Source of the DNA: a virus
Virus record (IMG/VR): IMGVR_UViG_3300032053_000058
Span: 1-64,000 of that record
Length of the DNA stretch: 64,000 nucleotides
Reading direction: 5' to 3' (one strand)
Part shown: positions 1 through 64,000 of the stretch, piece by piece
How positions within the stretch are numbered: the stretch's first letter is position 1
Layout of the letters: the number at the start of each line of letters is the position of its first letter
The notes under the pieces: model-generated
The model's database searches: none
What the model saw: the letters and a program-made list of their open reading frames with translations, nothing else
What the model was told of the DNA's origin: nothing
Program-made: the position numbers and the translations under genes

Positions 1-5
1 TTCAC

Positions 6-1064
6 TTGACTGACGAGCGCAACCGCGAACGGCAGAAGGTTAAGGCGGGGGCGAAGATTGCCGGGTTGTTCAAGGCCATCACCACTGAGATGGGACAACG
101 GATTAAACCATTTGCAGCCTTGCCGACTGCATTGGATTTTCGTCGCAAAGCGCAGATTACCGAACATGTCGTCATGCACCTGAGCGACGGCCACCACGAT
201 CAAGTCGTGCGGCCCGAGGAAGTAGGCGGCTTGGAAGAGTACAACTTTCCGATCAGTTGCGCGCGTGCCGAACGGTACGTGGATACTGTGGTCGAGTGGA
301 CACAGGATACCCTCGTGCCCAAGTTCTACTTCCCGGTACTCTGGGTGCTAGCCTACGGCGACTACACCAGCGGTGAAATCCACAAGGCGTGCGAGCGGTC
401 TTACTATCGCAACCAATTCAAGAACTGCCTGGCCATCGGCCAACTCCATGCTTTGATGTTACGTGACTTGGCTCCTCACTTCGAGCAGGTCAACATCCTG
501 TATCTGGCAGGCAATCACGGGCGACGGACGCCGAAGAAAGATTACGGCGGGGCACAAGACAACTGGGACTATCTTGTGGCTGAGGTCGCCAAGTTGCATT
601 GCCGGGAGATTGCGAATATCAATTTCAGTATTCCTGATGCGTGGAGCGCCAATGTCAACATCAATGGCGTCGGTTTCAACATTTCACATGGGGACGATGT
701 TCGCTCGAATAATTCCATTCCCTGGTACGGAATGGTTCGACGGCAAAAGGGTTTGATTGCATTGGGTGCAGCAGCCGGTGCTCAACGTTGTCGTTACTTT
801 GTCATGGGACACCACCATGCGTCAAGTACGTTGGCGGATGTGGATGGCGAATTGCTGGTTAATGGATCATGGGTAGGCACCGATGCCTTCGCCTACAATT
901 CATTGTCCGGGTATCGGGAACCATCACAGTGGATTCATGGCGTCAACGGGAAGCACGGGATCACTTGGCGGATGAACTGCAAACTGCGACACGAAAATGA
1001 GAAGAACGGTCCTCGCCGCTATAAGATTGACGGCGGACGTGACATTGGGCCGTTGAAATCCTAA
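6..1064 (+). CDS. Calcineurin-like metallophosphoesterase, 5' end uncertain
   Basis: This is a metal-dependent phosphoesterase; its substrate (nucleic acid or nucleotide) cannot be told from sequence. All five metal-site motifs are visible in order: a DGHHD block near residue 61, GD in AYGDYTSGE near 117, GNHGR near 170, SHGDD near 230 and GHHH near 267. The only start in the window is a TTG at its very edge, with no upstream stop visible, so the true start may lie outside. The C-terminus is complete. A second, unrelated-looking phosphoesterase lies at 5645-6433. Confidence 0.85.
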   Translation: MTDERNRERQKVKAGAKIAGLFKAITTEMGQRIKPFAALPTALDFRRKAQITEHVVMHLSDGHHDQVVRPEEVGGLEEYNFPISCARAERYVDTVVEWTQDTLVPKFYFPVLWVLAYGDYTSGEIHKACERSYYRNQFKNCLAIGQLHALMLRDLAPHFEQVNILYLAGNHGRRTPKKDYGGAQDNWDYLVAEVAKLHCREIANINFSIPDAWSANVNINGVGFNISHGDDVRSNNSIPWYGMVRRQKGLIALGAAAGAQRCRYFVMGHHHASSTLADVDGELLVNGSWVGTDAFAYNSLSGYREPSQWIHGVNGKHGITWRMNCKLRHENEKNGPRRYKIDGGRDIGPLKS

Positions 1065-1079
1065 TCTTGGAGAAATCCT

Positions 1080-1370
1080 ATGAAGGCGAAAGAATGTGTG
1101 ACTGCTTATTGTGTAGCAGTCATTGGCATCATGGCCATATTCCTGGCCGCCATCCTCATGCGTGGTTTCGTACTCACGGTTTTGTGGGGATGGTTCATTG
1201 TTCCTGTGTTCGGTTTACCGGCGTTGGGTCTTGCTCCGGCACTTGGCCTGACGGTACTGCTCAACTATTTGTTTGCCGCCCACACACGCGAAGCCCGGTC
1301 GCTTGGAACCATCTTTCAAGAGACACTAGGGGTACTGGTGGTGGGTTGCATCCTTCACTTGTTCATGTGA
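1080..1370 (+). CDS. Small multi-pass membrane protein
   Basis: The 96-residue product is dominated by hydrophobic stretches (about residues 8-28, 30-65 and 83-95), giving two to four membrane segments. A GGAG ribosome site lies about 10 nt before the ATG, which favours this frame over the longer overlapping one. The family is unknown. It is the first of five consecutive small genes between the phosphoesterase and the tRNA cluster. Confidence 0.7.
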   Translation: MKAKECVTAYCVAVIGIMAIFLAAILMRGFVLTVLWGWFIVPVFGLPALGLAPALGLTVLLNYLFAAHTREARSLGTIFQETLGVLVVGCILHLFM

Positions 1371-1377
1371 GATTCCA

Positions 1378-1551
1378 ATGCCAGTTCACACGACGACTAA
1401 GGGAAACAAACCGGCATACCAGTGGGGCAACCACGGTGCCAAGTATGTTTACGTACCCGGCAACAAAGCAAGTCGGGAGGCTGCGAAGAAGAAAGCCATT
1501 CGACAAGGTTTGGCCGCCGCGCGTGCGATGGGGGTAAAACCAGAATTATAA
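1378..1551 (+). CDS. Small basic conserved-type phage protein
   Basis: A 57-residue protein beginning MPVHTTTKGNKPAYQWG. An N-terminal Gly/Tyr-rich part is followed by a basic helix rich in Lys, Arg and Ala. From memory this pattern (KGxKPxYQWGxxGxxYxY) resembles a small phage or prophage protein family of unknown function. It starts 8 nt after the preceding stop. Confidence 0.7.
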   Translation: MPVHTTTKGNKPAYQWGNHGAKYVYVPGNKASREAAKKKAIRQGLAAARAMGVKPEL

Positions 1552-1560
1552 GGTGTCACC

Positions 1561-1758
1561 ATGAAGTCACATACAATTGAACATTGGCGGGACGGTGAAA
1601 AGATAGGCCAATTTGAGATCACTCATTTTGCTACTAGCCCCGATGGTTCGGTTCGTATTGTGATGCCGCCCGGTGGCATCTCATTGGCTAGTTTTGACGA
1701 GTTACGTTTCAACATTAGTGGTCTCATTGAGGCATTGACGATTGCGGAGAAAACATGA
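1561..1758 (+). CDS. Hypothetical protein, 65 aa
   Basis: Not recognised. An AAGG-type ribosome site precedes the ATG. The stop overlaps the next start as ATGA, so the two genes are probably translated in a coupled way. Confidence 0.65.
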   Translation: MKSHTIEHWRDGEKIGQFEITHFATSPDGSVRIVMPPGGISLASFDELRFNISGLIEALTIAEKT

Positions 1759-1985
1759 AGTATCGTGCGCTTTTCATCGGTGGTGTGTTGGATGGACAGG
1801 AAAAGGTCTTGGATGCGTGCCCACCACGCATTGATGTTCTGCAACCATCCTGTATTGCGCGCGGACGTATTTGGTGCTATGCCTTGGTCATGTCCGTTGA
1901 GGCAACAGTCATGTATTCGACTGGTGATGTTGCTGAAACTCTGGATCGACTATGGCACCAATACACCGGAGGCCGGTATGCGTAG
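1755..1985 (+). CDS. Hypothetical protein, 76 aa
   Basis: Not recognised. It starts within the ATGA overlap with the preceding gene. The sequence is mixed, with aromatic and Cys residues, and shows no membrane segment or repeat. Confidence 0.6.
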   Translation: MKYRALFIGGVLDGQEKVLDACPPRIDVLQPSCIARGRIWCYALVMSVEATVMYSTGDVAETLDRLWHQYTGGRYA

Positions 1986-2024
1986 TTTGCCTGACATGCG
2001 GAGACTTGTTTTCGAGGAGACACC

Positions 2025-2438
2025 ATGAAGACATTGCTAGTGTTGCTTCTATTGGTCACGGCACCTTGTTTCGGGCAGGTCACGATCAGTGACCAATTGC
2101 CACCGCCAGTGACATATCCGGTCGAAGTCCACGGTATGACGGACGCCCAATTCTTTCAATGGGCAACCGAGTTCAACAAGAAACAGGAAGTCGATCTGGA
2201 AAAGCGCCGAGAAAAGTTGCCCGAACCTCAGCATATTTTCGGCACAGAGACAATCACAGAACGTAACTGGAACGGCTACAATGGTCGTGTCTATGGTTAC
2301 GGTAGGTTCAACAGCGGTGATTACTACGGTAATGGCAACCAACGGACTGCAACCTACACACGTCGCTGGCTTAATTCGTATTACACGGGGCCAGGACCAC
2401 TTGTGATCGTGAATCCTTATTGCAAACCGAGGCCATGA
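2025..2438 (+). CDS. Secreted protein with signal peptide
   Basis: The first ~18 residues (MKTLLVLLLLVTAPCFG) form a classic signal peptide with a likely cleavage near FGQ. The mature part is hydrophilic, with a charged helix (residues 45-70) and a Gly/Tyr/Asn-rich C-terminal half. An AGGAG ribosome site lies before the ATG. Export suggests an envelope or superinfection role, but no family is recognised. Confidence 0.75.
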   Translation: MKTLLVLLLLVTAPCFGQVTISDQLPPPVTYPVEVHGMTDAQFFQWATEFNKKQEVDLEKRREKLPEPQHIFGTETITERNWNGYNGRVYGYGRFNSGDYYGNGNQRTATYTRRWLNSYYTGPGPLVIVNPYCKPRP

Positions 2439-2851
2439 TGGATGAAAACCCCCGCTACCTTAACGCTCTTCAAGCCGCCAAGGCTGCTGAATTGGCAGGT
2501 GATATGGTCTGTGCCGTTGCCGCATTGGAACGGGCTACACACTTGACTCGTGACGATGACGAGTTACATCATCTGAACGTGTGGCAGACACGCTTGAAGC
2601 GACAAACTCTGAAACTGAAACCTGTTATCCAACCCATTAACCCGTGGAGAATCGCCATGCCTGAGTATCCCGAACTGCCCGAAGAGCACGACGACTTTGA
2701 TCTCGATGAAGATGAAGACTTCGACGACGACGACGAAGACGACGACGACGACGACTGGGACGAAGACGAAGACGACTGGGACGACGAAGATGAAGATGAA
2801 GATGAAGATGAAGATGACGACTATGACGAAGACGACGACGAGGAAGAGTAA
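2435..2851 (+). CDS. Protein with long Asp/Glu tail
   Basis: The start is the first ATG of ATGATG, overlapping the preceding stop. Residues 1-70 contain a possible alpha-helical repeat (NALQAAKAAELAGD, then AVAALERAT) of TPR-like character. From about residue 80 to the end the chain is almost pure Asp/Glu, encoded by near-repeats of GAC/GAA between 2690 and 2850. Such acidic tails can mimic DNA or bind basic proteins; that role is inference. Confidence 0.7.
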   Translation: MMDENPRYLNALQAAKAAELAGDMVCAVAALERATHLTRDDDELHHLNVWQTRLKRQTLKLKPVIQPINPWRIAMPEYPELPEEHDDFDLDEDEDFDDDDEDDDDDDWDEDEDDWDDEDEDEDEDEDDDYDEDDDEEE

Positions 2852-2858
2852 TAGCTGA

Positions 2859-2908
2859 CCCACCATGCGTGGGCACAGTACCCTCACCGTGGCGTAGGCG
2901 ACGGTGAG
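2859..2908 (+). terminator. Two tandem hairpins ahead of tRNA cluster
   Basis: A 5-bp stem (CCCAC/GTGGG, 2859-2873) is followed by an 8-bp stem (CTCACCGT/ACGGTGAG, 2883-2908). No T-run follows, so these may be processing signals for the tRNAs rather than true terminators. Confidence 0.45.
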
Positions 2909-2914
2909 AGACGT

Positions 2915-2996
2915 GGGGTAGATGCTCGATGGACGGGCAGCGGGCTGTAAACCCGCCGGTCACACGACCAATAGGGTTCGATTCCCTACTGCCCCA
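2915..2996 (+). tRNA. tRNA-Tyr (GTA)
   Basis: An 82-nt class II tRNA. It has a 7-bp acceptor (GGGGTAG/CTGCCCC), D stem GCTC/GGGC, anticodon stem GCGGG/CCCGC around loop CTGTAAA, a long variable arm with a GGTC/GACC stem, and T arm TAGGG-TTCGATT-CCCTA. The discriminator is A and CCA is not encoded. Only 3 nt separate it from the next tRNA. Confidence 0.93.
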
Positions 2997-2999
2997 TAT

Positions 3000-3070
3000 A
3001 GCGGGTTCGAGAAGTGGCATCTCAACGGTCTCATACGCCGTTCACAGTGGTTCGAGTCCACTACCCGCCA
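3000..3070 (+). tRNA. tRNA-Met (CAT), with initiator-like features
   Basis: Anticodon loop CTCATAC, T arm AGTGG-TTCGAGT-CCACT and D stem GAGA/TCTC are all clear. In the 7-bp acceptor register the first pair is an A1-C72 mismatch. The D stem has A11-T24, as in bacterial initiator tRNA. The anticodon stem ACGGT/GCCGT has two of the three G-C pairs expected of an initiator. A tRNA-Ile with modified CAT is an alternative. CCA is not encoded; the next ORF starts 2 nt later. Confidence 0.85.
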
Positions 3071-3072
3071 CT

Positions 3073-3852
3073 ATGAACATTGATGAATACGCTCAACAAC
3101 GTCTCTGTGATACCCGCCTATTTTGGCTGGCAAAGAACTACCTTGCGCGCAAGGGGTGGTTTCTTTCGTTATCAGGCGAACCCCAGGATGCAAATGGTCC
3201 AATACCTTGGATCACGTATCCTGCGGTGTCGATGTTGTTGAGGATCATACGGCCGGACTTCAAGGTTTTTGAGTTTGGTTGTGGATCGTCTACGGTATGG
3301 TGGAGCAAGTTGGTCCGGGCAGTTATTGCCGTGGATCACAACCAGCAATGGGTCGAGAAGGTTCGCACTAACGCGACTGAACGGGCGGTCGTGATACATC
3401 GCGCGATGAATTGTCCAACGGCATACACAACGGTCCTAGAGGAGTTCTTTCAGAAGAACTATGAGTTGCCCACATCGGGGAATGTTGCGCACGACATCGA
3501 ACATGGTCTACTTTGCAAAGAGTTTGCGGGATATGCCTCAGAGATTCTGACCTACCCAGTAGGTTATTTCGACCTTGTTGTTGTGGACGGCATGGCGCGG
3601 ATTCTTACCGCTTGGTTGGCGGCGCGTCAACTTGGACCGAATGGAATTGTCCTATTTGACAACTCGGAACGTTGGCAGTATAATGCCGCCTATCAACTGT
3701 TGGTCGATGCTGGGTTTGTCCGACTTGACTTTTGGGGAGTGGGTCCGGTACAGAGATACGAATGGTGTACTTCGATCTTTGTACGGAATCCTGAAATCTT
3801 GAAACAGAATCCCCTTATTCCCTGCGGACAGAGGGCGGATTTGGGGTGGTGA
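3073..3852 (+). CDS. Class I SAM-dependent methyltransferase-like protein
   Basis: This is a Rossmann-type protein of 259 residues. The SAM-binding motif VFEFGCGSSTVWW lies near residue 60, followed by an acidic strand end (AVDHN) near 82 and DLVVVDG near 170, as in small-molecule or sugar methyltransferases. The start is placed at the ATG just after the tRNA because upstream sequence in this frame is tRNA. It is expressed from inside a tRNA cluster. The substrate is unknown. Confidence 0.7.
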   Translation: MNIDEYAQQRLCDTRLFWLAKNYLARKGWFLSLSGEPQDANGPIPWITYPAVSMLLRIIRPDFKVFEFGCGSSTVWWSKLVRAVIAVDHNQQWVEKVRTNATERAVVIHRAMNCPTAYTTVLEEFFQKNYELPTSGNVAHDIEHGLLCKEFAGYASEILTYPVGYFDLVVVDGMARILTAWLAARQLGPNGIVLFDNSERWQYNAAYQLLVDAGFVRLDFWGVGPVQRYEWCTSIFVRNPEILKQNPLIPCGQRADLGW

Positions 3853-3856
3853 CATT

Positions 3857-3930
3857 TGCACGGTAGCTCAGCGTGGCAGAGCAACGGCCCGTTAAGCCGA
3901 TGGTCCCAGGTTCGAGTCCTGGCCGTGCAG
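3857..3930 (+). tRNA. tRNA-Asn (GTT)
   Basis: Acceptor TGCACGG/CCGTGCA with discriminator G, D stem GCTC/GAGC, anticodon loop CCGTTAA (GTT) and T arm CCAGG-TTCGAGT-CCTGG. The anticodon stem opens with an A27-A43 mismatch. CCA is not encoded. It begins 4 nt after the methyltransferase stop. Confidence 0.9.
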
Positions 3931-3946
3931 TTAAGGAGACTTTGAT

Positions 3947-4051
3947 ACGACAACAACAACTGCGATCATCCTTTCGATTTGTGCTCCGGCTATCACCTAC
4001 TTGGCGATGTCGTTGGCTCAAATGATCGTTGCTAAACTGCAAGGCAAATGA
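3947..4051 (+). CDS. Small membrane peptide, apparent ACG start
   Basis: An open frame here encodes about 34 residues: a Thr-rich start, then a clear membrane segment (AIILSICAPAITYLAMSLAQ) and a basic end. Its TGA overlaps the next ATG as ATGA. A perfect AAGGAG ribosome site (3933-3938) lies 8 nt before the ACG, yet no ATG, GTG or TTG exists at the right place. It may use a non-AUG start, or the sequence may have a base error. A TTG in another frame at 3942 gives a non-hydrophobic alternative. Confidence 0.4.
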   Translation, partial: TTTTTAIILSICAPAITYLAMSLAQMIVAKLQGK

Positions 4052-4203
4052 ACATTCAGATCATTCTGAATCTTGCCGAGATGCCCGACGACTCCAACTT
4101 GGAGGAAGTCGCCCGCGTCATGCGCTGCTGCGCGTGCGAGTGGCTTGACATGGATCGGCACCCGCAAGATTTAACAGTGGAGGTTTCCGATGCCAGTGAG
4201 TAA
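4048..4203 (+). CDS. Hypothetical protein, 51 aa
   Basis: Not recognised. It starts in an ATGA overlap and ends inside the start region of the fibre gene (stop 4201-4203, fibre ATG 4190), so it is probably coupled to it. It contains two Cys near its middle (MRCCACEW). Confidence 0.6.
4177..4198 (+). repeat. 22-bp direct repeat, copy 1
   Basis: An exact 22-bp copy of 5632-5653. It covers the ribosome site, ATG and first codons (MPV) of the collagen-like gene; the other copy covers the same elements of the downstream phosphoesterase gene. Confidence 0.85.
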
Positions 4204-4834
4204 TTTCCCGCAACAAATATGGAATGGCATCTGGCCGCCAATTGTGAATCTTGACGTGGCATCTATTAACACGCAGTTTCTTGCTGAGGAGATTGTAGCA
4301 ATTGAACATGGGATTCTCGATTTGCACACCTTTATCAGTCGTGTGGATACCGAAGTCCAAACATTGGTGGATCAGACAACCGGCCCGCCAGGCGACCCCG
4401 GCCCGCCAGGCGACCCCGGCCCGCCAGGCGACCCCGGCCCGCCAGGCGACCCCGGCCCGCCAGGCGATCCCGGCCCGCCAGGCGACCCCGGCCCGCCAGG
4501 CGACCCCGGCCCGCCAGGCGACCCCGGCCCGCCAGGCGACCCCGGCCCGCCAGGCGATCCCGGCCCGCCAGGCGATCCCGGCCCAAGAGGAATGATGGGG
4601 CCGCGCGGTAATTTTGGACCCCGAGGCGAACCAGGTCCACAAGGTATCCCTGGGGAACCGTTAAAGATTGAACGTTGGGAGAGTGGAGTAACCTTTTACC
4701 CTGACCAACTCGTCTCTTATCAAGGTGCCCTTTACCAAACGACACGCCCCACGACACTTCGACCACCTGCATCCCCGTGGTATGTAGTCGTGCGCGCGGG
4801 CGAGAGAATTGTCAATTCGGGGGGGGGGGTTTGA
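4190..4834 (+). CDS. Collagen-like fibre protein, N-terminal frame
   Basis: Residues 1-64 are a non-repetitive, largely helical N-terminus. Residues ~65-130 are 11 perfect GPPGDP hexapeptides. Imperfect Gly-X-Y ([10 protein letters not shown] and on) follows to ~157, then a Trp/Tyr-rich module ([13 protein letters not shown].. YQGALYQ) resembling carbohydrate-binding domains. The triple-helix repeat implies a trimeric tail or head fibre. The frame closes right after an 11-G tract, where a second collagen-like frame is open. A GGAGG ribosome site precedes the ATG. Confidence 0.85.
4382..4584 (+). repeat. 18-bp tandem repeat, 11 copies (GPPGDP)
   Basis: Eleven copies of an 18-bp unit encode GPPGDP and differ only at one C/T wobble position (gacccc or gatccc). 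Such near-identity allows slippage in units of six residues without loss of frame. It opens spurious long frames on both strands. Confidence 0.95.
4819..4829 (+). other. Homopolymer tract of 11 G at frame junction
   Basis: The tract sits where the first fibre frame ends and the second is open. A -1 ribosomal shift, or a change to 9 or 12 G, would join the two frames into one protein of about 480 residues. Confidence 0.9.
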
Positions 4835-5628
4835 GTGATCCTATCCCTGACCCCAGCGACCCGGACGGCCCCAGCGACCCGGACGGCCCCAGCGGCCCTG
4901 ATGGACCCAGCGGCCCTGATGGACCCAGCGGCCCGGACGGCCCCAGCGGCCCCAGCGGCCCCAGCGGCCCTGATGGACCCAGCGGCCCGGACGGCCCGGA
5001 CGGCCCCAGCGGACCTGATGGACCCAGCGGCCCGAGCGGCCCGGACGGCCCCAGCGGCCCGAGCGGACCTGATGGACCCAGCGGCCCGGACGGCCCGGAC
5101 GGCCCGAGCGGTCCTAGCGGCCCGAGCGGCCCGAGCGGCCCGGACGGCCCGGACGGCCCCAGCGGCCCGAGCGGACCTGATGGACCCAGCGGCCCGAGCG
5201 GCCCGAGCGGCCCAGCAGGTGGAAGTTCAAGTTCACGTTGTCGTGTATACTTCACGGTTGGTCAGTCACTCCCTAAAGTAACGTTGACCAAACTCAATTT
5301 TGATACCGTGGATTACGACGGTAATAGTGAGTGGAGTGTTGCCAATAAACAATGGGTTGCGAAGGAGACTGGGTACTATCTGATTGTCGCCAACCTCAAC
5401 ATGATGAACTATGTTGGCTTTGCATCGTTACTGGTGGTCAAGAATGGTACAACCAACGTGAGTCAATTTGACGGCAAGAATGGACAAGCACTCTGGCTTA
5501 GTTTAGTGAACATTGTCTATTTGAACATTGGGGATACGCTTGATGTGCGAGTAATGAACGCCAGTTTGGTAAATACAACAACAGGAAGTGGAACCAATAA
5601 CACTTATTTCTGTGTCGCAAAGATGTAG
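4831..5628 (+). CDS. Collagen-like protein with C-terminal head domain
   Basis: Residues ~1-128 are Gly-Pro-Ser/Asp triplets of low complexity. The remaining ~137 residues look like a compact beta-rich head of C1q/TNF type: [44 protein letters not shown]. The start is unclear. A TTG at 4831 overlaps the upstream TGA as TTGA, the frame is open back to an ATG at 4777, and fusion to the upstream frame across the G tract is possible. It is probably the receptor-binding end of the fibre. Confidence 0.75.
4850..5217 (+). repeat. 9-bp/18-bp imperfect repeats (GPS/GPD triplets)
   Basis: Shuffled 9-bp units encode Gly-Pro-Ser and Gly-Pro-Asp triplets. The repeats are less regular than those at 4382-4584, consistent with older or recombining repeats. 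Confidence 0.9.
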
Positions 5629-5631
5629 TTT

Positions 5632-5653
5632 GTGGAGGTTTCCGATGCCAGTG
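5632..5653 (+). repeat. 22-bp direct repeat, copy 2
   Basis: Identical to 4177-4198. The pair brackets the whole collagen-like locus and could recombine to delete or amplify it. Confidence 0.85.
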
Positions 5654-6433
5654 TTCATAGCGAGTGATTTGCATAAAGGCGACGGTGGAGTCCGCGATAA
5701 TTTCTCCCAACCCATTGACAAGACGCCAATCTTCAATGCCTTCTTGGATCGTGTTGAGATGGAGAAGGGCAAGTTGATTCTTGCGGGTGACTTGTTTGAT
5801 TTCTGGCAGGTCAATGTGAGTAAGGCCCTCGTAGTGAATCGGCCGCTCTTGGATCGGTTGGCACAGTTGGGTGCCGTCTATATCGTAGGCAACCACGACT
5901 CTGATTTGCGATACTTCATTGGCACTGGTTTCTTGAAGCACCCATTTTTCCGCCGGATGTGTACGCATGTCGCAGGTCAGATTGGTGGACGGAAATTCTT
6001 GGTTGTTCATGGCCACGAAGCCGACTCGTACTGCAACAGTGATGTGCCCGGCATGGGACGTATGACGGCTATTGCTTCGGGCATGTTGGAAGATAAGGCG
6101 GGCGGCCCGGTTGAAGATGGTGTCTGTGTGGAAGATCGTTTCGTCGGGCGTTTGGAATGGTTGGCTGGTTGGTATAGTCGCATTTTCAAGGGTGGTAAGG
6201 ATCGTGTCGGCGAACTGCACGCCAACATGCGCACGTTGAAGGATGAGCGCGGGGCGGATGTGTTGATTACCGGTCACACGCACATGCCGGGACGAATCGG
6301 TGATTGGTACTACAACAGTGGTAGTTGGGCACGCGAGATTGATAGTTTCGTGCGCGTTGAAGACAACGGCGTTGTTGGCGTATACAACTGGCCTGGCCCC
6401 GTGCCGAATACTACGGAGTTACCGTATGCCTGA
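5645..6433 (+). CDS. LpxH-like metallophosphoesterase
   Basis: A 262-residue calcineurin-type phosphoesterase with the layout of UDP-diacylglucosamine hydrolases. Motifs: SDLHKGD (residue 7), GDLFDFW (~48), GNHDSD (~78), HGHEAD (~124) and GHTHMP (~212). The start is the ATG with a GGAGG site inside the 22-bp repeat. It overlaps the ParB-like gene by 8 nt. Being next to fibre genes, it could act on cell-surface lipid or glycan, but a nucleotide substrate is as likely. Confidence 0.8.
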   Translation: MPVFIASDLHKGDGGVRDNFSQPIDKTPIFNAFLDRVEMEKGKLILAGDLFDFWQVNVSKALVVNRPLLDRLAQLGAVYIVGNHDSDLRYFIGTGFLKHPFFRRMCTHVAGQIGGRKFLVVHGHEADSYCNSDVPGMGRMTAIASGMLEDKAGGPVEDGVCVEDRFVGRLEWLAGWYSRIFKGGKDRVGELHANMRTLKDERGADVLITGHTHMPGRIGDWYYNSGSWAREIDSFVRVEDNGVVGVYNWPGPVPNTTELPYA

Positions 6434-7217
6434 ATACGTGGCGGCACAGATTCCGATTGCGGACATCTTTGTGGACCCTGAGTTCAATTGTCGGGGTGTG
6501 TTCACACCGCAGTCTGTTAAGGAATTGGCAGACACCATCGTTGAAGTCGGCCGGTTGATTTGTCCAGTTGTTGTGCAGCCGTGGAACAAGGATGGTTTCG
6601 AGTATCGCCTTATTGTTGGGTTTCGCCGGATGCGTGCGGTCACGTTCTTTCTTAAATGGACGGAGATTCTAGCGCATGTTGCCGATGTGACCGAACATGA
6701 AGCCCGTGTACTGAATCTGGTCGAGAATCTTGAACGCAAGAATCTGAACATTTTGGAAGAGGCGATTGGCTTACGCAATATCTACCCTGAGAAGGTGACG
6801 ATTGCACAAGCGAAAGCGGAGTTGAAGAAGCCGGGGGAGTGGCTTCGAGCACGGTTTGCTTTACTACGGTTGCCGCCTGCAATGCAACAACAGGCGGCGG
6901 CTGGATTGTTGAGTGCCCAGGACATCCTTAATCTCGTTCGGTTGACACCAGACGAACAACTTGCGTTTACACGCAGCGTTATTGAACGGCGGGCACTCCC
7001 AAAGTATCGTGTTCCTACTCACAAGGAGGGGAAATATGCCCGCCCCAATGCAGGTCGGGTTCGATACATCAATCGGATGTTGCTGAAATGGGGAATTGAT
7101 GGGCTTCCGACACGGGCGTTGGCGTGGGCCGCCGGGGACATTGGCACCGAAGACTTAATGGCAGACGTGAAGATTGTGGTCCAAAGACTACGGAATGACG
7201 CTATAGAGGATGTGTAA
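6426..7217 (+). CDS. ParB-like nuclease/partition domain protein
   Basis: A 263-residue protein with a ParB N-terminal fold. DPEFNCRG is followed by VGFRRMRA (ParB box, ~residue 64) and LVENLERKNLN (~98), then a helical domain with a putative helix-turn-helix (TIAQAKAELKKPGEWLRARF) and a charged C-terminus. In phages such proteins serve as DNA-binding regulators or as nucleases. No partner ATPase of ParA type is seen. Confidence 0.8.
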   Translation: MPEYVAAQIPIADIFVDPEFNCRGVFTPQSVKELADTIVEVGRLICPVVVQPWNKDGFEYRLIVGFRRMRAVTFFLKWTEILAHVADVTEHEARVLNLVENLERKNLNILEEAIGLRNIYPEKVTIAQAKAELKKPGEWLRARFALLRLPPAMQQQAAAGLLSAQDILNLVRLTPDEQLAFTRSVIERRALPKYRVPTHKEGKYARPNAGRVRYINRMLLKWGIDGLPTRALAWAAGDIGTEDLMADVKIVVQRLRNDAIEDV

Positions 7218-7222
7218 CGACT

Positions 7223-7597
7223 ATGTCAGCACTCGAAACCATCACGGCACTTCGACACGAGCCAGGAATTGACTTGCGCCTGTTGAAGCCAGGAACCACC
7301 ATATTTCTGGAAACCAATCTCTGCCTGTATGAGTTGAAGGTGTTGAACCCGGACAACTGCCTCATTGAGATCAGCGGCACTGATGAAGGCTTGAAGCAAC
7401 CCACCATTGGGCAGTTTGTCGCCAGCATCTATCCGGTTGATCCTACCGTGCGTTTGGAGGGGTGGATCGGGCGGAATCTCGTCATGGAGATACGGTTCCG
7501 AAAAGGCAACTACCTGTCTGGACCGATCATTTCGGCCAGCTTGAAGGGGTGTGGCTGGGGCTATGACGTATTTTCTGGGACTCCTGATGTATCCTAA
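7223..7597 (+). CDS. Hypothetical protein, 124 aa
   Basis: Not recognised. It has alternating hydrophobic and charged strands, suggesting a small beta-rich fold: TTIFLETNLCLYELKVLNPDN, then VMEIRFRKGNYLSGPI. It lies 5 nt after the ParB-like gene. The 128 nt after it hold no convincing gene or hairpin. Confidence 0.7.
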   Translation: MSALETITALRHEPGIDLRLLKPGTTIFLETNLCLYELKVLNPDNCLIEISGTDEGLKQPTIGQFVASIYPVDPTVRLEGWIGRNLVMEIRFRKGNYLSGPIISASLKGCGWGYDVFSGTPDVS

Positions 7598-7725
7598 CAC
7601 GGATTGAACCCATAATCGCACGGCTGGTGACTGGGATCGGTAAAGCCTGACCGGTAATGATATTCGCCGTCGTGGCTGGCGGGAAGTCGTGTGAAAATCA
7701 GGAGTCCCCCAAACAAAGTGGAAGC

Positions 7726-10251
7726 ATGAGTAAGGTATTCATAGACACAGAAACCTGCGGCCTTCATGGGATGCCGGTACTTTTGCAATGGGCCGAAGAT
7801 GATGGTCCCATCCATCTCCATGAAATCTGGCGGCGACCGATCCATGAAACACTGACTTTGATTGAATGGATATGCCAACATACGGTCGTCGGTTTTAATC
7901 TGGCCTTTGATTGGTTTCATCTTGCCAAGACCTACACCATCTTTTGTCTTTGTGATCCAGATTGGATTCCCGAAGAGCATATCAATGAGATCGCCATGCT
8001 GGAGCCGCAGGGGCAGGACGGCCCCTGCGTCAAGCCAGTGGCCGCTCTGGACCTGATGCTTCACTCCCGCAAAGGCCCCTATCAGGCTCTCATGGCCCGC
8101 GAAGACATCCGCATCAAGCGGGTGCCCACGGCTCTCGCCTATGCGCTGGCTGACGAATTGGAACGACGTGTTCAATTCGACAGCATCTACTTTGCCAAGT
8201 CGGCGGACCCAGAAGCCCCGCGATGGCAAGTCTTTGATCGCAAAACTCGTTGGGGCGAAATTGACTCTGACTTTAAGGACGTTGTTTTGCGTTTCAATCC
8301 GGCGGGCGGCCTCAAGTTTTTAGCCGAACATGCGATGGGTTACAAACCTAAGTTTCATTTTAAGGACGTAGAGCCACCCACGACTTGGCGACCGTATGAG
8401 TTAGGTTACGCACCCACGGCTTCGGCTGTTTCAAGCCAGGCGAAAAATTGGGAAGTTTGGGGTCGCAAGAAGGGCAAGAAGGTTGCGATTGCAAAGGAAG
8501 AGGAAACACCCATCGCATTGGCAGACGCCTTGGCGGATGATAATGACGAGGATGAAATTGTCAAACGGCCCAAGAGTGAAGACCAATTGCTGGGGCGGGC
8601 CTGGCCAGGCGTTATCAAGAAACACATCGAACATTGGGCGGCCCGCGCTGACGCCCGCGAGTACGCGAATGATGACATCGTTTATACGCGAGCCTTGGAC
8701 AAGCATTTTGGATGCCCGGAGCCAGGTGACGATGATTCGATGCTGGCATGTATGGTGGCTGTGGTCCGCTGGCACGGTTTCACGATCAACAAAGAGGGCA
8801 TCCAAGAGTTGTTGTACAAGGCACAACAGGTGATTGCCACCAGTCCGGTCAACATCAACAAACCGACTGAGGTTCGTGCCTACGTGACGGCGGCGATGAA
8901 CCAGATGGAATCTATTGTCCTTGAGGCATCCACGAAGAAAAGCAATCTGGAAGCCGTTGCTGACTGGGAGATTGCTGCAAAAGAAGACTGTGGTTGTCAG
9001 AATCCTGACCCGCAAGGATTCTTGACACAGAATCCAGATTGTGTACGCTGCAATGGCACCGGTTACATGCAGCCTGGCAAACATCCGGCTGCTTTGCGGG
9101 CGAAAACAATTCTGAATATCAAGATTGCAAACAAGGAAGTTGAGTTGTACACTAAGTTGTTACTGGCTGGAAAGTTTCACGCCAGTTTCGTAGTGATTGG
9201 CGCTCTTTCGTCGCGCATGGCCGGAGCGGATGGACTTAATCCCCAGGGAATCAAACACACCAAGGAAGTTCGCCGCATGTTTCCGCTCTTCTGGGCTGGC
9301 ATGATCCTAAGTTTAGGTGACTTTACATCATTTGAAGTGACATTAGCGGATGCTGTCTATAGCGATCCTGGTTTACGCGCCAAACTTGTTAGTGGCAAGA
9401 AACTCCACGCATTGTTCGGGATGGCCCTTTCAGGACTGACCTACGAGGAAGTCTTAGCCTCAGCAGGCACCGATGATGACTGGTACGATAAGGGCAAGCG
9501 TGGCGTGTTTGCCTTGATCTATGGCGGTGACTGGAATACCCTTGTCCAGAAGTTAGGTGTACAGGCTGAACGTGCGAAAGCCGCCTACGATAAGTTTTGT
9601 TCAGACTTTCCTGGCGTCTTCAAGGCACGACAAAAGACCTTCAATTCATTTTGTTCCATGCGGCAACCAGCCGGTATCGGGTCAGCAGTTGTGTGGGCGG
9701 ACCCCGCCGACTACGCCATCACATTTCTAGGTTTCAAGCGGTACTTCACACTTGAAAATAGAATCTCGAAGGCCCTCTTTGATCTGGCTCGTAACCTGCC
9801 GAAGCACTGGAAAGCCTGCAAGGTTAAAGTATTGCGTCGTGACCGCGTACAGACGGCGGGTGGCGCAGTGTCGTCAGCGTTGTATGGTGCTGCCTTCCAG
9901 ATGCAAGCTGCAAATATGCGAGCCGCTGCGAATCACGAGATTCAGTCGCCCGGCGCTCAAATCACGAAACGGGTGCAAAGAAAAATCTGGGATTTGCAAC
10001 CAGTAGGAGTCCATGATTGGCTGGTAGCTTTAATGAATGTTCACGATGAAATTCTTTGTGTCAATCATCCAACCATGCCGGACACAATTGCAGACGTTGT
10101 TCGTATGGCTGTTGAAAGTTTCCGTTCACAAGTTCCTCTTATTGGGATGGAATGGTACAAATGTGGGACTTCATGGGCAAGTAAGAGTGGTGCCGGTGCT
10201 GAGGGGGTAGTGATTATTTCCTATGAGAAGGATAAAATCCATGCCACCTAA
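7726..10251 (+). CDS. Family A DNA polymerase with 3'-5' exonuclease
   Basis: The replicative polymerase, 841 residues. The exonuclease domain has FIDTET (D7/E9), NLAFD (N58, D62) and YANDDIVYT (~312). The polymerase domain has motif A DFTSFE (~530), motif B KRGVFALIYGG (~589) and motif C HDEI (~771). There is no 5'-3' exonuclease. Unusually, residues ~420-450 carry a zinc-finger-like insert (CGC..CVRCNGTGY) between the two domains. The start is the ATG after GGAAG; an upstream ATG at 7657 lacks a ribosome site and adds residues before the exonuclease strand. Confidence 0.93.
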   Translation: MSKVFIDTETCGLHGMPVLLQWAEDDGPIHLHEIWRRPIHETLTLIEWICQHTVVGFNLAFDWFHLAKTYTIFCLCDPDWIPEEHINEIAMLEPQGQDGPCVKPVAALDLMLHSRKGPYQALMAREDIRIKRVPTALAYALADELERRVQFDSIYFAKSADPEAPRWQVFDRKTRWGEIDSDFKDVVLRFNPAGGLKFLAEHAMGYKPKFHFKDVEPPTTWRPYELGYAPTASAVSSQAKNWEVWGRKKGKKVAIAKEEETPIALADALADDNDEDEIVKRPKSEDQLLGRAWPGVIKKHIEHWAARADAREYANDDIVYTRALDKHFGCPEPGDDDSMLACMVAVVRWHGFTINKEGIQELLYKAQQVIATSPVNINKPTEVRAYVTAAMNQMESIVLEASTKKSNLEAVADWEIAAKEDCGCQNPDPQGFLTQNPDCVRCNGTGYMQPGKHPAALRAKTILNIKIANKEVELYTKLLLAGKFHASFVVIGALSSRMAGADGLNPQGIKHTKEVRRMFPLFWAGMILSLGDFTSFEVTLADAVYSDPGLRAKLVSGKKLHALFGMALSGLTYEEVLASAGTDDDWYDKGKRGVFALIYGGDWNTLVQKLGVQAERAKAAYDKFCSDFPGVFKARQKTFNSFCSMRQPAGIGSAVVWADPADYAITFLGFKRYFTLENRISKALFDLARNLPKHWKACKVKVLRRDRVQTAGGAVSSALYGAAFQMQAANMRAAANHEIQSPGAQITKRVQRKIWDLQPVGVHDWLVALMNVHDEILCVNHPTMPDTIADVVRMAVESFRSQVPLIGMEWYKCGTSWASKSGAGAEGVVIISYEKDKIHAT

Positions 10252-10828
10252 ATGCAATCTTATTGGGCAAACTTTCGGTCTTCTAACTGTAGTTGCTGAG
10301 ATAACAGGTCAGGACCGTGTGAAATGGTTGTGTCGTTGTGTTTGTGGACAAACTACAATTACTCAAACAAGTAATCTAACCAATAACCATACTCGCAGTT
10401 GTCGTCGTTGCATCCGAATAAAGTACAATGAACCCACAGCCACGAATCCTCTCTACAAGATTTGGGCGGTTCGCGTTTGCAGTAAACATGGATGTTGCTC
10501 TGCGTGGAGAAACTATGAGATATTTCGTGCGTGGGCTATTGACAATGGCTGGCGGCAAGGACTTTGGGTTCACCGTAAAGCCGATCAGGGTGAGTATGCA
10601 CCTGAAAACTGCTTTATTGCGTCGCGCAGGTTACAGGGTGCATACGGACAGTCACAGTCCACTAAATTACTTCCTACGGATATTCCCTTGATCTTTCAAC
10701 TTGCTGATGGTGGTCTGACACCGGTTGAAATTGGTGCAAAGTTTAATGCGGATTCGAGAACTATCCGCGATGTCTTAAATGGTGTGACATGGAAGAATGT
10801 TGACGTGACTATGAAGATTGAGGTTTAG
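10241..10828 (+). CDS. Homing-endonuclease-like protein with zinc motif and HTH
   Basis: A 195-residue protein. The N-terminal motif IGQTFGLLTVV is followed by CRCVCG and SCRRC, a pattern common in phage HNH/AP2-associated proteins. The C-terminus (LTPVEIGAKFNADSRTIRDVL) is a clear helix-turn-helix. It overlaps the polymerase gene by 11 nt; an ATG at 10223 is also possible. The classic HNH residues are not evident, so the nuclease call is by analogy only. Confidence 0.6.
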   Translation: MPPKCNLIGQTFGLLTVVAEITGQDRVKWLCRCVCGQTTITQTSNLTNNHTRSCRRCIRIKYNEPTATNPLYKIWAVRVCSKHGCCSAWRNYEIFRAWAIDNGWRQGLWVHRKADQGEYAPENCFIASRRLQGAYGQSQSTKLLPTDIPLIFQLADGGLTPVEIGAKFNADSRTIRDVLNGVTWKNVDVTMKIEV

Positions 10829-10860
10829 GTGAGAAAGATTAGGGCGTTGGAGATGTCACA

Positions 10861-11409
10861 GTGACACCGTTGCCACACAAGAAATTCAACATCATCTACG
10901 CCGATCCGCCGTGGGATTATGGGAATACTCATAACCACAGTGGGCATTTCTACGGGATCGCGGATCGGCACTATCCGGTTATGAAACTCAAAGACATAAA
11001 AGCCTTACCAGTAGGGGCTTTGGCAGATACAAACTGTTACCTATTCCTATGGGTTACATCCCCCTTCATGGAGCAGGCGTTTGATGTGATCCGCGCATGG
11101 GGTTTCAAGTTTGCAACGGTCGGCTTCGTCTGGGTGAAAACGACAAACGACGGTCGCAAGGTGAGAGGCGATGGGTTGGGAAAGTACACGATCTCCAACG
11201 CTGAATACTGTTTGATTGCACGAAAGGGACAGTATTGGCGTGAGATGCGAAATGTCAAACAGATCGTCATGGCTCCAAAGGCACAACACTCGAAGAAGCC
11301 GGACGAAGTGCGAGAACGTATCATAGAGTTGTGCGGTGCGTTACCTCGTATTGAACTTTTCGCGCGTCAAAAGACGCCAGGGTGGGCGACGTGGGGTGAC
11401 GAAGTATGA
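10861..11409 (+). CDS. MT-A70 family adenine methyltransferase
   Basis: An N6-adenine methyltransferase of 182 residues. FNIIYADPPWDYG at the N-terminus carries the DPPW catalytic motif. YLFLWVTSPFMEQAFDVI and FVWVKTTND match the family core, and LPRIELFARQKTPGW the end. The start is GTG with a GGAG site 7-10 nt before. The missing separate SAM motif is typical of this permuted family. It overlaps the next gene as ATGA. Confidence 0.88.
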   Translation: MTPLPHKKFNIIYADPPWDYGNTHNHSGHFYGIADRHYPVMKLKDIKALPVGALADTNCYLFLWVTSPFMEQAFDVIRAWGFKFATVGFVWVKTTNDGRKVRGDGLGKYTISNAEYCLIARKGQYWREMRNVKQIVMAPKAQHSKKPDEVRERIIELCGALPRIELFARQKTPGWATWGDEV

Positions 11410-11801
11410 GAAAGATTCGCCAAGCCAAACACGGGCCGGAATACTATATCCAGAAAGACCTTGTTACCATGCTTCGTGCCCGAGGCTGGTACGTGGAACG
11501 GATGATCGGCAACGCGCTTCAGTACGGCATCCCGGACATATTCGTTGCGCATACGAAGTGGGGCCAACGCTGGATCGACGTGAAACAACCGAAACGGTAC
11601 AGTTTCACTAAACAACAGAAGCAAAAGTGGCCGGTGTGGGAATCCTTTGGAATCGGCATCTGGATTCTGACCGCCGCCACACAGGAAGAGTACGACAAAC
11701 TGTTCAAGCCACCTAATTGGCGGGATTATTGGAAAGAGTCTTGGACCTTGCCGACACAGGCCAACATTGACCGAATGTTGGAGGAATGGGATTTAGAATG
11801 A
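11406..11801 (+). CDS. Small PD-(D/E)XK-type nuclease
   Basis: A 131-residue protein with the restriction-endonuclease-like core. GNALQYGIPDIFV provides the acidic residue, RWIDVKQPKRY provides D-x-K, and TKQQKQKWPVWE follows as in VRR-NUC or resolvase-like proteins. It sits between two DNA methyltransferases, so it could be a restriction partner or a recombination nuclease. ATGA overlaps flank it on both sides. Confidence 0.7.
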   Translation: MRKIRQAKHGPEYYIQKDLVTMLRARGWYVERMIGNALQYGIPDIFVAHTKWGQRWIDVKQPKRYSFTKQQKQKWPVWESFGIGIWILTAATQEEYDKLFKPPNWRDYWKESWTLPTQANIDRMLEEWDLE

Positions 11802-12763
11802 TCCATCTTTCATGCGGGGATGCGCTGAGTTATTATGACCAATGGGATGCGCCAATGGTCATTATCTCAGACGGACCTTATGGTCTCAGTGGATTTGACG
11901 GCGACCTTGCACGGCCCAACCAACTCAGTACGTGGTATGAACCGCACATCGCAGCGTGGACTCGTCGCGCCTCACCACATACAACATTATGGTTCTGGAA
12001 TACGGAAGTCGGTTGGGCTGAAACCCATCGCATCTTACAGGACGCAGGGTGGATTTATCGGGCATGTTGCGTTTGGGATAAAGGTTTGGCGCATGTAGCA
12101 GGCAATACCAACACTCAGACACTCCGAAAGTTCCCAGTTGTCACCGAGGTATGCGTCCACTACATCCGTCAACCCAAGTTCCGATTAGCGGTTGATGGGC
12201 CAATACTCTCGGCTCAAGATTGGCTCCGAGCGGAATGGCGACGAACTAAGTTGCCTTTTGCTAAGGCGAATGAAGCGTGCGGTGTGAAAAATGCCGCTAC
12301 ACGCAAGTATCTCACAGGCGATCATCTATGGTATTTTCCACCGCCCGAAGTGTTTCAGAAATTGGTGGACTATGCCAATACGTATGGTGATTCTTCCGGG
12401 TGTCCATACTTCTCGATTGACGGTGAGACAAGTCTACCAGCTTCGCAGTGGGAACAACTTCGCGGAAAGTTTCATTGTGACGCCGGAGTGACAAATGTTT
12501 GGCAGGTTCCTGCCGTGCGTGGCAAGGAACGAATCAAAATCCACGGCAATGCCGTCCATCCCAATCAGAAACCACTCATTCTTATGCGGCGACTCGTGAA
12601 AAGTTGTTCGGATCAAGGTGACGTGATTTGGGAACCATTTGGCGGACTCTGCACGGCTTCAATTGCAGCGACCGAACTTGGGCGGGAAGCATTTGCCGCT
12701 GAGATCAATCCTATTGTCTATGAACATGCACTCCAACGGATCAAAGATGCTACTACAACGTAA
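11798..12763 (+). CDS. DNA methyltransferase (N4/N6 amino group)
   Basis: A 321-residue methyltransferase. SDGPYGLSG near residue 28 is the DPPY-type catalytic motif (here DGPY). The C-terminal VHPNQKPLILMRRLVKSC and IWEPFGGLCTASIAATELG form the SAM-binding region, so the order is beta-class. The start lies in an ATGA overlap. It probably modifies phage DNA against restriction. Confidence 0.85.
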   Translation: MIHLSCGDALSYYDQWDAPMVIISDGPYGLSGFDGDLARPNQLSTWYEPHIAAWTRRASPHTTLWFWNTEVGWAETHRILQDAGWIYRACCVWDKGLAHVAGNTNTQTLRKFPVVTEVCVHYIRQPKFRLAVDGPILSAQDWLRAEWRRTKLPFAKANEACGVKNAATRKYLTGDHLWYFPPPEVFQKLVDYANTYGDSSGCPYFSIDGETSLPASQWEQLRGKFHCDAGVTNVWQVPAVRGKERIKIHGNAVHPNQKPLILMRRLVKSCSDQGDVIWEPFGGLCTASIAATELGREAFAAEINPIVYEHALQRIKDATTT

Positions 12764-13220
12764 ACCCAGTCGTTGGACCTGTCTGCCAGTTTCATTCGCA
12801 ATGGCTCTGAACATTGCGGTTGAAGACATCTTTGCCGAGTTGGGGCATGACGGCAGCACCATCTTCTGGCCCGATCTGCCCGAGCCAATGTGTCGGCGTG
12901 GTTTTCATATCCAAGAGTTAATAGAAGTGGCTCTGCGTCGAGGCTTCACTGTGACGCCCTTCGAGTTGTCCCCGGTCTTGGAGAGTGGCGGCAAACAGTA
13001 TATCTTCGATGAACGTTGGACCAAGTTTGCAACAGTCATTGCAAACAGTGTTGGGGTTCTTGAAGGTAACGGCATCCGCACGCGACACGCGGTTGCCTAT
13101 GAGTTTGGGCAAATCTTTGACCCGGACAGTGGTGTCTATGACTATTCCCGCGCTGCGTGCGAGGGACGATTTTTCTATGCAAACTGCGCTTGGCGCATTG
13201 ATCGGAGACAAGATGTATAA
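12747..13220 (+). CDS. C39/papain-like cysteine peptidase-like protein
   Basis: A 157-residue protein. WTCLPVSFAMAL near residue 10 holds the likely nucleophile Cys, RHAVAYEFGQIFDPDSG near 115 the His and Asp. This Cys-His-Asp layout matches C39-like folds. Similar layout occurs at 40698-41126. It overlaps the gene before it by 17 nt and the one after by 8 nt. Confidence 0.55.
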   Translation: MLLQRKPSRWTCLPVSFAMALNIAVEDIFAELGHDGSTIFWPDLPEPMCRRGFHIQELIEVALRRGFTVTPFELSPVLESGGKQYIFDERWTKFATVIANSVGVLEGNGIRTRHAVAYEFGQIFDPDSGVYDYSRAACEGRFFYANCAWRIDRRQDV

Positions 13221-13854
13221 TCAAGAATTGGCGGAACAAGTCAGGCGACAGGGAGAACCGTTGACAGACGAGGCGAACTTGACGCTTTATACCCTTGTAT
13301 GCGCCGGTGATATGTCGGCCCGTGAACGTATGGTCACAGGCAACATGCCTCTTGTCGTTGAATGGGTCAACAATTTTATTCAAGATGGACGCCCCTGGCT
13401 TGAATACCTCCGTGACGATCTAACTGGTGCCGGTTTTCTTGGACTTGTTGGAGCCGTCAACAATCTTGCCAAAGGTGAGAGAAATGTCGTAAACCCAATT
13501 GGTTATTTGCGCGGTGCCGTTTTAGCAAAACTATTTGACGCCATCGGACAAGATCAAAATGTTGGACGATCCCGAAGTGGTGGTCGAGCACGGCGGGATG
13601 AAAATTGGACGTTGCCATCTACTATCCCTGTGGATATGGAAAAGTTGCCAGTCAGTTCGGAAATTCGCGCGGTGGACTTGCGTGATTTCATAGAGGCATG
13701 TTGTCGAAATGATGTGGAGCGTCAATACGTGCGACTCAAGGAAGAAGGACATACCTACGCGGAGATCGCACAACTTACCGGCGTCCATGAAACAACAGTT
13801 GGACGCACTATTCACCGCATCGAAACAACAATCCAACAAGAGTGGTATAGATGA
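13213..13854 (+). CDS. Sigma-70 family sigma factor-like protein
   Basis: A 213-residue protein. The region 2-like part (ARERMVTGNMPLVVEWVNNF, then GFLGLVGAVNNLAKGE) matches the core-binding helices of sigma-70. A region 4-like helix-turn-helix closes it (RLKEEGHTYAEIAQLTGVHETTVGRTIHRIE). It could redirect host RNA polymerase. A second sigma factor lies at 42935-43492. Confidence 0.78.
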   Translation: MYNQELAEQVRRQGEPLTDEANLTLYTLVCAGDMSARERMVTGNMPLVVEWVNNFIQDGRPWLEYLRDDLTGAGFLGLVGAVNNLAKGERNVVNPIGYLRGAVLAKLFDAIGQDQNVGRSRSGGRARRDENWTLPSTIPVDMEKLPVSSEIRAVDLRDFIEACCRNDVERQYVRLKEEGHTYAEIAQLTGVHETTVGRTIHRIETTIQQEWYR

Positions 13855-14429
13855 TCCGCCGTATTTTCTTAGACTTAGATGACGTGTGCAACACACTTGC
13901 GATGTACGTATTGCATATCCGGGGCATCAACATCAGCCCGACTGACTACGCCGAGTTCCCGGTTGAGTGCGGCTATGATGTTGTAGCCGCCGCCAATCGG
14001 TTGGGCGCACAGCAATACACGATCCCGGATTTCTGGGGGACCGTCACGCGGAAGCAATGGGCGGCCGTGCCCGAGACTGATTTCTTTCCTTGGTTGCTGA
14101 CTGCTTGCGAGCGTCTTGTAGGTCGGGAGAACATCTGCATCGCTACGTCACCCACGAAGGCCCCGGACTCTCTGGCAGGCAAGTTAGAGTGGATTCATGC
14201 CCACTTTCCGCCGTGGATGCACCGGCAGTATGCTATCACGCCGCGCAAATACCTCTTCGCCCGACCAGATGCGCTACTGATCGACGACAATTCCGATAAC
14301 ATCGACACCTTCATCCAAAATGGGGGACAAGGCTTGCTTGTGCCCCGTCCCTGGAACGTTTATGCCGATTGTGACGCTAAGGCCCATCTTGAAAGATTCC
14401 TGGTCCAAAGACTCCGCGATGTCGCTTAG
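13851..14429 (+). CDS. HAD-type 5'(3')-deoxyribonucleotidase-like phosphatase
   Basis: A 192-residue HAD hydrolase with FLDLDDV at residue 5 (D-x-D nucleophile motif), TSPTK near 100 and DALLIDDNSDNI near 140. The layout matches small phage 5'(3')-nucleotidases that trim deoxynucleotide pools. It starts in an ATGA overlap with the sigma factor gene. Confidence 0.8.
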   Translation: MIRRIFLDLDDVCNTLAMYVLHIRGINISPTDYAEFPVECGYDVVAAANRLGAQQYTIPDFWGTVTRKQWAAVPETDFFPWLLTACERLVGRENICIATSPTKAPDSLAGKLEWIHAHFPPWMHRQYAITPRKYLFARPDALLIDDNSDNIDTFIQNGGQGLLVPRPWNVYADCDAKAHLERFLVQRLRDVA

Positions 14430-14435
14430 ATACGT

Positions 14436-14615
14436 ATGGACGGCTATGAAGTTGAATACATTCCGGCAAGTTGGGTCGAGCGGGCGTGCGCCTGTCCGGG
14501 ATTGGTTGTTTACAGTCGTCCTATCATCGTTAAACGACGTGTCAACATTCGCCGGTCCAGTGACCGCATTGAAAAACTACTGCTGACTCTCTTGGAGACT
14601 CCTAATGCGACGTGA
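14436..14615 (+). CDS. Hypothetical protein, 59 aa
   Basis: Not recognised. It begins MDGYEVEYIPASW and has a basic middle (VKRRVNIRRSS). It ends 11 nt inside the DNA ligase gene, whose ribosome site is therefore within this gene. Confidence 0.6.
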   Translation: MDGYEVEYIPASWVERACACPGLVVYSRPIIVKRRVNIRRSSDRIEKLLLTLLETPNAT

Positions 14616-15699
14616 GTTCTTGCAATTGGCCGAAACCTTTGAGCCAGCCAAACACGATGTCGGTGGCTGGGTTATCAGCGAGAAATTGGATGGTACACGT
14701 TGCTTCTGGGACGGCGGCCTTAGTCGTGGGGTGCCCACTGAGCAAGTCCCGTGGGCGAGTATCACGGACCCCAAGACCGGCGGCCGAAAAGCGAAGATCA
14801 AGCCGGTCGCCACGGGTCTATGGTCGCGTTACGGCAATCCCATCATCGCCCCGGAATGGTTCTTGAATCAACTCCCCGCTTGCCCTCTGGACGGCGAATT
14901 GTGGGCGGGTCGGGGTCAGTTTCAACTCTGCCGGTCGATTTGTGCGGGTGACATCGCCGACGAACGATTCGACAAGATTGTTTATGCCGTTTACAGCAGT
15001 CCTTCGTTGACTACAGTTTTCGGCACGGGAGAGATCAAGAACGCCAACATGGTGGCCGGAATCGACTACCTGCGCATCGAAGATTGGATCAAGCAACGTC
15101 GCAAGCGATTTGGACGTGACTTCCAGTATCTTCCGCCGGGTGCCACCTTCCACGATGAAATGAACTTCCTTGCAGGTGCTCTGGATACCCAATTGTCACC
15201 GTGCTACATGCACCGGCAGACTCAATTGGTAGGCAACAATTTTGCCGCGAATGTCCAACTTCACGCCACTTTGGATGCAATCTTGCTGGAAGGCGGTGAG
15301 GGCGTTGTACTTCGCAACCCGCAAGCCATCTGGACGCCAAAGCGGCACCGGGGCATCCTCAAGTACAAACCTTTCCACGATGCGGACGCGATTCTTACCG
15401 GCTTCACGGCCGGTCGAGAAACGGACAAAGGCAGTCGCTTGCTCGGTAAAATCGGTGCTTTGGTCGTAAACTACAAGGGCAAACGCCTGGAATTGGCGGG
15501 CCTAACGGACGCCGAGCGAGAGTTTGTCAACGCCGACATGGTAGCCAATGCCACGGCCCACCCCGGTCAAGAGTTGAAAGGTTGCCTTGCAGGCAAGTGT
15601 TTCAAGATCGGACAGACCGTGACGTTCAAGTATCGTGAACTGAGTGACGACGGCATCCCGAAAGAAGCCCGTTATTGGCGGCGAAGGGGTGTGGAATGA
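14605..15699 (+). CDS. ATP-dependent DNA ligase
   Basis: A 364-residue nucleotidyltransferase-fold ligase. The nucleophile motif EKLDG has Lys27; later motifs are DGELW (~98), GEGVVLRNP (~232), LKYKP (~253) and an OB-type end (VTFKYRELSDDGIPKEARY). It seals nicks during phage replication. A GGAG site lies before the ATG. A separate RNA-ligase-type enzyme lies at 18266-19342. Confidence 0.9.
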   Translation: MRREFLQLAETFEPAKHDVGGWVISEKLDGTRCFWDGGLSRGVPTEQVPWASITDPKTGGRKAKIKPVATGLWSRYGNPIIAPEWFLNQLPACPLDGELWAGRGQFQLCRSICAGDIADERFDKIVYAVYSSPSLTTVFGTGEIKNANMVAGIDYLRIEDWIKQRRKRFGRDFQYLPPGATFHDEMNFLAGALDTQLSPCYMHRQTQLVGNNFAANVQLHATLDAILLEGGEGVVLRNPQAIWTPKRHRGILKYKPFHDADAILTGFTAGRETDKGSRLLGKIGALVVNYKGKRLELAGLTDAEREFVNADMVANATAHPGQELKGCLAGKCFKIGQTVTFKYRELSDDGIPKEARYWRRRGVE

Positions 15700-15788
15700 G
15701 TCTGTTGTTATTGGTCTGTTTCTGCCTCCTATTCGGGCGACCGTCCGATTTATGGTGGCTACTCCTTTGGTGGATTATTTTCAAATGA
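15696..15788 (+). CDS. 30-residue membrane peptide
   Basis: Almost entirely hydrophobic and Trp-rich (LLLLVCFCLLFG, then WWLLLWWIIF). It is held between two ATGA overlaps, which supports real translation. The function is unknown. Confidence 0.55.
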   Translation: MSLLLLVCFCLLFGRPSDLWWLLLWWIIFK

Positions 15789-15985
15789 GATGGTCTAGTA
15801 TTCGTCTGGCAGATCGTGCTCTCGTCACTCGCCGCCGGTTTTTATGGTGGCCTTTGACCATTAAAAGCAAATCGGGCACAGAAATACGGTGGCTCGAAGT
15901 CGCTGAAATCGAGTACCGATACCACCATTCGTCAATTTTCCCACTTGAAGGTTGGTGGGATGTTGTGAGGTTCGTGAACCCATGA
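15785..15985 (+). CDS. Hypothetical protein, 66 aa
   Basis: Not recognised. It is basic and Trp-rich and starts MRWSSIRLADRAL. ATGA overlaps at both ends place it in a run of coupled small genes. Confidence 0.6.
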   Translation: MRWSSIRLADRALVTRRRFLWWPLTIKSKSGTEIRWLEVAEIEYRYHHSSIFPLEGWWDVVRFVNP

Positions 15986-16176
15986 GCACACTGATTCTCA
16001 TTATTGTTGTCGTCTTCCTGGTTGGGGCACTTCTTCTCGCACTGATGGAAGCATCAGGCGGATACGTAGGCGACGGTAGCATGGTCCCCGGTTGTTTGGG
16101 AATCATGGTCCTGGTGGTGGGTGTTGTACTTGCCGCTGGATTTCTTTCAGGACATTGGGGAGTGTGGATGCGATGA
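15982..16176 (+). CDS. Small two-pass membrane protein
   Basis: 64 residues with two membrane segments (residues 3-21 and 36-55) joined by a Gly-rich loop. ATGA overlaps lie on both sides. Confidence 0.65.
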   Translation: MSTLILIIVVVFLVGALLLALMEASGGYVGDGSMVPGCLGIMVLVVGVVLAAGFLSGHWGVWMR

Positions 16177-16436
16177 ATTTCGAGCCACGACAACTTGTTG
16201 AGGTTTTGTACGACCTATACCGAAACACGTACCTCATGTGGCAACCCCTTGTGGCCGCCCTTCTCGTGCGATTGATTACCAGTGGGTTGGCATCGGGCAC
16301 CGCGCCGTCACATTACCAATCCATTGTGCGTCCTGTGTCCTGGACTCACCGATTCTTTGCTGCCCTGAATTGGGTGGCAACCTGGCTCCTTGTGGGCATC
16401 ATTCTAACCATCGTCTCCATTTCTGTGAGGTATTGA
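16173..16436 (+). CDS. Small two-pass membrane protein
   Basis: 87 residues. A hydrophobic segment at ~20-40 is followed by a second near the C-terminus (NWVATWLLVGIILTIVSI). It overlaps its neighbours by ATGA and TGATG. The family is unknown. Confidence 0.65.
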   Translation: MNFEPRQLVEVLYDLYRNTYLMWQPLVAALLVRLITSGLASGTAPSHYQSIVRPVSWTHRFFAALNWVATWLLVGIILTIVSISVRY

Positions 16437-16696
16437 TGACCACCTACCAACTGATTCAGATGATGGCGAATCGACACTTCTTCTTTGAGTGTGGTCCGCA
16501 TGAAGGATGCAGCGGATTCTATGCCATTTTCTACAAGAAGCCGCCTATACGTCCAGCCGTCTTCATGTGGTCATCGTGCGGTCATGGTTTGACACTTCAT
16601 CGGGCCATCATTATGGCCGTGAAGATTGCCACCGGCCGCACGATCCACGTTCCGCCAATCGAAACTTTTGCCACCTTTGGGTCCAAACGCCAATGA
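16436..16696 (+). CDS. Hypothetical protein, 86 aa
   Basis: Not recognised. His- and Cys-rich at the N-terminus (NRHFFFECGPHEGCSG), which could bind a metal. The TGATG start overlap couples it to the membrane gene upstream. Confidence 0.6.
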   Translation: MTTYQLIQMMANRHFFFECGPHEGCSGFYAIFYKKPPIRPAVFMWSSCGHGLTLHRAIIMAVKIATGRTIHVPPIETFATFGSKRQ

Positions 16697-17430
16697 CCAT
16701 TCGCAACCCGAAACAAGAAGGCACGCCATTCTACGACTGCATCCCGCAGATCGGGCCGTGCCCAATGAACTGTAACCAATGTTTTTACAACCGTCCGGGT
16801 GCATACTACGTGCCCATCGACAAACCGCATATTCCAACACCCGAAGAAGTAGGTGACGGCATCGTGCGAATGAATTGCGGCAATGACAGCAACAATCAAC
16901 GCGACCTAGTGATTGAAACCACCAAACAATACAAGCATTTCTTCTTCAACACCAGCATCGCACGGTATGACTTTCCTGGTCCAGTGGTCCTGACGGCCAA
17001 TCCCAAGGAAGAAGACGAACAGCATTATATCAGGCCAATTTGGCACCGCGATGGTTGGTATTCACCCGCTCGCAATCTGATGTTTGTCCGTTTGCGGACC
17101 AGTGCTACGAATCTGTCCCTGGTGGATAAGGCGGTTGCCGCCTGGACAATTGCTCATGTGCCAGTGGTTATCACCTTCATGGCCTATTATGACCATCAAC
17201 CACTGGTGCCTGCCGACCTGACCTTTGAGGGTGAATGTTACGAGTGGCGGGTCCGTCACATCAATTCGTATTGGTGCCCGACCAAAGAGTTCATGCGTTG
17301 GATCATGTCACGTTATGCGGACAACCGCTTGGTGAGTATGTGTAGTAGCATCAACTCGGCCTACTGCCGGGACTGCCGCAACTGCGAAACCCACTATCTC
17401 CAAACCATGAAACGGTTGAGGGGCGAATGA
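16693..17430 (+). CDS. Radical SAM-like iron-sulfur protein
   Basis: A 245-residue protein. Near residue 21 is CPMNCNQC, a CxxxCxxC signature for a 4Fe-4S cluster that binds SAM, followed by a Tyr-rich stretch. The C-terminus has another Cys cluster (CSSINS..CRDCRNC) that could hold an auxiliary cluster, as in SPASM-type enzymes. A conserved strand-and-Asn pattern (VLTANPKEED) fits a TIM-type barrel. The substrate is unknown; nothing else in the small operon points to one. Confidence 0.68.
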   Translation: MTIRNPKQEGTPFYDCIPQIGPCPMNCNQCFYNRPGAYYVPIDKPHIPTPEEVGDGIVRMNCGNDSNNQRDLVIETTKQYKHFFFNTSIARYDFPGPVVLTANPKEEDEQHYIRPIWHRDGWYSPARNLMFVRLRTSATNLSLVDKAVAAWTIAHVPVVITFMAYYDHQPLVPADLTFEGECYEWRVRHINSYWCPTKEFMRWIMSRYADNRLVSMCSSINSAYCRDCRNCETHYLQTMKRLRGE

Positions 17431-17630
17431 CCATACGTGAAGCAGTCAAAGAAATCGACGCTGTATTCGGGAACGGATTTGCCAAAGCAAATCCGAGTCT
17501 CGTCGGAAGTGTTTTACAGGCTGACGCCTTGAAGGAAATCGACAAGACGTTTGTGGAAGCCATTGAAAACATTGTCGCCGGGGCCGGAAAGGTCAATTTA
17601 GCGTCTTTGGTTTCGAGTCTTCTCAAATGA
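17427..17630 (+). CDS. Hypothetical protein, 67 aa
   Basis: Not recognised. Probably all-helical, with two similar half-repeats (REAVKEIDAVFGNGFA and LKEIDKTFVEAIEN). ATGA overlap with the radical SAM gene. Confidence 0.6.
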   Translation: MTIREAVKEIDAVFGNGFAKANPSLVGSVLQADALKEIDKTFVEAIENIVAGAGKVNLASLVSSLLK

Positions 17631-17672
17631 ATCCCACGGTTGTTGACATAGTTCTGGAAACCTGGTGTCCAC

Positions 17673-17834
17673 ATGAAGATATTATCGGTTGTTTGGCTTC
17701 TTGCCTTGAACTTTCTGGCCTTTGCAGCCGTGAGTCGGCTTTTCGAGCAATATCACCGTCTGCTCCCTTACATCCTGTGTATTGCGTTGGGCCTGACAAC
17801 GGGCCTTGCAGTGCGCTACGTCAGCGAGGATTGA
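17673..17834 (+). CDS. Small two-pass membrane protein
   Basis: 53 residues starting MKILSVVWLLALNFLAFA, with two hydrophobic segments. It overlaps in another frame with an ORF open from 17627 that would run to 18145 as one 172-residue protein. The hydrophobic pattern here and the free ATG at 17837 favour two separate genes. Confidence 0.5.
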   Translation: MKILSVVWLLALNFLAFAAVSRLFEQYHRLLPYILCIALGLTTGLAVRYVSED

Positions 17835-17836
17835 AC

Positions 17837-18145
17837 ATGCTCAGTATCGAACAAGACGTTGCCGTTGGAACCCAGAACTTAGGCCCTGGCCTCAACCTGA
17901 CTGATCTACCCGACCTGGCAGCGGGCCGCCTGCGGGTCTGGCAACTCATGCGTGACTTGCAATGGCACACGGTTCCCGAGATGCACACTGCCGCTGGCAC
18001 AGATGGACCGGCCTTGCAGGGCGACCGTCGCTGGCGGGAAGTCCGGGCCGTTCTCAAGCATCATGGTTACGGCTGGGAAAAGCGCATCTGTGATGGTGCG
18101 AAACGTCTTTGGGAGTACCGATTGGTGCCGCCATGCACGGACTAA
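17837..18145 (+). CDS. Possible winged-helix DNA-binding protein
   Basis: 102 residues. LRVWQLMRDLQWHTVPEMHTAAG followed by RRWREVRAVLKHHGYGWEKR resembles winged-helix proteins in which a first helix leads into a helix-turn-helix and an Arg-rich wing. No catalytic motif is seen. The start may instead be 17627. Confidence 0.6.
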   Translation: MLSIEQDVAVGTQNLGPGLNLTDLPDLAAGRLRVWQLMRDLQWHTVPEMHTAAGTDGPALQGDRRWREVRAVLKHHGYGWEKRICDGAKRLWEYRLVPPCTD

Positions 18146-18321
18146 CGATTCAGATTTCCAAGACTGCGAACGGGTTGCAAGATTACGTACAGATTACCGC
18201 GCCCGATCAGGTCTCTCTGAACATCGTCTTGATCGCTGACAAAATCAACATCCAGGACAGTCGAAATGAGCAACATCAATGTGAGCATCGAGCAGGTCGC
18301 CGAGGTCGTCGCGCATCCTAA
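18133..18321 (+). CDS. Hypothetical protein, 62 aa
   Basis: Not recognised. It begins in the stop region of the gene before and overlaps the RNA ligase gene by 56 nt. Its Arg-rich end is within the overlap and may be dictated by the ligase frame. Confidence 0.5.
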   Translation: MHGLTIQISKTANGLQDYVQITAPDQVSLNIVLIADKINIQDSRNEQHQCEHRAGRRGRRAS

Positions 18322-19342
18322 TGCCGACCGATTGGAGATCGTCAAGATTCTTGGCACGCAGACGATTGTGCCCAAGGGCGAATACAAGGTGGGCGACCGC
18401 GTGGTCTTCTTCCCGCCCGACATCTTACTCCCTCCGGCTGTCTCCGAGAAACTAGGCATCCAGAAGTACCTCAAAGGGTGCATGTTGGGTGGCTTGAAGT
18501 TGCCTTGCCGGGTAGCTGCCTGTCGTTTGCGCGGCACCCCGAGTTATGGATTCATTATCCGTGCCGAGGGTAATGAACCCCTTGGAACGGATGTATCAGC
18601 CGACTTCGGGGCCGAGAAATATGAGCCACCAGTCAGTTCAATGGATCGTCGCCGCTTCAATGGTGACTGCGCCACCGATCATTCGACATTCCACAAGTAC
18701 ACGGACATCCAAAACTACTACCGGTATGCGTCGGCTTTGCCTGACGAGACCCCCGTGCGCATCACTGAGAAAATCCACGGGACCAATAGCCGTGTTGGCT
18801 ACGTCCGCACAGAAGCAGGCGGCTATGTGTTCATGGGCGGTTCGCACAAGACGAACCGCAAAGAGTTCGATGTGGCGGGCAATCGGTCGCTTTACTGGCG
18901 ACCCCTGGCGTCCAACATGCTTGGGATGCTGGTGGCCTTGAGTGGGGACAAACATGATGTCATCGTGTTTGGTGAGTTGTTCGGTCCTGGCATCCAGGAT
19001 TTGGACTATGGCGTGGTGCCAGGTGAAGTCGGCTATCAGGTTTTCGACATCACCATTGACGGTCAATACATCGACTGGGACGACCTGCAAGCCGCGTGCG
19101 AAACACACGGTATTGCTACCGTGCCTTTGTTGTATCACGGTCCTTTCAGTAGATGGGTCTTGGATGCCCATACGGATGGTCCCACAACTCTTGGAACCGT
19201 GCGGTCCAAGTTCAAGGGACGTGAGGGTGTCGTCGTGACGCCTCTCCATGAGACATGGAGTGACATACTGGGCGGGCGACTGATCCTCAAGAACAAGTCG
19301 GCTGATTATCTCGACCGAAGGGGTGCAGTTGACAATGAGTAG
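18266..19342 (+). CDS. RNA ligase, Rnl5/DraRnl-like
   Basis: A 358-residue RNA ligase. Residues 1-105 form an N-terminal OB-like domain (VAEVVAHPNADRLEIVKI, PKGEYKVGDRVVFFPP) as in the Deinococcus DraRnl type. The nucleotidyl motif KIHGTN lies near 168, then FGELFG (~237), REGVVVTP (~325) and LKNKSADYL (~345). It seals nicked RNA, so a role in repairing cleaved tRNA is likely. An RlaP-like protein at 38360 belongs to a family linked to RNA ligases. Confidence 0.85.
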   Translation: MSNINVSIEQVAEVVAHPNADRLEIVKILGTQTIVPKGEYKVGDRVVFFPPDILLPPAVSEKLGIQKYLKGCMLGGLKLPCRVAACRLRGTPSYGFIIRAEGNEPLGTDVSADFGAEKYEPPVSSMDRRRFNGDCATDHSTFHKYTDIQNYYRYASALPDETPVRITEKIHGTNSRVGYVRTEAGGYVFMGGSHKTNRKEFDVAGNRSLYWRPLASNMLGMLVALSGDKHDVIVFGELFGPGIQDLDYGVVPGEVGYQVFDITIDGQYIDWDDLQAACETHGIATVPLLYHGPFSRWVLDAHTDGPTTLGTVRSKFKGREGVVVTPLHETWSDILGGRLILKNKSADYLDRRGAVDNE

Positions 19343-19643
19343 TCTCACTCTACGTCAGATCAAGAATGTTGTCCACAAGATGGACGACACAATAACACCT
19401 GATGATGAAGCCTATCAGGCTGCCGTCATCATGTTGGCCGCCTTGCAGGTTGGCGCGAACATCCGCCGGGTGGCACGATTCACTGGCTACCCGATTCGGG
19501 AGGTTGCGAGAATCGGTTATTGTCTCCGTGCGAATGGTATCTGGTCCGGGTCCAAAACCAAGTGCGATTGGTTCGAGAAGGACGGCGGTCTTGCCTTTTG
19601 GTTAGATGTCAGTGTTGCCCTTGGTTACATGGAGCGGGTATGA
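19335..19643 (+). CDS. Small putative DNA-binding protein
   Basis: 102 residues. The middle (VGANIRRVARFTGYPIREVARIGYCLRANGIW) has the spacing of a helix-turn-helix. It starts 8 nt before the ligase stop and ends in an ATGA overlap. Confidence 0.55.
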   Translation: MSSLTLRQIKNVVHKMDDTITPDDEAYQAAVIMLAALQVGANIRRVARFTGYPIREVARIGYCLRANGIWSGSKTKCDWFEKDGGLAFWLDVSVALGYMERV

Positions 19644-20128
19644 AAATCTTCAAGTACAGTCTGCGATTTGTACGTGGTGTCCTATTGGGCATGTTGATTG
19701 CTCTGATTCCTGGCTACCTCTTTGGCGTGATCGGTTACGGATCAACGTATGGTGGCATCGCGGAACAAATGTGGCTTGATGATTGTATCGCACACGTACA
19801 CTATCTTCGCGCCAACTGTGATGATCCTGACCTACAAGACGTATTGGATTATACGATCCAACGTTACAATCGAATCGGACCTTTCGATATTGCGGTGTGT
19901 CGCCTTTGGCAAATGCCCTTTAAGACTCCGGCTATTGCTTGCAACAATCCATTGATTCCTGGCATGTCGGTGGACATTGAAGTGCTCACGTTTCCAATCC
20001 ACGACGGCGCAATGATCGTGATTCACGAAGCCTTGCATGACTATTTTCCATTCGCCGGGCACAGTCACATTACACCCCGCGAAGAAAAATTGGAGGAGTT
20101 GTACTATGGTCTCCGACACCTTCGTTGA
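19640..20128 (+). CDS. Membrane-anchored HExxH protein
   Basis: 162 residues. An N-terminal membrane segment (~residues 10-32) is followed by a soluble domain with VIHEALHDYFPFAGH, a zinc-protease-like HExxH with a further His. No known peptidase family is recognised, so peptidase activity is inferred from the motif. The next gene's ribosome site (GGAGGAG) lies within its end. Confidence 0.6.
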   Translation: MKIFKYSLRFVRGVLLGMLIALIPGYLFGVIGYGSTYGGIAEQMWLDDCIAHVHYLRANCDDPDLQDVLDYTIQRYNRIGPFDIAVCRLWQMPFKTPAIACNNPLIPGMSVDIEVLTFPIHDGAMIVIHEALHDYFPFAGHSHITPREEKLEELYYGLRHLR

Positions 20129-20291
20129 AGTCACCTGTGACGGGTGCCACGCGATTGAAGTGGTCCAGTTGACCGCAATCGCCTGCCGAGGTTGGGATGA
20201 ACGCAACGTTGCAGGTCATCTCAAAAGCATCGGTTGGACCGTCGATGGCGATTTGCACTACTGCGACGAGTGCCGCCCGAGGAAGAAATGA
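20106..20291 (+). CDS. Zinc-ribbon microprotein
   Basis: 61 residues. Two Cys pairs (TCDGCHAIE and YCDECRPRK) frame a short helical middle, as in treble-clef or zinc-ribbon proteins. A GGAGGAG site lies before the ATG. It is one of about a dozen zinc-binding microproteins in the window. Confidence 0.65.
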   Translation: MVSDTFVEVTCDGCHAIEVVQLTAIACRGWDERNVAGHLKSIGWTVDGDLHYCDECRPRKK

Positions 20292-20494
20292 TGGAAGGTT
20301 GGGTCTGGTTACTGAACGCAACCAAGAGCCATTACATGGTCGATGGCCGCTCCCTGTGCGGGAAGTGGGCCTATCTTGGCATTGATTACGAACAACGCCC
20401 CGCCAACAACGGGGATTGTGCAACTTGTAGGAAGAAGCATGAACGACACACAGCGAATTGCAGCCGCTCTGGACCTGGCGGTTCTGAAACCTAA
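20288..20494 (+). CDS. Hypothetical protein, 68 aa
   Basis: Not recognised. It contains CGKW and CATCRKKH, so may bind zinc. ATGA overlap at the start and a 56-nt overlap with the aldolase gene at the end, where the composition (Ser/Gly) looks forced by the other frame. Confidence 0.55.
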   Translation: MMEGWVWLLNATKSHYMVDGRSLCGKWAYLGIDYEQRPANNGDCATCRKKHERHTANCSRSGPGGSET

Positions 20495-21083
20495 TGCCCG
20501 CAGTGGAGATGTACTTGGTGCCGCTCGTACAGTGGAAGAGTACAACCTAGCTTCGATCTGTGTGGCACCTTGCAATGTACAACTTGCCCGTCTCTACACG
20601 AGTCGCGTTTGTGCCGTCATTGGTTTCCCACATGGCAACACTTTGAGTGAAGTCAAACGCATGGAGGCGCATCGCGCCATCGACTACGGAGTTTGTGAGT
20701 TGGACGTGGTAGTAAATTTCGGTCGTTTCTTAGAAGGCAACATCGAAACTTTACGGCCGGAATTGGAAGGAATCGTTCGTGATGCCCATTCTTGCGGCGT
20801 AAAAGTCAAAGCCATCCTGGAAACTTACTACTATAACGGGCAGCAGATTTGGAACGCTTGCCGCGAATGTGTCGATGCCGGTGTGGATTGGGTGAAGACT
20901 TCAACTGGCTTTGCACCTGGCGGCGCGACACCCGAAGCCGTCAAAATCATGCTTGAAGCCGTTGCTGGACAAGCGCAAGTCAAGGCCAGCGGCGGTATCA
21001 AGACACAGAACGACGCCCTGTTGTACCTGGATTTGGGTTGCACTCGCATCGGGGCAGGTCGTTACAAGGAGTTGATCCTATGA
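20439..21083 (+). CDS. deoC: Deoxyribose-phosphate aldolase
   Basis: A 214-residue class I aldolase that interconverts 2-deoxyribose 5-phosphate with glyceraldehyde 3-phosphate and acetaldehyde. The Schiff-base Lys is in DWVKTSTGF (~152). The partner Asp and Lys sit in ELDVVVNFG (~88) and VKASGGIK (~180). Length matches the bacterial family. With the deoxyribosyltransferase-like gene next to it, it may recycle host deoxynucleosides. Confidence 0.9.
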   Translation: MNDTQRIAAALDLAVLKPNARSGDVLGAARTVEEYNLASICVAPCNVQLARLYTSRVCAVIGFPHGNTLSEVKRMEAHRAIDYGVCELDVVVNFGRFLEGNIETLRPELEGIVRDAHSCGVKVKAILETYYYNGQQIWNACRECVDAGVDWVKTSTGFAPGGATPEAVKIMLEAVAGQAQVKASGGIKTQNDALLYLDLGCTRIGAGRYKELIL

Positions 21084-21697
21084 GAAAGATGAACCGCTTG
21101 GCTCTGAATCGTGGCTACCTTTGTGGAGCGATGGATCGCGTATTGGATGGCGGCATTGGCTGGCGTCAAGACTTGAAGACCAGTCTGAAAGACTTGAAGG
21201 TTCTCTGGCTTGATCCGACGCGCAAACCCATCAATATCGGCGTCGAAGACTTGGAGAATCGTGCCTTGCGGCACAAGGCCAAACGGGTCGGTGACTTCGA
21301 GTTCGTCCGCACGCAAATGAAACAGATTCGTCCTGTCGATCTGCGTCTCGTTGACATCTGCGATTTTATGATTGTCAACATCGACTTGGATATTCATGCC
21401 TGCGGCACCTACGAAGAATTGTACTGGGCCAATCGGATGAAGAAACCTTGCATCCTGCGGGTTGAACAAGGAATCGAACACACGCCGGATTGGCTCTTCG
21501 GCGTACTTCCCTTTGAGATGATCTTCTCAACGTGGGCCGACGTGAAGACATACCTGCGGCATATCGCACATGACCCTGTAATTGACCGACTCAATCGTTG
21601 GTACTTCTTTGACTGGATGGGTGAACATTGTGACCCCAACACTGTCAATATCAAGCGCCAACCGAAGCAACGGTCAAAACCGAAGGGGAAGAAATGA
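21080..21697 (+). CDS. Nucleoside 2-deoxyribosyltransferase-like protein
   Basis: 205 residues. GYLCGAMDRV near the N-terminus, ICDFMIVNIDLD at ~94 and HACGTYEELYWANRMKKP at ~105 follow the deoxyribosyltransferase fold, where the Glu of the GTxxE motif attacks the sugar. The C-terminus (Lys/Arg/Gln-rich) is an extension. ATGA overlap with deoC supports a shared pathway. Confidence 0.7.
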   Translation: MRKMNRLALNRGYLCGAMDRVLDGGIGWRQDLKTSLKDLKVLWLDPTRKPINIGVEDLENRALRHKAKRVGDFEFVRTQMKQIRPVDLRLVDICDFMIVNIDLDIHACGTYEELYWANRMKKPCILRVEQGIEHTPDWLFGVLPFEMIFSTWADVKTYLRHIAHDPVIDRLNRWYFFDWMGEHCDPNTVNIKRQPKQRSKPKGKK

Positions 21698-21924
21698 GAC
21701 CAGACACAAGCACTCCAAGACGAACTTTGGTCAAAGCAGTGAGTTGGGAATCGTTCTCAACGCTGGCGACCTTTGGCCTAGCGTGGTTCATGTTTGGTAG
21801 TCTGGAAACGTGTGTAGCATTTGCCGGAGCTAGTTACGTGATGAAGTTGATCCTTTTCTACTACCATGAGAGAGTGTGGCATCAGATTCCGTATGGCAAG
21901 ATACATTCGACTGACGCAGGATAA
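21694..21924 (+). CDS. DUF2061-like membrane protein
   Basis: 76 residues. RTLVKAVSWESFSTLATFGLAWF and the ending LILFYYHERVWHQIPYG match the small DUF2061 membrane family as I know it: Arg-x-Leu-Lys at the start, two membrane segments, then HERxW. Its function is unknown. Confidence 0.75.
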   Translation: MRPDTSTPRRTLVKAVSWESFSTLATFGLAWFMFGSLETCVAFAGASYVMKLILFYYHERVWHQIPYGKIHSTDAG

Positions 21925-22345
21925 GTGCGCCATTGTCAGCGACCGTGATTATAGAACCGTCATGGAATATACCCCGTGGTATTTCGACGGTAACTATGCC
22001 GTTCGTATGACACCGCGACCAAATCGGCGAAAGTTGTATATGCACCGTTTGATCGCACGGTTGCGAGGCGACCCATTGAAAATGGAAGTCGATCATCACA
22101 ACCACAATGGATTAGACAATCAACGCCGAAATTTGAGGCCAGCGACACGCTCACAACAATCACAAAACAGCCGTAAACAACAACGATCATTGCCTAAAGG
22201 CGTCCGTTGGCATACCCGTGACGAGGTATTCACTGCGCAAATTAGTGGCAAACATATCGGGACATACCAAACGGCTGCGGCTGCACATCGCGCCTATTGC
22301 CGCGAAGCACGGCGTTTGTTTGGTGACTTTGCGTGTACTGAGTAG
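21893..22345 (+). CDS. HNH endonuclease with AP2-type DNA-binding domain
   Basis: 150 residues. MEVDHHNHNGLDNQRRNLRPAT carries the HNH core (DHHNHN..N), and KGVRWHTRDEVFTAQISGKHIGTY is AP2-like. Such free-standing genes behave as homing endonucleases. It overlaps the membrane gene before it by 32 nt, which suggests insertion at the operon joint. A relative lies at 47368-47934. Confidence 0.85.
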   Translation: MARYIRLTQDKCAIVSDRDYRTVMEYTPWYFDGNYAVRMTPRPNRRKLYMHRLIARLRGDPLKMEVDHHNHNGLDNQRRNLRPATRSQQSQNSRKQQRSLPKGVRWHTRDEVFTAQISGKHIGTYQTAAAAHRAYCREARRLFGDFACTE

Positions 22346-22357
22346 ATACAAATGTGA

Positions 22358-22498
22358 ATGGTGCCCGAGGGTGGCTGTTCGTGTTTCGGTGACGAGCGGC
22401 CTGGGTGGGATGTTATGGGCGTGTGGACTAGCGGAGATTATACCGACGCCAGCGAAACACGCAGTAGGGCACCTAGCTTACAATGGAGATGCGAATGA
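22358..22498 (+). CDS. Hypothetical protein, 46 aa
   Basis: Not recognised. Rich in Gly, Cys and Trp. Its TGA overlaps the next ATG as ATGA, which is the main support for it. Confidence 0.45.
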   Translation: MVPEGGCSCFGDERPGWDVMGVWTSGDYTDASETRSRAPSLQWRCE

Positions 22499-22719
22499 GA
22501 ATTACGCAACGTGTGACAAAAGGCCCACGAGTCAAGAGTAAACTCGTTCCTTATCGAAAGTCTCCGACGCTTCGCGTCAGTCGAAACAAACCGTGCCCTT
22601 GCAAGAGTGGCAAGAAATTCAAGCACTGTTGCTTGCCGAAGGTTCAGGTGTTAGAAACACTTTCACCTGGGCTTCGTCAACAGGCTCTTGTTGAACAGAT
22701 TCTAGGAAAGCCTCTATGA
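22495..22719 (+). CDS. SEC-C motif zinc-binding protein
   Basis: 74 residues. The middle carries NKPCPCKSGKKFKHCC, the SEC-C metal-binding motif known from the end of SecA and from many small proteins. Basic N-terminus, helical C-terminus. ATGA overlaps on both sides. Confidence 0.8.
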   Translation: MRITQRVTKGPRVKSKLVPYRKSPTLRVSRNKPCPCKSGKKFKHCCLPKVQVLETLSPGLRQQALVEQILGKPL

Positions 22720-23057
22720 AACCGCTCTTCTACATTGCCCTCTTAGTTGCATTGATCGTGACTGCGGGTTGTCAACCAACGCCTGCGCCCAAACCACGCC
22801 CACGCCCACGCCCATGCCCGTGCCCTGGTCCGTGTCCCAAGCCGATGGAAATTCAAGAGTCCCAACTGGTCTCGGACTTGAGTGACATGCCATTGCCGCC
22901 TTTTGATACGACGCCAGTAGCCGTGAAGTCGGCCAAAATGCCGGTATCCGTCGAAGTGCCGGTTGAAGTCATTGTCTCACCCCTTCCCATAATCACCCCA
23001 ACGACGGAATCCAATCGCCGTCCCTATGCTCCCTTTTTCCGCCGAGGTCGCAGATGA
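22716..23057 (+). CDS. Lipoprotein with Pro-rich linker
   Basis: 113 residues. A signal sequence ends in the lipobox VTAGC (Cys19). A Pro/Arg/Cys-rich run (residues 22-43) follows, then an acidic part and a Val/Pro-rich part. It is probably exported and lipid-anchored in the host envelope, a typical place for superinfection-exclusion proteins; that role is inference. Confidence 0.75.
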   Translation: MKPLFYIALLVALIVTAGCQPTPAPKPRPRPRPCPCPGPCPKPMEIQESQLVSDLSDMPLPPFDTTPVAVKSAKMPVSVEVPVEVIVSPLPIITPTTESNRRPYAPFFRRGRR

Positions 23058-24049
23058 AGTTACCACGTTCCCTTTCGTATTCGTCGATGTCACTTCTCGA
23101 AAAGAATCCCGAGGAGTTTTACATTCGTTACCTTGCCGACAAGGCCGCTCCGCGCACGCCACAAGAACCACCGATGGCGGTAGGGTCTTCATTTGATGCG
23201 CACGTAAAGGCCGCGCTGGTGGAAACTTTGTTCGGGCAGGTGCCCGAGTTCGAGTTGGCGACCATCTTCGAGTCGCAGGTCGAATCACAGTGCCGAGACT
23301 TTGCCCTGGGTGCAGGTCAATATGTCTTCGAGTGTTACAAACGCTGCGGAGCCTACGGCGACCTATTGACCCTCTTGCAAAAGTCAGTCGAGCCGCCCCG
23401 TTTCGAGTTCAAGGTTGATGGACTGGTTGGCGACGTGCCCTTCACCGGCAAACCTGATTGTCGTTTCGTACTCGATTTCGGTGAAGGCCGTATTCAGACA
23501 ATCCTTGACTGGAAGGTCAAGGGGTTCTGTTCCAAGTATGGAGCATCCCCGACGCCAGGTTACGCTCTTTGCCGGGATGCCTACCCCGAAGGTGTGAAGG
23601 CAAGTCGCAGCCACGGGACAGAACACAACAAGTACCTGGGCCATTCCTTCCGGGGTCTGGTCATCAATGCCGGGTACATGGAAACCTGCTCGACGGAATA
23701 TGCTGACCAACTTTGCCTCTATGGCTGGTTGCTCAAAGAGACGCCAGGCGACGAGAACGTGGTCTGTTGCATCGAAGAGATCGTCAGCAAGTATATGGGC
23801 GATCAGCGCCCATTGCTTCGAGTCGCCAATCACAAAGGACGTGTTAAGTCCGAATACCAGTTGGCTCTGGTCGCCCGCGTGAAAGCGTGTTGGCAGCGTA
23901 TCACCAGCGGCTACCTCTTCCCGGAGATGCCACGCGAAGACAGTGACGCTCGATGCCAAATTCTCGACAAAACCGGCGAGGGTCTGTTATCAGACGGCAC
24001 CGGTCGTGACGAGTTTTTCAGCCAAGTAACTCGTGCAACAAGGTGGTAA
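23054..24049 (+). CDS. RecB/Cas4-like PD-(D/E)XK nuclease
   Basis: A 331-residue nuclease. SYSSMSLLEKNPEEFYIRYL at the N-terminus, MAVGSSFDAHV, FTGKPDCRFVLD and TILDWKVKG (D-x-K) and YADQLCLYGWLL follow the core of RecB-type nucleases. Several Cys residues are present but no clear four-Cys iron-sulfur site, so a plain exonuclease is favoured. It likely processes DNA ends in recombination or replication. Confidence 0.8.
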   Translation: MKLPRSLSYSSMSLLEKNPEEFYIRYLADKAAPRTPQEPPMAVGSSFDAHVKAALVETLFGQVPEFELATIFESQVESQCRDFALGAGQYVFECYKRCGAYGDLLTLLQKSVEPPRFEFKVDGLVGDVPFTGKPDCRFVLDFGEGRIQTILDWKVKGFCSKYGASPTPGYALCRDAYPEGVKASRSHGTEHNKYLGHSFRGLVINAGYMETCSTEYADQLCLYGWLLKETPGDENVVCCIEEIVSKYMGDQRPLLRVANHKGRVKSEYQLALVARVKACWQRITSGYLFPEMPREDSDARCQILDKTGEGLLSDGTGRDEFFSQVTRATRW

Positions 24050-24050
24050 C

Positions 24051-24332
24051 ATGCAACTTTTACCTGTCGCACTTGAACGGATTGCGGCCAGTGAGTTCAA
24101 GCCTGAGCACATCGTCAGTGTCTTGAAGACATTGGAACTTGCTTTACGACACAATCCGGTTCCTGTGGCCGAAATCACGTTGAACTACCAATCCGACGAG
24201 GATCAAGTCACCCAAGACGATTTGATTCCCGTCATCACCTTCTCGCTCCGACCTGCAAGGATTCCAAATGAAAAGATGGTTCAAGAAAATGCTGCGCAGT
24301 CCGAAACGTATCTTCCAACAATCAAAGGTTGA
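24051..24332 (+). CDS. Hypothetical protein, 93 aa
   Basis: Not recognised. It has a helical N-terminus (PVALERIAASEFKPEHIVSV) and beta-strand-like acidic C-terminal half. It overlaps the next gene by 65 nt. Confidence 0.6.
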   Translation: MQLLPVALERIAASEFKPEHIVSVLKTLELALRHNPVPVAEITLNYQSDEDQVTQDDLIPVITFSLRPARIPNEKMVQENAAQSETYLPTIKG

Positions 24333-24669
24333 ATTGCCGGAAGTCGTTTTGTTGCACAGTCTGAAACGAGTCCGGCGGCAAGTTTCGTACTTCGATTGTC
24401 CATTAACTGTGTTGCACAAGTGGTCGTGCATCATCGTGACCGACAAGGGCAACTACGAAAACACAACGGTTGTTTGCGTAGACCGGGACCAACGAGACGA
24501 TTCCGGTTGTGTCATTGTCACATTTACCCCAATGGAAGTCATTGGTTGTGGACATATCTTAGGCCAGATGGTCTACGATGACACGGGTACTCTCGTTGCA
24601 AATCGGCCTCTGAGTATTTACGTGCGATCAGGAGATACACTCAACATAACTTACACGGTGAATGTATGA
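24268..24669 (+). CDS. Hypothetical protein, 133 aa
   Basis: Not recognised. A very basic N-terminus (MKRWFKKMLRSPKRIF) precedes a beta-rich domain with repeated Val/Ile/Thr strands. An AAGGA site lies before this ATG inside the gene upstream. It resembles a small beta-sandwich, but no family is claimed. Confidence 0.65.
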   Translation: MKRWFKKMLRSPKRIFQQSKVELPEVVLLHSLKRVRRQVSYFDCPLTVLHKWSCIIVTDKGNYENTTVVCVDRDQRDDSGCVIVTFTPMEVIGCGHILGQMVYDDTGTLVANRPLSIYVRSGDTLNITYTVNV

Positions 24670-25208
24670 TTGAATCGCACACTCTCACAGGCGGCAACCG
24701 AGTAAAACAGCGGGAGCGCGATGACTTTTATCGCACGCCTGCCTGCGCCACTTGCGCACTGTTGCAACGGGAGACTTTCGAGGGAACAGTGTGGGAGTGT
24801 GCGTGCGGCGACGGCGCGATAAGCAAACTTCTACCGTTGAGTACGATTTCAACAGACTTGTTTGACCGTGGATTTGGCGAGATCGGAATTGACTTCCTCA
24901 CCGAACGTCGGCAAGTCAACAACATTGTCACGAATCCGCCCTACAAGTTGGCACAACAATTTGTTGAACATGCGTTAGAGTGTGCCGACCGGAAAGTAGC
25001 GATGTTGCTCAAGTTGAATTTCCTTGAAAGCATCAAACGGTACAGATTCTTTCAGCAGACACCGTTGCGAGCAGTCTACGTCTTCTCAAAACGCCTGAGT
25101 TTTGATAAAGGTGTCAAGAAGAGTGGCGGAAGGGGACTTCTCGCCTATGCCTGGTACGTGTGGGAGCAAGGTTACACACAACGACCCCAAATTGAGTGGA
25201 TTCGATGA
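24666..25208 (+). CDS. Adenine-type DNA methyltransferase-like protein
   Basis: 180 residues. VWECACGDGAISKLL is the SAM-binding motif and NIVTNPPYKLAQQF the NPPY catalytic motif, spaced as in gamma-class N6-adenine methyltransferases. A shorter than usual target-recognition part makes it a minimal enzyme. ATGA overlaps at both ends. Confidence 0.8.
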   Translation: MIESHTLTGGNRVKQRERDDFYRTPACATCALLQRETFEGTVWECACGDGAISKLLPLSTISTDLFDRGFGEIGIDFLTERRQVNNIVTNPPYKLAQQFVEHALECADRKVAMLLKLNFLESIKRYRFFQQTPLRAVYVFSKRLSFDKGVKKSGGRGLLAYAWYVWEQGYTQRPQIEWIR

Positions 25209-25474
25209 TTCTTTTCATCCTTAGTGTCATTGGTATGACACTCATTCTCACCGGCAGTGAGATCATGGAACCGATCCATGTGTGGATCAAACCATGTACC
25301 TTCCTGTATAAACTGATGGAGTGCAACCAGTGCATGGGGTTCTGGTGCGGCTTGTTATTGGCTCCATTAGTCACACTTAACCCACTCGGTATCTTTGCTT
25401 GCGGCTGCGCTGGAAGTTTTCTGGCTCAACTCGGCTGGTCGATCCTGGAATACTTGGAGAGTGACGATGTTTGA
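25205..25474 (+). CDS. Membrane protein with CNQCxGFW motif
   Basis: 89 residues with three membrane segments. ECNQCMGFWCG between the segments recalls the Cys-x-x-Cys-x-Gly-Phe-Trp motif of DUF1360-like phage membrane proteins. The N-terminal segment starts at the ATG in an ATGA overlap. Confidence 0.65.
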   Translation: MILFILSVIGMTLILTGSEIMEPIHVWIKPCTFLYKLMECNQCMGFWCGLLLAPLVTLNPLGIFACGCAGSFLAQLGWSILEYLESDDV

Positions 25475-25631
25475 TGCCGAAGACACTGAGAAATTGGAAG
25501 GTTGGGTGACGGGGTTTGCGTGCTGCCGAGTATGTGCGCATACGTGGGTAGCAGTGGTTCCGGTTAATGGCGAATTGTCCAATTTGGAATGTCCTGAGTG
25601 TCACAGTATGTCGGGAGAATTAACGGAATGA
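25467..25631 (+). CDS. Zinc-ribbon microprotein
   Basis: 54 residues with CCRVCAHTW and ECPECHSM, two knuckles 25-30 residues apart as in zinc ribbons. It overlaps the neighbours by 8 nt and by ATGA. Confidence 0.65.
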   Translation: MFDAEDTEKLEGWVTGFACCRVCAHTWVAVVPVNGELSNLECPECHSMSGELTE

Positions 25632-25873
25632 CCATATTACTTGTTGCTCTCGCGTTTGTCTGTGGCTTTCTCATGGACCTAGTATGGACACTTTGCGTAG
25701 ATGCCGTAACCCGCAAGAAACCATTGTTGGCCGCTAACATGAGTGCCCTCTTGTATCTCTGTACCATCGTCTCCACCATCTTGATCGTCGAGAAATGCTT
25801 TGTCGCCGTGGCGGCATACATCATCGGCGGATGGATCGGCACCTATCTTGTCGTCAAACGGAGACGGAAATGA
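25628..25873 (+). CDS. Small three-pass membrane protein
   Basis: 81 residues, with hydrophobic segments at about 2-20, 35-50 and 55-74 and a basic C-terminus (VVKRRRK). Not recognised. ATGA overlaps on both sides. Confidence 0.65.
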   Translation: MTILLVALAFVCGFLMDLVWTLCVDAVTRKKPLLAANMSALLYLCTIVSTILIVEKCFVAVAAYIIGGWIGTYLVVKRRRK

Positions 25874-26058
25874 GTGAAACAATCTATTTGGTTGGTGCCG
25901 AGGATGTAAGAAGTGCTGGTCGCAGCATTGCCACTGCGGCCGATGGGATGAAACGCGCCGCTGACACCCTCGACGAATCTTTACGAAGTCACCAACGATT
26001 CTTGGACGATTGGTTGACTCGATTCCAAACTATACTGGCTGATTGGAGACCAGCATGA
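25870..26058 (+). CDS. Hypothetical protein, 62 aa
   Basis: Not recognised. Predicted helical throughout, with heptad-like spacing (IATAADGMKRAADTLDESL), so a short coiled coil is possible. Confidence 0.6.
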   Translation: MSETIYLVGAEDVRSAGRSIATAADGMKRAADTLDESLRSHQRFLDDWLTRFQTILADWRPA

Positions 26059-26312
26059 AAACTGTCAGTATCTTAGTTTACCGCGGCAAACACAACGATG
26101 AATACTACCTCGTTGATACACCCGAACAACTTGAAGCGGCTCAACGTCGGCTTTTCGAGCAATTGGACCAGTGGGGATGTTACGAGGATGAAGATACCGC
26201 CAAGGCTCGGGCAGGTGACATCCGCGCCATTCGTTGGTTGCTTGACCGACACAATGGCTATGAATACGAAGGTTGGGACATCATAGAGGCCGTTGATCCG
26301 CTATGCGAATAA
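26055..26312 (+). CDS. Hypothetical protein, 85 aa
   Basis: Not recognised. Alpha/beta composition: an N-terminal strand (KTVSILVYRG) followed by acidic helices. ATGA overlap upstream, 10-nt overlap downstream. Confidence 0.6.
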   Translation: MKTVSILVYRGKHNDEYYLVDTPEQLEAAQRRLFEQLDQWGCYEDEDTAKARAGDIRAIRWLLDRHNGYEYEGWDIIEAVDPLCE

Positions 26313-26998
26313 AATCCACCTTCCATGACTTCTACGATTGCGTGCAAGGTCAAGGACAAGACTTGTCCTTGCTCTATCTCCGGCAACCGCGTGTAGTGCG
26401 ACTACAAGAACCACTGTTTCCCTTCATCACGAAAATGCGTCATTGGCGACGAACCGACCTGATTCGCACTTGTTACGTCATTGGCTTTTGCGGAAAGATT
26501 TATTCAGTTCTAGGTGTACAAAATCCTTCCGTCTATGCCACACCACGGCCGCTATGTTACACGCTTGACGAAGTAGATGCCTTTGTCCAAAGAACCTTTA
26601 AGGCAAAGTTGGCGGAACGATATTTCACTGACGCCCGGCGCAACTATTGGCGTGAAGCATGGCATTACACACGGCGCAGTACACTGGATGCCTTCTTCAA
26701 CGAGAGTCTTGCGCACCGTGACAAGTACGAGTATATTTTCCGTGATAACCATTGTCCCATCTTTGTTTACCGTGAGACCCGCGACGAATACGTCCTTACT
26801 TACAATGGCTGTCTACGGGACGTGCAATTCTACCGTTGCATTGAACCTTTCACCGCCTTCCAGGAAGTCCAGATGTTCCTTGGCGGCATGGCGTTTCCCA
26901 ATAAACCGATCCCCAAGGTTTCTGACAAGATCATGGCAGCGGCCAAAGGATTCGACAAGTGGAGTTTCCGCAAGGAACCAAAGAAATGCACACCCTAG
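26303..26998 (+). CDS. Hypothetical protein, 231 aa
   Basis: The N-terminus (IKSTFHDFYDCVQGQGQDLSL), the FCGKIY motif and the C-terminal FDKWSFRKEP recall a hypothetical family I associate with phages and bacteria, of unknown function. No catalytic motif is seen. It overlaps the next methyltransferase gene by 13 nt. Confidence 0.7.
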   Translation: MRIKSTFHDFYDCVQGQGQDLSLLYLRQPRVVRLQEPLFPFITKMRHWRRTDLIRTCYVIGFCGKIYSVLGVQNPSVYATPRPLCYTLDEVDAFVQRTFKAKLAERYFTDARRNYWREAWHYTRRSTLDAFFNESLAHRDKYEYIFRDNHCPIFVYRETRDEYVLTYNGCLRDVQFYRCIEPFTAFQEVQMFLGGMAFPNKPIPKVSDKIMAAAKGFDKWSFRKEPKKCTP

Positions 26999-27729
26999 TC
27001 AATGCTGACTGCCTCAAATATCTGTGTGGCAACTCTTGCGTTTGGACCACCCTGTTTGCGGACCCGCCTGACAACCTCGGCTTGAATTACCACGGCTACA
27101 AAGATCGCCTCCCGGACGCTGACTATGTAACACTCCTACGACAGTGGCTTCACACCTTTGTTCTCTGCGCCAAGACGGTCTGGTTCTCGTATAACGCCAA
27201 ATGGACCTTTGAGGTCGGGAAGATCGTGACCGAGATGCTTGCCTGCAACCGTGGACTGGAAGCCAAGCCATGCGTCCAGACGTATACGTTTGGTCAACAC
27301 AATCAGCACGACTTGGGAAACAACCACAGGCCGCTATTACGGCTCCGCTGGCCGGATGCTCCTTTGTTACCGGATGCCATCCGCGTGCAATCCTGGCGGC
27401 AAGAACACGGGGACAAGCGGGCGGACCCGCGCGGACGGGTGCCCGGTGACTGGTTCGATTTCACGCGCGTCACTGGCAACAGCAAACAGCGCCGCCCTTG
27501 GCACCCGACTCAACTCAACGAGGGATTGATCGAGCGGTGCATCTTGCTCACGACCCCCGAAGGTGGGACAGTTTGTGACCCCTTTGCGGGCACCGGAACC
27601 ACACTAAGAGTGTGTAAACGCATCAATCGACCATGTACCCTGATCGAACTTGATCCTCTTTATTGCGCCAAGATCGCCGAAGAGCACGGTCTACAAACCC
27701 TCAACCCTCATACCTGGACTCAACCATGA
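26986..27729 (+). CDS. DNA methyltransferase (N4/N6 amino group)
   Basis: 247 residues. FADPPDNLGLNY near residue 22 has the DPPx catalytic motif (DPPD). RPWHPTQLNEGLIERC and GTVCDPFAGTGTTLRVCKRI form the SAM-binding half at the C-terminus, as in beta-class enzymes such as those with S-A-M after the target domain. It is the fourth DNA methyltransferase in the window. Confidence 0.85.
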   Translation: MHTLVNADCLKYLCGNSCVWTTLFADPPDNLGLNYHGYKDRLPDADYVTLLRQWLHTFVLCAKTVWFSYNAKWTFEVGKIVTEMLACNRGLEAKPCVQTYTFGQHNQHDLGNNHRPLLRLRWPDAPLLPDAIRVQSWRQEHGDKRADPRGRVPGDWFDFTRVTGNSKQRRPWHPTQLNEGLIERCILLTTPEGGTVCDPFAGTGTTLRVCKRINRPCTLIELDPLYCAKIAEEHGLQTLNPHTWTQP

Positions 27730-27959
27730 TCTGTATGCGTTGTCAAGGCACTGGTTTCCTCAATCTGGACCAAGTTGATGAATTAACTCTGGTTGCTTTC
27801 GAGGCGTGGGGCGACCACAACATCATTCTATGCTGGGTCGCCGTCAATCCTGGCCACGATGTTCAAGTTTGTGATTGTTGTGGCGACGGCGAGACTTGGC
27901 ATGGGACGCCAGGTGAGCACCACCTGGAAGATGGGGAACCTTTCCCGGAGTGTTCTTGA
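27726..27959 (+). CDS. Zinc-finger microprotein, DnaJ-like motif
   Basis: 77 residues. MRCQGTGFLN and VCDCCGDGETW resemble the CxxCxGxG knuckles of DnaJ. The middle is hydrophobic. It is coupled to the methyltransferase gene through ATGA. Confidence 0.65.
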   Translation: MICMRCQGTGFLNLDQVDELTLVAFEAWGDHNIILCWVAVNPGHDVQVCDCCGDGETWHGTPGEHHLEDGEPFPECS

Positions 27960-27998
27960 TTTTTGGTCCAATTGATTCACTATGACGCTAAGGTAGGT

Positions 27999-28289
27999 AT
28001 GCTTCGCATTACAATCGAACTTGTCCCTCTCGGCGTTGAAGCCAACAAGAAGACTCTTGTTGTCGGCACCATCGTCAATGATGGAACGGGTACGCATACG
28101 ACAGGTAACTATCGTGTGACGCTGCAAAATGCCGCTGGCCGAAAGTGGAAGGCGGGAACCATTGTTGATTTCCCGCGAACCCGCCTCTTGGCGTGGGACT
28201 TGCTCTATCGGTGTCTTGCGAAATTGGTTGGCAAACGAAACATCGACGTAAAGACGGTGCCATGTGAGAAAATTGATTCTACTCTCTGA
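27999..28289 (+). CDS. Hypothetical protein, 96 aa
   Basis: Beta-rich N-terminal half (MLRITIELVPLG..TLVVGTIVNDG..GNYRVTL) and a basic C-terminus. The pattern looks like a small phage beta-barrel but is not identified. An AGGTAGG site lies before this ATG, which favours it over the upstream TTG. Confidence 0.65.
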   Translation: MLRITIELVPLGVEANKKTLVVGTIVNDGTGTHTTGNYRVTLQNAAGRKWKAGTIVDFPRTRLLAWDLLYRCLAKLVGKRNIDVKTVPCEKIDSTL

Positions 28290-28389
28290 TTGCATCATCG
28301 GTTGCACCGTACTGATCGCTTTACTAAGCATCAGTGGGTTGCTTTTCTACTTGGTCTTTCAACTGGTATCACTGCGGGGTATTCTGTGA
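28264..28389 (+). CDS. 41-residue membrane peptide, GTG start
   Basis: One long hydrophobic stretch (LILLSDCIIGCTVLIALLSI and on). It starts at a GTG and ends in a GTGA overlap with the next gene. This frame overlaps the gene before it by 26 nt. Confidence 0.55.
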   Translation: MRKLILLSDCIIGCTVLIALLSISGLLFYLVFQLVSLRGIL

Positions 28390-28598
28390 ACGCTGCCACT
28401 TTATCCAGTATCCTAGCGCGTCACGGTATCCACCGCAAATTCTGGCATGACTTCCGTTTGTTGGTGGTTCACGGACGGCAACCGTCTGGTGAACTGCGAA
28501 TACGGTTGAGACATATCGACAACTACAAGGCAGCCTTAGAAGAGGCACTTGCCGTCCCCAAGCAGTTTGAGTCCTTAGAACCCGGAGATGTCCAATGA
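28386..28598 (+). CDS. Hypothetical protein, 70 aa, GTG start
   Basis: Not recognised. Basic and helical (ILARHGIHRKFWHDFRLLVVHG). The GTG lies in the GTGA overlap; the longer upstream frame would hide the membrane peptide gene. Confidence 0.6.
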   Translation: MNAATLSSILARHGIHRKFWHDFRLLVVHGRQPSGELRIRLRHIDNYKAALEEALAVPKQFESLEPGDVQ

Positions 28599-28792
28599 AT
28601 CCCGCTCTCGATTTCATGGGCCGCGAAATTACGGCCGGTAACGTCATCGCTTACCCCGTTCGTCGTGGCAGCAAGATGTGGTTGAACAAGTTGAACGTTC
28701 AACACGTCGAAGACGACAAGATTGTAGGTTACAATAATTTGGGTCGCCGCATTACCATTACGAATTTGCGGAATGTTGTGGTGGTAGCCTGA
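28595..28792 (+). CDS. Hypothetical protein, 65 aa
   Basis: Not recognised. The strands (NVIAYPVRRGSKMWLNKLNVQ, then ITNLRNVVVV) suggest a small beta-barrel. ATGA and TGATG overlaps. Confidence 0.65.
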   Translation: MNPALDFMGREITAGNVIAYPVRRGSKMWLNKLNVQHVEDDKIVGYNNLGRRITITNLRNVVVVA

Positions 28793-28983
28793 TGCCACTA
28801 TACGATCTACAATGTCGAGCCTGCGGACACGATTACGAAGACTTCCAACTGATGGATGCACTTCGACCGGTCAAATGTCCCAAATGTGGCAAGAAGAAAG
28901 TCGTTCGTGTGCTGGTGAAACCTCCCGCCTTCCACGATAACTACAGTCCTATGCACCCACGAAAGAACCGGGGTCGAGGTTGA
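28792..28983 (+). CDS. FmdB-like zinc-ribbon protein
   Basis: 63 residues. MPLYDLQCRACGHDYEDFQ followed by VKCPKCGKKKVVRV matches the FmdB putative regulatory zinc-ribbon family: MPxYxFxCxxCG, then a second CxxCG. Basic tail. TGATG overlaps on both sides. Confidence 0.8.
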   Translation: MPLYDLQCRACGHDYEDFQLMDALRPVKCPKCGKKKVVRVLVKPPAFHDNYSPMHPRKNRGRG

Positions 28984-29663
28984 TGCAAAGTCGAAGAAAA
29001 CCACGTCGAAGTCTCTCACAACGATCAGAACTGATCTTCGACTTGCACAATTTCGGGATCAACCCTGACACACGAGAGATCGTGTTAATGAGCCGCCCTG
29101 AAAATGCGGAAGATGGCATTGATTGGACTTGTGCCAACACATTCATCAAGAATCTGCTCTTGTTGAACGCGATGAACCATCAAGCGATACTCGTGCATCA
29201 ATGCACTTGTGGCGGGGAGTGGAACTACGGCATGGCAATCTATGATGCCATTGCGGCCAGTCCCTCGCCTATAACGGTGCTCGCCTATGCTCATGCAAGA
29301 AGCATGTCGAGTATCATTCCGCAAGCAGCAAAACGTCGGGTCATCATGCCGAACGCCGACTTCTTGATCCACTTTGGTACGGCGGGATACGAAGGTGACT
29401 CACGCAGTTTTGTTGCCGAGGGTCGGCAGATTGATAAGATGGATAGTGTGATGCTTGCCATCTACACTGCCAAATGTATCCGAGGGTCGTTCTTTAAGCG
29501 CAACAAATACTCAAAGGATCGCGTAAAAGAATTTCTACGTCGGCGCATGAATGAAAACCGCGAGTGGTACATGCCCCCGACCGAGGCTGTTGACAAGGGA
29601 TTCATGGACGGCGTATTCGGAACAACGGGATTCCGCACTCTTGAAGAGATCAAAGCAAGGTGA
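28983..29663 (+). CDS. ClpP-like serine protease
   Basis: 226 residues with the ClpP/crotonase fold pattern. The likely nucleophile Ser107 is in HARSMSSI, and His130 is in FLIHFG; the 23-residue spacing fits ClpP. A later Asp (EAVDKGFMDGV) may complete the triad. In phages such proteins mature capsids or process phage proteins, but no capsid gene is near. It may also act with host Clp ATPases. Confidence 0.78.
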   Translation: MQSRRKPRRSLSQRSELIFDLHNFGINPDTREIVLMSRPENAEDGIDWTCANTFIKNLLLLNAMNHQAILVHQCTCGGEWNYGMAIYDAIAASPSPITVLAYAHARSMSSIIPQAAKRRVIMPNADFLIHFGTAGYEGDSRSFVAEGRQIDKMDSVMLAIYTAKCIRGSFFKRNKYSKDRVKEFLRRRMNENREWYMPPTEAVDKGFMDGVFGTTGFRTLEEIKAR

Positions 29664-29670
29664 AAGTGCG

Positions 29671-30396
29671 ATGAACTTCAAGCGAGTCAAGGTCAAGGGA
29701 CAAAGCCGGAAGTTACACCGGACATGGAAATCCGATGATCGGTGTTATCGCATTACTTGGCGACGAGAGTTCATGGGTGTATCATTGCCACCCCGTTTTC
29801 AAGCCTGCGTGCGAATCCATCTTCCCAATTGTGGTGAGATGTGGGACTTTGCGGGACGACGCAGCCCCTTCAAGACTTTCAAGGCTGCAAGTGAAGCGTG
29901 CGAACACCATCGCCGACTCTGGTCGGCCATTGCCCAAGCCACGGGTGTTCGCCGTATCCAGGAACTTTGCGGCGGGAAAGTGCCTACAGGTTATCCGCTA
30001 TGGATTCGCAAAGAAATGAACGCCAAAGTGCGGACCATCTTGGAAAACGCCAACAACCCGGAACAAAACAAATGCGAACACGACCAAGACGCCCCTACCG
30101 AAGTCTTATCGACTACGTTGAACACATTCAAGGATGGCGATATGCCTGTCTCCCTAAAAGACCCCAAGCGTGGCCGTGCCTTGCCTGCCACGGACGAGGA
30201 TGGAACTACAAAGAGTCACCGCCGCCGCCAATCCTTGACTGTGAACGAATCCAATGCACCGTCTGCGGAGGCACCGGTGAAGGGACGAAGGCGGCAGTCA
30301 TCGAAGCATACCGCACGGAAATCAGTCAGTACAGGAAAGAAAAGGAAGCCTACGAAATCCTCGTCAAAGCGCAGAAAACCGCAATCGCCAAATTAA
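29671..30396 (+). CDS. Hypothetical protein with overprinted basic tail
   Basis: 241 residues. The first ~133 are balanced (KLHRTWKSDDRCYRITWRREF, FKTFKAASEACEHHRRLW); the rest is Lys/Arg/Ser-rich and shares its DNA with the zinc-finger gene at 30072. The odd composition of the tail suggests it comes from overprinting or loss of an earlier stop. Not recognised. Confidence 0.6.
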   Translation: MNFKRVKVKGQSRKLHRTWKSDDRCYRITWRREFMGVSLPPRFQACVRIHLPNCGEMWDFAGRRSPFKTFKAASEACEHHRRLWSAIAQATGVRRIQELCGGKVPTGYPLWIRKEMNAKVRTILENANNPEQNKCEHDQDAPTEVLSTTLNTFKDGDMPVSLKDPKRGRALPATDEDGTTKSHRRRQSLTVNESNAPSAEAPVKGRRRQSSKHTARKSVSTGKKRKPTKSSSKRRKPQSPN

Positions 30397-30437
30397 CCAC
30401 GGGAGAATTGTTCGCAATCCGCGAACTGGGAATCTGA
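30072..30437 (+). CDS. Zinc-finger protein, DnaJ-like motif
   Basis: 121 residues. PCLACHGRGWNYK and QCTVCGGTGEG form two CxxCxGxG knuckles, followed by a charged helix (RTEISQYRKEKEAYEILVKA). It lies in a different frame over the last 325 nt of the gene before it. The family-like Cys pattern makes this the better-supported frame of the two in the overlap. Confidence 0.7.
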   Translation: MRTRPRRPYRSLIDYVEHIQGWRYACLPKRPQAWPCLACHGRGWNYKESPPPPILDCERIQCTVCGGTGEGTKAAVIEAYRTEISQYRKEKEAYEILVKAQKTAIAKLTTGELFAIRELGI

Positions 30438-30631
30438 TGGACGCCAAATTAGCACAGTTGCGTGACACCATTCGCCGCGAGGCGAAACACATTGGTCGGA
30501 AACCGTACTCACACAATATCGTGGGGTTGGCTTTGCAACAAATCGACCGTGAGTTCAGTACCACGGACGCCAATCAAGCCATACGTGACTTCAAGTTGGC
30601 GCGCAAAGGATTCAACGAGGTAGCAGAATGA
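30437..30631 (+). CDS. Hypothetical protein, 64 aa
   Basis: Not recognised. All-helical by composition (LAQLRDTIRREAKHIGR, LALQQIDREF). TGATG start overlap, ATGA end overlap. Confidence 0.6.
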   Translation: MDAKLAQLRDTIRREAKHIGRKPYSHNIVGLALQQIDREFSTTDANQAIRDFKLARKGFNEVAE

Positions 30632-31263
30632 AGACTGTTCGCTGTGATCGTTGCAATGCAGAAATTCCGATTGTACCTGGCCGCCGTGTAATTTGTTTGC
30701 ACTGTGGAATAGACTTCGGCCATCCGCAACCAGCCCCACTCCATCAAAGCATGAGTGAATTTTGCCCTCGATGCGGGTGCCCACTCGAAACGGCGGCTGA
30801 TCCTGGCCGCTTGTGTGAGGCATGTGGTTGGTTTGGAGATTGGCAAGAAGCGCTTCCCACGCCACCGCGACAACAAGACTTTAACTTGGTATTGGCCGTG
30901 TTGCAAAGTCTCGAATTGTTTCGAGAAGTGTGCCGCAAAGAACAACTTGCCGAAGTCTACTTTGACGCAGGACAAATAAGTGAACATGATTTGCGACAAA
31001 TCCGCAAAGGCGTCCAAGAGGCGCGTCAATCACTCGTTGCACTATTCACAGAACTTCGATGCCGCCTTCCTCGTGTCTTATTGGCCGAGAACGATATGGT
31101 GCCGTGGCCCGAAGATTGGACCGACCGGCATTTCAACGCGAGCAAAGACCCTTGTGACATGCTAATCGGTCACTGTTCCTGTGGCGCGTATCATTATGAG
31201 AAAGAAGGTTGGGTGCAAGCCGCCCTACAACGTCACGATGCAATCATCCTCAACCCCGAATGA
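30628..31263 (+). CDS. Multi-zinc-ribbon protein
   Basis: 211 residues. RCDRCNAEI..CLHCG, FCPRCGCPL..LCEACGW give two zinc ribbons in the first 80 residues. A helical middle (LVLAVLQSLELFREVCRKEQL) and a C-terminal CSCGAYHYE follow. Its role is unknown; zinc ribbons often bind nucleic acid or polymerase. Confidence 0.7.
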   Translation: MKTVRCDRCNAEIPIVPGRRVICLHCGIDFGHPQPAPLHQSMSEFCPRCGCPLETAADPGRLCEACGWFGDWQEALPTPPRQQDFNLVLAVLQSLELFREVCRKEQLAEVYFDAGQISEHDLRQIRKGVQEARQSLVALFTELRCRLPRVLLAENDMVPWPEDWTDRHFNASKDPCDMLIGHCSCGAYHYEKEGWVQAALQRHDAIILNPE

Positions 31264-31417
31264 TGATTTGCTCCATGTTTTGGAGCGAAACAACGCTGAT
31301 CTGAGAGCCATACTTGCTCGAATGGAACGCGGTGAGTATAACCGTGCCATTCGAGAAGAGAGTCGCCGTGAACGGGCCTTTGGCCGCTATATCCTACAGG
31401 AAAACGACCGTGAGTAA
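31238..31417 (+). CDS. Hypothetical protein, 59 aa
   Basis: Not recognised. A charged helix (DDLLHVLERNNADLRAILARMERG) that could form a coiled coil. It overlaps the previous gene by 26 nt. Confidence 0.55.
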   Translation: MQSSSTPNDDLLHVLERNNADLRAILARMERGEYNRAIREESRRERAFGRYILQENDRE

Positions 31418-31422
31418 ATAAC

Positions 31423-32139
31423 ATGGCATCAAAGTTCTGTCCAATCTGTAACGCCGTCGTAACACCCGCACAGGAAGCCGACTACCGGCAGGGAATGATG
31501 TTATGTCGTTGTGGTTGGATCGGTCACGGGTCGCAAGCCCTCAAAGAACCAGCACTCCCGAATCCGCCGCCGAAGATGTCCTATGTCTCGGTTGATATTG
31601 AGACAACGGGCCTGGACCCTGAAACATGCCAGGTACTTGAAGTCGGAGCCGTCTTCGAGGATTGGAAGTCACCTATCAGCCAACTGCCAGCATTTCGGCA
31701 GATTCTCAAATATACCGAGTTGCGGGGTAATCCGTTTGCCCTCGCCTTGAACGCGGAGTTGCTGAAACAGATCGCCAACCCGCAACCGGAAGAAGCATTT
31801 TGTCAGCCCTGTGAGTTAGGTCAACGCTTAGCCAATTGGGTCCGCGCCTGCGGGCTTGACCCAATGAACCTGACTGCGGCTGGCAAAAACTTTGCTAGTT
31901 TCGACATGCAGTTTCTCAAGAGACTGCCACAGTTTGGCGAATCTGTGAAGTTTAAGCACCGTGTCATTGACCCCGCGATGTTGTACTGGCAATTCGACGA
32001 TGAAAAGTTGCCGGACAGCAAAATGTGTTACCAACGTGCGGGACTTGATGACAGGGTTGCACACACTGCCGTCGAAGACTCACGGGCCGTCGTTCGTTTG
32101 ATTCGCGCTCGCATCCACCTACTGAAAGGCGTATCGTGA
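31423..32139 (+). CDS. DnaQ-like DEDD exonuclease with N-terminal zinc ribbon
   Basis: 238 residues. Residues 1-40 carry FCPICNAVV and CRCGW as a zinc ribbon. The exonuclease follows: SVDIETTGLDPE (D/E, ~residue 56), AGKNFASFDMQFL (D, ~155), HTAVEDSRAVVRLI (H/D, ~217). It may proofread DNA or degrade RNA like oligoribonuclease. The ribbon fusion is unusual for this fold. Confidence 0.82.
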   Translation: MASKFCPICNAVVTPAQEADYRQGMMLCRCGWIGHGSQALKEPALPNPPPKMSYVSVDIETTGLDPETCQVLEVGAVFEDWKSPISQLPAFRQILKYTELRGNPFALALNAELLKQIANPQPEEAFCQPCELGQRLANWVRACGLDPMNLTAAGKNFASFDMQFLKRLPQFGESVKFKHRVIDPAMLYWQFDDEKLPDSKMCYQRAGLDDRVAHTAVEDSRAVVRLIRARIHLLKGVS

Positions 32140-32810
32140 CCTTAATGGTCCCTACGAAAACTTGCATCCTTTTCAACCGCCCGGTTGAACTTCACTCTCA
32201 ACCTGCCACACAGCAGGATGAATGGGTGATTGAACAACTGCATGGCTACCGAAATGGATACTTCGTTGAAATCGGTGGGCACGATGGACAACACCATTCC
32301 AATACACTTGCCCTCGAAAAGCATTTCGGGTGGACAGGTCTGTTGGTGGAAGCCGACCCGACACTATGCGAATGGTCACGTTTCGCGCGACCAGATTGTA
32401 TACATGACTGTGTAGCCGTGAGTGTGGTCGATAGTCACGCTTGGTTTTCATGCGGTGGCGCGTGGGGTGGCCTTCGTGCTTTCCTCCCCGAAGCATGGCA
32501 ACGTGAGGCTAGGGATCGTAATACACCTGAGATTTGGGTGCCGACCACAACCTTACGGAACATTCTTGAACGGAATCACGCACCCAAACTCATTGACTAT
32601 CTCAGTCTGGACATTGAAGGTGCCGAAGTTTCTGTCTTGAATGAATACTTCAAGTCACCAACGCATCAATTTCGCTGTCTGACAGTTGAGTTTCGAGATA
32701 GCAATACCTTAATGCGGATTCGTCGCATCATGGAACCGCATGGCTACACACTTGAACTGATCCGAGCATGGGACGCTTTCTTCACCTTTAACCCACAGGC
32801 TAAACTATGA
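32136..32810 (+). CDS. FkbM-like methyltransferase
   Basis: 224 residues. GYFVEIGGHDGQHHSNTLAL is the SAM motif, GWTGLLVEADP the acidic loop, and DYLSLDIEGAEVSVL the FkbM hallmark. The start is a GTG in a GTGA overlap; an ATG lies three codons on. Its substrate may be a sugar or surface glycan. A second FkbM-type gene is at 35670-36464. Confidence 0.8.
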   Translation: MTLMVPTKTCILFNRPVELHSQPATQQDEWVIEQLHGYRNGYFVEIGGHDGQHHSNTLALEKHFGWTGLLVEADPTLCEWSRFARPDCIHDCVAVSVVDSHAWFSCGGAWGGLRAFLPEAWQREARDRNTPEIWVPTTTLRNILERNHAPKLIDYLSLDIEGAEVSVLNEYFKSPTHQFRCLTVEFRDSNTLMRIRRIMEPHGYTLELIRAWDAFFTFNPQAKL

Positions 32811-33070
32811 TCGCTGCATTGGAAGCCCTTGTGCTTCTCTTTGTCCTGATCTTCGCCGTCCTGGTGTACCGATGGCTGATTCACAGTCCATCGTTTACGC
32901 GCTTGGTCGGCGGCGTGATCGCCCCTTCGCCGGAGACAGACCGCGAAGTGATTAACCGCCTTGATGACGCCGAAGCAATCGCTAAGCGCCGTGCCGAAGA
33001 GGCTGATCGTACAGCAATCAATCAGAAACGAACAGCCGAAACCATCCGTCGTCGAACCCGCAAATCCTAA
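32807..33070 (+). CDS. Membrane protein with charged cytoplasmic tail
   Basis: 87 residues. One membrane segment (LEALVLLFVLIFAVLVYRWLI) followed by a highly charged helix (AEAIAKRRAEEADRTAINQ). It sits just before the band 7 gene, so it may be a partner. ATGA overlap upstream. Confidence 0.65.
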   Translation: MIAALEALVLLFVLIFAVLVYRWLIHSPSFTRLVGGVIAPSPETDREVINRLDDAEAIAKRRAEEADRTAINQKRTAETIRRRTRKS

Positions 33071-33083
33071 CATCGGAGAACCC

Positions 33084-34415
33084 ATGAACACAAGAGTCAA
33101 GGTTGTGGCAGCCGCTATCGCTGCCGTTCTCGTACTGATTGTTGCCTCCATTCTCTGGTTTGGCATGATCGGTTACAACAGTACCCATGAATATCAAGTC
33201 TATCAGTCCGTCACCGGCAACGTCCAGATCATCGACAACTCGGGTTACTACTGGAAAGGCTTTGGCACCGTCTGGACCTATCCTCGCGCCATCCAAGCCT
33301 ACTACTCGCAACATCCCGACGAAGGCGGCGTGAAAGATTGGTCCGTGAAGGTCACTTTTAACGACGGCGGCACCGCCCAGATCAGCACCTTCGTCAAGGT
33401 TCAATTGCCTATCACCCATGATGAACGGTTGGCCTTGCATTGTGACTTCAATGCCAATCCGAAGAACATTCTGGATGCCGTGCGAAGTCATCTGGTCAAC
33501 TGCGTCAAGGCAAGTGGCCCTATGATGTCTGCGAGTGAAAACCAAGCAAGTCGCAAAGCAGAGTTCAACCAGATCGTTGAGGAACAACTGGTTGCCGGAC
33601 TCTTCGAGATGCGGCGCACTGAGGTTGAACTATCCGACACGGCTCAAATGGAAACCACGGGTGTAACCCCGGACGGTAAACCAGTCATTCACGAGAAGAA
33701 AGCCCGCGTACAGGCAACTGAGATTGTCCGTGATGCGAAGACTGGCAAACCGATCATTGTTCAGGATTCACCCTTGGCTCGCTACAAGATTGCGATTCTG
33801 CAATTCTCCGTCACAGAGACTACCTACGACGATGTGACCTTGCAGCAATTCGCCGCCAAGAAGGAAAGTTACCTCGCCGCCGAACAGGCCAAAGCCAAGC
33901 GCCAAGAAGAATATCAGCAACGGCTCATGGTCACGGAAAAGGGTCTCCGGCAGGTCGCTGAAATCGAAGCCCAGATGAACCAGGAAAAGAAGAAGGCCAC
34001 CATCTCGGCCGAGCAAAAGCGTGAGGTTGCGACAATCGAAAAGGACCAAGCCGTCATCATTGCCGTGCAGAAGGTCGAAGTCGCAATCAAAACGAAGGTT
34101 GAAGCCGAGACGTTACGAGAGATCGCCAGTATCAAAGCGGCCACCGCCGAATTGGACAAGAAGGCCACGATCAGTGCGGCGGAAGCCAAGCAGAAGGAAA
34201 TCGAACTAGGCGGCGGATTGGCCGAGAAAGATCGGATTCTTGCCACCATCAAGGCTGATCGAGACGCGAAGGTTGCGGTAGCCTTGGCCGGTGTCAAGAC
34301 ACCTGGCGTCGTGATTATTGGCGGCCAGGATGGCAAAGGTACGGGTCTCACCGAGACCCTGATGAATCTGTTGTTGCTCAAGGCAACCGGTGTGTTGCCC
34401 GAGCAACAGAAGTAG
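33084..34415 (+). CDS. SPFH/band 7 domain membrane protein
   Basis: 443 residues. Membrane segment at ~8-30, then an SPFH-like domain (STHEYQVYQSVTGNVQII.. ending near residue 260), a long coiled coil rich in Lys/Glu/Ala (270-400) and a Gly-rich end. Stomatin/prohibitin relatives organise membrane domains and recruit proteases. It is the last gene before a strong hairpin terminator. A GGAG site precedes the ATG. Confidence 0.82.
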   Translation: MNTRVKVVAAAIAAVLVLIVASILWFGMIGYNSTHEYQVYQSVTGNVQIIDNSGYYWKGFGTVWTYPRAIQAYYSQHPDEGGVKDWSVKVTFNDGGTAQISTFVKVQLPITHDERLALHCDFNANPKNILDAVRSHLVNCVKASGPMMSASENQASRKAEFNQIVEEQLVAGLFEMRRTEVELSDTAQMETTGVTPDGKPVIHEKKARVQATEIVRDAKTGKPIIVQDSPLARYKIAILQFSVTETTYDDVTLQQFAAKKESYLAAEQAKAKRQEEYQQRLMVTEKGLRQVAEIEAQMNQEKKKATISAEQKREVATIEKDQAVIIAVQKVEVAIKTKVEAETLREIASIKAATAELDKKATISAAEAKQKEIELGGGLAEKDRILATIKADRDAKVAVALAGVKTPGVVIIGGQDGKGTGLTETLMNLLLLKATGVLPEQQK

Positions 34416-34436
34416 CGTGAAGCACGTTTGTTCCCA

Positions 34437-34467
34437 GCCGCCCGGCATTTACGCCGGGCGGCACCTT
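34437..34467 (+). terminator. Hairpin terminator after band 7 gene
   Basis: A perfect 10-bp G+C-rich stem (GCCGCCCGGC/GCCGGGCGGC) with a 6-nt loop, followed by ACCTTTC. The T-run is weak, but it ends a long block of overlapping genes. Confidence 0.75.
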
Positions 34468-34486
34468 TCACAACTTTGGAGAACCC

Positions 34487-34804
34487 ATGAACGACACCAT
34501 CCGCAAGATCGTTGAAAGCCTAGACATGCTGCGTAACACGCGCATCGAGGAAGTCAACATCCAACTGAAAGACCTGATCGACGCCTACCGCGAACGCCTC
34601 GACGAACAGAGTGCTCTGTTGTCCAGCGCAGCGCCCAATGCCGAGAGGTACACCACCTTACTCGACGACGTGACAGCAACCGTGGACCTGGTTCGCGTGC
34701 TCGTCAAGGCCGCCGACGATATGGACAAGTTGCAAGGCAGCGCCATTCGTGTGATGGACCGCGTTTACAAGAAGTTGCCCGCACGCAGCGAGCCGACCAC
34801 CTAA
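34487..34804 (+). CDS. Coiled-coil hypothetical protein, 105 aa
   Basis: Not recognised. Helical and charged over most of its length, with heptad spacing (IVESLDMLRNTRIEEVNIQL). It has the same ribosome-site context (GGAGAACCC-ATG) as the band 7 gene. It stands alone between a terminator and a tRNA. Confidence 0.7.
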   Translation: MNDTIRKIVESLDMLRNTRIEEVNIQLKDLIDAYRERLDEQSALLSSAAPNAERYTTLLDDVTATVDLVRVLVKAADDMDKLQGSAIRVMDRVYKKLPARSEPTT

Positions 34805-34867
34805 GTCACTCGGCAAGAGTGCCTACAGCACTCCGCGTACTCCATGACTGCCAACATGGGTGCGTGT

Positions 34868-34939
34868 GACTCCATAGGATAGCGGTCAGTCCGCCGGGCC
34901 TTCAACCCGGACACACCAGTTCGACTCTGGTTGGGGTCA
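34868..34939 (+). tRNA. tRNA-Glu (TTC)
   Basis: A 72-nt tRNA: acceptor GACTCCA/TGGGGTC with discriminator A, D stem GGA/TCC, anticodon stem CCGGG/CCCGG around CCTTCAA (TTC), T arm ACCAG-TTCGACT-CTGGT. CCA is not encoded. The 63 nt before it hold no gene. Confidence 0.9.
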
Positions 34940-34954
34940 TTAAAGGAACAAATC

Positions 34955-35155
34955 ATGCCAAGTACCGACATTGATGGACGTGTTATCGTGATCCTTTCCG
35001 CCGAAGAGGCAGAAATGGTTTATCGTGATCTCAGATACGTCTGGGATAGTGTACACCGACTGAATGACACTGAGCGACGTATTGCCCGCAAGATTGCTCG
35101 TGATCTCGCTCTAAAACCCGAGGAACGTTTCGATGATTCGACTCAGCCAACGTAA
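34955..35155 (+). CDS. Hypothetical protein, 66 aa
   Basis: Not recognised. Acidic N-terminal strand (VIVILSAEEAEMV) and basic helix (ERRIARKIARDLAL). An AAAGGA site precedes the ATG. Confidence 0.65.
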   Translation: MPSTDIDGRVIVILSAEEAEMVYRDLRYVWDSVHRLNDTERRIARKIARDLALKPEERFDDSTQPT

Positions 35156-35480
35156 TCTGTTGACCTTGCTTCACGGTTTGGAAACCCGTGGTGTGCGACA
35201 TCTTCACAAGCCCGATGTAGGGTTGGTCGTGGCCGAAATGGACGCCCGACACTATCAGGGGCGTGAATATGGCCGGATGTCATTGCCGACCGAAGCCTTC
35301 ATCACCGGAATGATACCGGCAATCCGGCGGGTCGAGCAACAGGTCTATTGTGACCAGAACCCACCGGAATGGGCCTTGACGGCCGCCCGCGTCATCGTAG
35401 GCGATTTCGCCAACACAACCGAAGTCGTGGGCACCGCTCACGTCATCGCCCGGTACGCCCGTGAAGCCGGAGCCTGGTAA
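35133..35480 (+). CDS. Hypothetical protein, 115 aa
   Basis: Not recognised. GAGGAA ribosome site within the gene before it. Predicted mainly helical; no motif seen. Confidence 0.65.
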   Translation: MIRLSQRNLLTLLHGLETRGVRHLHKPDVGLVVAEMDARHYQGREYGRMSLPTEAFITGMIPAIRRVEQQVYCDQNPPEWALTAARVIVGDFANTTEVVGTAHVIARYAREAGAW

Positions 35481-35686
35481 TGGGTTGGTGCCGTGGGTCC
35501 GAAATTGCTGAGAATGTGTGGACCACTGTGCGACGGTTCGTACCAACTTGTTCCCGGCAACAGGTTGCTCGCAAAATTATAGACATCTTCGAGAATCACG
35601 ACGCCGACACGATGGAAGAAGCTGAACAATTATGGCAGGATGCAATCACCCCGATCCCAAGAGAATCCCATGAAAATCGCCTTTGA
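35480..35686 (+). CDS. Hypothetical protein, 68 aa
   Basis: Not recognised. TAATG start overlap. Helical with an acidic end (ENHDADTMEEAEQLWQDA). Its last codons overlap the methyltransferase gene by 17 nt. Confidence 0.6.
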   Translation: MGWCRGSEIAENVWTTVRRFVPTCSRQQVARKIIDIFENHDADTMEEAEQLWQDAITPIPRESHENRL

Positions 35687-36464
35687 GAACGGTCACGTTC
35701 GCCTCAAGAATTGCCGTTATGGTCCCATGATCTATTTACCCGCCGATCAATACATCGGACAGGCACTCGACAAATATGGTGAGTTTTCGGAGGGAGAAGC
35801 CTTCTTCTTCCGTTTCCTCGTCAAACCGAGTTGGACCGTACTCGACATTGGAGCCAACCACGGTGCCCACACGATTGCGCTTGCCAAGAATGTCAAGGCA
35901 GTCCATGCCTTCGAGCCGCAGCGAATCCTCTTCCAACTTCTCTGCGCCAACGTCGCCTTGAACGCCTTAACCAACGTTTACACGCATCAAGTGGCAGTCG
36001 GCCGAGAGCCAGGTACTATCAACGTTCCGGCTCTCGACTACACCAAGAGTGCCAACTTCGGTGCGCTTGAGATGGGCGGTACAGGCGGCGAGCAGGTGCC
36101 CCTTGTAACCATCGACTCCCTAGTCCTTCCTGAGTGTCACTTCATCAAGTTGGACGTGGAAGGCATGGAAGGGGAGGCCATCGCCGGTGCTGAGAAAACT
36201 CTGCGTCAGCATCAACCGATTCTCTATCTCGAAAATGACCGTCCTGAGAAGTCAGCGGCAGTCATCGCTCAACTTTTCGCATTGGGCTACCGTCTGTACT
36301 GGCACCTACCGCCTTACTACAACCCCAAGAACTACTTTGAGGATACCACCAACATCTATGGCCGAACCATTTCGGTCAATATGCTCGGTGTCCACAAATC
36401 GCAACCCCAAGACATCAAACTTCGGGAAGTTCGGTGCGCAACCGATACCTGGAACGCGCCCTGA
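35670..36464 (+). CDS. FkbM family methyltransferase
   Basis: 264 residues. VLDIGANHGAHTIALAK (SAM motif, ~residue 63), VHAFEPQRILFQLL (~82), and HFIKLDVEGMEGEAIAGAEK (~167) are the hallmark FkbM blocks. It likely methylates a sugar or other hydroxyl. It shares family, but not close identity, with 32136-32810. Confidence 0.88.
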   Translation: MKIAFENGHVRLKNCRYGPMIYLPADQYIGQALDKYGEFSEGEAFFFRFLVKPSWTVLDIGANHGAHTIALAKNVKAVHAFEPQRILFQLLCANVALNALTNVYTHQVAVGREPGTINVPALDYTKSANFGALEMGGTGGEQVPLVTIDSLVLPECHFIKLDVEGMEGEAIAGAEKTLRQHQPILYLENDRPEKSAAVIAQLFALGYRLYWHLPPYYNPKNYFEDTTNIYGRTISVNMLGVHKSQPQDIKLREVRCATDTWNAP

Positions 36465-36487
36465 CTGTCTGATGTCTTGAGGCAAAG

Positions 36488-36889
36488 ATGCCAATAACAA
36501 AACGAAAACAATGTCCTGTATGTGGTAAACCAGCAGTGAAATACTGTTCACAGATTTGCTTTCACGAAGGGGTTTATCAATGTTGGAAACAAGACGTTCT
36601 CCGAAAAGGCCGCATCTCGCGGCATTGCAATGCGACACCGCGAATCAAAAGATTCATGGCCGAACAATTCGGAAAGCACTGTGCCATTTGTGGGAGAAAA
36701 ACTTGGTGCGGTCAAACGATTGCACTAATCTTTGACCATATCAACGGCAACCACCAAGATTGGTGCCTATCCAATTGTCGTTTGATTTGTAGTAATTGCG
36801 ATGCGCAGTTGCCAACATACAAAGGACACAATCGAGGCAAGGGGCGTTATTCACGCCGTCTGCGTTATCAACAAGGCAAAAGTTACTAA
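36488..36889 (+). CDS. HNH endonuclease with N-terminal zinc finger
   Basis: 133 residues. QCPVCGKPA and CSQIC at the start, then GKHCAICGRKTW..LIFDHINGNHQDW..CRLICSNCDAQ, a zinc-stabilised HNH core (D-H, N, C-x-x-C). A basic tail suits DNA binding. A probable free-standing homing endonuclease at an operon end, since a promoter follows. Confidence 0.85.
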   Translation: MPITKRKQCPVCGKPAVKYCSQICFHEGVYQCWKQDVLRKGRISRHCNATPRIKRFMAEQFGKHCAICGRKTWCGQTIALIFDHINGNHQDWCLSNCRLICSNCDAQLPTYKGHNRGKGRYSRRLRYQQGKSY

Positions 36890-36986
36890 CCCAAGATTTA
36901 GTCGTGCGATTATTACGGTTATGCCATGTGTAGGGGAACTAACGGCACCTGGTACGCCTGTGGCATATTCGCCCTCAATCGGTGAC

Positions 36987-37019
36987 TTGACTTCTGCAAA
37001 ATCTGTGATATACTTGAAT
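36987..37019 (+). promoter_or_regulatory. Stereotyped promoter module 1 (leaderless)
   Basis: -35 TTGACT at 36987-36992, 16-bp spacer, -10 TATACT at 37009-37014 with TGA just before it, then 5 nt to the ATG at 37020. Confidence 0.85.
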
Positions 37020-37172
37020 ATGCAACGAAAAGAAATCATGGCCGCAGCCCGAACCCAAAAGTCCAATGCTTCGTGCATTACGAACAAACGGGGCAAGGCT
37101 CGCCATGCCAAACGGCAGGGTGCTAAACGAGTCCGCCAACAACTTCAGCAACGGTTGAAGAAAGAACTATGA
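37020..37172 (+). CDS. Small basic protein, leaderless start
   Basis: 50 residues, strongly basic (KRGKARHAKRQGAKRVRQQ), likely to bind nucleic acid. The first ATG sits where transcription should begin. A second ATG at 37038 (MAAART) would give an 18-nt leader with a weak purine-rich site, so the start is open. Confidence 0.65.
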   Translation: MQRKEIMAAARTQKSNASCITNKRGKARHAKRQGAKRVRQQLQQRLKKEL

Positions 37173-37546
37173 AACCACTACAGTTTCCTCGCGTTGTCCG
37201 AATACGCGGCTATGAATACGTGATTGATTACGTGAATAAGCCGCGTGAAGTGGACCGCGATTTGGCAATCGTTGATCTTGTGGGACAATGTGCCCCTGGG
37301 AATCCTGGTTGTATACGTGTTCTAACGACACAACAAAGCATCGGAATTCTGGATACAGTCATCCATGAAATTCTCCACGCCATTTTCAACCGAAACACAG
37401 TCTTACCGGCTGCCATTCGACCAGAGATTGGTGCTGAAGCCTTCATCGGAGCACTTGGAATCGAACTTGCCAACCTGTTAGTTGATAACGGTTGGATCAA
37501 GTTGCCCGAGACTGTGAAACCAACGGACGTGCGCATCAACGCATAA
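37169..37546 (+). CDS. HExxH putative metalloprotease-like protein
   Basis: 125 residues. VIHEILHAIFNRN near residue 70 gives a zinc-type HExxH within a helix, and an acidic residue follows (PEIGAEAF, ~92). The N-terminus is beta-rich. The layout recalls small phage zinc proteases, but activity is inferred. Confidence 0.6.
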   Translation: MKPLQFPRVVRIRGYEYVIDYVNKPREVDRDLAIVDLVGQCAPGNPGCIRVLTTQQSIGILDTVIHEILHAIFNRNTVLPAAIRPEIGAEAFIGALGIELANLLVDNGWIKLPETVKPTDVRINA

Positions 37547-37560
37547 ACCTGGAGTAAACC

Positions 37561-37875
37561 ATGAAATATCTGTTGACTCTCGTCGTGCTGCTTGCTGGTT
37601 GCCAGGCGACACCCACCACATTCGCGTTACATGGTAAGGTGGTCGGTGTTGCCTCGATAGCTTCGCCCAACTATTGGGCCTTTGCCGTCCAAACCGACAC
37701 CGGTGTAATACCGATCATTGTCGTTGAGCGCGACAATTGCCTGGACAAGAAGACTCTTGTGCGATTTCGCACGCTGCACTCCAATCAAGAACTACTCAAC
37801 AAGCGGGTCACGGTATTCGGACTTCGCCGTGACGGTCACTACATTGCCACTTCCGTCTACGAGGATCGACCGTGA
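37561..37875 (+). CDS. Lipoprotein, small beta-rich
   Basis: 104 residues. The signal sequence ends in a lipobox LLAGC (Cys14). The mature part is beta-rich and looks OB-like (LHGKVVGVASI, NKRVTVFGLRR). A CTGGAG site lies before the ATG. Anchored outside the host membrane, function unknown. Confidence 0.75.
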   Translation: MKYLLTLVVLLAGCQATPTTFALHGKVVGVASIASPNYWAFAVQTDTGVIPIIVVERDNCLDKKTLVRFRTLHSNQELLNKRVTVFGLRRDGHYIATSVYEDRP

Positions 37876-38168
37876 TCGAGGCTGATTTTACTGCGCAACT
37901 ACAGGCCATTTTTGCGCTTACGGCTCAAGAAGGACTGACGAAAGCGAAACTCGAATCTAGTGTTGCAGTGTTGCAATACACCAACATGGAAGCATGTTAT
38001 CAAGAGTGCCGCCGTCCGTGGCGCATGGTAGGCGCAATCGTCACTCGTGATGACACCACGAACCGATGGAAGTGTGAGTTTCAGGGCGTCACAGCCTGGG
38101 GTGATACACCGGACATCGCGTGCGACAACTTTGACCACTGTTGGATGTTTGGAAACCGCGCGGAGTGA
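37872..38168 (+). CDS. Hypothetical protein, 98 aa, GTG start
   Basis: Not recognised. The start is a GTG in a GTGA overlap with the lipoprotein gene. A Cys/Trp-rich C-terminal half. Confidence 0.65.
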   Translation: MIEADFTAQLQAIFALTAQEGLTKAKLESSVAVLQYTNMEACYQECRRPWRMVGAIVTRDDTTNRWKCEFQGVTAWGDTPDIACDNFDHCWMFGNRAE

Positions 38169-38171
38169 ACC

Positions 38172-38372
38172 ATGAAATTGTACGGTGTCTATTCAGCCAA
38201 AAGCGCAGCGATGTTTCACGACTCAATTTACATTTGGACGCGCCCCGATGGCACTGAAGTTGAAGTCACAGGCGTTTATGACCAACCAAACGACCCTGCT
38301 TATCTGTGGCCAGATGCCGTATGGCTTGGGGAAGTTTTAACATTCATTCGGAAGAAACCATGCCCAGCGTAG
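38172..38372 (+). CDS. Hypothetical protein, 66 aa
   Basis: Not recognised. Aromatic-rich, mixed strands. It overlaps the nucleotidyltransferase gene by 13 nt. Confidence 0.6.
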   Translation: MKLYGVYSAKSAAMFHDSIYIWTRPDGTEVEVTGVYDQPNDPAYLWPDAVWLGEVLTFIRKKPCPA

Positions 38373-39277
38373 TCTCGCAACTCTCCGCTCGCCATCTTAT
38401 CACGCCGCCGTCCTGGCTCCCGGATAACATCATGTTCGAGGGAATTCAAGGAAGTACCGCCTACGGTGCCGCTGTCGATGATTCTGACTTCGACATGATT
38501 GGTTGGTGCATCCCGCCCAAGGACATTGTATTCCCGCATCTTGCAGGACAGATCGACGGCTTCGGGCGTCAGAAACAGAAGTTCGTCGGCTACCAGAAAC
38601 ACCACGTTCACGATGCTTCGGCTCTTGGCGGCCGGGGACGCCAGTATGATCTGAACATCTACAATGTCGTCCACTACTTCAACCTGTGCATGGAGAACAA
38701 CCCAAACATGCTCGATTCTTTGTTCCTCCCGGCTGAGTGCATCGTGCATACCAGCATCGTGGGCAACATGGTTCGAGAGAGACGGCATCTCTTCTTGCAC
38801 AAAGGGGCGTGGCATCGGTTCAAGGGCTATGCTTTCAGCCAACTTGCCAAGATGGAAACGAAGTCACCCGAACCTGGCAGTAAACGGGCGGTCACTGTTG
38901 AGCAATACGGCTTTGACACAAAGTTTGCTTGCCATCTCGTGCGCCTCATGTATGAGGTCGAACAAATCCTGACGACTGGCGACCTGGACCTGCGCCGCAA
39001 CTCCGAAGAATTGAAGTCAATCCGCCGGGGCGAATGGACTGCCCAACAGATTCGAGAGTTCTTTGCCGCCAAAGAAAAGGGCTTAGAAGCCATCTACGAG
39101 GCTTGTGAGATTCTTCCGTGGGGACCGCGCGAAGACGAGATCAAGCAACTGTTGCTGGATTGCCTCGAAGAGCATTATGGGCATCTGGAAGGTTGCATCG
39201 TCACTGATATGACACCGGTACTTGCTCTCCGTGAGATCGCCAACGTTCTCGACCGGCATCGGAGTCTGTTGAAATGA
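38360..39277 (+). CDS. RlaP-like nucleotidyltransferase
   Basis: 305 residues. GSTAYG (G31-S32) followed by DDSDFDMIG (D43, D45) is the nucleotidyltransferase core. YDLNIYNVVHYFNLCMENNP and MLDSLF match the RNA-ligase-associated RlaP family as I know it. C-terminal helical half. It may add or remove nucleotides at RNA ends before sealing by the ligase at 18266-19342. Confidence 0.8.
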   Translation: MPSVVSQLSARHLITPPSWLPDNIMFEGIQGSTAYGAAVDDSDFDMIGWCIPPKDIVFPHLAGQIDGFGRQKQKFVGYQKHHVHDASALGGRGRQYDLNIYNVVHYFNLCMENNPNMLDSLFLPAECIVHTSIVGNMVRERRHLFLHKGAWHRFKGYAFSQLAKMETKSPEPGSKRAVTVEQYGFDTKFACHLVRLMYEVEQILTTGDLDLRRNSEELKSIRRGEWTAQQIREFFAAKEKGLEAIYEACEILPWGPREDEIKQLLLDCLEEHYGHLEGCIVTDMTPVLALREIANVLDRHRSLLK

Positions 39278-39690
39278 TCTTCTATCAAGTGCGCGACAAA
39301 CGAACTGGTCTCTGGTACAAACGCGGCCCCGATCAAGTTAAATGGGTCGCCCAAGAAATGGCGTCAGTTTGGACCACACCATCCGGGCCGCAAGGTTGTT
39401 TGCAGATCATTGCCCGTTACAACCGCCGCCGTGCGCATCCCGACTATCGGCGTGTTCCCGAAGTCATCCCGTTGCAAGTCAAAGACCCTCCCACAGTGAC
39501 ATTCGTAGACGGCGATGATTGGCAAGGTCTCTACCTTAACGGCAAACTGGTTGAAGAGGGGCACTGTGTTCGTGTTGATGATATACTCCGTCGCCTGGGA
39601 ATTGCCTGTGAACAAATCTATGCCGACGATCAATGGTTGGCTAAGCGAGGCAGTCTGCCTGAGAACCGCAACGACATCAAAGAGGGATAA
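39274..39690 (+). CDS. Hypothetical protein, 138 aa
   Basis: Not recognised. The segment DGDDWQGLYLNGKLVEEGH followed by VDDILRRLGI looks like a small domain of strand-strand-helix type. ATGA overlap with the nucleotidyltransferase gene. Confidence 0.65.
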   Translation: MIFYQVRDKRTGLWYKRGPDQVKWVAQEMASVWTTPSGPQGCLQIIARYNRRRAHPDYRRVPEVIPLQVKDPPTVTFVDGDDWQGLYLNGKLVEEGHCVRVDDILRRLGIACEQIYADDQWLAKRGSLPENRNDIKEG

Positions 39691-39693
39691 AAC

Positions 39694-40224
39694 ATGCTAC
39701 GAATCAACTTCTATGGAGGTCCGGGTGTCGGCAAGAGTACGCTTGCGGCAAAAGTCTATGCGGCCTTGAATCAAGGTGGAACTGCCGAGTTGGTCCGTGA
39801 GTTCGTCAAGTCTTGGGCGTATGAAGGACGGCAACCTGACGCCTTCGATCAAGTCTACACTTTCGCCAATCAGTTGTGGAGCGAACACCGTCTCCACAAG
39901 GCCGGAGTAAAAGTCATCGTGACCGATTCCCCGGTCCTATTGCAATGTGTCTACGCCGAGCGTTTAGACTGCGGTATTGCGGCCAACTTGATTGACATAG
40001 CGAAACGCTATGAACAGTATCACCAGTCGCTTAATTTTCTGGTCTATCGAAACATACCATATAACCCGGCGGGGCGTTTCCAATCTGCCAATGACAATGA
40101 ATTGATCGTCTTGGACACGCGCATCAAATACAGTCTTGACAAATGGGGTCTAACTTACCACTCTGTCTGCCCCGATGACTGGCAATTCATCCTCCAAACT
40201 GTCAAGGAATTTGCTCATGCGTGA
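39694..40224 (+). CDS. P-loop ATPase/kinase-like protein
   Basis: 176 residues. Walker A GGPGVGKST starts at residue 8, and VIVTDSPVLLQ (~75) acts as Walker B. The rest resembles nucleoside/nucleotide kinase-like AAA proteins of phages; NPAGRFQSANDNE could be the lid. A polynucleotide-kinase role beside the RlaP-like gene is possible but not shown. Confidence 0.75.
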   Translation: MLRINFYGGPGVGKSTLAAKVYAALNQGGTAELVREFVKSWAYEGRQPDAFDQVYTFANQLWSEHRLHKAGVKVIVTDSPVLLQCVYAERLDCGIAANLIDIAKRYEQYHQSLNFLVYRNIPYNPAGRFQSANDNELIVLDTRIKYSLDKWGLTYHSVCPDDWQFILQTVKEFAHA

Positions 40225-40438
40225 TCCCGAAGTACCCAAGCATCAAAAGAAGGCTTTACCAGCGCGACAAAAGAAATATGGCATTGAACAATGGAGTCGT
40301 TGGTTTGGGCGCTGGTGTCTCCCAACGTGGTACAGAACCGAAAAGGCCCGAGATCAAGCCTTCGAGAATCAGATTACCAAAACCACAATCCTTCGGCAAT
40401 CAAACTACGATAACCCACTGCGAAAGGTGGACCGATGA
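40217..40438 (+). CDS. Small basic hypothetical protein, 73 aa
   Basis: Not recognised. Lys/Arg/Trp-rich (KKALPARQKKYGIEQWSRW). It overlaps the kinase-like gene by 8 nt and the next by ATGA. Confidence 0.6.
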   Translation: MRDPEVPKHQKKALPARQKKYGIEQWSRWFGRWCLPTWYRTEKARDQAFENQITKTTILRQSNYDNPLRKVDR

Positions 40439-40701
40439 CAGACACACCCGCCACCATTGAAGACATCGAAGTCGCTATCAAACGTGCCTATCAAATGGGT
40501 CAACTCGAAGTTGTCGGGCGAGTCAATGTTCAACGGGTCCGTGTACTGAAAGAACGATTTGACCGTCTTGAGACACAGTTGCAAGTCACCCCAGATGACG
40601 AGTTATTGCGTAAGACTCTTCGAGTTCGCAAGCAACTTTTACGTGCCTGCGAAACGGGAGTCCGCAATGAGTTGAAATTGAAGGAATTGATGGAACAATG
40701 A
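40435..40701 (+). CDS. Coiled-coil hypothetical protein, 88 aa
   Basis: Not recognised. Helical and strongly charged with heptad spacing (VLKERFDRLETQLQV). ATGA overlaps on both sides. Confidence 0.6.
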   Translation: MTDTPATIEDIEVAIKRAYQMGQLEVVGRVNVQRVRVLKERFDRLETQLQVTPDDELLRKTLRVRKQLLRACETGVRNELKLKELMEQ

Positions 40702-41126
40702 AACGCTGGCTTCGTCAACGTGATAAGTTCAGTTGTGGGCCAATAGCGCTCATAAATCTTGATAAATGGCGTGGTAAGTCAGTGACAAATCGTGACTTGC
40801 CGCGATACCAGCGGCGTTGTAGTTGCCGCCATCCGCGCGGCACCGTCATTGCGAATTTTTCACGGATTGTTGGCCGACCGCACTATCGACTTAACTATCG
40901 TCGTTTCAAGCAACATTTATTGTCGGGTGGAACTGCCATCATCAACATCGTGTGGGCATACGGCGTCGGACATTTCTTCTTTGTACGCGGTGTTGCAGAA
41001 CGCAATGATGGTCGCCGAGGATTTCTAGCCGTCAATTTCATTGAAGGGGAGACACTAACCTTGCTATCGTGGCAATTGATGGTTGCGATGTTGCGAGAAG
41101 GACGTACCTGGACCTTCCGGCCGTGA
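40698..41126 (+). CDS. C39-like cysteine peptidase
   Basis: 142 residues. QRDKFSCGPIALINLDKW carries Cys13 as the likely nucleophile, VGHFFFVRG (~93) the His, and FLAVNF the Asp/Asn. The order fits C39-type folds better than the protein at 12747-13220. No transporter is near, so it is probably a stand-alone peptidase or an inactive homologue. Confidence 0.7.
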   Translation: MKRWLRQRDKFSCGPIALINLDKWRGKSVTNRDLPRYQRRCSCRHPRGTVIANFSRIVGRPHYRLNYRRFKQHLLSGGTAIINIVWAYGVGHFFFVRGVAERNDGRRGFLAVNFIEGETLTLLSWQLMVAMLREGRTWTFRP

Positions 41127-41332
41127 AATATGAACCAGTATTTGTATGGTTGCTCACCAATAGCGCAGGTCAGCGGGCAGTGGTCCTGGCCTGTGATAGT
41201 GATGAAGCGCAACAACTTGCCGCCGTGTATGCGCCCCAATGGCGCGGTGCAACTTGCGAGAAGATCGCTGATACGCGCCGACCCAGCCGGACGCATCGCG
41301 TCCTAGTCTTGGAGAAACCCGATGCCAAGTGA
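41123..41332 (+). CDS. Hypothetical protein, 69 aa, GTG start
   Basis: Not recognised. It begins in a GTGA overlap. An alpha/beta pattern (PVFVWLLTNSAGQRAVVLA, then SDEAQQLAAVY) is visible. Confidence 0.6.
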   Translation: MKYEPVFVWLLTNSAGQRAVVLACDSDEAQQLAAVYAPQWRGATCEKIADTRRPSRTHRVLVLEKPDAK

Positions 41333-41510
41333 AGATGAAATTCGCCGACAACAAGTTCCCGTGAGTCAAGCCATGCAAGATTTGCTTGCAAACATCCCAA
41401 TGGTTAATCCCAATGCCTTACGACGCCGATTAACCGGTCGTTGTGAAATTTGCGGTTTGGACCTGACGCCTGGAATGAACTGTCCCCGTTGTCTGAATCT
41501 GATCCAATGA
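41322..41510 (+). CDS. Zinc-ribbon microprotein
   Basis: 62 residues. A helical N-terminus is followed by RCEICGLDLTPGMNCPRCL, a compact zinc-binding pair of knuckles. It overlaps the genes on both sides. Confidence 0.65.
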   Translation: MPSEDEIRRQQVPVSQAMQDLLANIPMVNPNALRRRLTGRCEICGLDLTPGMNCPRCLNLIQ

Positions 41511-41875
41511 AACCTGAATACGCCAACTGGATTGCCAACATCGTTGATGGATACGGCCGTTGCGCTGATGTCACGGCGGCCATGCAACTGACGTTTCCAG
41601 AATTGGTCCGCGTGCGTGGACACTACTACGATTATCTTTGGGGCGAGCGTCAACATTGGTGGCTCACGGACCCAGAGGGGTCGGTGGTTGACCCCACGGC
41701 CGCCCAATTTCCGTCGAAAGGTTGCGGCGTTTACACGCCCTGGATTGAAAGCACCCCAGAGCCAACAGGTATTTGTCCGAATTGCGGCGAACCTGTTTAC
41801 AATGGCACTTGTTGCTCTGACGATTGCTCCCGAACCTATGCCGCCTTTTGCAATTTTGGTCCAAACGTCACATGA
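41507..41875 (+). CDS. Hypothetical protein with C-terminal zinc knuckle
   Basis: 122 residues. YDYLWGERQHWWLTDPEG then DPTAAQFPSKG resembles a phage hypothetical family, and the C-terminus has CPNCGEPVYNGTCCSDDC, a zinc-binding cluster. Function unknown. ATGA overlap upstream. Confidence 0.7.
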   Translation: MKPEYANWIANIVDGYGRCADVTAAMQLTFPELVRVRGHYYDYLWGERQHWWLTDPEGSVVDPTAAQFPSKGCGVYTPWIESTPEPTGICPNCGEPVYNGTCCSDDCSRTYAAFCNFGPNVT

Positions 41876-41919
41876 TGTCGCTTAGACGATAGCCCGTCAA
41901 CATCTTCGGGAGGCTCTGA

Positions 41920-42327
41920 ATGGTTAAAACAGTACGCACGTCGGTTGAACTGACAAAGAACGATGATGGCACCTGGCTCAATATAGAGATTGCAGGACGC
42001 AAAGCCTCCCTTTCCCTTGACAACAGCGGTCACGGGCCATTGGTCGGTAGCGTTCTGGCCGACTGGGGTGCGAGTCATTTTAAGCCGACTGGTCTTGTTA
42101 AGAAGACCATCGCCGTTCTCAGTGAGTGCCTATTAGCCGGACTCGTCACTCTCGTTTTGATCGCTGTCCTTGGTGGGGCAATCTGGTTAATCTACAATCA
42201 CGCGGGAGCAATGGCTGAGGGTTTCGGAGCCGCATTGGCCGCCGGACTCTTGGGTGGAATCGTGCGATACTTCAAGACCACCCGACGACTACTCCACAAA
42301 CTCAGTGGTGGTAAGTTGTTTCAATGA
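41920..42327 (+). CDS. Two-pass membrane protein
   Basis: 135 residues: a soluble N-terminal ~60, then membrane segments at ~68-92 and ~97-115 and a basic tail. A GGGAGG site lies before the ATG. Not recognised. Confidence 0.7.
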   Translation: MVKTVRTSVELTKNDDGTWLNIEIAGRKASLSLDNSGHGPLVGSVLADWGASHFKPTGLVKKTIAVLSECLLAGLVTLVLIAVLGGAIWLIYNHAGAMAEGFGAALAAGLLGGIVRYFKTTRRLLHKLSGGKLFQ

Positions 42328-42602
42328 TAAAGTATGGCCCAAACGATAACGGCTACATCAATGGCCTAGTCCGGGCCGCTGCTGTCTCATTACAAGCCGC
42401 CGTGGAGATTTACTGCGAAGGGCACTACCCTCACAGCAATGCCCGACCGTTGCCGCACACGCATCCGCTTGCAACCGCTCTCCGGGCCTTGGCAAAGGTA
42501 GACAAAGAGACGGCACGATACGCCAACGAGACACACGATCCGGCTCTATTCGTACCTTACAATCCACCCGAAGAAAACCTTCACCGATGGGACAAAGTAT
42601 GA
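42324..42602 (+). CDS. Hypothetical protein, 92 aa
   Basis: Not recognised. His/Pro-rich middle (HPLATALRALAKV). ATGA overlaps at both ends. Confidence 0.6.
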   Translation: MIKYGPNDNGYINGLVRAAAVSLQAAVEIYCEGHYPHSNARPLPHTHPLATALRALAKVDKETARYANETHDPALFVPYNPPEENLHRWDKV

Positions 42603-42904
42603 GATGCGACCAACCTCAAGGATTGCCTCCGACTGCCACGACCTTTCTTGCCAAGCATGAAATTGACGAAGATTGTTGCCGAGCCTGCAAGCGACCCTTT
42701 CCTCGCCATTGGGAGGTAGTCGGCCACTATGAAGGCTTCGATACTCACGATCTATACCGGCATCAATTAAAGGACGGCCGGACAGCCGACGAGTTTCTTC
42801 AAGCCACCCCCTGGTCATCCGGGCCGATGTTCTTTCTCGGTCTTCGGGTATCAGACGGCACAGAATTTGCATGGAGTGAAGAAGAAATCGACCGAGCCAT
42901 TTGA
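42599..42904 (+). CDS. Hypothetical protein, 101 aa
   Basis: Not recognised. It contains one Cys pair (CCRACKRPF). Its TGA stop (42902-42904) lies inside the -35 hexamer of the promoter for the sigma factor gene. Confidence 0.65.
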   Translation: MRCDQPQGLPPTATTFLAKHEIDEDCCRACKRPFPRHWEVVGHYEGFDTHDLYRHQLKDGRTADEFLQATPWSSGPMFFLGLRVSDGTEFAWSEEEIDRAI

Positions 42905-42934
42905 CTTCTGCCAAATCCGTGGTATGATTGTAGT
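42901..42934 (+). promoter_or_regulatory. Stereotyped promoter module 2 (leaderless)
   Basis: -35 TTGACT 42901-42906, 16-bp spacer, -10 TATGAT 42923-42928 with TGG before it, then 6 nt to the ATG at 42935. The upstream stop codon is within the -35. Confidence 0.9.
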
Positions 42935-43492
42935 ATGAACGAACGCATTGAACTTGACGCAACGTTGGTTGCCCGTTACGTGGCGGGGGACGAGAGTGCT
43001 TTTGTCGCTCTCTATGAGCACTATACTCCTTTGCTGCGAACCTGGGCCACGTCCTGGTTGGGTGGATGCCATCGAGACGATATTGATGACATTGTGCAAC
43101 ATGTGTTTATTGACTTCCACGAAGGTCGGGATGCAGTCTACAGTGTGCGGGGGCATCTCCGCAACGCATTGCGTCGGCATCTTATCGACTATAAACGCTA
43201 CATACTGCGCCAACGACGGAATCCAACCCGCGAGACGCATGGTTACGAAGTCACTGACAATGTTGACCCGGCGACTCAAGTCGAACAGGATGAAGCAAAC
43301 AAACTCCTACGGAGTTTGGTCGCCAGGTTGCCTGAACGCGAGCGTAATTGCATCGAGCAGGTGCATCTGGCAGGTCGCAGTTGCCATGATTATGCGAAGG
43401 AACTTAACACCCACGTCAACAATGTGAAGCGATGGACCAACGAAGGTCTGGAACGACTCCGTGAATACTATCATTGTCAACCTCAAGACTGA
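42935..43492 (+). CDS. ECF-type sigma factor
   Basis: 185 residues. Region 2: DESAFVALYEHYTPLLRTWA, then DDIVQHVFIDFHE; region 4: ARLPERERNCIEQVHLAG, then YAKELNTHVNNVKRWTNEGLERLR as the helix-turn-helix. The lack of regions 1 and 3 fits ECF sigma factors. It is expressed from a promoter of the repeated family. It could help switch gene classes during infection. Confidence 0.85.
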   Translation: MNERIELDATLVARYVAGDESAFVALYEHYTPLLRTWATSWLGGCHRDDIDDIVQHVFIDFHEGRDAVYSVRGHLRNALRRHLIDYKRYILRQRRNPTRETHGYEVTDNVDPATQVEQDEANKLLRSLVARLPERERNCIEQVHLAGRSCHDYAKELNTHVNNVKRWTNEGLERLREYYHCQPQD

Positions 43493-43498
43493 ATCACG

Positions 43499-44095
43499 TT
43501 GCCATACGCCGATCCAATTAAAAGACGCGAAGCAGTCCGAGCCTGTAAACAACGTCATCGAAAACGTTATTTATTGGCTCGACGAAAAGCATACGCGCTC
43601 AAACATCCGCCCACTGACTATACTCACACACGAAACGACGAAACACCATGCGAACGCCGAAAGCGGCTTAAAATCCAGCAACAACGAGGACAAAACTACC
43701 GCCAAAGTGACCACTACCGAAAACTAAAGGCGCAATCCTCACGCACGCAACGCTTAGCTAACAAAGGAACATTCAAGGCAAGGCGCAATCATTATTGGCA
43801 CAAGTTTGGTTTGACACTCAAAGAATTAGACCAACTGTGGCGAAAACAACATAAACAGTGTGCTATTTGCAAGCGTGAGATTCATCTGCGGCACACGCGC
43901 ATAACAAGGGGAAAAGTCGATGCCGCGCACCTTGACCACAACCACAAAACCAAAAGAATTCGTGCCTTACTATGTCCGGCATGTAATCGGGGACTTGGCA
44001 ACTTTGTAGACAGTGTTAGGCGACTTAAAAATGCTATCAACTACCTCAAACAACACCGTCGTCGTCAACAAAAGGCTCGAAAAATACGACGTTGA
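43499..44095 (+). CDS. Recombination endonuclease VII-like HNH nuclease
   Basis: 198 residues, TTG start 6 nt after the sigma factor stop. CAICKREI, AAHLDHNHKTKRIRALLCPACNRG and NFVDSVRRLKNAINYL are the Endo VII core: zinc-binding Cys pairs, DHNH catalytic part, and helix. A basic N-terminal 100 residues precedes it. It resolves branched DNA during packaging or acts as a homing enzyme. Confidence 0.85.
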   Translation: MPYADPIKRREAVRACKQRHRKRYLLARRKAYALKHPPTDYTHTRNDETPCERRKRLKIQQQRGQNYRQSDHYRKLKAQSSRTQRLANKGTFKARRNHYWHKFGLTLKELDQLWRKQHKQCAICKREIHLRHTRITRGKVDAAHLDHNHKTKRIRALLCPACNRGLGNFVDSVRRLKNAINYLKQHRRRQQKARKIRR

Positions 44096-44312
44096 TATTT
44101 CTCGTGCCGGAGAAAAATGGGGCAACCCGTTCGAGATCGGTCGTGATGGCACCCGTGAACGAGTAATCAAGATGTACGAAGTACATATCCGCAGGTCGCC
44201 CAAGTTACTTGCGGCCCTCCCTGAGTTGGTCGGCAAACGGCTGGGTTGTTATTGCAAACCGCTGGCGTGCCACGGAGACGTGTTGATTCAACTGTTGAAG
44301 GAACTAGCATGA
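44031..44312 (+). CDS. DUF4326-like protein
   Basis: 93 residues. VVVNKRLEKYDVDISRAGEKW, WGNPFEIGRDG and LGCYCKPLACHGDVL match the DUF4326 pattern as I know it. The function is unknown; the Cys/His end may bind metal. It overlaps the endonuclease gene by 65 nt. A GTG at 44013 is an alternative start. Confidence 0.75.
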   Translation: MLSTTSNNTVVVNKRLEKYDVDISRAGEKWGNPFEIGRDGTRERVIKMYEVHIRRSPKLLAALPELVGKRLGCYCKPLACHGDVLIQLLKELA

Positions 44313-44716
44313 ACTTTCCAAGACATGAACGCGGCCCGTACCGAGGTCGGTATCTCGACCCGCAAGGTCAACTGACTGGTTCGTTTACACAACTCATGGA
44401 AGCTGGGTGCATCCAAGCCGAGAACCGGGAGTTGGAACCACTCTTCTATGCGTTAATGCTCGCAACGATGAAGAATCCTTGCGACGGTTGCCCGGTCTGG
44501 GGCAACAAGGGGCCAGAGTGCCAAGCGTTCCAACAGTACCACACGGCTTATACCCAAGCCATCGAAACACAACAACAAGTCATCAAGGAAGCCACGACGC
44601 CAAGTAATGTCCCCGCCGAGCATCCGCTGGCCGGACTCAGCGTGAAACAGATCGCTGCCAAACTCAACGTGAGTATCAGCGAAGTCCGTCGTAGAAAGGC
44701 CGCTGGAACACTATGA
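44309..44716 (+). CDS. Hypothetical protein with C-terminal HTH, 135 aa
   Basis: The C-terminus LAGLSVKQIAAKLNVSISEVRRRKAAG is a clear helix-turn-helix. The middle has CDGCPVWG and C, a possible metal site. ATGA overlaps on both sides. Not otherwise recognised. Confidence 0.65.
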   Translation: MNFPRHERGPYRGRYLDPQGQLTGSFTQLMEAGCIQAENRELEPLFYALMLATMKNPCDGCPVWGNKGPECQAFQQYHTAYTQAIETQQQVIKEATTPSNVPAEHPLAGLSVKQIAAKLNVSISEVRRRKAAGTL

Positions 44717-45084
44717 ACGAATTGCAACGTGAAGCCAATCGCATCGTAGATGCCTTGAAAGCCAATGCACTCTTCCACAAGAAGGTGCAACCCACACTCC
44801 GCGAATATGTCACGGATAAGTCAATTCCTCTTGATGAGCGCTTTCCGATTTGGACGGCCTACTGCAATAAGGAAGAGCGTAGTTTCATAGTTGCCCGTGG
44901 TGACTTCGGCATCATCGGAGACTTGGTGCGTGACTGCGAACCCTATGACTATGAACGTGGATGCACGTATACCTGGGAAGATTTCCTGGAATATGCCATC
45001 GACGAAGAGATTGATATTCCCGTGGAGCAATTCAAGGAAATGTTGATCGAAACCAACTTCGGTTCCTTTGAGATGGACTGGTAA
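44713..45084 (+). CDS. Hypothetical protein, 123 aa
   Basis: Not recognised. Acidic C-terminal half (YTWEDFLEYAIDEEIDIPVEQ). No membrane segment. Confidence 0.65.
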   Translation: MNELQREANRIVDALKANALFHKKVQPTLREYVTDKSIPLDERFPIWTAYCNKEERSFIVARGDFGIIGDLVRDCEPYDYERGCTYTWEDFLEYAIDEEIDIPVEQFKEMLIETNFGSFEMDW

Positions 45085-45085
45085 C

Positions 45086-45664
45086 ATGAACGAACAAACT
45101 GTCCCGTGTGAAACCTGCGGCAAATCAACACCTTACCTGGGCACGAAGCGTTGCAACAACTGTTGGGAAGTCGAAGGTCGATTTGCTACCTACATGAAGT
45201 CACCCAAGGCATGGGAGTTCGTGCGTCAATTCATCCCACACTTGGACGACTGGGTGAATGGGCACTGTGATGCTTGGGACTACGAAGCCGTTCTCTCTAA
45301 GAACGAAATTAGCGTTGCATGGTGCCACGAACTGACCAGCGACGGTGTGACCTTCACCGAGGCCCCGCCCGATCTGTGCGGTTGGGGCTTCTACTGGAAG
45401 TACGGGGCCATTCATATCGGCCAGTGTAATGAAACAATCGCCCGCAAAGGGGCGGCCCTGTTCGTGAGCCTGTGGCTGCGGGGCGTATCTGCCTCGTTCT
45501 GCGATAAGCTGATGGACGGGTACATTTGCTTCCTTGAACGGCAAGAAAATACGTCAATAACATTCTCGGATGACGAATATCGAACCGAGCAACAAATCAT
45601 CAATTTCTTGGCCCCGAAACCGGACGAAGAAATCATCGTCACCTTCACGAAAAGGAAACGCTAA
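45086..45664 (+). CDS. Zinc-knuckle protein, paralogue of 48625-49071
   Basis: 192 residues. CETCGKSTPYLGTKRCNNCWEVE is an N-terminal zinc knuckle. The middle is Trp-rich. The segment FVSLWLRGVSASFCDKLMDGY aligns with YVYLRRSGISSTLANKLAMSY in the gene at 48625, so the two are probable distant paralogues. Function unknown. Confidence 0.7.
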   Translation: MNEQTVPCETCGKSTPYLGTKRCNNCWEVEGRFATYMKSPKAWEFVRQFIPHLDDWVNGHCDAWDYEAVLSKNEISVAWCHELTSDGVTFTEAPPDLCGWGFYWKYGAIHIGQCNETIARKGAALFVSLWLRGVSASFCDKLMDGYICFLERQENTSITFSDDEYRTEQQIINFLAPKPDEEIIVTFTKRKR

Positions 45665-45870
45665 TGGGTGAGTATTACCACTCCCATATCCTTCGTCTGC
45701 AACAAGAAGCCCGACAACGGTTTGATCGACTCATGGCTACTCTGACGCCGCACGCCGCTGTTCACCACCCTCACAATGACAAGGAAATTGTCAACATCAA
45801 CGGTTGCGGTGTGCGATTCGCCGTGGATGATTTCAAGACCGTCTTGCTTGAGATTCGGAGACTCAAATGA
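45664..45870 (+). CDS. Hypothetical protein, 68 aa
   Basis: Not recognised. His-rich middle (HAAVHHPHND). TAATG start overlap and ATGA end overlap. Confidence 0.6.
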   Translation: MGEYYHSHILRLQQEARQRFDRLMATLTPHAAVHHPHNDKEIVNINGCGVRFAVDDFKTVLLEIRRLK

Positions 45871-46028
45871 TCTTCAAGCGGTGGCAACGCCGAAAGTTGC
45901 ATGGTGCCTTAGTAGTCGTGCGTCAATTAAAAGCCCTCGGTCTACCGCTTCTTGCCAATATAATGCGTGAAACCCTCCGAGGAAACCTTAGCCCTATGAG
46001 ACAACTCCATGACACTCTTCGCCTGTGA
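45867..46028 (+). CDS. Small basic hypothetical protein, 53 aa
   Basis: Not recognised. Arg/Leu-rich amphipathic helix. Starts in an ATGA overlap; overlaps the next gene by 20 nt. Confidence 0.5.
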   Translation: MIFKRWQRRKLHGALVVVRQLKALGLPLLANIMRETLRGNLSPMRQLHDTLRL

Positions 46029-46191
46029 ATACTGCGGCGGAACCCTTGAACCGGCCATCATAGCCGGAGTCGCTATCGTTTGGGGTTGGGGTGCTTACAT
46101 GCTGGCCCGCATGTTTGGTTGGTTACGACCCGTAAAGCCCGAGTGTCAATCGCGTCCGAAACAGAAACCCTGGTATCGACGGTGGTGGTAA
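46009..46191 (+). CDS. Small membrane protein, 60 aa
   Basis: A Cys pair at the start (CEYCGG), one membrane segment (IIAGVAIVWGWGAYMLA) and a basic tail. Not recognised. Confidence 0.6.
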   Translation: MTLFACEYCGGTLEPAIIAGVAIVWGWGAYMLARMFGWLRPVKPECQSRPKQKPWYRRWW

Positions 46192-46640
46192 TGTTCTGGT
46201 GCTATCTTCGCTATTTACTTCGACACAAATGGTACGTGTTCATTGAGTGCTGCAAACTCGGTATCCCGTGGCGAGGGATTATTCACGACCTGAGCAAATT
46301 CCTCCCGAGTGAGTGGCGGCCATACATGCTGACTTATTATGGACCGTGGAAGTATGAACAACGCCCGGATTGGTTGGTTGCCATCTACAAGATGGCGTGG
46401 CTCAAACATCAACATCGGAATCCGCACCACTGGCAGTATTTCGTCTTGATTAACGATACTGACAAACACCACGACGGCCCATTGCCGATGCCAGACAAAT
46501 ACCGTCGTGAGATGTTGGCTGATTGGCGTGGGGCCGGTAAGACACTAGGCAAACCAAATACAAAAGCCTGGTACAAGCAACACGCTGAAAACATCGAATT
46601 GCACCCGGAAACCCGAATCTGGCTTGAGGCCAACTTATGA
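46191..46640 (+). CDS. DUF5662-like protein
   Basis: 149 residues. YLRYLLRHKWYVFIECCKLGIPWRG, IHDLSKF, HQHRNPHHWQYFVL, MPDKYRREMLADWRGAGK and WYKQH are blocks I recall from the DUF5662 phage family. Several conserved His/Asp (HDLSKF, HQHRNPHHW) could bind metal. Function unknown. TAATG start overlap. Confidence 0.8.
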   Translation: MFWCYLRYLLRHKWYVFIECCKLGIPWRGIIHDLSKFLPSEWRPYMLTYYGPWKYEQRPDWLVAIYKMAWLKHQHRNPHHWQYFVLINDTDKHHDGPLPMPDKYRREMLADWRGAGKTLGKPNTKAWYKQHAENIELHPETRIWLEANL

Positions 46641-46789
46641 GTCGCACTGTCAAGGGAAAGAAGGGTCCAGAGTACGAATACTGGTCGCGCCGACCCTCGA
46701 AGATGAAGTTCCCGCCACCCGGCAAAGAAACGAAAACCATCACTCACCGCCAAGAGCGGCGCATTGCCAAACGAGACCTAAATGCCTGA
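46637..46789 (+). CDS. Small basic protein, 50 aa
   Basis: Not recognised. KGKKGPEYEYWSRRPSKMKF and a basic helix. ATGA overlap upstream and an 8-nt overlap downstream support it. Confidence 0.6.
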   Translation: MSRTVKGKKGPEYEYWSRRPSKMKFPPPGKETKTITHRQERRIAKRDLNA

Positions 46790-47000
46790 CATCTATCGAC
46801 AACTTGCCGCCGATGCTTTTGAGAAACCGACTGCGGATGTAACATCCGCTGAACGCGAGTTTGGTAAAGCCCTTGCATACCGCCGTCTATACGGAGCAAC
46901 CCAAGAAAACATGGTACAACGTCTTGGCATATCCACTGCGGATGCTGCCCGTTGCACCGAAGCCTTTACAAAGAGATTTCCGAATCTATGCAAATCCTAA
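46782..47000 (+). CDS. Mini-protein resembling Pol A O-helix (motif B) region
   Basis: 72 residues. EREFGKALAYRRLYGATQEN followed by MVQRLGISTADAARCTEAFT and KRFP has the spacing of the family A motif B region (Arg-x3-Lys-x6-Tyr-Gly, then a helix with LGI and a Phe-x-x-Phe-Pro). The full polymerase has its own motif B at ~589. No other polymerase part is present here. It may be a relic or a decoy or accessory subunit. Confidence 0.6.
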   Translation: MPDIYRQLAADAFEKPTADVTSAEREFGKALAYRRLYGATQENMVQRLGISTADAARCTEAFTKRFPNLCKS

Positions 47001-47371
47001 CCTACCCCCATCCGTTTCTTTCCCGCGTCTGTCACCACAGTTTCACCGTCAGTTTGGACGACATCAATCAAATGTTTTTCCTAATCCGGGAACGGAACGC
47101 TCTCGGATTGGCGGCTCCACAAGTCGGCATTGACGCACGATTCTTTGTGACGGCTTGGGGCGATGTTTTCGTCGATCCAAGAATCGTGAATGGTGCTCAC
47201 CCTGTCAGAATCATGGAGCAGTGTTTGAGTCTGCCGGGTGAAACCTACGAAGTAAGACGCTTAGGTAAGATCAAGTTGGCGACCGGACAAATCTTTAAGG
47301 GCATCCATGCCATCGTCATCCAGCATGAAATCAATCATCTGAATGGCATCCTGATTTCTGACCCACAATGA
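46988..47371 (+). CDS. def: Peptide deformylase
   Basis: 127 residues. GLAAPQVG (40-47), EQCLSLPG (77-84, metal Cys79) and QHEINHLNG (HEINH, 113-117) are the three deformylase motifs; E114 is the catalytic base. It removes the formyl group from nascent proteins. It is shorter than most host enzymes, as in other phage copies. The start is the ATG overlapping the gene before it by 13 nt. Confidence 0.9.
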   Translation: MQILTYPHPFLSRVCHHSFTVSLDDINQMFFLIRERNALGLAAPQVGIDARFFVTAWGDVFVDPRIVNGAHPVRIMEQCLSLPGETYEVRRLGKIKLATGQIFKGIHAIVIQHEINHLNGILISDPQ

Positions 47372-47934
47372 AACGCATCCCCTTGACTCAAAATCAGTTT
47401 GCACTCGTTGACGATGATCTTTTCAAGATGTTGTCACAGTATTCATGGTACGCCTTAAAGCGGGAACAAACCTACTATGCCGTACATGCTTACGGAACAA
47501 ATCAAACGCGCCGCAGTGTAATTTATATGCACCAAATGGTTTATCAGTTACGCGGTAAACCCGTGTCAATTACCATCGACCACTGGGATGGAAATGGATT
47601 GAATAATCAAACCTCTAATTTGCGCCCCGCAACACGCCGCCAGCAGCAATTCAATAAACGCAAACGACGGCGACCAGCAAGCAGTCGTTACATTGGCGTC
47701 AATTGGGACAAACAAACAGAACAGTGGCTTGTGCGCGTTTCAATCCAGGAACGAGCACGGAATCTTGGACGATACGATGACGAATTTAGTGCAGCATGGG
47801 TGCGAGATTACTACGCTCGAAAATACTATGGCGTCTTCGTGCGAACTAATAACCTCATAGATCGCCGCAATCAATCTCAATCCACGTCTGATGAACGACG
47901 AGGAACTTGGAAAGAAAGAATATTTCATGCCTAG
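47368..47934 (+). CDS. HNH endonuclease with AP2-type domain
   Basis: 188 residues. TIDHWDGNGLNNQTSNLRPAT is the HNH core (DH..GN..N), and SRYIGVNWDKQTEQWLVRVS the AP2-like domain. A relative of 21893-22345. It overlaps the deformylase gene by ATGA. Confidence 0.85.
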   Translation: MKRIPLTQNQFALVDDDLFKMLSQYSWYALKREQTYYAVHAYGTNQTRRSVIYMHQMVYQLRGKPVSITIDHWDGNGLNNQTSNLRPATRRQQQFNKRKRRRPASSRYIGVNWDKQTEQWLVRVSIQERARNLGRYDDEFSAAWVRDYYARKYYGVFVRTNNLIDRRNQSQSTSDERRGTWKERIFHA

Positions 47935-48391
47935 CGTACTACAATCATGGACTGAACAACTTGGTTTACGCCACCAGGGCGTGTTGATGGCCTGCGTGCG
48001 CGGGTGCGATTGCGTGCCCAAGGAAGACGCCACAAAGGCTCTGGCTCGTTGCTTGCGCGGCGCGATCCTCCGTTCCTTCGATCCTAAACCCACGTCATTC
48101 ATTGAAACCGTGGATGACGTAACGTTGCGCGAACGGATGGTGGCCGTTCTCAAGAATCACGACCACTATCCGATTCACTATATCATGCACTTGATGCACG
48201 GAAGCGAGATCATCGGGTACAAGTGTCCGGCACCGGAGGCCGTCTTCTGGCGCTGGTTCTATGAGAAGCTGGCGCAGTGCTTTCACCTGAACGTCGAAAC
48301 CGAAGAGCAACTGGATGCCCGGCTGGGCGCTTGCGAAGCAAGATTCGCCGCCCATGCTGCCGCAACCTATGAGACTCATAATGAAACATGA
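47927..48391 (+). CDS. Hypothetical protein, 154 aa
   Basis: The start MPSVLQSWTEQLGLRHQGVLMACVRGCD and later KALARCLRGAIL recall a phage hypothetical family that begins this way, so the start at 47927 is preferred over an ATG at 47891. The C-terminal half is helical with His-rich spots. Function unknown. It overlaps the HNH gene by 8 nt. Confidence 0.7.
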   Translation: MPSVLQSWTEQLGLRHQGVLMACVRGCDCVPKEDATKALARCLRGAILRSFDPKPTSFIETVDDVTLRERMVAVLKNHDHYPIHYIMHLMHGSEIIGYKCPAPEAVFWRWFYEKLAQCFHLNVETEEQLDARLGACEARFAAHAAATYETHNET

Positions 48392-48575
48392 CTTCAAGCC
48401 GGGTAGTTTCGGTTTTCACGAAATGGTGGACCGATCCTGCATGATCGCTGAATTATTCAGCCGCGAGATCGCTGAACATCCTGCCGCAAAACATCCGAAG
48501 TTGCGAAAGCGCATCAAGCGCTTGGAAAAGGGATTATTCGCATTGTACCAACAGGCTGCCACCCTGCATCTGTGA
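48381..48575 (+). CDS. Hypothetical protein, 64 aa
   Basis: Not recognised. Helical, with a basic stretch (LRKRIKRLEKGLF). An ATG at 48369 in frame is also possible. Confidence 0.55.
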   Translation: MKHDFKPGSFGFHEMVDRSCMIAELFSREIAEHPAAKHPKLRKRIKRLEKGLFALYQQAATLHL

Positions 48576-48591
48576 TTTCTGTCCGATTACC

Positions 48592-48624
48592 TTGACTTTA
48601 GCCCATTGTGTTGTAGGATTGAAT
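48592..48624 (+). promoter_or_regulatory. Stereotyped promoter module 3 (leaderless)
   Basis: -35 TTGACT 48592-48597, 16-bp spacer that differs from the family (tagcccattg), -10 TAGGAT 48614-48619, 5 nt to the ATG at 48625. Confidence 0.8.
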
Positions 48625-49071
48625 ATGGACACAGCACTTGAAGTTCTCCGTCAACTATCCCAAGTCCATAACTTGGGTGACTGCGTTTACGACATCCGTG
48701 AACGTGAATGTCTGGGATGGGAAGGCCCGAAGGTCGTGGCATGGGGCAAGGCTTGCGAACGCGCCCAACAATTGCTCGACCACACAGATGAAGATTACTT
48801 CGACTGCGAACGTGTCCTACGAGAAAGTGGCGCAAGTATTACTTACTCAATGACATTCCAGGATGGGATGGGGCGTATCTTCAACGATCCGTTCCCCGGC
48901 TACGTCCTTACCTGGAATAACGAAACTGTTTCATTTGGCGGCCTGGATGAACACCGCGCACGCCATGCCGGAGGCGTCTATGTCTACTTGCGGCGGTCGG
49001 GCATCTCTTCTACGCTTGCCAACAAGTTGGCTATGTCCTACGCTTTCCTTTTACCCGAGGATGATCTGTGA
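48625..49071 (+). CDS. Hypothetical protein, leaderless start, paralogue of 45086-45664
   Basis: 148 residues. The ATG directly follows the -10 element, so no leader is expected. The C-terminal block (GGVYVYLRRSGISSTLANKL) matches the zinc-knuckle protein at 45086. Acidic and mixed; function unknown. Confidence 0.7.
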   Translation: MDTALEVLRQLSQVHNLGDCVYDIRERECLGWEGPKVVAWGKACERAQQLLDHTDEDYFDCERVLRESGASITYSMTFQDGMGRIFNDPFPGYVLTWNNETVSFGGLDEHRARHAGGVYVYLRRSGISSTLANKLAMSYAFLLPEDDL

Positions 49072-49220
49072 AAGACCTGCTTCTGTTTGTCGTCGCCTTG
49101 GGCGGCCTTGTTCTTACCTTGGCAATCGGTGCCCAACTGCCGACCGTTTGTGAAATCCCAACTGGGATCGTCGGCGGTTTAGGAACCCTTGCCGCTCTCA
49201 ACCTCAGCGGAGCACTCTAA
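49068..49220 (+). CDS. Small membrane protein, GTG start
   Basis: 50 residues, nearly all hydrophobic (LLLFVVALGGLVLTLAIGA and IVGGLGTLAALNLSGA). It starts in a GTGA overlap and ends TAATG. Probably two segments. Confidence 0.6.
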   Translation: MKDLLLFVVALGGLVLTLAIGAQLPTVCEIPTGIVGGLGTLAALNLSGAL

Positions 49221-49711
49221 TGACCCGTGTTCACTTCGTCAAGAAAGCGCAGAAAGACAACTCCGTCGTCAAGAAGGGTGAGTCCTACTGGTGGTGGAAA
49301 TTTCGTTGGGGCGGCAAACACTTCTCCAAAACGTGTCCCCGCTCGTCGCAGTTGACACAAAGCGACTACCTCTCTTCGGCCTACGCCCTGCAAGAACAGA
49401 TCGAAGACATGAACATCAACCCTGATGACTTGCAGGCCGCCGCCGACGAGTTGCGGAGCGTGGCCGACGAAGTACGCAACCTGGGTCAAGAGCAAGAAGA
49501 CAAGATCGGGAATATGCCCGACTCACTCCAAGACAGCGACACCGCTCAAATGCTCCAAGGTCGGGCCGAGGCGTGTGAGGAAGTCGCCGGAGAGTTGGAG
49601 AGTGCTGCCGACGACATCGAAAACCTGGACCCGGCCGATGAAGACGAGCCGGAACCAGAAGTCAGCCAAGTGGAAGACATCATCAGTGGCATCGGATGGA
49701 ACTACGAATGA
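49220..49711 (+). CDS. Coiled-coil protein with WWW motif
   Basis: 163 residues. KGESYWWWKFRWGGKHFSKT at the N-terminus, then a long acidic coiled coil and an acidic end. From memory, similar WWWKFR proteins occur in phages and prophages; function unknown. Confidence 0.75.
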   Translation: MTRVHFVKKAQKDNSVVKKGESYWWWKFRWGGKHFSKTCPRSSQLTQSDYLSSAYALQEQIEDMNINPDDLQAAADELRSVADEVRNLGQEQEDKIGNMPDSLQDSDTAQMLQGRAEACEEVAGELESAADDIENLDPADEDEPEPEVSQVEDIISGIGWNYE

Positions 49712-50223
49712 AGTACCGCTTCCACCGCTGCCAACCTCACGCCAAGTGCCCTGATCTAACCGGTTGGTACTTGGAAATCAAGCCCGACGACCATGAGACT
49801 TTGTTCAAGGTTCACAAAGGCGTGACGGGAATCTACTACAACAAGTTCTCTCTTGACCCGCATATCCAGGACGATGAACTAAACAGTTACCTCTATAACC
49901 CGATCCGATTGGCCGCCCTCTGGTTGCAAGGTATCCACAAGTTTCTATTGAACGGTGAGACGGTTCTGGTCAACTGCAATGGCGGCATCGTACCGCTGGT
50001 TGGTACAACCGTCTTAGAGACAGTTGAATCCGACGATCTGGATTGGGACGTGCGATACGATGACGAGACGATAACAATTAGTAGGTGGCCCGAGGGCAAA
50101 TACTACTATCTGTGCAGCAACAAGTTCCGTATCTTCATTCCCGACAAGTACACCACGTACACGGCCGCCTACAGAGTAGCCCAGCGCTACGTACCTGCTA
50201 AAAGAATCAAAAGCACATGCTAG
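49708..50223 (+). CDS. Hypothetical protein, 171 aa
   Basis: Not recognised. Beta-rich with many aromatics (YLEIKPDDHETLF, VTGIYYNKF). ATGA overlap upstream, 7-nt overlap downstream. Confidence 0.65.
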   Translation: MKYRFHRCQPHAKCPDLTGWYLEIKPDDHETLFKVHKGVTGIYYNKFSLDPHIQDDELNSYLYNPIRLAALWLQGIHKFLLNGETVLVNCNGGIVPLVGTTVLETVESDDLDWDVRYDDETITISRWPEGKYYYLCSNKFRIFIPDKYTTYTAAYRVAQRYVPAKRIKSTC

Positions 50224-50471
50224 ACAAGTTCGAGCAAGCCGCACGCGACGGTGACTTCACCAACACTGTTGCTGAGGCCCGTGACATGCTGCGGCCGATC
50301 CTCACCGGCCAGATCGAACGTGAGCACGGCGTTGGTTTGGAGCGAGAGTGTTACGGCAAGTCGCCCGGCTTCCGCAAGACGAAGCTGGCCGACGCCGTGA
50401 AGATCGCCAAGACAATCGAAATCGTCTTGAACAAAGCAATCAACAAATTTCTGGACGAATCAAATGATTGA
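50217..50471 (+). CDS. Hypothetical protein, 84 aa
   Basis: Not recognised. All-helical and charged. Confidence 0.6.
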   Translation: MLDKFEQAARDGDFTNTVAEARDMLRPILTGQIEREHGVGLERECYGKSPGFRKTKLADAVKIAKTIEIVLNKAINKFLDESND

Positions 50472-50931
50472 AGTCTTCCTGCGCGTAGTGCATTATGACC
50501 GTATGTTCACAGCCGGTGGTGGGCACTACTATGGATTCCTGCAACAGGGCCGGGATGAAATCCAGATCACTCACAAGTTGACGCAGGCCGAGGCCGATCA
50601 ACTGAACGAAGAAGAGTTCGGTCGTTATGATGGGCCGAAGGAAGACTTGGAAGCCTGGCAGTGCCTCTACAAAGAAGGCGGCAACTGCGGGCGCTTTGAC
50701 GATGAAGTCCAACTGATCCATGCTGCAATCAAATGTTGTCTACCCAACATTCTCTTGATTCTGGGCGACCGTATTGTATTAAATCCGCAACTGATTTTGA
50801 GTGGGCCACCTAAAATCGTTGACAAACTGAATGACATCGTAAGCCGGTATGAAATAGCCGATGCGGCCGACGACAAACAAGCAATACGATCACTATGCCG
50901 CGAGTGGCGACAAATCAAAGGAACACTCTGA
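50464..50931 (+). CDS. Hypothetical protein, 155 aa
   Basis: Not recognised. N-terminal strands (VFLRVVHYDRMF), then acidic helices. TGATG overlap with the ATPase gene that follows. Confidence 0.65.
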   Translation: MIEVFLRVVHYDRMFTAGGGHYYGFLQQGRDEIQITHKLTQAEADQLNEEEFGRYDGPKEDLEAWQCLYKEGGNCGRFDDEVQLIHAAIKCCLPNILLILGDRIVLNPQLILSGPPKIVDKLNDIVSRYEIADAADDKQAIRSLCREWRQIKGTL

Positions 50932-51518
50932 TGCTTGAAACCATCCTCTTTCTCAAACCGTGGCGTTGCTTCAAGGAAGAAGTAATCGAGTTTCATCCAG
51001 GCGTCAACCTGATCGTTGGCGACCAAGGGACAGGCAAAAGTAGTTTGTTCCAAGCCATCCAAGTTCACGGAATGAAGAAACCACGCAGTTGGAATTTGTC
51101 ACCAAAAGATTCGATCCCAGCAGCCATCGTTGCGAAAAGCATCCCAATCTTTGCCTTCGACTTCGAGGGCGACAACTACCGAACCAAGTCCTGGTTTGAC
51201 GCCGACATTGCCTTTCACATCGGGTCCATGCACAGAAGCCACGGGCAGATGGTCATGGCAATGATCGACGCCTGGCTGCGGATCGACAAACCTTTCCTCG
51301 TACTGGTTGACGAACCCGACATGGCCCTAAGCATCCGATCCTGCCACAAGTTGGTGCGTGCCTTCCAGCATGTCGCCGATGTCGGCGGGCAGGTGGTGGC
51401 AACAGCCCACAGTCCCATCGTTATCGCCGGATTTCCCGAGGTCTATTCCTTGGAACATCGCCGATGGATGCCAAGCCACGAGTTCATTGAAAGCCAGGGG
51501 TCAAACGGAGGGGTCTAA
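50931..51518 (+). CDS. AAA/ABC-type ATPase
   Basis: 195 residues. Walker A VGDQGTGKSS (~31-40), Walker B LVLVDEPDMALS (~122) and the switch His in ATAHSPIVI (~158) are all present, as in AAA_21/SMC-like ATPases. The signature helix is short, so it may need a partner. The gene ends the plus-strand block apart from one small ORF. Confidence 0.82.
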   Translation: MLETILFLKPWRCFKEEVIEFHPGVNLIVGDQGTGKSSLFQAIQVHGMKKPRSWNLSPKDSIPAAIVAKSIPIFAFDFEGDNYRTKSWFDADIAFHIGSMHRSHGQMVMAMIDAWLRIDKPFLVLVDEPDMALSIRSCHKLVRAFQHVADVGGQVVATAHSPIVIAGFPEVYSLEHRRWMPSHEFIESQGSNGGV

Positions 51519-51521
51519 TCA

Positions 51522-51728
51522 ATGGGGGATCAAATGAAGTCAAATCCAGAAAGCGCTCAAGCCGGAGCGCTTGAACCTGGCGCGCTTCAGACCTATGACG
51601 AAGCATGGAATGACATCTTTTGCGCGTTTATACGCCTCCTTGGCGACATGGCCTTCACACTCAAAGAACCGCGAACCATGACCCTCGACCTGCCCCGCCT
51701 CCGGTCTCTGCCGGGTTGGAACCGCTAA
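51522..51728 (+). CDS. Hypothetical protein, 68 aa
   Basis: Not recognised. The start may be 51534. It is the last gene before the gene-free convergent region. Confidence 0.5.
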   Translation: MGDQMKSNPESAQAGALEPGALQTYDEAWNDIFCAFIRLLGDMAFTLKEPRTMTLDLPRLRSLPGWNR

Positions 51729-51778
51729 CTATCGATCTAAGCCAAAAGCAAAGTGAAAATATACTCAAAATCTGTACA

Positions 51779-51796
51779 ATCATATTCAAATATGAT
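51779..51796. repeat. 18-bp perfect palindrome (8-bp arms)
   Basis: ATCATATT-CA-AATATGAT in an A+T-rich stretch. It could be a protein-binding site in a possible origin. Confidence 0.7.
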
Positions 51797-51841
51797 ACAG
51801 GAAAGGGCGGGTGAACCACGGCCACAATGTACCAACAAACC

Positions 51842-51870
51842 GCACAATACCAAACCGTTTGGTACTGTGC
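51842..51870. repeat. 29-bp palindrome
   Basis: 13-nt arms (GCACAnTACCAAA and its complement) with one mismatch and a CCG centre. It is operator-like or a terminator stem for the plus-strand block. Confidence 0.75.
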
Positions 51871-51924
51871 ATCTCGCAGGCCGCAGGTTGACAATCCAAT
51901 CATCTACCTTTGAGCCGCCTTTAT

Positions 51925-52110
51925 CCTGGCCGCCCTGGCCGCCCCTGCCGCCCCCAGTGCCGCCCCTGGCCGCCCCTGCCGCCCTGGCCGCCCCTGCCGC
52001 CTTTTCACCGTTGCCCCTGCCTCCACCGCCGCCCTGCCGCCCCTGCCGCCCTGGCCGTTGCCCTGGCCGTTGCCGCTGCCACCGATGCCTCTACTGCCTG
52101 CCACTGACGC
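51925..52110. repeat. C-rich imperfect repeat block
   Basis: Shuffled units of CCGCCCCTGCCGCC and CTGGCC type. The minus strand is G-rich enough to form G-quadruplexes. Reads as Pro/Ala or Gly/Arg on either strand, but no frame has a good start. Confidence 0.8.
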
Positions 52111-52297
52111 CTGACGGTTTGCCGTCTGCCAGCAAATGCGAATTGGCACACCAGAAACCAACTGGCGCGCCGATTGGGTTTTTCAATCCAAATTCCTGTA
52201 GCCAGTTTTCCTAACGGTTAAGCACATGGTTAAGGAAAGCGCCCATCAGCCGTCACGACCGACAAAAGTCAGAAAGTTATTGCAACCGATTATGCTA

Positions 52298-52354
52298 GTT
52301 GTCGGGGTCGGCGACCGGCCCGACAATCGGAGTCGGCGGCCCGACCCCGACAAC
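52298..52354. terminator. 14-bp inverted repeat, probable terminator
   Basis: Perfect 14-bp arms, left 52298-52311 (GTTGTCGGGGTCGG), right 52341-52354. It lies 3 nt past the stop of the last minus-strand gene. The arm sequence recurs at 56493 and 63401. Confidence 0.65.
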
Positions 52355-52357
52355 CGG

Positions 52358-52642
52358 TTATCGTGTGTACTCTGGTCCATGTGCGCAACCCGTCCAATCA
52401 ATCACTCCGCTGGCATCCGCATAGATGCACATGGCGTCGAGCGGGGCCGGAGCCGGGGCCGGGGCCGGGGCCGGAGCCGGGGCCGGGGCCGGGGCCGGGG
52501 CCGGGGCCGGGGCCGGGGCCGGGGCCGGGATGGGCGTGTAAACTGCCCAACAATAGGCGACCACGGCCGCCACACCGACCATAGCCGGAGTCGGGCCACA
52601 AAGAATCAACAGGACCGCGAACAGAAACAAGAGATTCAACAT
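52358..52642 (-). CDS. Secreted or membrane protein with Ala-Pro repeat
   Basis: 94 residues. A hydrophobic N-terminus ([27 protein letters not shown]) acts as signal or anchor. Then about 15 Ala-Pro dipeptides form a rigid linker, followed by a short Cys-containing end. The Ala-Pro part is encoded by a GGGGCC-type repeat. A GGAGGC site lies before the ATG. It is the last gene of the minus block. Confidence 0.65.
52440..52530. repeat. Hexanucleotide GGGGCC/GGAGCC tandem repeat
   Basis: About 15 units of GGGGCC with some GGAGCC on the plus strand. It is coding (Ala-Pro) on the minus strand. It is length-unstable in principle and G-quadruplex-prone. Confidence 0.9.
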
Positions 52643-52887
52643 ACCGCCTCCGAGGTAGAAGGTACTTCGTATGGGTGGTAGCGACCGTCACCGCCACATC
52701 GCGGGCATCGGGTCATAGCCGCATAATCCCACATCGGGACTGTAATCAATTCGTTGCCTCCACATAACCGGCAAACATTGTTCTCACGGAAGAAGTCGTC
52801 AAGCCCGCAAGGTTGACCCAAGCAGTTAGCCGTGGCCCGCCAGACTCGTATAGCGTCACGTCCCTGCGTAAGCGGAATCAGTTTCAT
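52636..52887 (-). CDS. Zinc-finger protein
   Basis: 83 residues. VCRLCGGN, then [15 protein letters not shown], two knuckles of zinc-ribbon or DnaJ-like type. An AGGTGAG site precedes the ATG. It overlaps the next gene by 7 nt. Confidence 0.65.
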
Positions 52888-52890
52888 AAC

Positions 52891-53523
52891 TCACCTAGTA
52901 GTGGTCGTACAGAGATCATCGACTGTGGTGGCCTTGACGACTTTATCGACATCCACGAACATATCGTTGCCGTCAGCACACCAATCCTCACCGATTCGAG
53001 CCGCAACCTTGTTGAAAATCTCATAGGCGTCATCATCGGAGACTTCGATGTCTCCAAACTTCTTGGACAAGCCGACAAGATAGTCATGCTTCGCCCAACA
53101 CTCCCAACCCTCCGAAGTCAACTCCAATTCATATTCGGACAGTTCCTCTTCGTCAATGACCGGATACTCGTTGAGGGCTTCCAGTGTATCCAGGATGGAT
53201 TCCGCTGGTTCCCGGTTGTCAAGGAGCCAGCGTATCGACAGCGCCACGGCAAACGTGCCGTAGCCACCTGTAACAGCGTGTACGCCGGGGTGTTGCCCGT
53301 AGAGTTTCAAGAAGGCCCGATGATTGGCCCGTTCTACGGTCGTACCGGCATAGTCGCCGCCCGACAACAATTCGGGCACGATGTAATCGTCAGGCGTGGC
53401 GTCACCGGCCAAGTTGTGAAAATCGCCATAACTGGCAGATTCGCCAAGAGGCAAAGTTTCCTTCCGCCACGTCGAATAGTTGACGAAGCAGCACACGGGA
53501 AGTCCCAAGATGCGGGTTAGCAT
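52891..53523 (-). CDS. Hypothetical protein, 210 aa
   Basis: Not recognised. SGGDYAGTTVERANHRAFLKL, VTGGYGTFAVALSIRWLL and LEALNEYPVIDEEELSE recall a phage hypothetical family; a DNA-mimic role is only speculation based on acidity. The start is the ATG after GGAGAAATC, not an upstream in-frame ATG. Confidence 0.7.
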   Translation of the reverse strand: MLTRILGLPVCCFVNYSTWRKETLPLGESASYGDFHNLAGDATPDDYIVPELLSGGDYAGTTVERANHRAFLKLYGQHPGVHAVTGGYGTFAVALSIRWLLDNREPAESILDTLEALNEYPVIDEEELSEYELELTSEGWECWAKHDYLVGLSKKFGDIEVSDDDAYEIFNKVAARIGEDWCADGNDMFVDVDKVVKATTVDDLCTTTTR

Positions 53524-53539
53524 GATTTCTCCTGTTGTA

Positions 53540-54094
53540 CTAGATTTCATTCGGGCCGCTCGTTTCCAGATTGTTCCACCCTACGCCGTGGTGACACCGA
53601 TACCAAAGCGCCAAGTCGGCAGGGTCCGATAAATCGAAGTCAACCACGGCGCGCGGTTCCCCGTAACGGGTTTCGTCACGCGGAACCTTGCCGCCCCGGA
53701 TTGCTTCTGCCAAGTGGTAGGCCGCGCTCTTGTCTCCCCGGTCGAATCGAATCCGGCCGGTTAGATGTAGGCCCCACATGGCTGCGCCCGCAAGAGTGTC
53801 GGACTTTGCCAGCGCCTTGCGGTAGGCGCGGATGTAGCTTTCCGGTTTCGTCACGCGGCCGCGCAGTTTCGTCATGCCGCCAGAACACCCGGCAGCGAAG
53901 CGGCAACACGAACCAATCACTTCCCATTCCGGGCCGATGCACGTTGCGCCCCAACTGCGCGCACGCCGCCCGCGCATATCGCGGACGTTGTTATCCCCGC
54001 CTAATTCCAGGACGATGTACACATCTTCATAGTGGTCAATCACTTCTTTCGGGAAGTGAATCACCTCTATTCGGTCAACAATGTGAGTGCTCAT
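53540..54094 (-). CDS. Hypothetical protein, 184 aa
   Basis: Not recognised. Balanced composition with IGSCCRFAAGCSGG and a helical middle. It overlaps the upstream gene by one base. The plus-strand ORF across it is a shadow. Confidence 0.65.
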   Translation of the reverse strand: MSTHIVDRIEVIHFPKEVIDHYEDVYIVLELGGDNNVRDMRGRRARSWGATCIGPEWEVIGSCCRFAAGCSGGMTKLRGRVTKPESYIRAYRKALAKSDTLAGAAMWGLHLTGRIRFDRGDKSAAYHLAEAIRGGKVPRDETRYGEPRAVVDFDLSDPADLALWYRCHHGVGWNNLETSGPNEI

Positions 54095-54543
54095 TAGGCC
54101 CTCACCACGCGGACAGATTGGAAGGGCGCGCCAGTCACGGCACCACCACCACTAGAATCACGCCGGGCGATTTCCAAGTGAATCGGAATCGTGCCCGTGC
54201 TTTTGCCGACCTGGAAACGTCGCCGCTGGCCGTAACAGTCAACGACTTCCACGCGCTTGCCCTCCAAGCCCGTAAGCTGGGGCGTCAATTCGACGGGGCA
54301 ACGCCGATTGTGATGCAAACAGTAACTTACCACGCGCTGCAAGCGTGTCTTGTAGGCTTTGTAACCTCGAATGGTTCCCCGCGCTTCCGGTGGCAGATCG
54401 TCTTCTTGCAGACCTTGCCCACGAAGCCACTTCGCGTAGGCGTTAGCCAGCGCCAAAGTCACATCAAAGCCGAGACAACTATGAAAGTTGCCGTCAGGAA
54501 TAACGTAAAGCTGTTGCTTCACGTTCAAGATAACTTCACTCAT
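54094..54543 (-). CDS. Hypothetical protein, 149 aa
   Basis: Not recognised. VILNVKQQLYVIPDGNFHSC at the N-terminus and a helical basic middle. An AAAGGA site follows a strong hairpin in the leader. Transcribed from the promoter at 54735. Confidence 0.7.
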   Translation of the reverse strand: MSEVILNVKQQLYVIPDGNFHSCLGFDVTLALANAYAKWLRGQGLQEDDLPPEARGTIRGYKAYKTRLQRVVSYCLHHNRRCPVELTPQLTGLEGKRVEVVDCYGQRRRFQVGKSTGTIPIHLEIARRDSSGGGAVTGAPFQSVRVVRA

Positions 54544-54560
54544 GGTATTCCTTTCAGTAA

Positions 54561-54613
54561 AAGGCTAGTGGGAAGAAACTGGACCACTATGCCAGTTTCT
54601 TCCCACGAGCCTT
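54561..54613 (-). promoter_or_regulatory. 22-bp hairpin in the leader of 54543 gene
   Basis: Arms 54561-54582 and 54592-54613 pair over 22 bp with one mismatch around a 9-nt loop. On the minus strand CCTTTTAC follows, a short U-run. It may attenuate or stabilise the mRNA. Confidence 0.75.
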
Positions 54614-54634
54614 TATGACCCGTTTCGGCCGGGT

Positions 54635-54652
54635 TTAATCCGGCAGCGTCAT
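54635..54652 (-). CDS. Five-codon leader ORF (MTLPD)
   Basis: ATG-ACG-CTG-CCG-GAT-TAA preceded by a perfect GAGGAG site at 6 nt. It lies between the promoter and the hairpin, which suggests a leader peptide or a ribosome-loading site. Confidence 0.4.
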   Translation of the reverse strand: MTLPD

Positions 54653-54707
54653 GGCAGTCTCCTCATACTGATGGTTGCATTTGCTTGATGCAGTCCTCAA
54701 TACTACA

Positions 54708-54735
54708 ATCCTAGCACGAATTTGGCAGAAGTCAA
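54708..54735 (-). promoter_or_regulatory. Stereotyped promoter module, minus strand
   Basis: -35 TTGACT (54735-54730), 16-bp spacer as in the family, -10 TAGGAT (54713-54708). Where other copies have ATG, this one has ATT followed by GAG, so there is a leader of about 160 nt. Confidence 0.85.
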
Positions 54736-54743
54736 ATCCATTT

Positions 54744-55454
54744 CTAGTATATTTCCCAGTGACGCCGCCGCTTCCGGTGCTTCTTTGATGAAACCGGCAA
54801 CCACGCCGATGATACAAAGGTTGGTTGACGCTCGTACTCATGGACGTTTGGCGAAAAGCGGATTGTGACACCATCGCTAATTCTAGCGATATTGCAGAGG
54901 GAACCCGTACAAGCCTCAAGATGCTTCCAATCACTGGAATAGTACCAGTTGCCGTACTTGTCACGACCGATGCAAATCTCGTTATCAAACGCTTGCAGAT
55001 AAAGAAAATCTCCGTCAAACCATGTAAGTCCCCACCAACCGTCAATATCCACAAATGCCTTCTGGTAGTCGCCATTTGCCTTGTTTAACGAATCCAACAG
55101 ATATTCTGAGGTCACTTCGTAGTTGGATCGTAGCGGAGGCGTTACACATCCGTTGTGACTTCCGATGATGCGGCCGAATCGAAACGGGTGGGCGTTGCGG
55201 AAAGTAATACCGCCGCTTGTCGCACGGCGCGTATGCCCGGCGATAAACCAACCCTTGCGACAAGACACAGTAATAAACTCCGCGAAGTCCTTATCACTCA
55301 GGCAGGTCAGAGGATCATTTGCGCGTTTGACACAATGCCCGGAGCCGTTGAAAAATCCAAGCGAATCCGTCCCGCGTGCCCTATTGGCAAGGGCGAGCGC
55401 GCGGATGGTTCCAGGATTTAGATTCTGGCCGATTGCTCCGAAAAGTCCACACAA
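54744..55454 (-). CDS. Class II glutamine amidotransferase-like protein
   Basis: 236 residues with a TTG start that puts the catalytic Cys at position 2 (after Met removal), as Ntn hydrolases need. RARGTDSLGFF, GHTRRATSGG and NAHPF..GSHNGCV are the glutaminase motifs. No synthetase domain is attached, so its acceptor is unknown. GAGG lies before the start. Confidence 0.82.
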   Translation of the reverse strand: MCGLFGAIGQNLNPGTIRALALANRARGTDSLGFFNGSGHCVKRANDPLTCLSDKDFAEFITVSCRKGWFIAGHTRRATSGGITFRNAHPFRFGRIIGSHNGCVTPPLRSNYEVTSEYLLDSLNKANGDYQKAFVDIDGWWGLTWFDGDFLYLQAFDNEICIGRDKYGNWYYSSDWKHLEACTGSLCNIARISDGVTIRFSPNVHEYERQPTFVSSAWLPVSSKKHRKRRRHWEIY

Positions 55455-55487
55455 GGTAATATCCTCTATGGTTTCAAGGTATAGTTT

Positions 55488-56000
55488 CTAGGTATTCCAG
55501 TAAGCCAACACCACGCACCATAAAACGTGTTTGACTGTCCTCATGCTGCAACCAACAATTTTGGCTATTTTTGGCACACGCCCGTATCGGACACCGTTCT
55601 TCAAGAAACGTTTATTCAGTCGCATAACTTGCAAAACTTGTTTCTTTGTTACTTTTGCCCAATGGTGCTTTTCTCCAACAACGGTTCGACCGTCTGCATC
55701 CCGATCAATTGCGTTGCGTTTATCGTCACCGGGGTAAAGGTGTTTCGGATTGACACAACCAGGATTCTTGCACGTATGACAAGTAAGCATCCCGGTTGTT
55801 CCGTGTCCAAGAAAACAGGCAATCCGATGCGCCCTATACCAACTGGCATTGCCGAAGTGTGGGTGAAAAATACCGTAACCATCTTTATCGTGAGCGCCGC
55901 GCCACTCCCAACAATCATTGCGGCCCTGCTTTTTGACACGAACCCAAAAATTGTCAACATCCGTTTGCGCCAATCGAATAACTTTTGTCACACGCCCCAT
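55488..56000 (-). CDS. HNH endonuclease
   Basis: 170 residues. CWEWRGAHDKDGYGIF, RAHRIACF and CHTCKNPGCVNPKHLYPGDDKRN are the HNH_3-type core. The C-terminus (GRVPKIAKIVGCSMRTVKHVL) is a helix-turn-helix. Probably a homing endonuclease inserted between GNAT and the amidotransferase gene. Confidence 0.85.
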   Translation of the reverse strand: MGRVTKVIRLAQTDVDNFWVRVKKQGRNDCWEWRGAHDKDGYGIFHPHFGNASWYRAHRIACFLGHGTTGMLTCHTCKNPGCVNPKHLYPGDDKRNAIDRDADGRTVVGEKHHWAKVTKKQVLQVMRLNKRFLKNGVRYGRVPKIAKIVGCSMRTVKHVLWCVVLAYWNT

Positions 56001-56002
56001 GC

Positions 56003-56425
56003 TTATAACACCTTCTGGTAAACAGCGACTTGATTGCCACTTTCCGAGTTGAAAAACCTTGCCGTCAATGTGTAACCCTGCCCACGGAAAAGTTCCTCAC
56101 TCGCCTCATTGCCGCCACGAATCGTACACTGTGCAATCTTTGCGCCGTGTTGCAGGGCTTTCGCTTCGGCATCCCGAAGAAGCCCCTTGGCAATCCCGTG
56201 GCGACGAACATTCGAGCCAACAGACAAATGGCTGATTTCGCACTGATACCATTGTACTTTCGTCACGGCAACAACGCCTAAGACGAGCGAATTGTCCATG
56301 CGAACGTCCATGCGGACAAGGTAACGATCCTGATGTTCAAGGATCATTTCCGGCGTGTAGGAAATTGCAAGTTGATTCTGCTTATTGAGCAGTGCGGCAA
56401 TTTGTTCGGCAGTTCGATGCAACAT
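56003..56425 (-). CDS. GNAT-family acetyltransferase
   Basis: 140 residues. CEISHLSVGSNVRRHGIAKGLL is the acetyl-CoA-binding Arg/Gln-x-x-Gly-x-Gly/Ala motif, followed by CTIRGGNEASEELFRGQGY. Acceptor unknown. The ATG follows GGAGGG at 9 nt; a TTG at 56446 is unlikely because it lies within the -10. Driven by a member of the repeated promoter family. Confidence 0.82.
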   Translation of the reverse strand: MLHRTAEQIAALLNKQNQLAISYTPEMILEHQDRYLVRMDVRMDNSLVLGVVAVTKVQWYQCEISHLSVGSNVRRHGIAKGLLRDAEAKALQHGAKIAQCTIRGGNEASEELFRGQGYTLTARFFNSESGNQVAVYQKVL

Positions 56426-56445
56426 TAGTCTGTCCCTCCAACTCA

Positions 56446-56473
56446 ATCATACCACGAGATTCGCAGAAGTCAA
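56446..56473 (-). promoter_or_regulatory. Stereotyped promoter module, minus strand, for GNAT
   Basis: -35 TTGACT (56473-56468), 16-bp spacer, -10 TATGAT (56451-56446), then a 20-nt leader with GGAGGG before the ATG at 56425. Confidence 0.88.
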
Positions 56474-56481
56474 ACAAGAGG

Positions 56482-56550
56482 CAAAGATTCCGGTTGTCGG
56501 GGTCCGGCCATCCACACCGCCTGACCGGACCCCGACAACTGGAATCTTTG
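56482..56550. repeat. 26-bp inverted repeat between divergent promoters
   Basis: Arms 56482-56507 and 56525-56550 are complementary over 26 bp with one mismatch; the spacer is 17 bp. It fills the gap between the two -35 elements. The core GTTGTCGGGGTC is shared with 52298-52354. Confidence 0.9.
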
Positions 56551-56558
56551 GACCCCAC

Positions 56559-56591
56559 TTGACTTCTGCAAACCACATGGTAGTATTGAAT
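56559..56591 (+). promoter_or_regulatory. Stereotyped promoter module (leaderless)
   Basis: -35 TTGACT 56559-56564, 16-bp spacer, -10 TAGTAT 56581-56586, 5 nt to the ATG at 56592. Confidence 0.85.
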
Positions 56592-56960
56592 ATGAGCATT
56601 ACAGTACCACGACTCGCTAAGGGTAAAGGTTACAAGGGGCCAGAGTTTTACGGGTGTTTCAATACCGGTATGGCCCCGTCAATCTTTCATTCACGCACAG
56701 GCAAATACGTGGTGGGGCCACAATTGCGTTGCCATGACGCTATGCGAGAAGGCTTGACCTTCTCCAAGAAGCGCGTACACGGAACGGGCAACCAACGGGT
56801 GTGGATTTTCAAGGGCCGCAAGGCCGCCGTCGCCAAGTTTATAGGATTGTGTGAAATGGCGGAAGCGGTCAACCGTGACATTGCCTCACAGCATACCGAA
56901 ACCCGCCGCAAGGCCGCTACGGGTGACTTCGCCGCTATGTTAGCTTTAGGTGACTTCTAA
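56592..56960 (+). CDS. Hypothetical protein, leaderless, 122 aa
   Basis: Not recognised. Basic N-terminal half (LAKGKGYKGPEFYG, SKKRVHGTGNQRVW) and a helical C-terminal half. First gene of the small-gene region on the plus strand. Confidence 0.7.
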   Translation: MSITVPRLAKGKGYKGPEFYGCFNTGMAPSIFHSRTGKYVVGPQLRCHDAMREGLTFSKKRVHGTGNQRVWIFKGRKAAVAKFIGLCEMAEAVNRDIASQHTETRRKAATGDFAAMLALGDF

Positions 56961-56973
56961 CTGAAAGGGACCA

Positions 56974-57273
56974 ATGAAAGAATTGACCGAACGATGGGCC
57001 TTTACCGACCGTGAACTGAGCAACCCGGCCGCCTGTTGCGGTTTCGATGAACTGATCGCCGACGTGCCCTTCGAGGATTTGGGCGTCCTTGTCCAGCGCA
57101 ATGGCAACGTGACGAACCGATGGGTAGACGGGACGGTCGGGATTCCCGCCGATATTGCCGAATTGGCTGTTGCGTGCGAATCCCTCTATAACTCCCGAAC
57201 CAATGAATTGGCCGAAGAGTGGCGCGATGTCGTCACGAATCCCGCCGGTGAGTTCCTGCGCTTCAAGGAGTGA
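56974..57273 (+). CDS. Hypothetical protein, 99 aa
   Basis: Not recognised. Acidic; GAAAGGGA site before the ATG. Contains a Cys pair (ACCGFDELI). Confidence 0.65.
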   Translation: MKELTERWAFTDRELSNPAACCGFDELIADVPFEDLGVLVQRNGNVTNRWVDGTVGIPADIAELAVACESLYNSRTNELAEEWRDVVTNPAGEFLRFKE

Positions 57274-57275
57274 GC

Positions 57276-57395
57276 ATGTGCAACAAGTGCCCGATTTGTG
57301 GCAGTGAAGAGTGGTACGAAAACCGTAGTGACGGTTTCGTATGGCGGGAGTGTGATACTTGCGGACACAAGATTGTTGTCAAGAATCCAACTTGA
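57276..57395 (+). CDS. Zinc-ribbon microprotein, 39 aa
   Basis: CNKCPICGSEEW and CDTCGHKI form one complete zinc ribbon and little else. Its TGA (57393-57395) lies inside the -35 of the next promoter. Confidence 0.7.
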   Translation: MCNKCPICGSEEWYENRSDGFVWRECDTCGHKIVVKNPT

Positions 57396-57424
57396 CTTCT
57401 CCGAAACACATAGTAGAGTTGAGT
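57392..57424 (+). promoter_or_regulatory. Stereotyped promoter module (leaderless)
   Basis: -35 TTGACT 57392-57397, 16-bp spacer, -10 TAGAGT 57414-57419, 5 nt to the ATG at 57425. Contains the upstream stop. Confidence 0.85.
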
Positions 57425-57682
57425 ATGACACACAACGAAGAACTAGCCGCCGCCGTGGGAGCAAGTCGCTTGCGGCTACGCAAGCGTTTCATGGAAGCAA
57501 AGTCGGTTATGTCCCGTGGACTGAGCCGACTTTTCAAGGGCGCAAGACTCGACTTCGAGAACAAGCGTTTCATCGGGCAAGGGTACGCCCTGCAATGGGC
57601 ACTTCGTCGCTGGCCTGACCGCCCGGAAAGTTACGAAAACCAACAAACCAACCGGGGCGACGTATCATTGGTGCAACTATGA
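57425..57682 (+). CDS. Small basic hypothetical protein, leaderless, 85 aa
   Basis: Not recognised. Arg/Lys-rich helix (GASRLRLRKRFMEAKSVM), possibly DNA-binding. ATGA overlap with the next gene. Confidence 0.65.
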   Translation: MTHNEELAAAVGASRLRLRKRFMEAKSVMSRGLSRLFKGARLDFENKRFIGQGYALQWALRRWPDRPESYENQQTNRGDVSLVQL

Positions 57683-58062
57683 ACAAGTACACTGCCAAAC
57701 CAGCAAATTACAAAGACGAGTTGACCGCTTACTACAACGATGTAGAAGAGGCAATCATCGTCATATTTGGCACTTTCGAGAAGGCCGCCGAGTGGTTTGA
57801 CACACACGCAACCGCGCTCAATTCCTTATTCGCCTACTGCGAAGAGAAGTACAAGACCGGATGGAGCGCCAGCCGGGCCGCCAACGAGTGGTATCGCTTG
57901 AACATTGCCACCACGCCCATCGTACCCATCGTGAAAAGTCCGATTGGACCGGTAAAGACTTACACCACCTACTACAAAGCCAAACCGGAAATCGAACCGG
58001 AAGTAATGGCCGCCCGCGCTGCACGCGCGGCCATTTGGGAAAATGCCTATCTACCAACATGA
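57679..58062 (+). CDS. Hypothetical protein, paralogue of 63196-63531
   Basis: 127 residues. AANEWYRLNIATTPIV..PI..V followed near the end by ARAARAAIWENAYLPT aligns with the 63196 product (AADWYGDYIDKTPVV, RLLWKAAYLTS). The N-terminal half is acidic and helical. Function unknown. Confidence 0.7.
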   Translation: MNKYTAKPANYKDELTAYYNDVEEAIIVIFGTFEKAAEWFDTHATALNSLFAYCEEKYKTGWSASRAANEWYRLNIATTPIVPIVKSPIGPVKTYTTYYKAKPEIEPEVMAARAARAAIWENAYLPT

Positions 58063-58307
58063 ATCGCACAATCTTCAAGACCACTTTAATCGGCATGTTC
58101 GGCTCTCTCAGTCGAATGACGCAATTCTTTGCACAACACCCCAGTTATGCGGGGCAAGCATGGAGTATTGCCGACAATGCGGAAGATGCCCGTGCCGCCG
58201 CTTCTGAGTGGTTTCGCTACCGAGTAATGCCACAACTTGCCGATGATTCCCGGACCCGCCGGGCGCGCCGACCGCCGACCCGGCAGAAATCCTTCTTCGA
58301 CGCTTGA
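58059..58307 (+). CDS. Hypothetical protein, distant paralogue, 82 aa
   Basis: ARAAASEWFRYRVMPQL recalls the AxxWY block of its upstream neighbour, with a basic end in place of the C-terminal half. ATGA overlap upstream. Confidence 0.6.
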   Translation: MNRTIFKTTLIGMFGSLSRMTQFFAQHPSYAGQAWSIADNAEDARAAASEWFRYRVMPQLADDSRTRRARRPPTRQKSFFDA

Positions 58308-58314
58308 CTTTCAT

Positions 58315-58358
58315 TTGACTTCTCTGAATTGCAAACTATGATTAAGTAGGAGAACACA
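58315..58358 (+). promoter_or_regulatory. Stereotyped promoter module (with leader)
   Basis: -35 TTGACT 58315-58320, 16-bp spacer, -10 TATGAT 58337-58342, then a 16-nt leader with TAGGAG before the ATG at 58359. Confidence 0.88.
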
Positions 58359-58667
58359 ATGAAGATCAACGGTACGAAGTACGATACAATGTTCCACGGT
58401 ATGCAAGCCGTGGTGAAACACCTGGGCGGTCCTGTTGCCGTCAAAGCCACATTTGAAGCGCTCACAGAGCGCCGGATGTTATGGGATTTATGGCACACCG
58501 TTGACAAAGACTTGCGTTATGATGACGCGCATCCGAATTTCCAATCCGGCGGGTGGATTCGGGTAATCCCACAGAATCCGACCTTTGACGTATTTTCGGA
58601 CGGCGTGAATGACGCACACATCGAAACCACCTTACGGCGCATCGGCCAAGAACTGGGCATTATATGA
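58359..58667 (+). CDS. Hypothetical protein, 102 aa
   Basis: Not recognised. A mixed, Trp-containing protein. The leader has a standard ribosome site, unlike the leaderless neighbours. Confidence 0.65.
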   Translation: MKINGTKYDTMFHGMQAVVKHLGGPVAVKATFEALTERRMLWDLWHTVDKDLRYDDAHPNFQSGGWIRVIPQNPTFDVFSDGVNDAHIETTLRRIGQELGII

Positions 58668-58930
58668 CACACATACTCGCACTACTTCGCAAACCGTCCG
58701 GCCGTGGTTATCTCCGCTGTTGGACTGGATTCTTGTTTGACACGATTGTCCAGTCAGAAGTCGAGCAATTCATGCTTGAAGTACATCAGCGCGATTACTT
58801 CTTGACGGACCCGGACGAGTTGAAAAGGAACGACGTGGGAAACCTTCTGTACAATGGACTTTGGGTAATGGAAACGCCCGTGCGCGTGCGGACCCGAGGG
58901 GTGCATACCACTTTCACAATCAAAATTTGA
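58664..58930 (+). CDS. Hypothetical protein, 88 aa
   Basis: Not recognised. Its stop TGA (58928-58930) is in the -35 of the next module. ATGA overlap upstream. Confidence 0.65.
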   Translation: MTHILALLRKPSGRGYLRCWTGFLFDTIVQSEVEQFMLEVHQRDYFLTDPDELKRNDVGNLLYNGLWVMETPVRVRTRGVHTTFTIKI

Positions 58931-58960
58931 CTTCTGCCAAATCTGTGCTAGGATTGTAGT
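58927..58960 (+). promoter_or_regulatory. Stereotyped promoter module (leaderless)
   Basis: -35 TTGACT 58927-58932, 16-bp spacer, -10 TAGGAT 58949-58954 with TGC before it, 6 nt to the ATG at 58961. Nearly identical to the module at 42901. Confidence 0.9.
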
Positions 58961-59326
58961 ATGAGAACCATGAAACAAATCATCCGCGCTTGCACTGATA
59001 CCGGCAACGGTCCCCGTTACAAGGAAATCACGGGCTACGTTCACCCGGCCCTTCCAGGATTGGCCGTGGCCCGCGCCTGTTTCACAAGTGATTCGGGTTG
59101 GATTCTGTCACATACAGGTACGGGCCTGCGTTGTGGCACAATGAAGGATAAGCGGGAAGCTATCCTCGTCTTGGAGCAGTTAATCCCCGCTGGTATCGAC
59201 TGGACCCTTGACCGTGACAACCTCTTGCGGGCTTATCCCCGCTTGCACCTACGGCAAACGGTTGAGAAGGCAATCGAAGCCGCGCGGCTTGGACGACCCC
59301 GGCAGAAATTCCTTTTCCCCGCTTGA
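58961..59326 (+). CDS. Hypothetical protein, leaderless, 121 aa
   Basis: Not recognised. Mixed alpha/beta with a basic C-terminal helix (LRQTVEKAIEAARLG). Its stop lies in the -35 of the next promoter. Confidence 0.65.
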   Translation: MRTMKQIIRACTDTGNGPRYKEITGYVHPALPGLAVARACFTSDSGWILSHTGTGLRCGTMKDKREAILVLEQLIPAGIDWTLDRDNLLRAYPRLHLRQTVEKAIEAARLGRPRQKFLFPA

Positions 59327-59383
59327 CTTCTCCGAAACACATGGTATGCTTGAATAGGTTCAACAACACAACAAGAGCAACAA
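59323..59383 (+). promoter_or_regulatory. Stereotyped promoter module (with leader)
   Basis: -35 TTGACT 59323-59328, 16-bp spacer, -10 TATGCT 59345-59350, then a 33-nt leader beginning TGAATAGG instead of TGAATATG. Confidence 0.88.
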
Positions 59384-59734
59384 ATGACCAACATCCGAAT
59401 CAGTAACCGCGAAGATTGCATCAAGTTTCTCGCCGGTGCCCGTAGCAAGGCCAATGGCCGCCCGATTGCAAAGAACCTCCGCGTTTTCCAGCGGGGCGAC
59501 GATTACGCCGTCCAGTATCACTGGACCGACATTGTGACGTTCCACGCGAACGGCGACGTGACCCTCCGCAACGGCAGCTACCGAACGTCAAGTACGAAGG
59601 GCAACATCAATTCCTTCGCGCCGGTTTCGGTTTGGCAGAAGCGGCACAACTGGTACATCGTCCTTGACGGGCGGGAAATCCCCTTCCGTGAAGGTATGCG
59701 AATCGACCCTACAACGTCGCGTATCGTCAATTAG
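59384..59734 (+). CDS. Hypothetical protein, 116 aa
   Basis: Not recognised. Beta-rich (DDYAVQYHWTDIVTFHANGD). It ends before a strong terminator. Confidence 0.65.
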   Translation: MTNIRISNREDCIKFLAGARSKANGRPIAKNLRVFQRGDDYAVQYHWTDIVTFHANGDVTLRNGSYRTSSTKGNINSFAPVSVWQKRHNWYIVLDGREIPFREGMRIDPTTSRIVN

Positions 59735-59747
59735 CCGCCCGGCCCCT

Positions 59748-59790
59748 GGCCGCGCCCGCTACCCTCCTGGCGGGCGCGGCCCCTCTTCTT
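59748..59790 (+). terminator. Rho-independent-type terminator
   Basis: A perfect 12-bp G+C stem (59748-59759 with 59770-59781), 10-nt loop, then CCTCTTCTT. Confidence 0.8.
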
Positions 59791-59809
59791 GGAGCGAACA
59801 AGAGCAAAC

Positions 59810-59998
59810 ATGAGAATGAACACGCATAGCAAAGCCGTCAGTCTGGGCTTTCCCTACATCGCCGCTGACAGGCACGAAAGCCCCGACCGTCTAGTCTGGT
59901 TTAGTCACTTCTGCAAGACGGCTGACCGTTCGGACCCTGGCATTTTCATCGGGTGGAATCAAGCGTTCCATTGCTGGGTGGTAGAACAACCGAAATGA
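59810..59998 (+). CDS. Hypothetical protein, 62 aa
   Basis: Not recognised. Trp-rich C-terminus (WNQAFHCWVVEQ). It stands between two strong hairpins, so it may be transcribed on its own or by read-through. Confidence 0.6.
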   Translation: MRMNTHSKAVSLGFPYIAADRHESPDRLVWFSHFCKTADRSDPGIFIGWNQAFHCWVVEQPK

Positions 59999-60006
59999 GT
60001 GAAGAG

Positions 60007-60037
60007 GCCCCGGCCGGGTTTGCTCCCCGGCCGGGGC
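60007..60037. terminator. Strong G+C hairpin
   Basis: 12-bp stem (60007-60018 with 60026-60037) and 7-nt loop, no T-run. It follows the gene ending at 59998. Confidence 0.65.
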
Positions 60038-60040
60038 TGA

Positions 60041-60176
60041 TGGACAACGATTGAAGGCGCAGGTTCAACGTCCTGCCGGATGCAACCCTGACAGCGGCCT
60101 ACCCTGCCGTCAGTGGGCTTGGAAAGGCGGAAGCCCCAACAAAGACATTCGTGGTGTAAGGTGCATATCAATCTTT
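60041..60176 (+). other. Structured gene-free stretch before tRNA-like element
   Basis: No CDS is supported. Small hairpins are visible: GCAGG/CCTGC, CTGAC/GTCAG and GGGCTT/AAGCCC. It could be a small RNA or a tRNA precursor leader. Confidence 0.4.
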
Positions 60177-60250
60177 ACGTGCCAATGTTCCAAGGCTAGG
60201 CGAACGAGACTCCAAATCCCGTTGGCAGGGTTCGATTCCCTGGGTGCGTG
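60177..60250 (+). tRNA. tRNA-like element, possible tRNA-Trp (CCA)
   Basis: The T arm CAGGG-TTCGATT-CCCTG and the anticodon loop CTCCAAA are good. The 7-bp acceptor ACGTGCC/GGTGCGT has two G-T pairs. The anticodon stem CGAGA/TCCCG has a mismatch, and the D stem is only about 3 bp with no T at position 8. It may be degenerate. Its end abuts the -35 of the next promoter. Confidence 0.45.
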
Positions 60251-60251
60251 C

Positions 60252-60284
60252 TTGACTTCTCGAAATCACATGGTAGAGTTGAAT
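60252..60284 (+). promoter_or_regulatory. Stereotyped promoter module (leaderless)
   Basis: -35 TTGACT 60252-60257, 16-bp spacer, -10 TAGAGT 60274-60279, 5 nt to the ATG at 60285. Confidence 0.85.
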
Positions 60285-60716
60285 ATGAAAACAGAAAAGG
60301 GAAAGATCGTCAAAAGTGGCATGGGCGGATTCTTGAATCCACCTACCCACCCGGAACACGATTGGAGCGTCCAGACTGGCCTACGCCGCCGCCCTGAGAA
60401 TCGCGGTAGCATGTACCTAAGTAGCGCAGTCGAGTGCGAATGGCTTGACCCCGCCACGCGGGCGGCTGCTAAGCAACGGCTTAGCAGTTGGCAGCGCCCA
60501 CCCCTCGAATCCGTGCGTGAATGGGTCTTGCAGGTACTCGGCTACTTCCGCAATTGCTACAACCTGACCGGGACCGACGATTGGAGTGTGGGTAGGTTGA
60601 CCATCGCCGACGCCGACCCGATGCTTAACGCCGACAACCACGCCGGGGTGCATTTGATCCGCAAATACTACCCGGAATACACGCCCACGGCCGATGATTT
60701 CGGCGGGGCCTACTGA
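60285..60716 (+). CDS. Hypothetical protein, leaderless, 143 aa
   Basis: Not recognised. WLDPATRAAAKQRLSSW and YFRNCYNLTGTDDWSVGRL suggest a helical domain. The start at 60285 fits the promoter; upstream codons belong to the tRNA-like element. Confidence 0.7.
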   Translation: MKTEKGKIVKSGMGGFLNPPTHPEHDWSVQTGLRRRPENRGSMYLSSAVECEWLDPATRAAAKQRLSSWQRPPLESVREWVLQVLGYFRNCYNLTGTDDWSVGRLTIADADPMLNADNHAGVHLIRKYYPEYTPTADDFGGAY

Positions 60717-60727
60717 GGGAGCAAACC

Positions 60728-61138
60728 ATGACTTGTATTCGTTGTGCCCGCTGCAATCTGCCCGTCAAGGTTGACGGGGAAATCGGCAAGTTACGCCTTG
60801 CCAATCCTGGCAACCACGATTCGACGGGACCAACTGAAACCGCCGTATGCCCCGGTTCGGAGCAACTAGGTATTGTGGAACACTCCATTTGGGTGCGCGT
60901 GGGGGACGCCGGGGCGTATGAATCTTTTGACTCCCTAACCGACGCCCTCGACTACCTGAATGAGTTGAATGTCGGCAAGGTAACAGGGTGGCGCGCTCTT
61001 GGATTCGACACTCCCAACTTCTGGGGACAAGACTACATCAGCATTTACCACGGCACCGCCGACGCCGACGCGCTAGGCGAGTTGACCGCCGACGAAAAGG
61101 CCACCCTCGAATCAGGGCTTATCGAGATTTTCGCTTGA
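60728..61138 (+). CDS. Zinc-knuckle hypothetical protein, 136 aa
   Basis: CIRCARCNLPV and C at ~40 may bind zinc. The C-terminal half is acidic and aromatic. GAGGGAG precedes the ATG. Its stop (61136-61138) lies in the -35 of the next promoter. Confidence 0.65.
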   Translation: MTCIRCARCNLPVKVDGEIGKLRLANPGNHDSTGPTETAVCPGSEQLGIVEHSIWVRVGDAGAYESFDSLTDALDYLNELNVGKVTGWRALGFDTPNFWGQDYISIYHGTADADALGELTADEKATLESGLIEIFA

Positions 61139-61167
61139 CTTCTCCGAAACACATGGTAGGGTTGAGT
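61135..61167 (+). promoter_or_regulatory. Stereotyped promoter module (leaderless)
   Basis: -35 TTGACT 61135-61140, 16-bp spacer, -10 TAGGGT 61157-61162, 5 nt to the ATG at 61168. Confidence 0.85.
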
Positions 61168-61353
61168 ATGAACAAGCCAAGCAAACAAGAAGTCGTCGAT
61201 GCCCTGGAAATCCTCTTGAAGTGGGCCACGGGTGGCGACAAGCACAGTAACCCCTATTGCTATCCAGCCGTCAAGCACGCCTTGAAAGTGCTGGCCCGCG
61301 AACGGGGTATAACCGATTGGCTTGACGTGGAACTGCGAAACCTACCAATCTAA
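61168..61353 (+). CDS. Hypothetical protein, leaderless, 61 aa
   Basis: Not recognised. Helical, with KQEVVDALEILLKWATGG and AVKHALKVLARER. Confidence 0.65.
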   Translation: MNKPSKQEVVDALEILLKWATGGDKHSNPYCYPAVKHALKVLARERGITDWLDVELRNLPI

Positions 61354-61364
61354 GGGAGCAAACA

Positions 61365-61706
61365 ATGGCGTACATCTATCAGGCCGATGTGTGGTGTGAT
61401 GATTGCGGTAAGGCAATCTGTGAGCAATTACAGAAGGCTGGCCTTGCCCCCGCGAATCCCGCCGACGAACACACTTTTGACAGCGACGAATATCCCAAGC
61501 GCGCGGGCGACGATGATGAATCTGATTCGCCGCAACACTGCGCCGCCGGGGAGGATTGCCTTAACGCAATCGTGTTGCCCGGTGGCAATGTAGGTTTCCT
61601 GTTTGGCGAGTTGACCGCCGTGGGCGTCGAATACGTCAAGGAGGCCATTGCCGAGGGCGGTGAGGTTGCCGACTTGTGGAAGGAACACTATGCCGACTAC
61701 CTATAA
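61365..61706 (+). CDS. Hypothetical protein with zinc-type Cys pairs, 113 aa
   Basis: CDDCGKAIC at the start and an acidic middle (SDEYPKRAGDDDESDS), then C residues near 60. An AAGGGAG site precedes the ATG. Not identified. Confidence 0.65.
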   Translation: MAYIYQADVWCDDCGKAICEQLQKAGLAPANPADEHTFDSDEYPKRAGDDDESDSPQHCAAGEDCLNAIVLPGGNVGFLFGELTAVGVEYVKEAIAEGGEVADLWKEHYADYL

Positions 61707-61857
61707 TCGGACAACGGACCCGGCGGCCCGCAAAGCGCTGGCCGCCGACTTGCGTGAAATCCGTCACTACTACGCCAGAAGGGCTATTGGTTTTGCAAGG
61801 CCGTCCTGGGGAACTTCTACACGGGGCTTGCGTGCAAGCCGTGGGATGGGAACATGA
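61690..61857 (+). CDS. Hypothetical protein, 55 aa
   Basis: Not recognised. Basic helix (RKALAADLREIRHYYARRA). It overlaps the gene before it by 17 nt and the next by ATGA. Confidence 0.5.
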   Translation: MPTTYNRTTDPAARKALAADLREIRHYYARRAIGFARPSWGTSTRGLRASRGMGT

Positions 61858-62051
61858 CGACAAAATGGCTTCTATCCAAGACTCTTTTCGGAAACGATCC
61901 GATGCCCCAACACTTTGTTGCCAGCGACGGGGCACACTACTTTGGAATCCTCCAATCAATTGAACGTGAGGATGGAAGCGGGCAATCTTTCAATGTCCGC
62001 ATTGCCAACCAAAGTGGTAACACCACCTTTCACGTCAAGACTGAGGATTGA
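61854..62051 (+). CDS. Hypothetical protein, 65 aa
   Basis: Not recognised. Beta-type composition with DGAHYFGILQSIERED. ATGA upstream, TTGA downstream. Confidence 0.6.
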   Translation: MTTKWLLSKTLFGNDPMPQHFVASDGAHYFGILQSIEREDGSGQSFNVRIANQSGNTTFHVKTED

Positions 62052-62281
62052 ACAATGAACCATCGTTTCAAGTCGAGTTTACTCGAAGCATCGAAGAGGA
62101 TTTGCCACCCACGCAAATTAACTTCCCGGACCTAGCCGAGTGGTTGGAACGCTGCCACCGGACTGTCAAGAGGGCAAGGAAGGGGGCACGTATGATACAG
62201 GCAAGCCGACAAGCAGCAACTATCGGCACAACCTTGTGCGGGCCGTCAAAGCTTGCTTCCGGTGGGCAGAAGATGAAATGA
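62048..62281 (+). CDS. Hypothetical protein, 77 aa, TTG start
   Basis: Not recognised. It begins in a TTGA overlap. The last third (Ser/Gly/Ala) looks low-complexity. A competing 25-residue frame starts at 62055. Confidence 0.5.
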   Translation: MNNEPSFQVEFTRSIEEDLPPTQINFPDLAEWLERCHRTVKRARKGARMIQASRQAATIGTTLCGPSKLASGGQKMK

Positions 62282-62294
62282 GAAACCACTTACA

Positions 62295-62504
62295 ATGATT
62301 ATCGGGGTCACTTCCACCATGCCTAAAATCAACCAAGATACTGCCCTTCAAGCCATTTATGCCCTTCTGGACATACTTGACGGACAACAGGATCACGACC
62401 TAGAATACAATACCGGCTTGCCGTCCGCCCGATGTGCGGAAATCGCGGACCTCCGATCCCGCCTCGTGGTCGAATACGGAAGCGGGTGGTTGAATCGAAT
62501 TTGA
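62295..62504 (+). CDS. Hypothetical protein, 69 aa
   Basis: Not recognised. Helical (ALQAIYALLDILDGQQDHDL). The start could also be the ATG at 62319 (MPKINQD), which reads more naturally. Confidence 0.6.
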   Translation: MIIGVTSTMPKINQDTALQAIYALLDILDGQQDHDLEYNTGLPSARCAEIADLRSRLVVEYGSGWLNRI

Positions 62505-62505
62505 T

Positions 62506-62552
62506 TTGACTTCTGCCAATCTTGTGCTATGCTTGAATAGAAAGGGAACAAC
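62506..62552 (+). promoter_or_regulatory. Stereotyped promoter module (with leader)
   Basis: -35 TTGACT 62506-62511, 16-bp spacer, -10 TATGCT 62528-62533, 19-nt leader with AAAGGG before the ATG at 62553. Confidence 0.88.
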
Positions 62553-62819
62553 ATGAACAAGTTGCACAACAACCACGAAATCGCTAAACGGCATACCAAG
62601 CCGCTGAACCAGAAGTGCGTGGAACTGGTCTACGTTCGGATCTGCCGACCCGTCGCCCGCCCCACCACCTTGCACGCCGGAAGAGCGTCACTGTTAGTTG
62701 TCGGTAACGGGCGTATCGTTGACGACTCACGGTTCCCGGTCGATGTGTGCGAAAACCGCGACGTATGGATTCATCCGCGTAGTAAACCCCCTTATCGTCT
62801 TGCAGGGTACGCAACGTGA
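62553..62819 (+). CDS. Hypothetical protein, 88 aa
   Basis: Not recognised. Basic N-terminus (HNNHEIAKRHTKPLN) followed by strands. It ends in a GTGA overlap. Confidence 0.65.
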   Translation: MNKLHNNHEIAKRHTKPLNQKCVELVYVRICRPVARPTTLHAGRASLLVVGNGRIVDDSRFPVDVCENRDVWIHPRSKPPYRLAGYAT

Positions 62820-62968
62820 CCACAAGCAAGCGAATCGTCCGAAACCTAGCAACCGCCATGACCTGGCTTGACCGTGAGGTTAAGCCGTGGGATGATTTGC
62901 CCGCCGCCGATGTTCGGAAGTTGCGGGAAGCCCTCACCGTGGTCAACAAACTCTTGGAGAAGAAATGA
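62816..62968 (+). CDS. Hypothetical protein, 50 aa, GTG start
   Basis: Not recognised. Helical (KRIVRNLATAMTWLDREV). GTGA and ATGA overlaps flank it and support it. Confidence 0.6.
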   Translation: MTTSKRIVRNLATAMTWLDREVKPWDDLPAADVRKLREALTVVNKLLEKK

Positions 62969-63165
62969 GCGATCCGATTGTCCGCCCCGTGACCGACCAG
63001 CGTTGTGTTTTCCAAACGGGCCTTGATCTCGTTGGCCGCCCGGTGCGTTGCATACGCAAGGCTACCTTGTCGCTTGACGGCAAGCCGCTCTGTGACTACC
63101 ACGCCGAACTCGCAATGGCCGCCGCTTGCGGCCGGAATGTCAAAATCGAGCGCAACCTGACTTGA
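62965..63165 (+). CDS. Hypothetical protein, 66 aa
   Basis: Three Cys and a His (RCVFQT, RCIRKATLSLDGKPLCDYH) could form a zinc site. Its stop is in the -35 of the next module. Confidence 0.65.
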   Translation: MSDPIVRPVTDQRCVFQTGLDLVGRPVRCIRKATLSLDGKPLCDYHAELAMAAACGRNVKIERNLT

Positions 63166-63195
63166 CTTCTGCCGATTCTGTGCTAAGATTGTAGT
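63162..63195 (+). promoter_or_regulatory. Stereotyped promoter module (leaderless)
   Basis: -35 TTGACT 63162-63167, 16-bp spacer, -10 TAAGAT 63184-63189 with TGC before it, 6 nt to the ATG at 63196. Confidence 0.88.
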
Positions 63196-63531
63196 ATGGA
63201 CAGAACGGCAGAATACAATGATTACGTCCGCGATGTGTGCGGGTTTCTTCGCAAACTCGCTCCCGCCGATGCCGACTGGATTCTTAATGATACCGTTCTT
63301 GTCGCCTCTCTTTGGCGCAAGACGGTAGCCGGTTGGAATCAAACGGCGCGCCCCGCACAAATTGCCGCCGACTGGTATGGCGACTACATCGACAAGACGC
63401 CGGTTGTCGGGGTCGGACCAATCACTCGGGTTGCCCCAGTTGTTCGCTGGAAATCGGACATTCCCGCCGACATACTCGCAAATCGAGAAAAACGCCGCCT
63501 ACTTTGGAAAGCGGCATACTTGACTTCTTGA
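63196..63531 (+). CDS. Hypothetical protein, leaderless, paralogue of 57679-58062
   Basis: 111 residues. AADWYGDYIDKTPVVGVGPITRV and the end RRLLWKAAYLTS align with the 57679 product. Bases 63400-63414 repeat the arm of the inverted repeats at 56482 and 52298. Function unknown. Confidence 0.7.
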   Translation: MDRTAEYNDYVRDVCGFLRKLAPADADWILNDTVLVASLWRKTVAGWNQTARPAQIAADWYGDYIDKTPVVGVGPITRVAPVVRWKSDIPADILANREKRRLLWKAAYLTS

Positions 63532-63562
63532 AAACACATGCTAGATTTGAGTAGGTTCAACA
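63520..63562 (+). promoter_or_regulatory. Stereotyped promoter module (with leader)
   Basis: -35 TTGACT 63520-63525, 16-bp spacer, -10 TAGATT 63542-63547, 15-nt leader with TAGG before the ATG at 63563. The end of the gene upstream lies within the spacer. Confidence 0.85.
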
Positions 63563-63769
63563 ATGACACACGTATTCACACTGAAAGCAACGGGGAAGGA
63601 TGGAATCGTGGGTGAGTGCCCGCGAACCGTTGAATCCACCAACTGCTTTGCAACCCGCGAACTAGCGGAACGTCGAATCGAAAACTTCCGCACGGCCTTG
63701 TTGGACCATAGCATGATGGTCGAACCAATCACGATTGAAGTCATTCCACATGAGGTAGTCTACCAATGA
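63563..63769 (+). CDS. Hypothetical protein, 68 aa
   Basis: Not recognised. Mixed alpha/beta (HVFTLKATGKDGIVGE, RELAERRIENFRTALL). ATGA overlap with the last gene. Confidence 0.65.
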   Translation: MTHVFTLKATGKDGIVGECPRTVESTNCFATRELAERRIENFRTALLDHSMMVEPITIEVIPHEVVYQ

Positions 63770-64000
63770 AACAAATCGAACTCGACAAATTCACCCTGGC
63801 CTACATCGAAGCCGCCCTATGGTCAAGCAACGATGAATCGGACGACAACGGCGGGAAACCGCTTGACGCCAATTACAGCGCCAGCGACATTGACCCTGAA
63901 ACTCTGGAAGCAATGGCCGCCGACTGCAAGCGTTTCCAAGCGGAAAACGGCACGGACATTGCCGCCGGGCCGGACGGTCCTGACTACACCCGTTATGAAC
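63766..64000 (+). CDS. Hypothetical protein, truncated by window end
   Basis: 78 residues are visible, starting MKQIELDKFTLAYIEAALWS; acidic. FTLAYIEAALW is a start I associate with small phage proteins of unknown function. The 3' end is outside the window. Confidence 0.7.
   Translation, partial: MKQIELDKFTLAYIEAALWSSNDESDDNGGKPLDANYSASDIDPETLEAMAADCKRFQAENGTDIAAGPDGPDYTRYE

Follow-up and report, generated by a model that had tools for sequence, protein, structure and literature searches.

Module copies and described promoter systems

The early promoters of phage T4 are read by the host polymerase, and they carry near-consensus elements and extra consensus regions, for which reviewers credit optimised polymerase contact (PMC2988021). 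The module considered in this study, TTGACT-N16-TAnnnT, resembles them in its near-consensus -35 box, its TG extended -10 and its -10 box, in a consensus that reaches beyond the core, and in standing in many copies before small, presumably early genes (PMC2988021). It differs from them in spacing and -35 sequence (17 bp and TTTACT in T4, 16 bp and TTGACT here), in that no AT-rich UP region is seen, and in that half of its copies are predicted to be leaderless. A crude sample of hexamer matches from T4 itself, which mixes true and false sites since early promoters are unannotated in that record, gave an average spacer identity of 0.29, with two sites sharing most of the spacer. The PeSL cassettes of T4-like phages (Arbiol 2010; Comeau 2014) are likewise short promoter-bearing blocks between shuffled accessory genes, but the cassettes as outlined in PMC4503421 include a stem-loop, whereas most modules lack a stable one in the upstream 60 nt. 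A stem-loop of that kind was rejected for all copies except the one at 56473 on the minus strand, folding energies of the upstream 60 nt being within the range of random windows.

Two other systems invite comparison. In bacterial leaderless genes, TANNNT lies about 12 bp ahead of the start codon (PMC3160421), and in those of Deinococcus-Thermus and Actinobacteria it is found 11-12 nt before the ATG (PMC3160421, PMC12340547), as it is in 10 of the 19 module copies described below. Phages also make use of leaderless mRNAs, as phiYS40 does for its middle and late genes (PMC3594737) and as is predicted here. Unlike the bacterial examples, the arrangement is limited here to copies of the module and is accompanied by a strong -35 box and a conserved spacer. 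The stoperators of Cluster A mycobacteriophages, finally, are 20-30 asymmetric, mostly co-oriented sites that vary in sequence between related phages (PMC6550527), and to this extent they are like the modules. They lie mostly off promoters, however, and need an immunity repressor, while the modules are promoter-like and stand at gene starts.

Anatomy and positions of the module

The window, by which I mean the whole stretch of 64,000 nt that was analysed, belongs to a 68,475-bp IMG/VR record (G000) that is linear and may be a fragment. A preliminary description of the window reported 15 copies of the module, 13 on the plus strand and 2 on the minus, always with exactly 16 bp between the hexamers. 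All 15 were recovered at the same coordinates, as against 0.33 expected and at most 2 in dinucleotide shuffles, and spacings of 13-15 and 17-21 bp gave zero matches in the window. The whole record holds 19 sites, all with the 16-bp spacing and so within the range of 16-18 bp used by primary sigma factors. They are listed here, with d5 and d6 denoting an ATG that stands 5 or 6 nt beyond the -10 box.

36987..37022, plus strand: module; ATG at 37020 (d5) of a predicted leaderless 50-aa ORF, the weakest of the ten copies of leaderless type; gene uncertain, the ORF overlapping another frame
42901..42937, plus strand: type A module; ATG at 42935 (d6), predicted leaderless start of a sigma-factor gene
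48592..48627, plus strand: divergent module (TTGACTTTAGCCC...); ATG at 48625 (d5)
54708..54735, minus strand: type A module; ends in ATT, without a start codon; a strong hairpin precedes the next gene, which lies 164 nt downstream
56446..56473, minus strand: module with leader; gene 56003-56425 (GNAT acetyltransferase)
56559..56594, plus strand: module; ATG at 56592 (d5)
57392..57427, plus strand: type B module; ATG at 57425 (d5)
58315..58342, plus strand: divergent module with a Shine-Dalgarno-type leader; ATG at 58359
58927..58963, plus strand: type A module; ATG at 58961 (d6); the upstream stop codon is the TGA of the -35 box
59323..59350, plus strand: type B module with leader; ATG at 59384
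60252..60287, plus strand: type B-like module directly after tRNA-Trp; ATG at 60285 (d5)
61135..61170, plus strand: type B module; ATG at 61168 (d5)
62506..62533, plus strand: type A module with leader; ATG at 62553
63162..63198, plus strand: type A module; ATG at 63196 (d6)
63520..63547, plus strand: type B-like module with leader; ATG at 63563
64597 and 65070 (plus strand), 67712 and 68316 (minus strand): modules outside the window, the two on the minus strand with a third spacer type, TCTTCGGATTATGTG

A matrix built from the 19 sites gives those sites scores of 35-49 bits and never exceeds 10 bits in the rest of the record; the equal density of matches inside genes that the preliminary description had set against its own reading was not found. 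The gap in scores and the shuffles together rule out a chance origin of the modules. When the sites are aligned on their hexamers, the consensus is a module of 37 bases, TTGACTTCTgCcAAAtctgTGcTAtgaTTGwrTATG. The -35 box carries a conserved TCT extension on its downstream side, and an extended -10 TG lies one base upstream of the -10 box (T in 16 and G in 16 of the 19). Conservation goes on for about 8-9 nt beyond the -10 box, through a start region that reads TTGARTA or TTGTAGTA, and then fades; the preliminary description had not mentioned this part, so the module is longer than it stated. The sequence TTGACTTCT occurs 18 times (1.03 expected), which is also the number of modules that contain it. 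Upstream of the modules, where an AT-rich UP region was looked for and none seen, the AT content is 0.36 at 25-40 bases from the -35 box, compared with 0.47 for the genome, and 0.53 nearer the box. The TGA within TTGACT closes a 60-codon frame at 7 of 19 modules and at 8 of the 44 other TTGACT sites, a mild enrichment.

The position of the modules relative to genes is as regular as their makeup. Seventeen of them stand directly before the start of an ORF, the exceptions being the minus-strand copies at 54735 and 67712, which have no close ORF start. In 10 of the 19 the terminal ATG, located 5-6 nt downstream of the -10 box, is the first codon of an ORF 50-185 aa long. By chance, such an ATG with an ORF of 45 aa or more behind it is expected at a rate of 0.0116 (binomial P ~4e-15), and TANNNT is found at the same distance from 4 of the 171 other ATG starts in the record. 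In the remaining seven the ORF begins 15-33 nt downstream, several of them behind Shine-Dalgarno-like leaders. If transcription starts 6-7 nt past the -10 box, the mRNAs of the ten copies would begin with AUG, which predicts leaderless mRNAs at about half of the modules; that these would be translated is suggested by the match of the start-codon distance to that of bacterial leaderless genes (PMC3160421). The crowding of copies at 54-64 kb noted in the preliminary description holds for 12 of the 15 in the window, and the dense zone runs on to 68.3 kb.

The proteins encoded downstream of modules have no similarity to one another at E 1e-3 and mostly none to proteins of ten related records. Two of the genes are recognisable, those for an ECF-like sigma factor (42935-43492, plus strand) and for the GNAT acetyltransferase. 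A second sigma-like gene lies at 12985-13854, and a third protein (44246-44716) has weak similarity to sigma region 4, below the Pfam cut-off. No integrase or repressor was seen in the part of the gene set that was scanned.

Some of the surrounding DNA has features of its own. Between the divergent modules at 56473 (minus) and 56559 (plus) is an inverted repeat of 26 bp with a single mismatch (CAAAGATTCCGGTTGTCGGGGTCCGG; 56482-56550) and a folding z-score of -9.4, and part of one of its arms, CGGTTGTCGGGGTC, recurs at about 63400. The 164-nt leader between the module at 54735 (minus) and the gene at 54094-54543 contains a 5-codon ORF, MTLPD, and a strong hairpin at 54568-54606 on the minus strand, GTGGGAAGAAACTGG...CCAGTTTCTTCCCAC followed by TTTT; with a z-score of -5.7, this leader looks like an attenuator. 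The right arm had no match in Rfam.

Related and unrelated phages

The DNA polymerase of G000 has 18 matches among viral contigs, at 57-81% identity. Its matches in isolated phages are weak (about 24-29%, over part of the protein), placing it in an uncultured lineage, and no similar DNA was found in isolated phages. Of the relatives found through the polymerase, nine were examined over all or nearly all of their length or by way of a shared contig. G001 has eight sites above 20 bits, five of them with an ATG 5-7 nt downstream of the -10 box. In G024 (DNA polymerase 55% identical), TTGAC-N17-TATACT occurs at about 14 sites, most of them with TTGTAATA directly behind; the 16-bp spacing is overwhelmingly predominant in both phages. 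The sigma-factor gene at 42935 has a homologue in G001 (7094-7678, minus strand, 31% identity) that is also behind a module, at 7731 on the minus strand, though there the module has a leader whereas the start at 42935 is of the leaderless type.

One to three module-like sites each were found in G028, G010 and G016, and by matrix there is no clear module in seven GC-rich relatives (G004, G005, G008, G011, G013, G014 and G016), of which only G016 shows a pair of sites that keep the spacing but differ in spacer sequence. When GC-rich relatives were searched for motifs de novo, no equivalent of the module emerged. The lineage as a whole therefore does not share the signal. Most of the records that carry modules branch outside the GC-rich group in the polymerase tree, with weak support for the branches concerned, so that the presence of the module follows GC content or host no less than it follows descent. 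In G005 and G016, 9-mers of the type CGTTTATACG are strongly over-represented (6 copies, as compared to 0.05-0.07 expected) and are possibly another regulatory site.

The 22-bp type B sequence TTGACTTCTCCGAAACACATGG is present in two other viral contigs, which are 99.99% identical over 16 kb and represent one phage (L132). Apart from this sequence, L132 and G000 share only matches to HNH endonucleases. The copy at 59323 and that at L132:8911 are 93.5% identical over 46 bp, beginning with the first T of TTGACT, and the genes behind the two are unrelated. A search of 2.9 million viral contigs with the leadered form of the module returned only the L132 phage and G001. The copy in L132 may go back to a short ancestral promoter that selection has maintained, or it may have been exchanged between phages of one host.

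In 84,980 genomes of cellular species the module had two isolated matches (one in Desulfobacterales, one in a Bacteroidetes MAG), which look like chance because a looser pattern is no denser there than its reversed control. The DNA polymerase and exonuclease, and the topoisomerase and RecT-like protein of L132, gave only distant, mixed matches when used to look for the host.

Readings of the conserved spacer

The spacer was described at the outset as conserved, and it is: its mean pairwise identity in G000 is 0.61 (background 0.25), and 0.53 without the bases that adjoin both hexamers. Its division into types A and B calls for small corrections. Both types exist, with some columns linked, but the copy at 60252 fits type B imperfectly (TCTCGAAATCACATGG), those at 48592 and 58315 are divergent, and the third type has to be added. 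Type B copies with unrelated flanks agree in all 22 bp of -35 box and spacer, those at 59323 and 61135 being identical throughout the spacer, and the flanks of near-identical modules show background identity only. Among G000, G001 and G024, the identity of the central spacer is 0.38 between phages, as compared to 0.255 with shuffled letters, and it is 0.115 higher within phages than between them (permutation p = 0.0002). The mid-spacer therefore holds a preference partly shared between phages and a phage-specific part. The former fits a common reader such as the polymerase, and the latter leaves room for a phage-specific factor or for spread by copying.

That the modules are promoters of the primary-sigma type is highly likely in view of the fixed spacing, the TG extended -10, the position before ORFs, the conserved start region and the lack of copies elsewhere in the record. 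The module probably serves an uncultured lineage of tailed phages as a strong and compact promoter, read by the host's housekeeping polymerase of sigma70/sigmaA type and with a spacer optimised for that polymerase. Repetition, fixed spacing, boundaries, a fixed distance to the start codon and the same architecture in relatives are there in the sequence. The parts of such a promoter would be the TTGACT box with its TCT extension, the 16-bp spacer with its TG, the TAnnnT box and the conserved start region; the predicted first transcribed base would be the A of the start codon in about half of the copies, the others having a short leader. Single orphan genes of the accessory arm, and the phage sigma gene, would each have a copy of their own. 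Selection would act on the stretch from -35 box to start as one polymerase-optimised unit, hence the conserved spacer, and common descent of a few promoter subtypes would add to the likeness. Part of the conservation is accounted for because the extended -10 TG and the downstream extension of the -35 box lie inside the spacer. Expression soon after infection is suggested by the promoter type, by the small size and orphan status of the genes, and by the sigma gene's place behind a module.

From the conserved spacer the preliminary description had gone on to propose a regulator bound there. The promoter it started from is well supported; the further step is not established, and it is not required, because in T4 early promoters the consensus extends past the core with no dedicated regulator involved (PMC2988021). 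Spacer conservation neither calls for a regulator nor speaks against one. The proposal would make the spacer a binding site through which a trans-acting phage or host factor coordinates the arm, host polymerase reading the -35 and -10 boxes and the types marking one or two regulators. It draws on the greater likeness of mid-spacers within a phage, the identity that persists outside the bases contacted by polymerase, and the two main types with their linked columns. The mid-spacer preference, however, is partly common to different phages, no palindrome or direct repeat of the dimeric-operator kind is apparent in the module, and no repressor-like protein is among those scanned, all of which leaves a regulator rather unlikely. 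Far less credible is the idea that an immunity repressor uses the modules as operators or stoperators, in the manner of Cluster A mycobacteriophages. The count is similar (19), the sites are asymmetric, mostly of one orientation and contain TTGAC, and their sequence differs between related phages, as that of stoperators does, but most stoperators are not associated with promoters (PMC6550527), while every module has a -10 box at fixed spacing and nearly all precede an ORF. The absence of integrase and repressor among the proteins scanned also tells against it, as far as part of the genes of a possible fragment can.

The phage's own sigma-like proteins (12985-13854 or 42935-43492) might be the readers, and one of them, being behind a module, could then regulate itself. 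However, the combination of TTGAC, TAnnnT and TG is the consensus of primary sigma factors, not that of ECF factors. Moreover, homologues of 12985 occur in nine relatives, seven of them without clear modules, and the sigma gene would need an earlier promoter, so I consider this quite improbable. Nor is it at all plausible that promoter and gene were recently duplicated together to give the copies, which would then carry no selective message. Some spacers are indeed identical, but the duplication of whole units is ruled out by unrelated genes and dissimilar flanks, and local copying between neighbouring promoters was rejected, since spacer likeness does not significantly track genomic distance (Mantel p = 0.16). 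A short promoter-only cassette is possible. Against the polymerase-optimised reading, a review credits polymerase with no known specific contact to spacer DNA upstream of -15 (PMC2613000), and 22 bases identical in unrelated settings exceed the contacts described there, which leaves some room for a regulator. The low average in the T4 sample and the lack of clear modules in seven GC-rich relatives also count against that reading. A more speculative account, to which I give only limited credence, is that the module is a sharply bounded block of promoter and start codon, about 37 bp long, which moves to new places in the genome and also between unrelated phages sharing a host. Any small gene acquired would thereby obtain instant leaderless expression, and the spacer would be read by a dedicated factor or through an unusual polymerase contact.

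If the modules are polymerase-optimised promoters, an uncultured lineage gains a readable set of probable early genes, mostly orphans, with exact predicted starts, and the half predicted to be leaderless bears on translation initiation in the host. The identical spacer in an unrelated phage, between unrelated flanks, makes it testable whether the spacer is read by sequence, and also whether a promoter of a few tens of bases can pass as a unit from one phage to another.

The record also has five tRNA genes (Tyr, Met, Asn, Glu and Trp) at 2914-3931, 34867-34940 and 60177-60251. Two ORFs at 4190-5628 have collagen-like repeats that match tail-fibre families, and the strongest of the record's short repeats probably stem from them.
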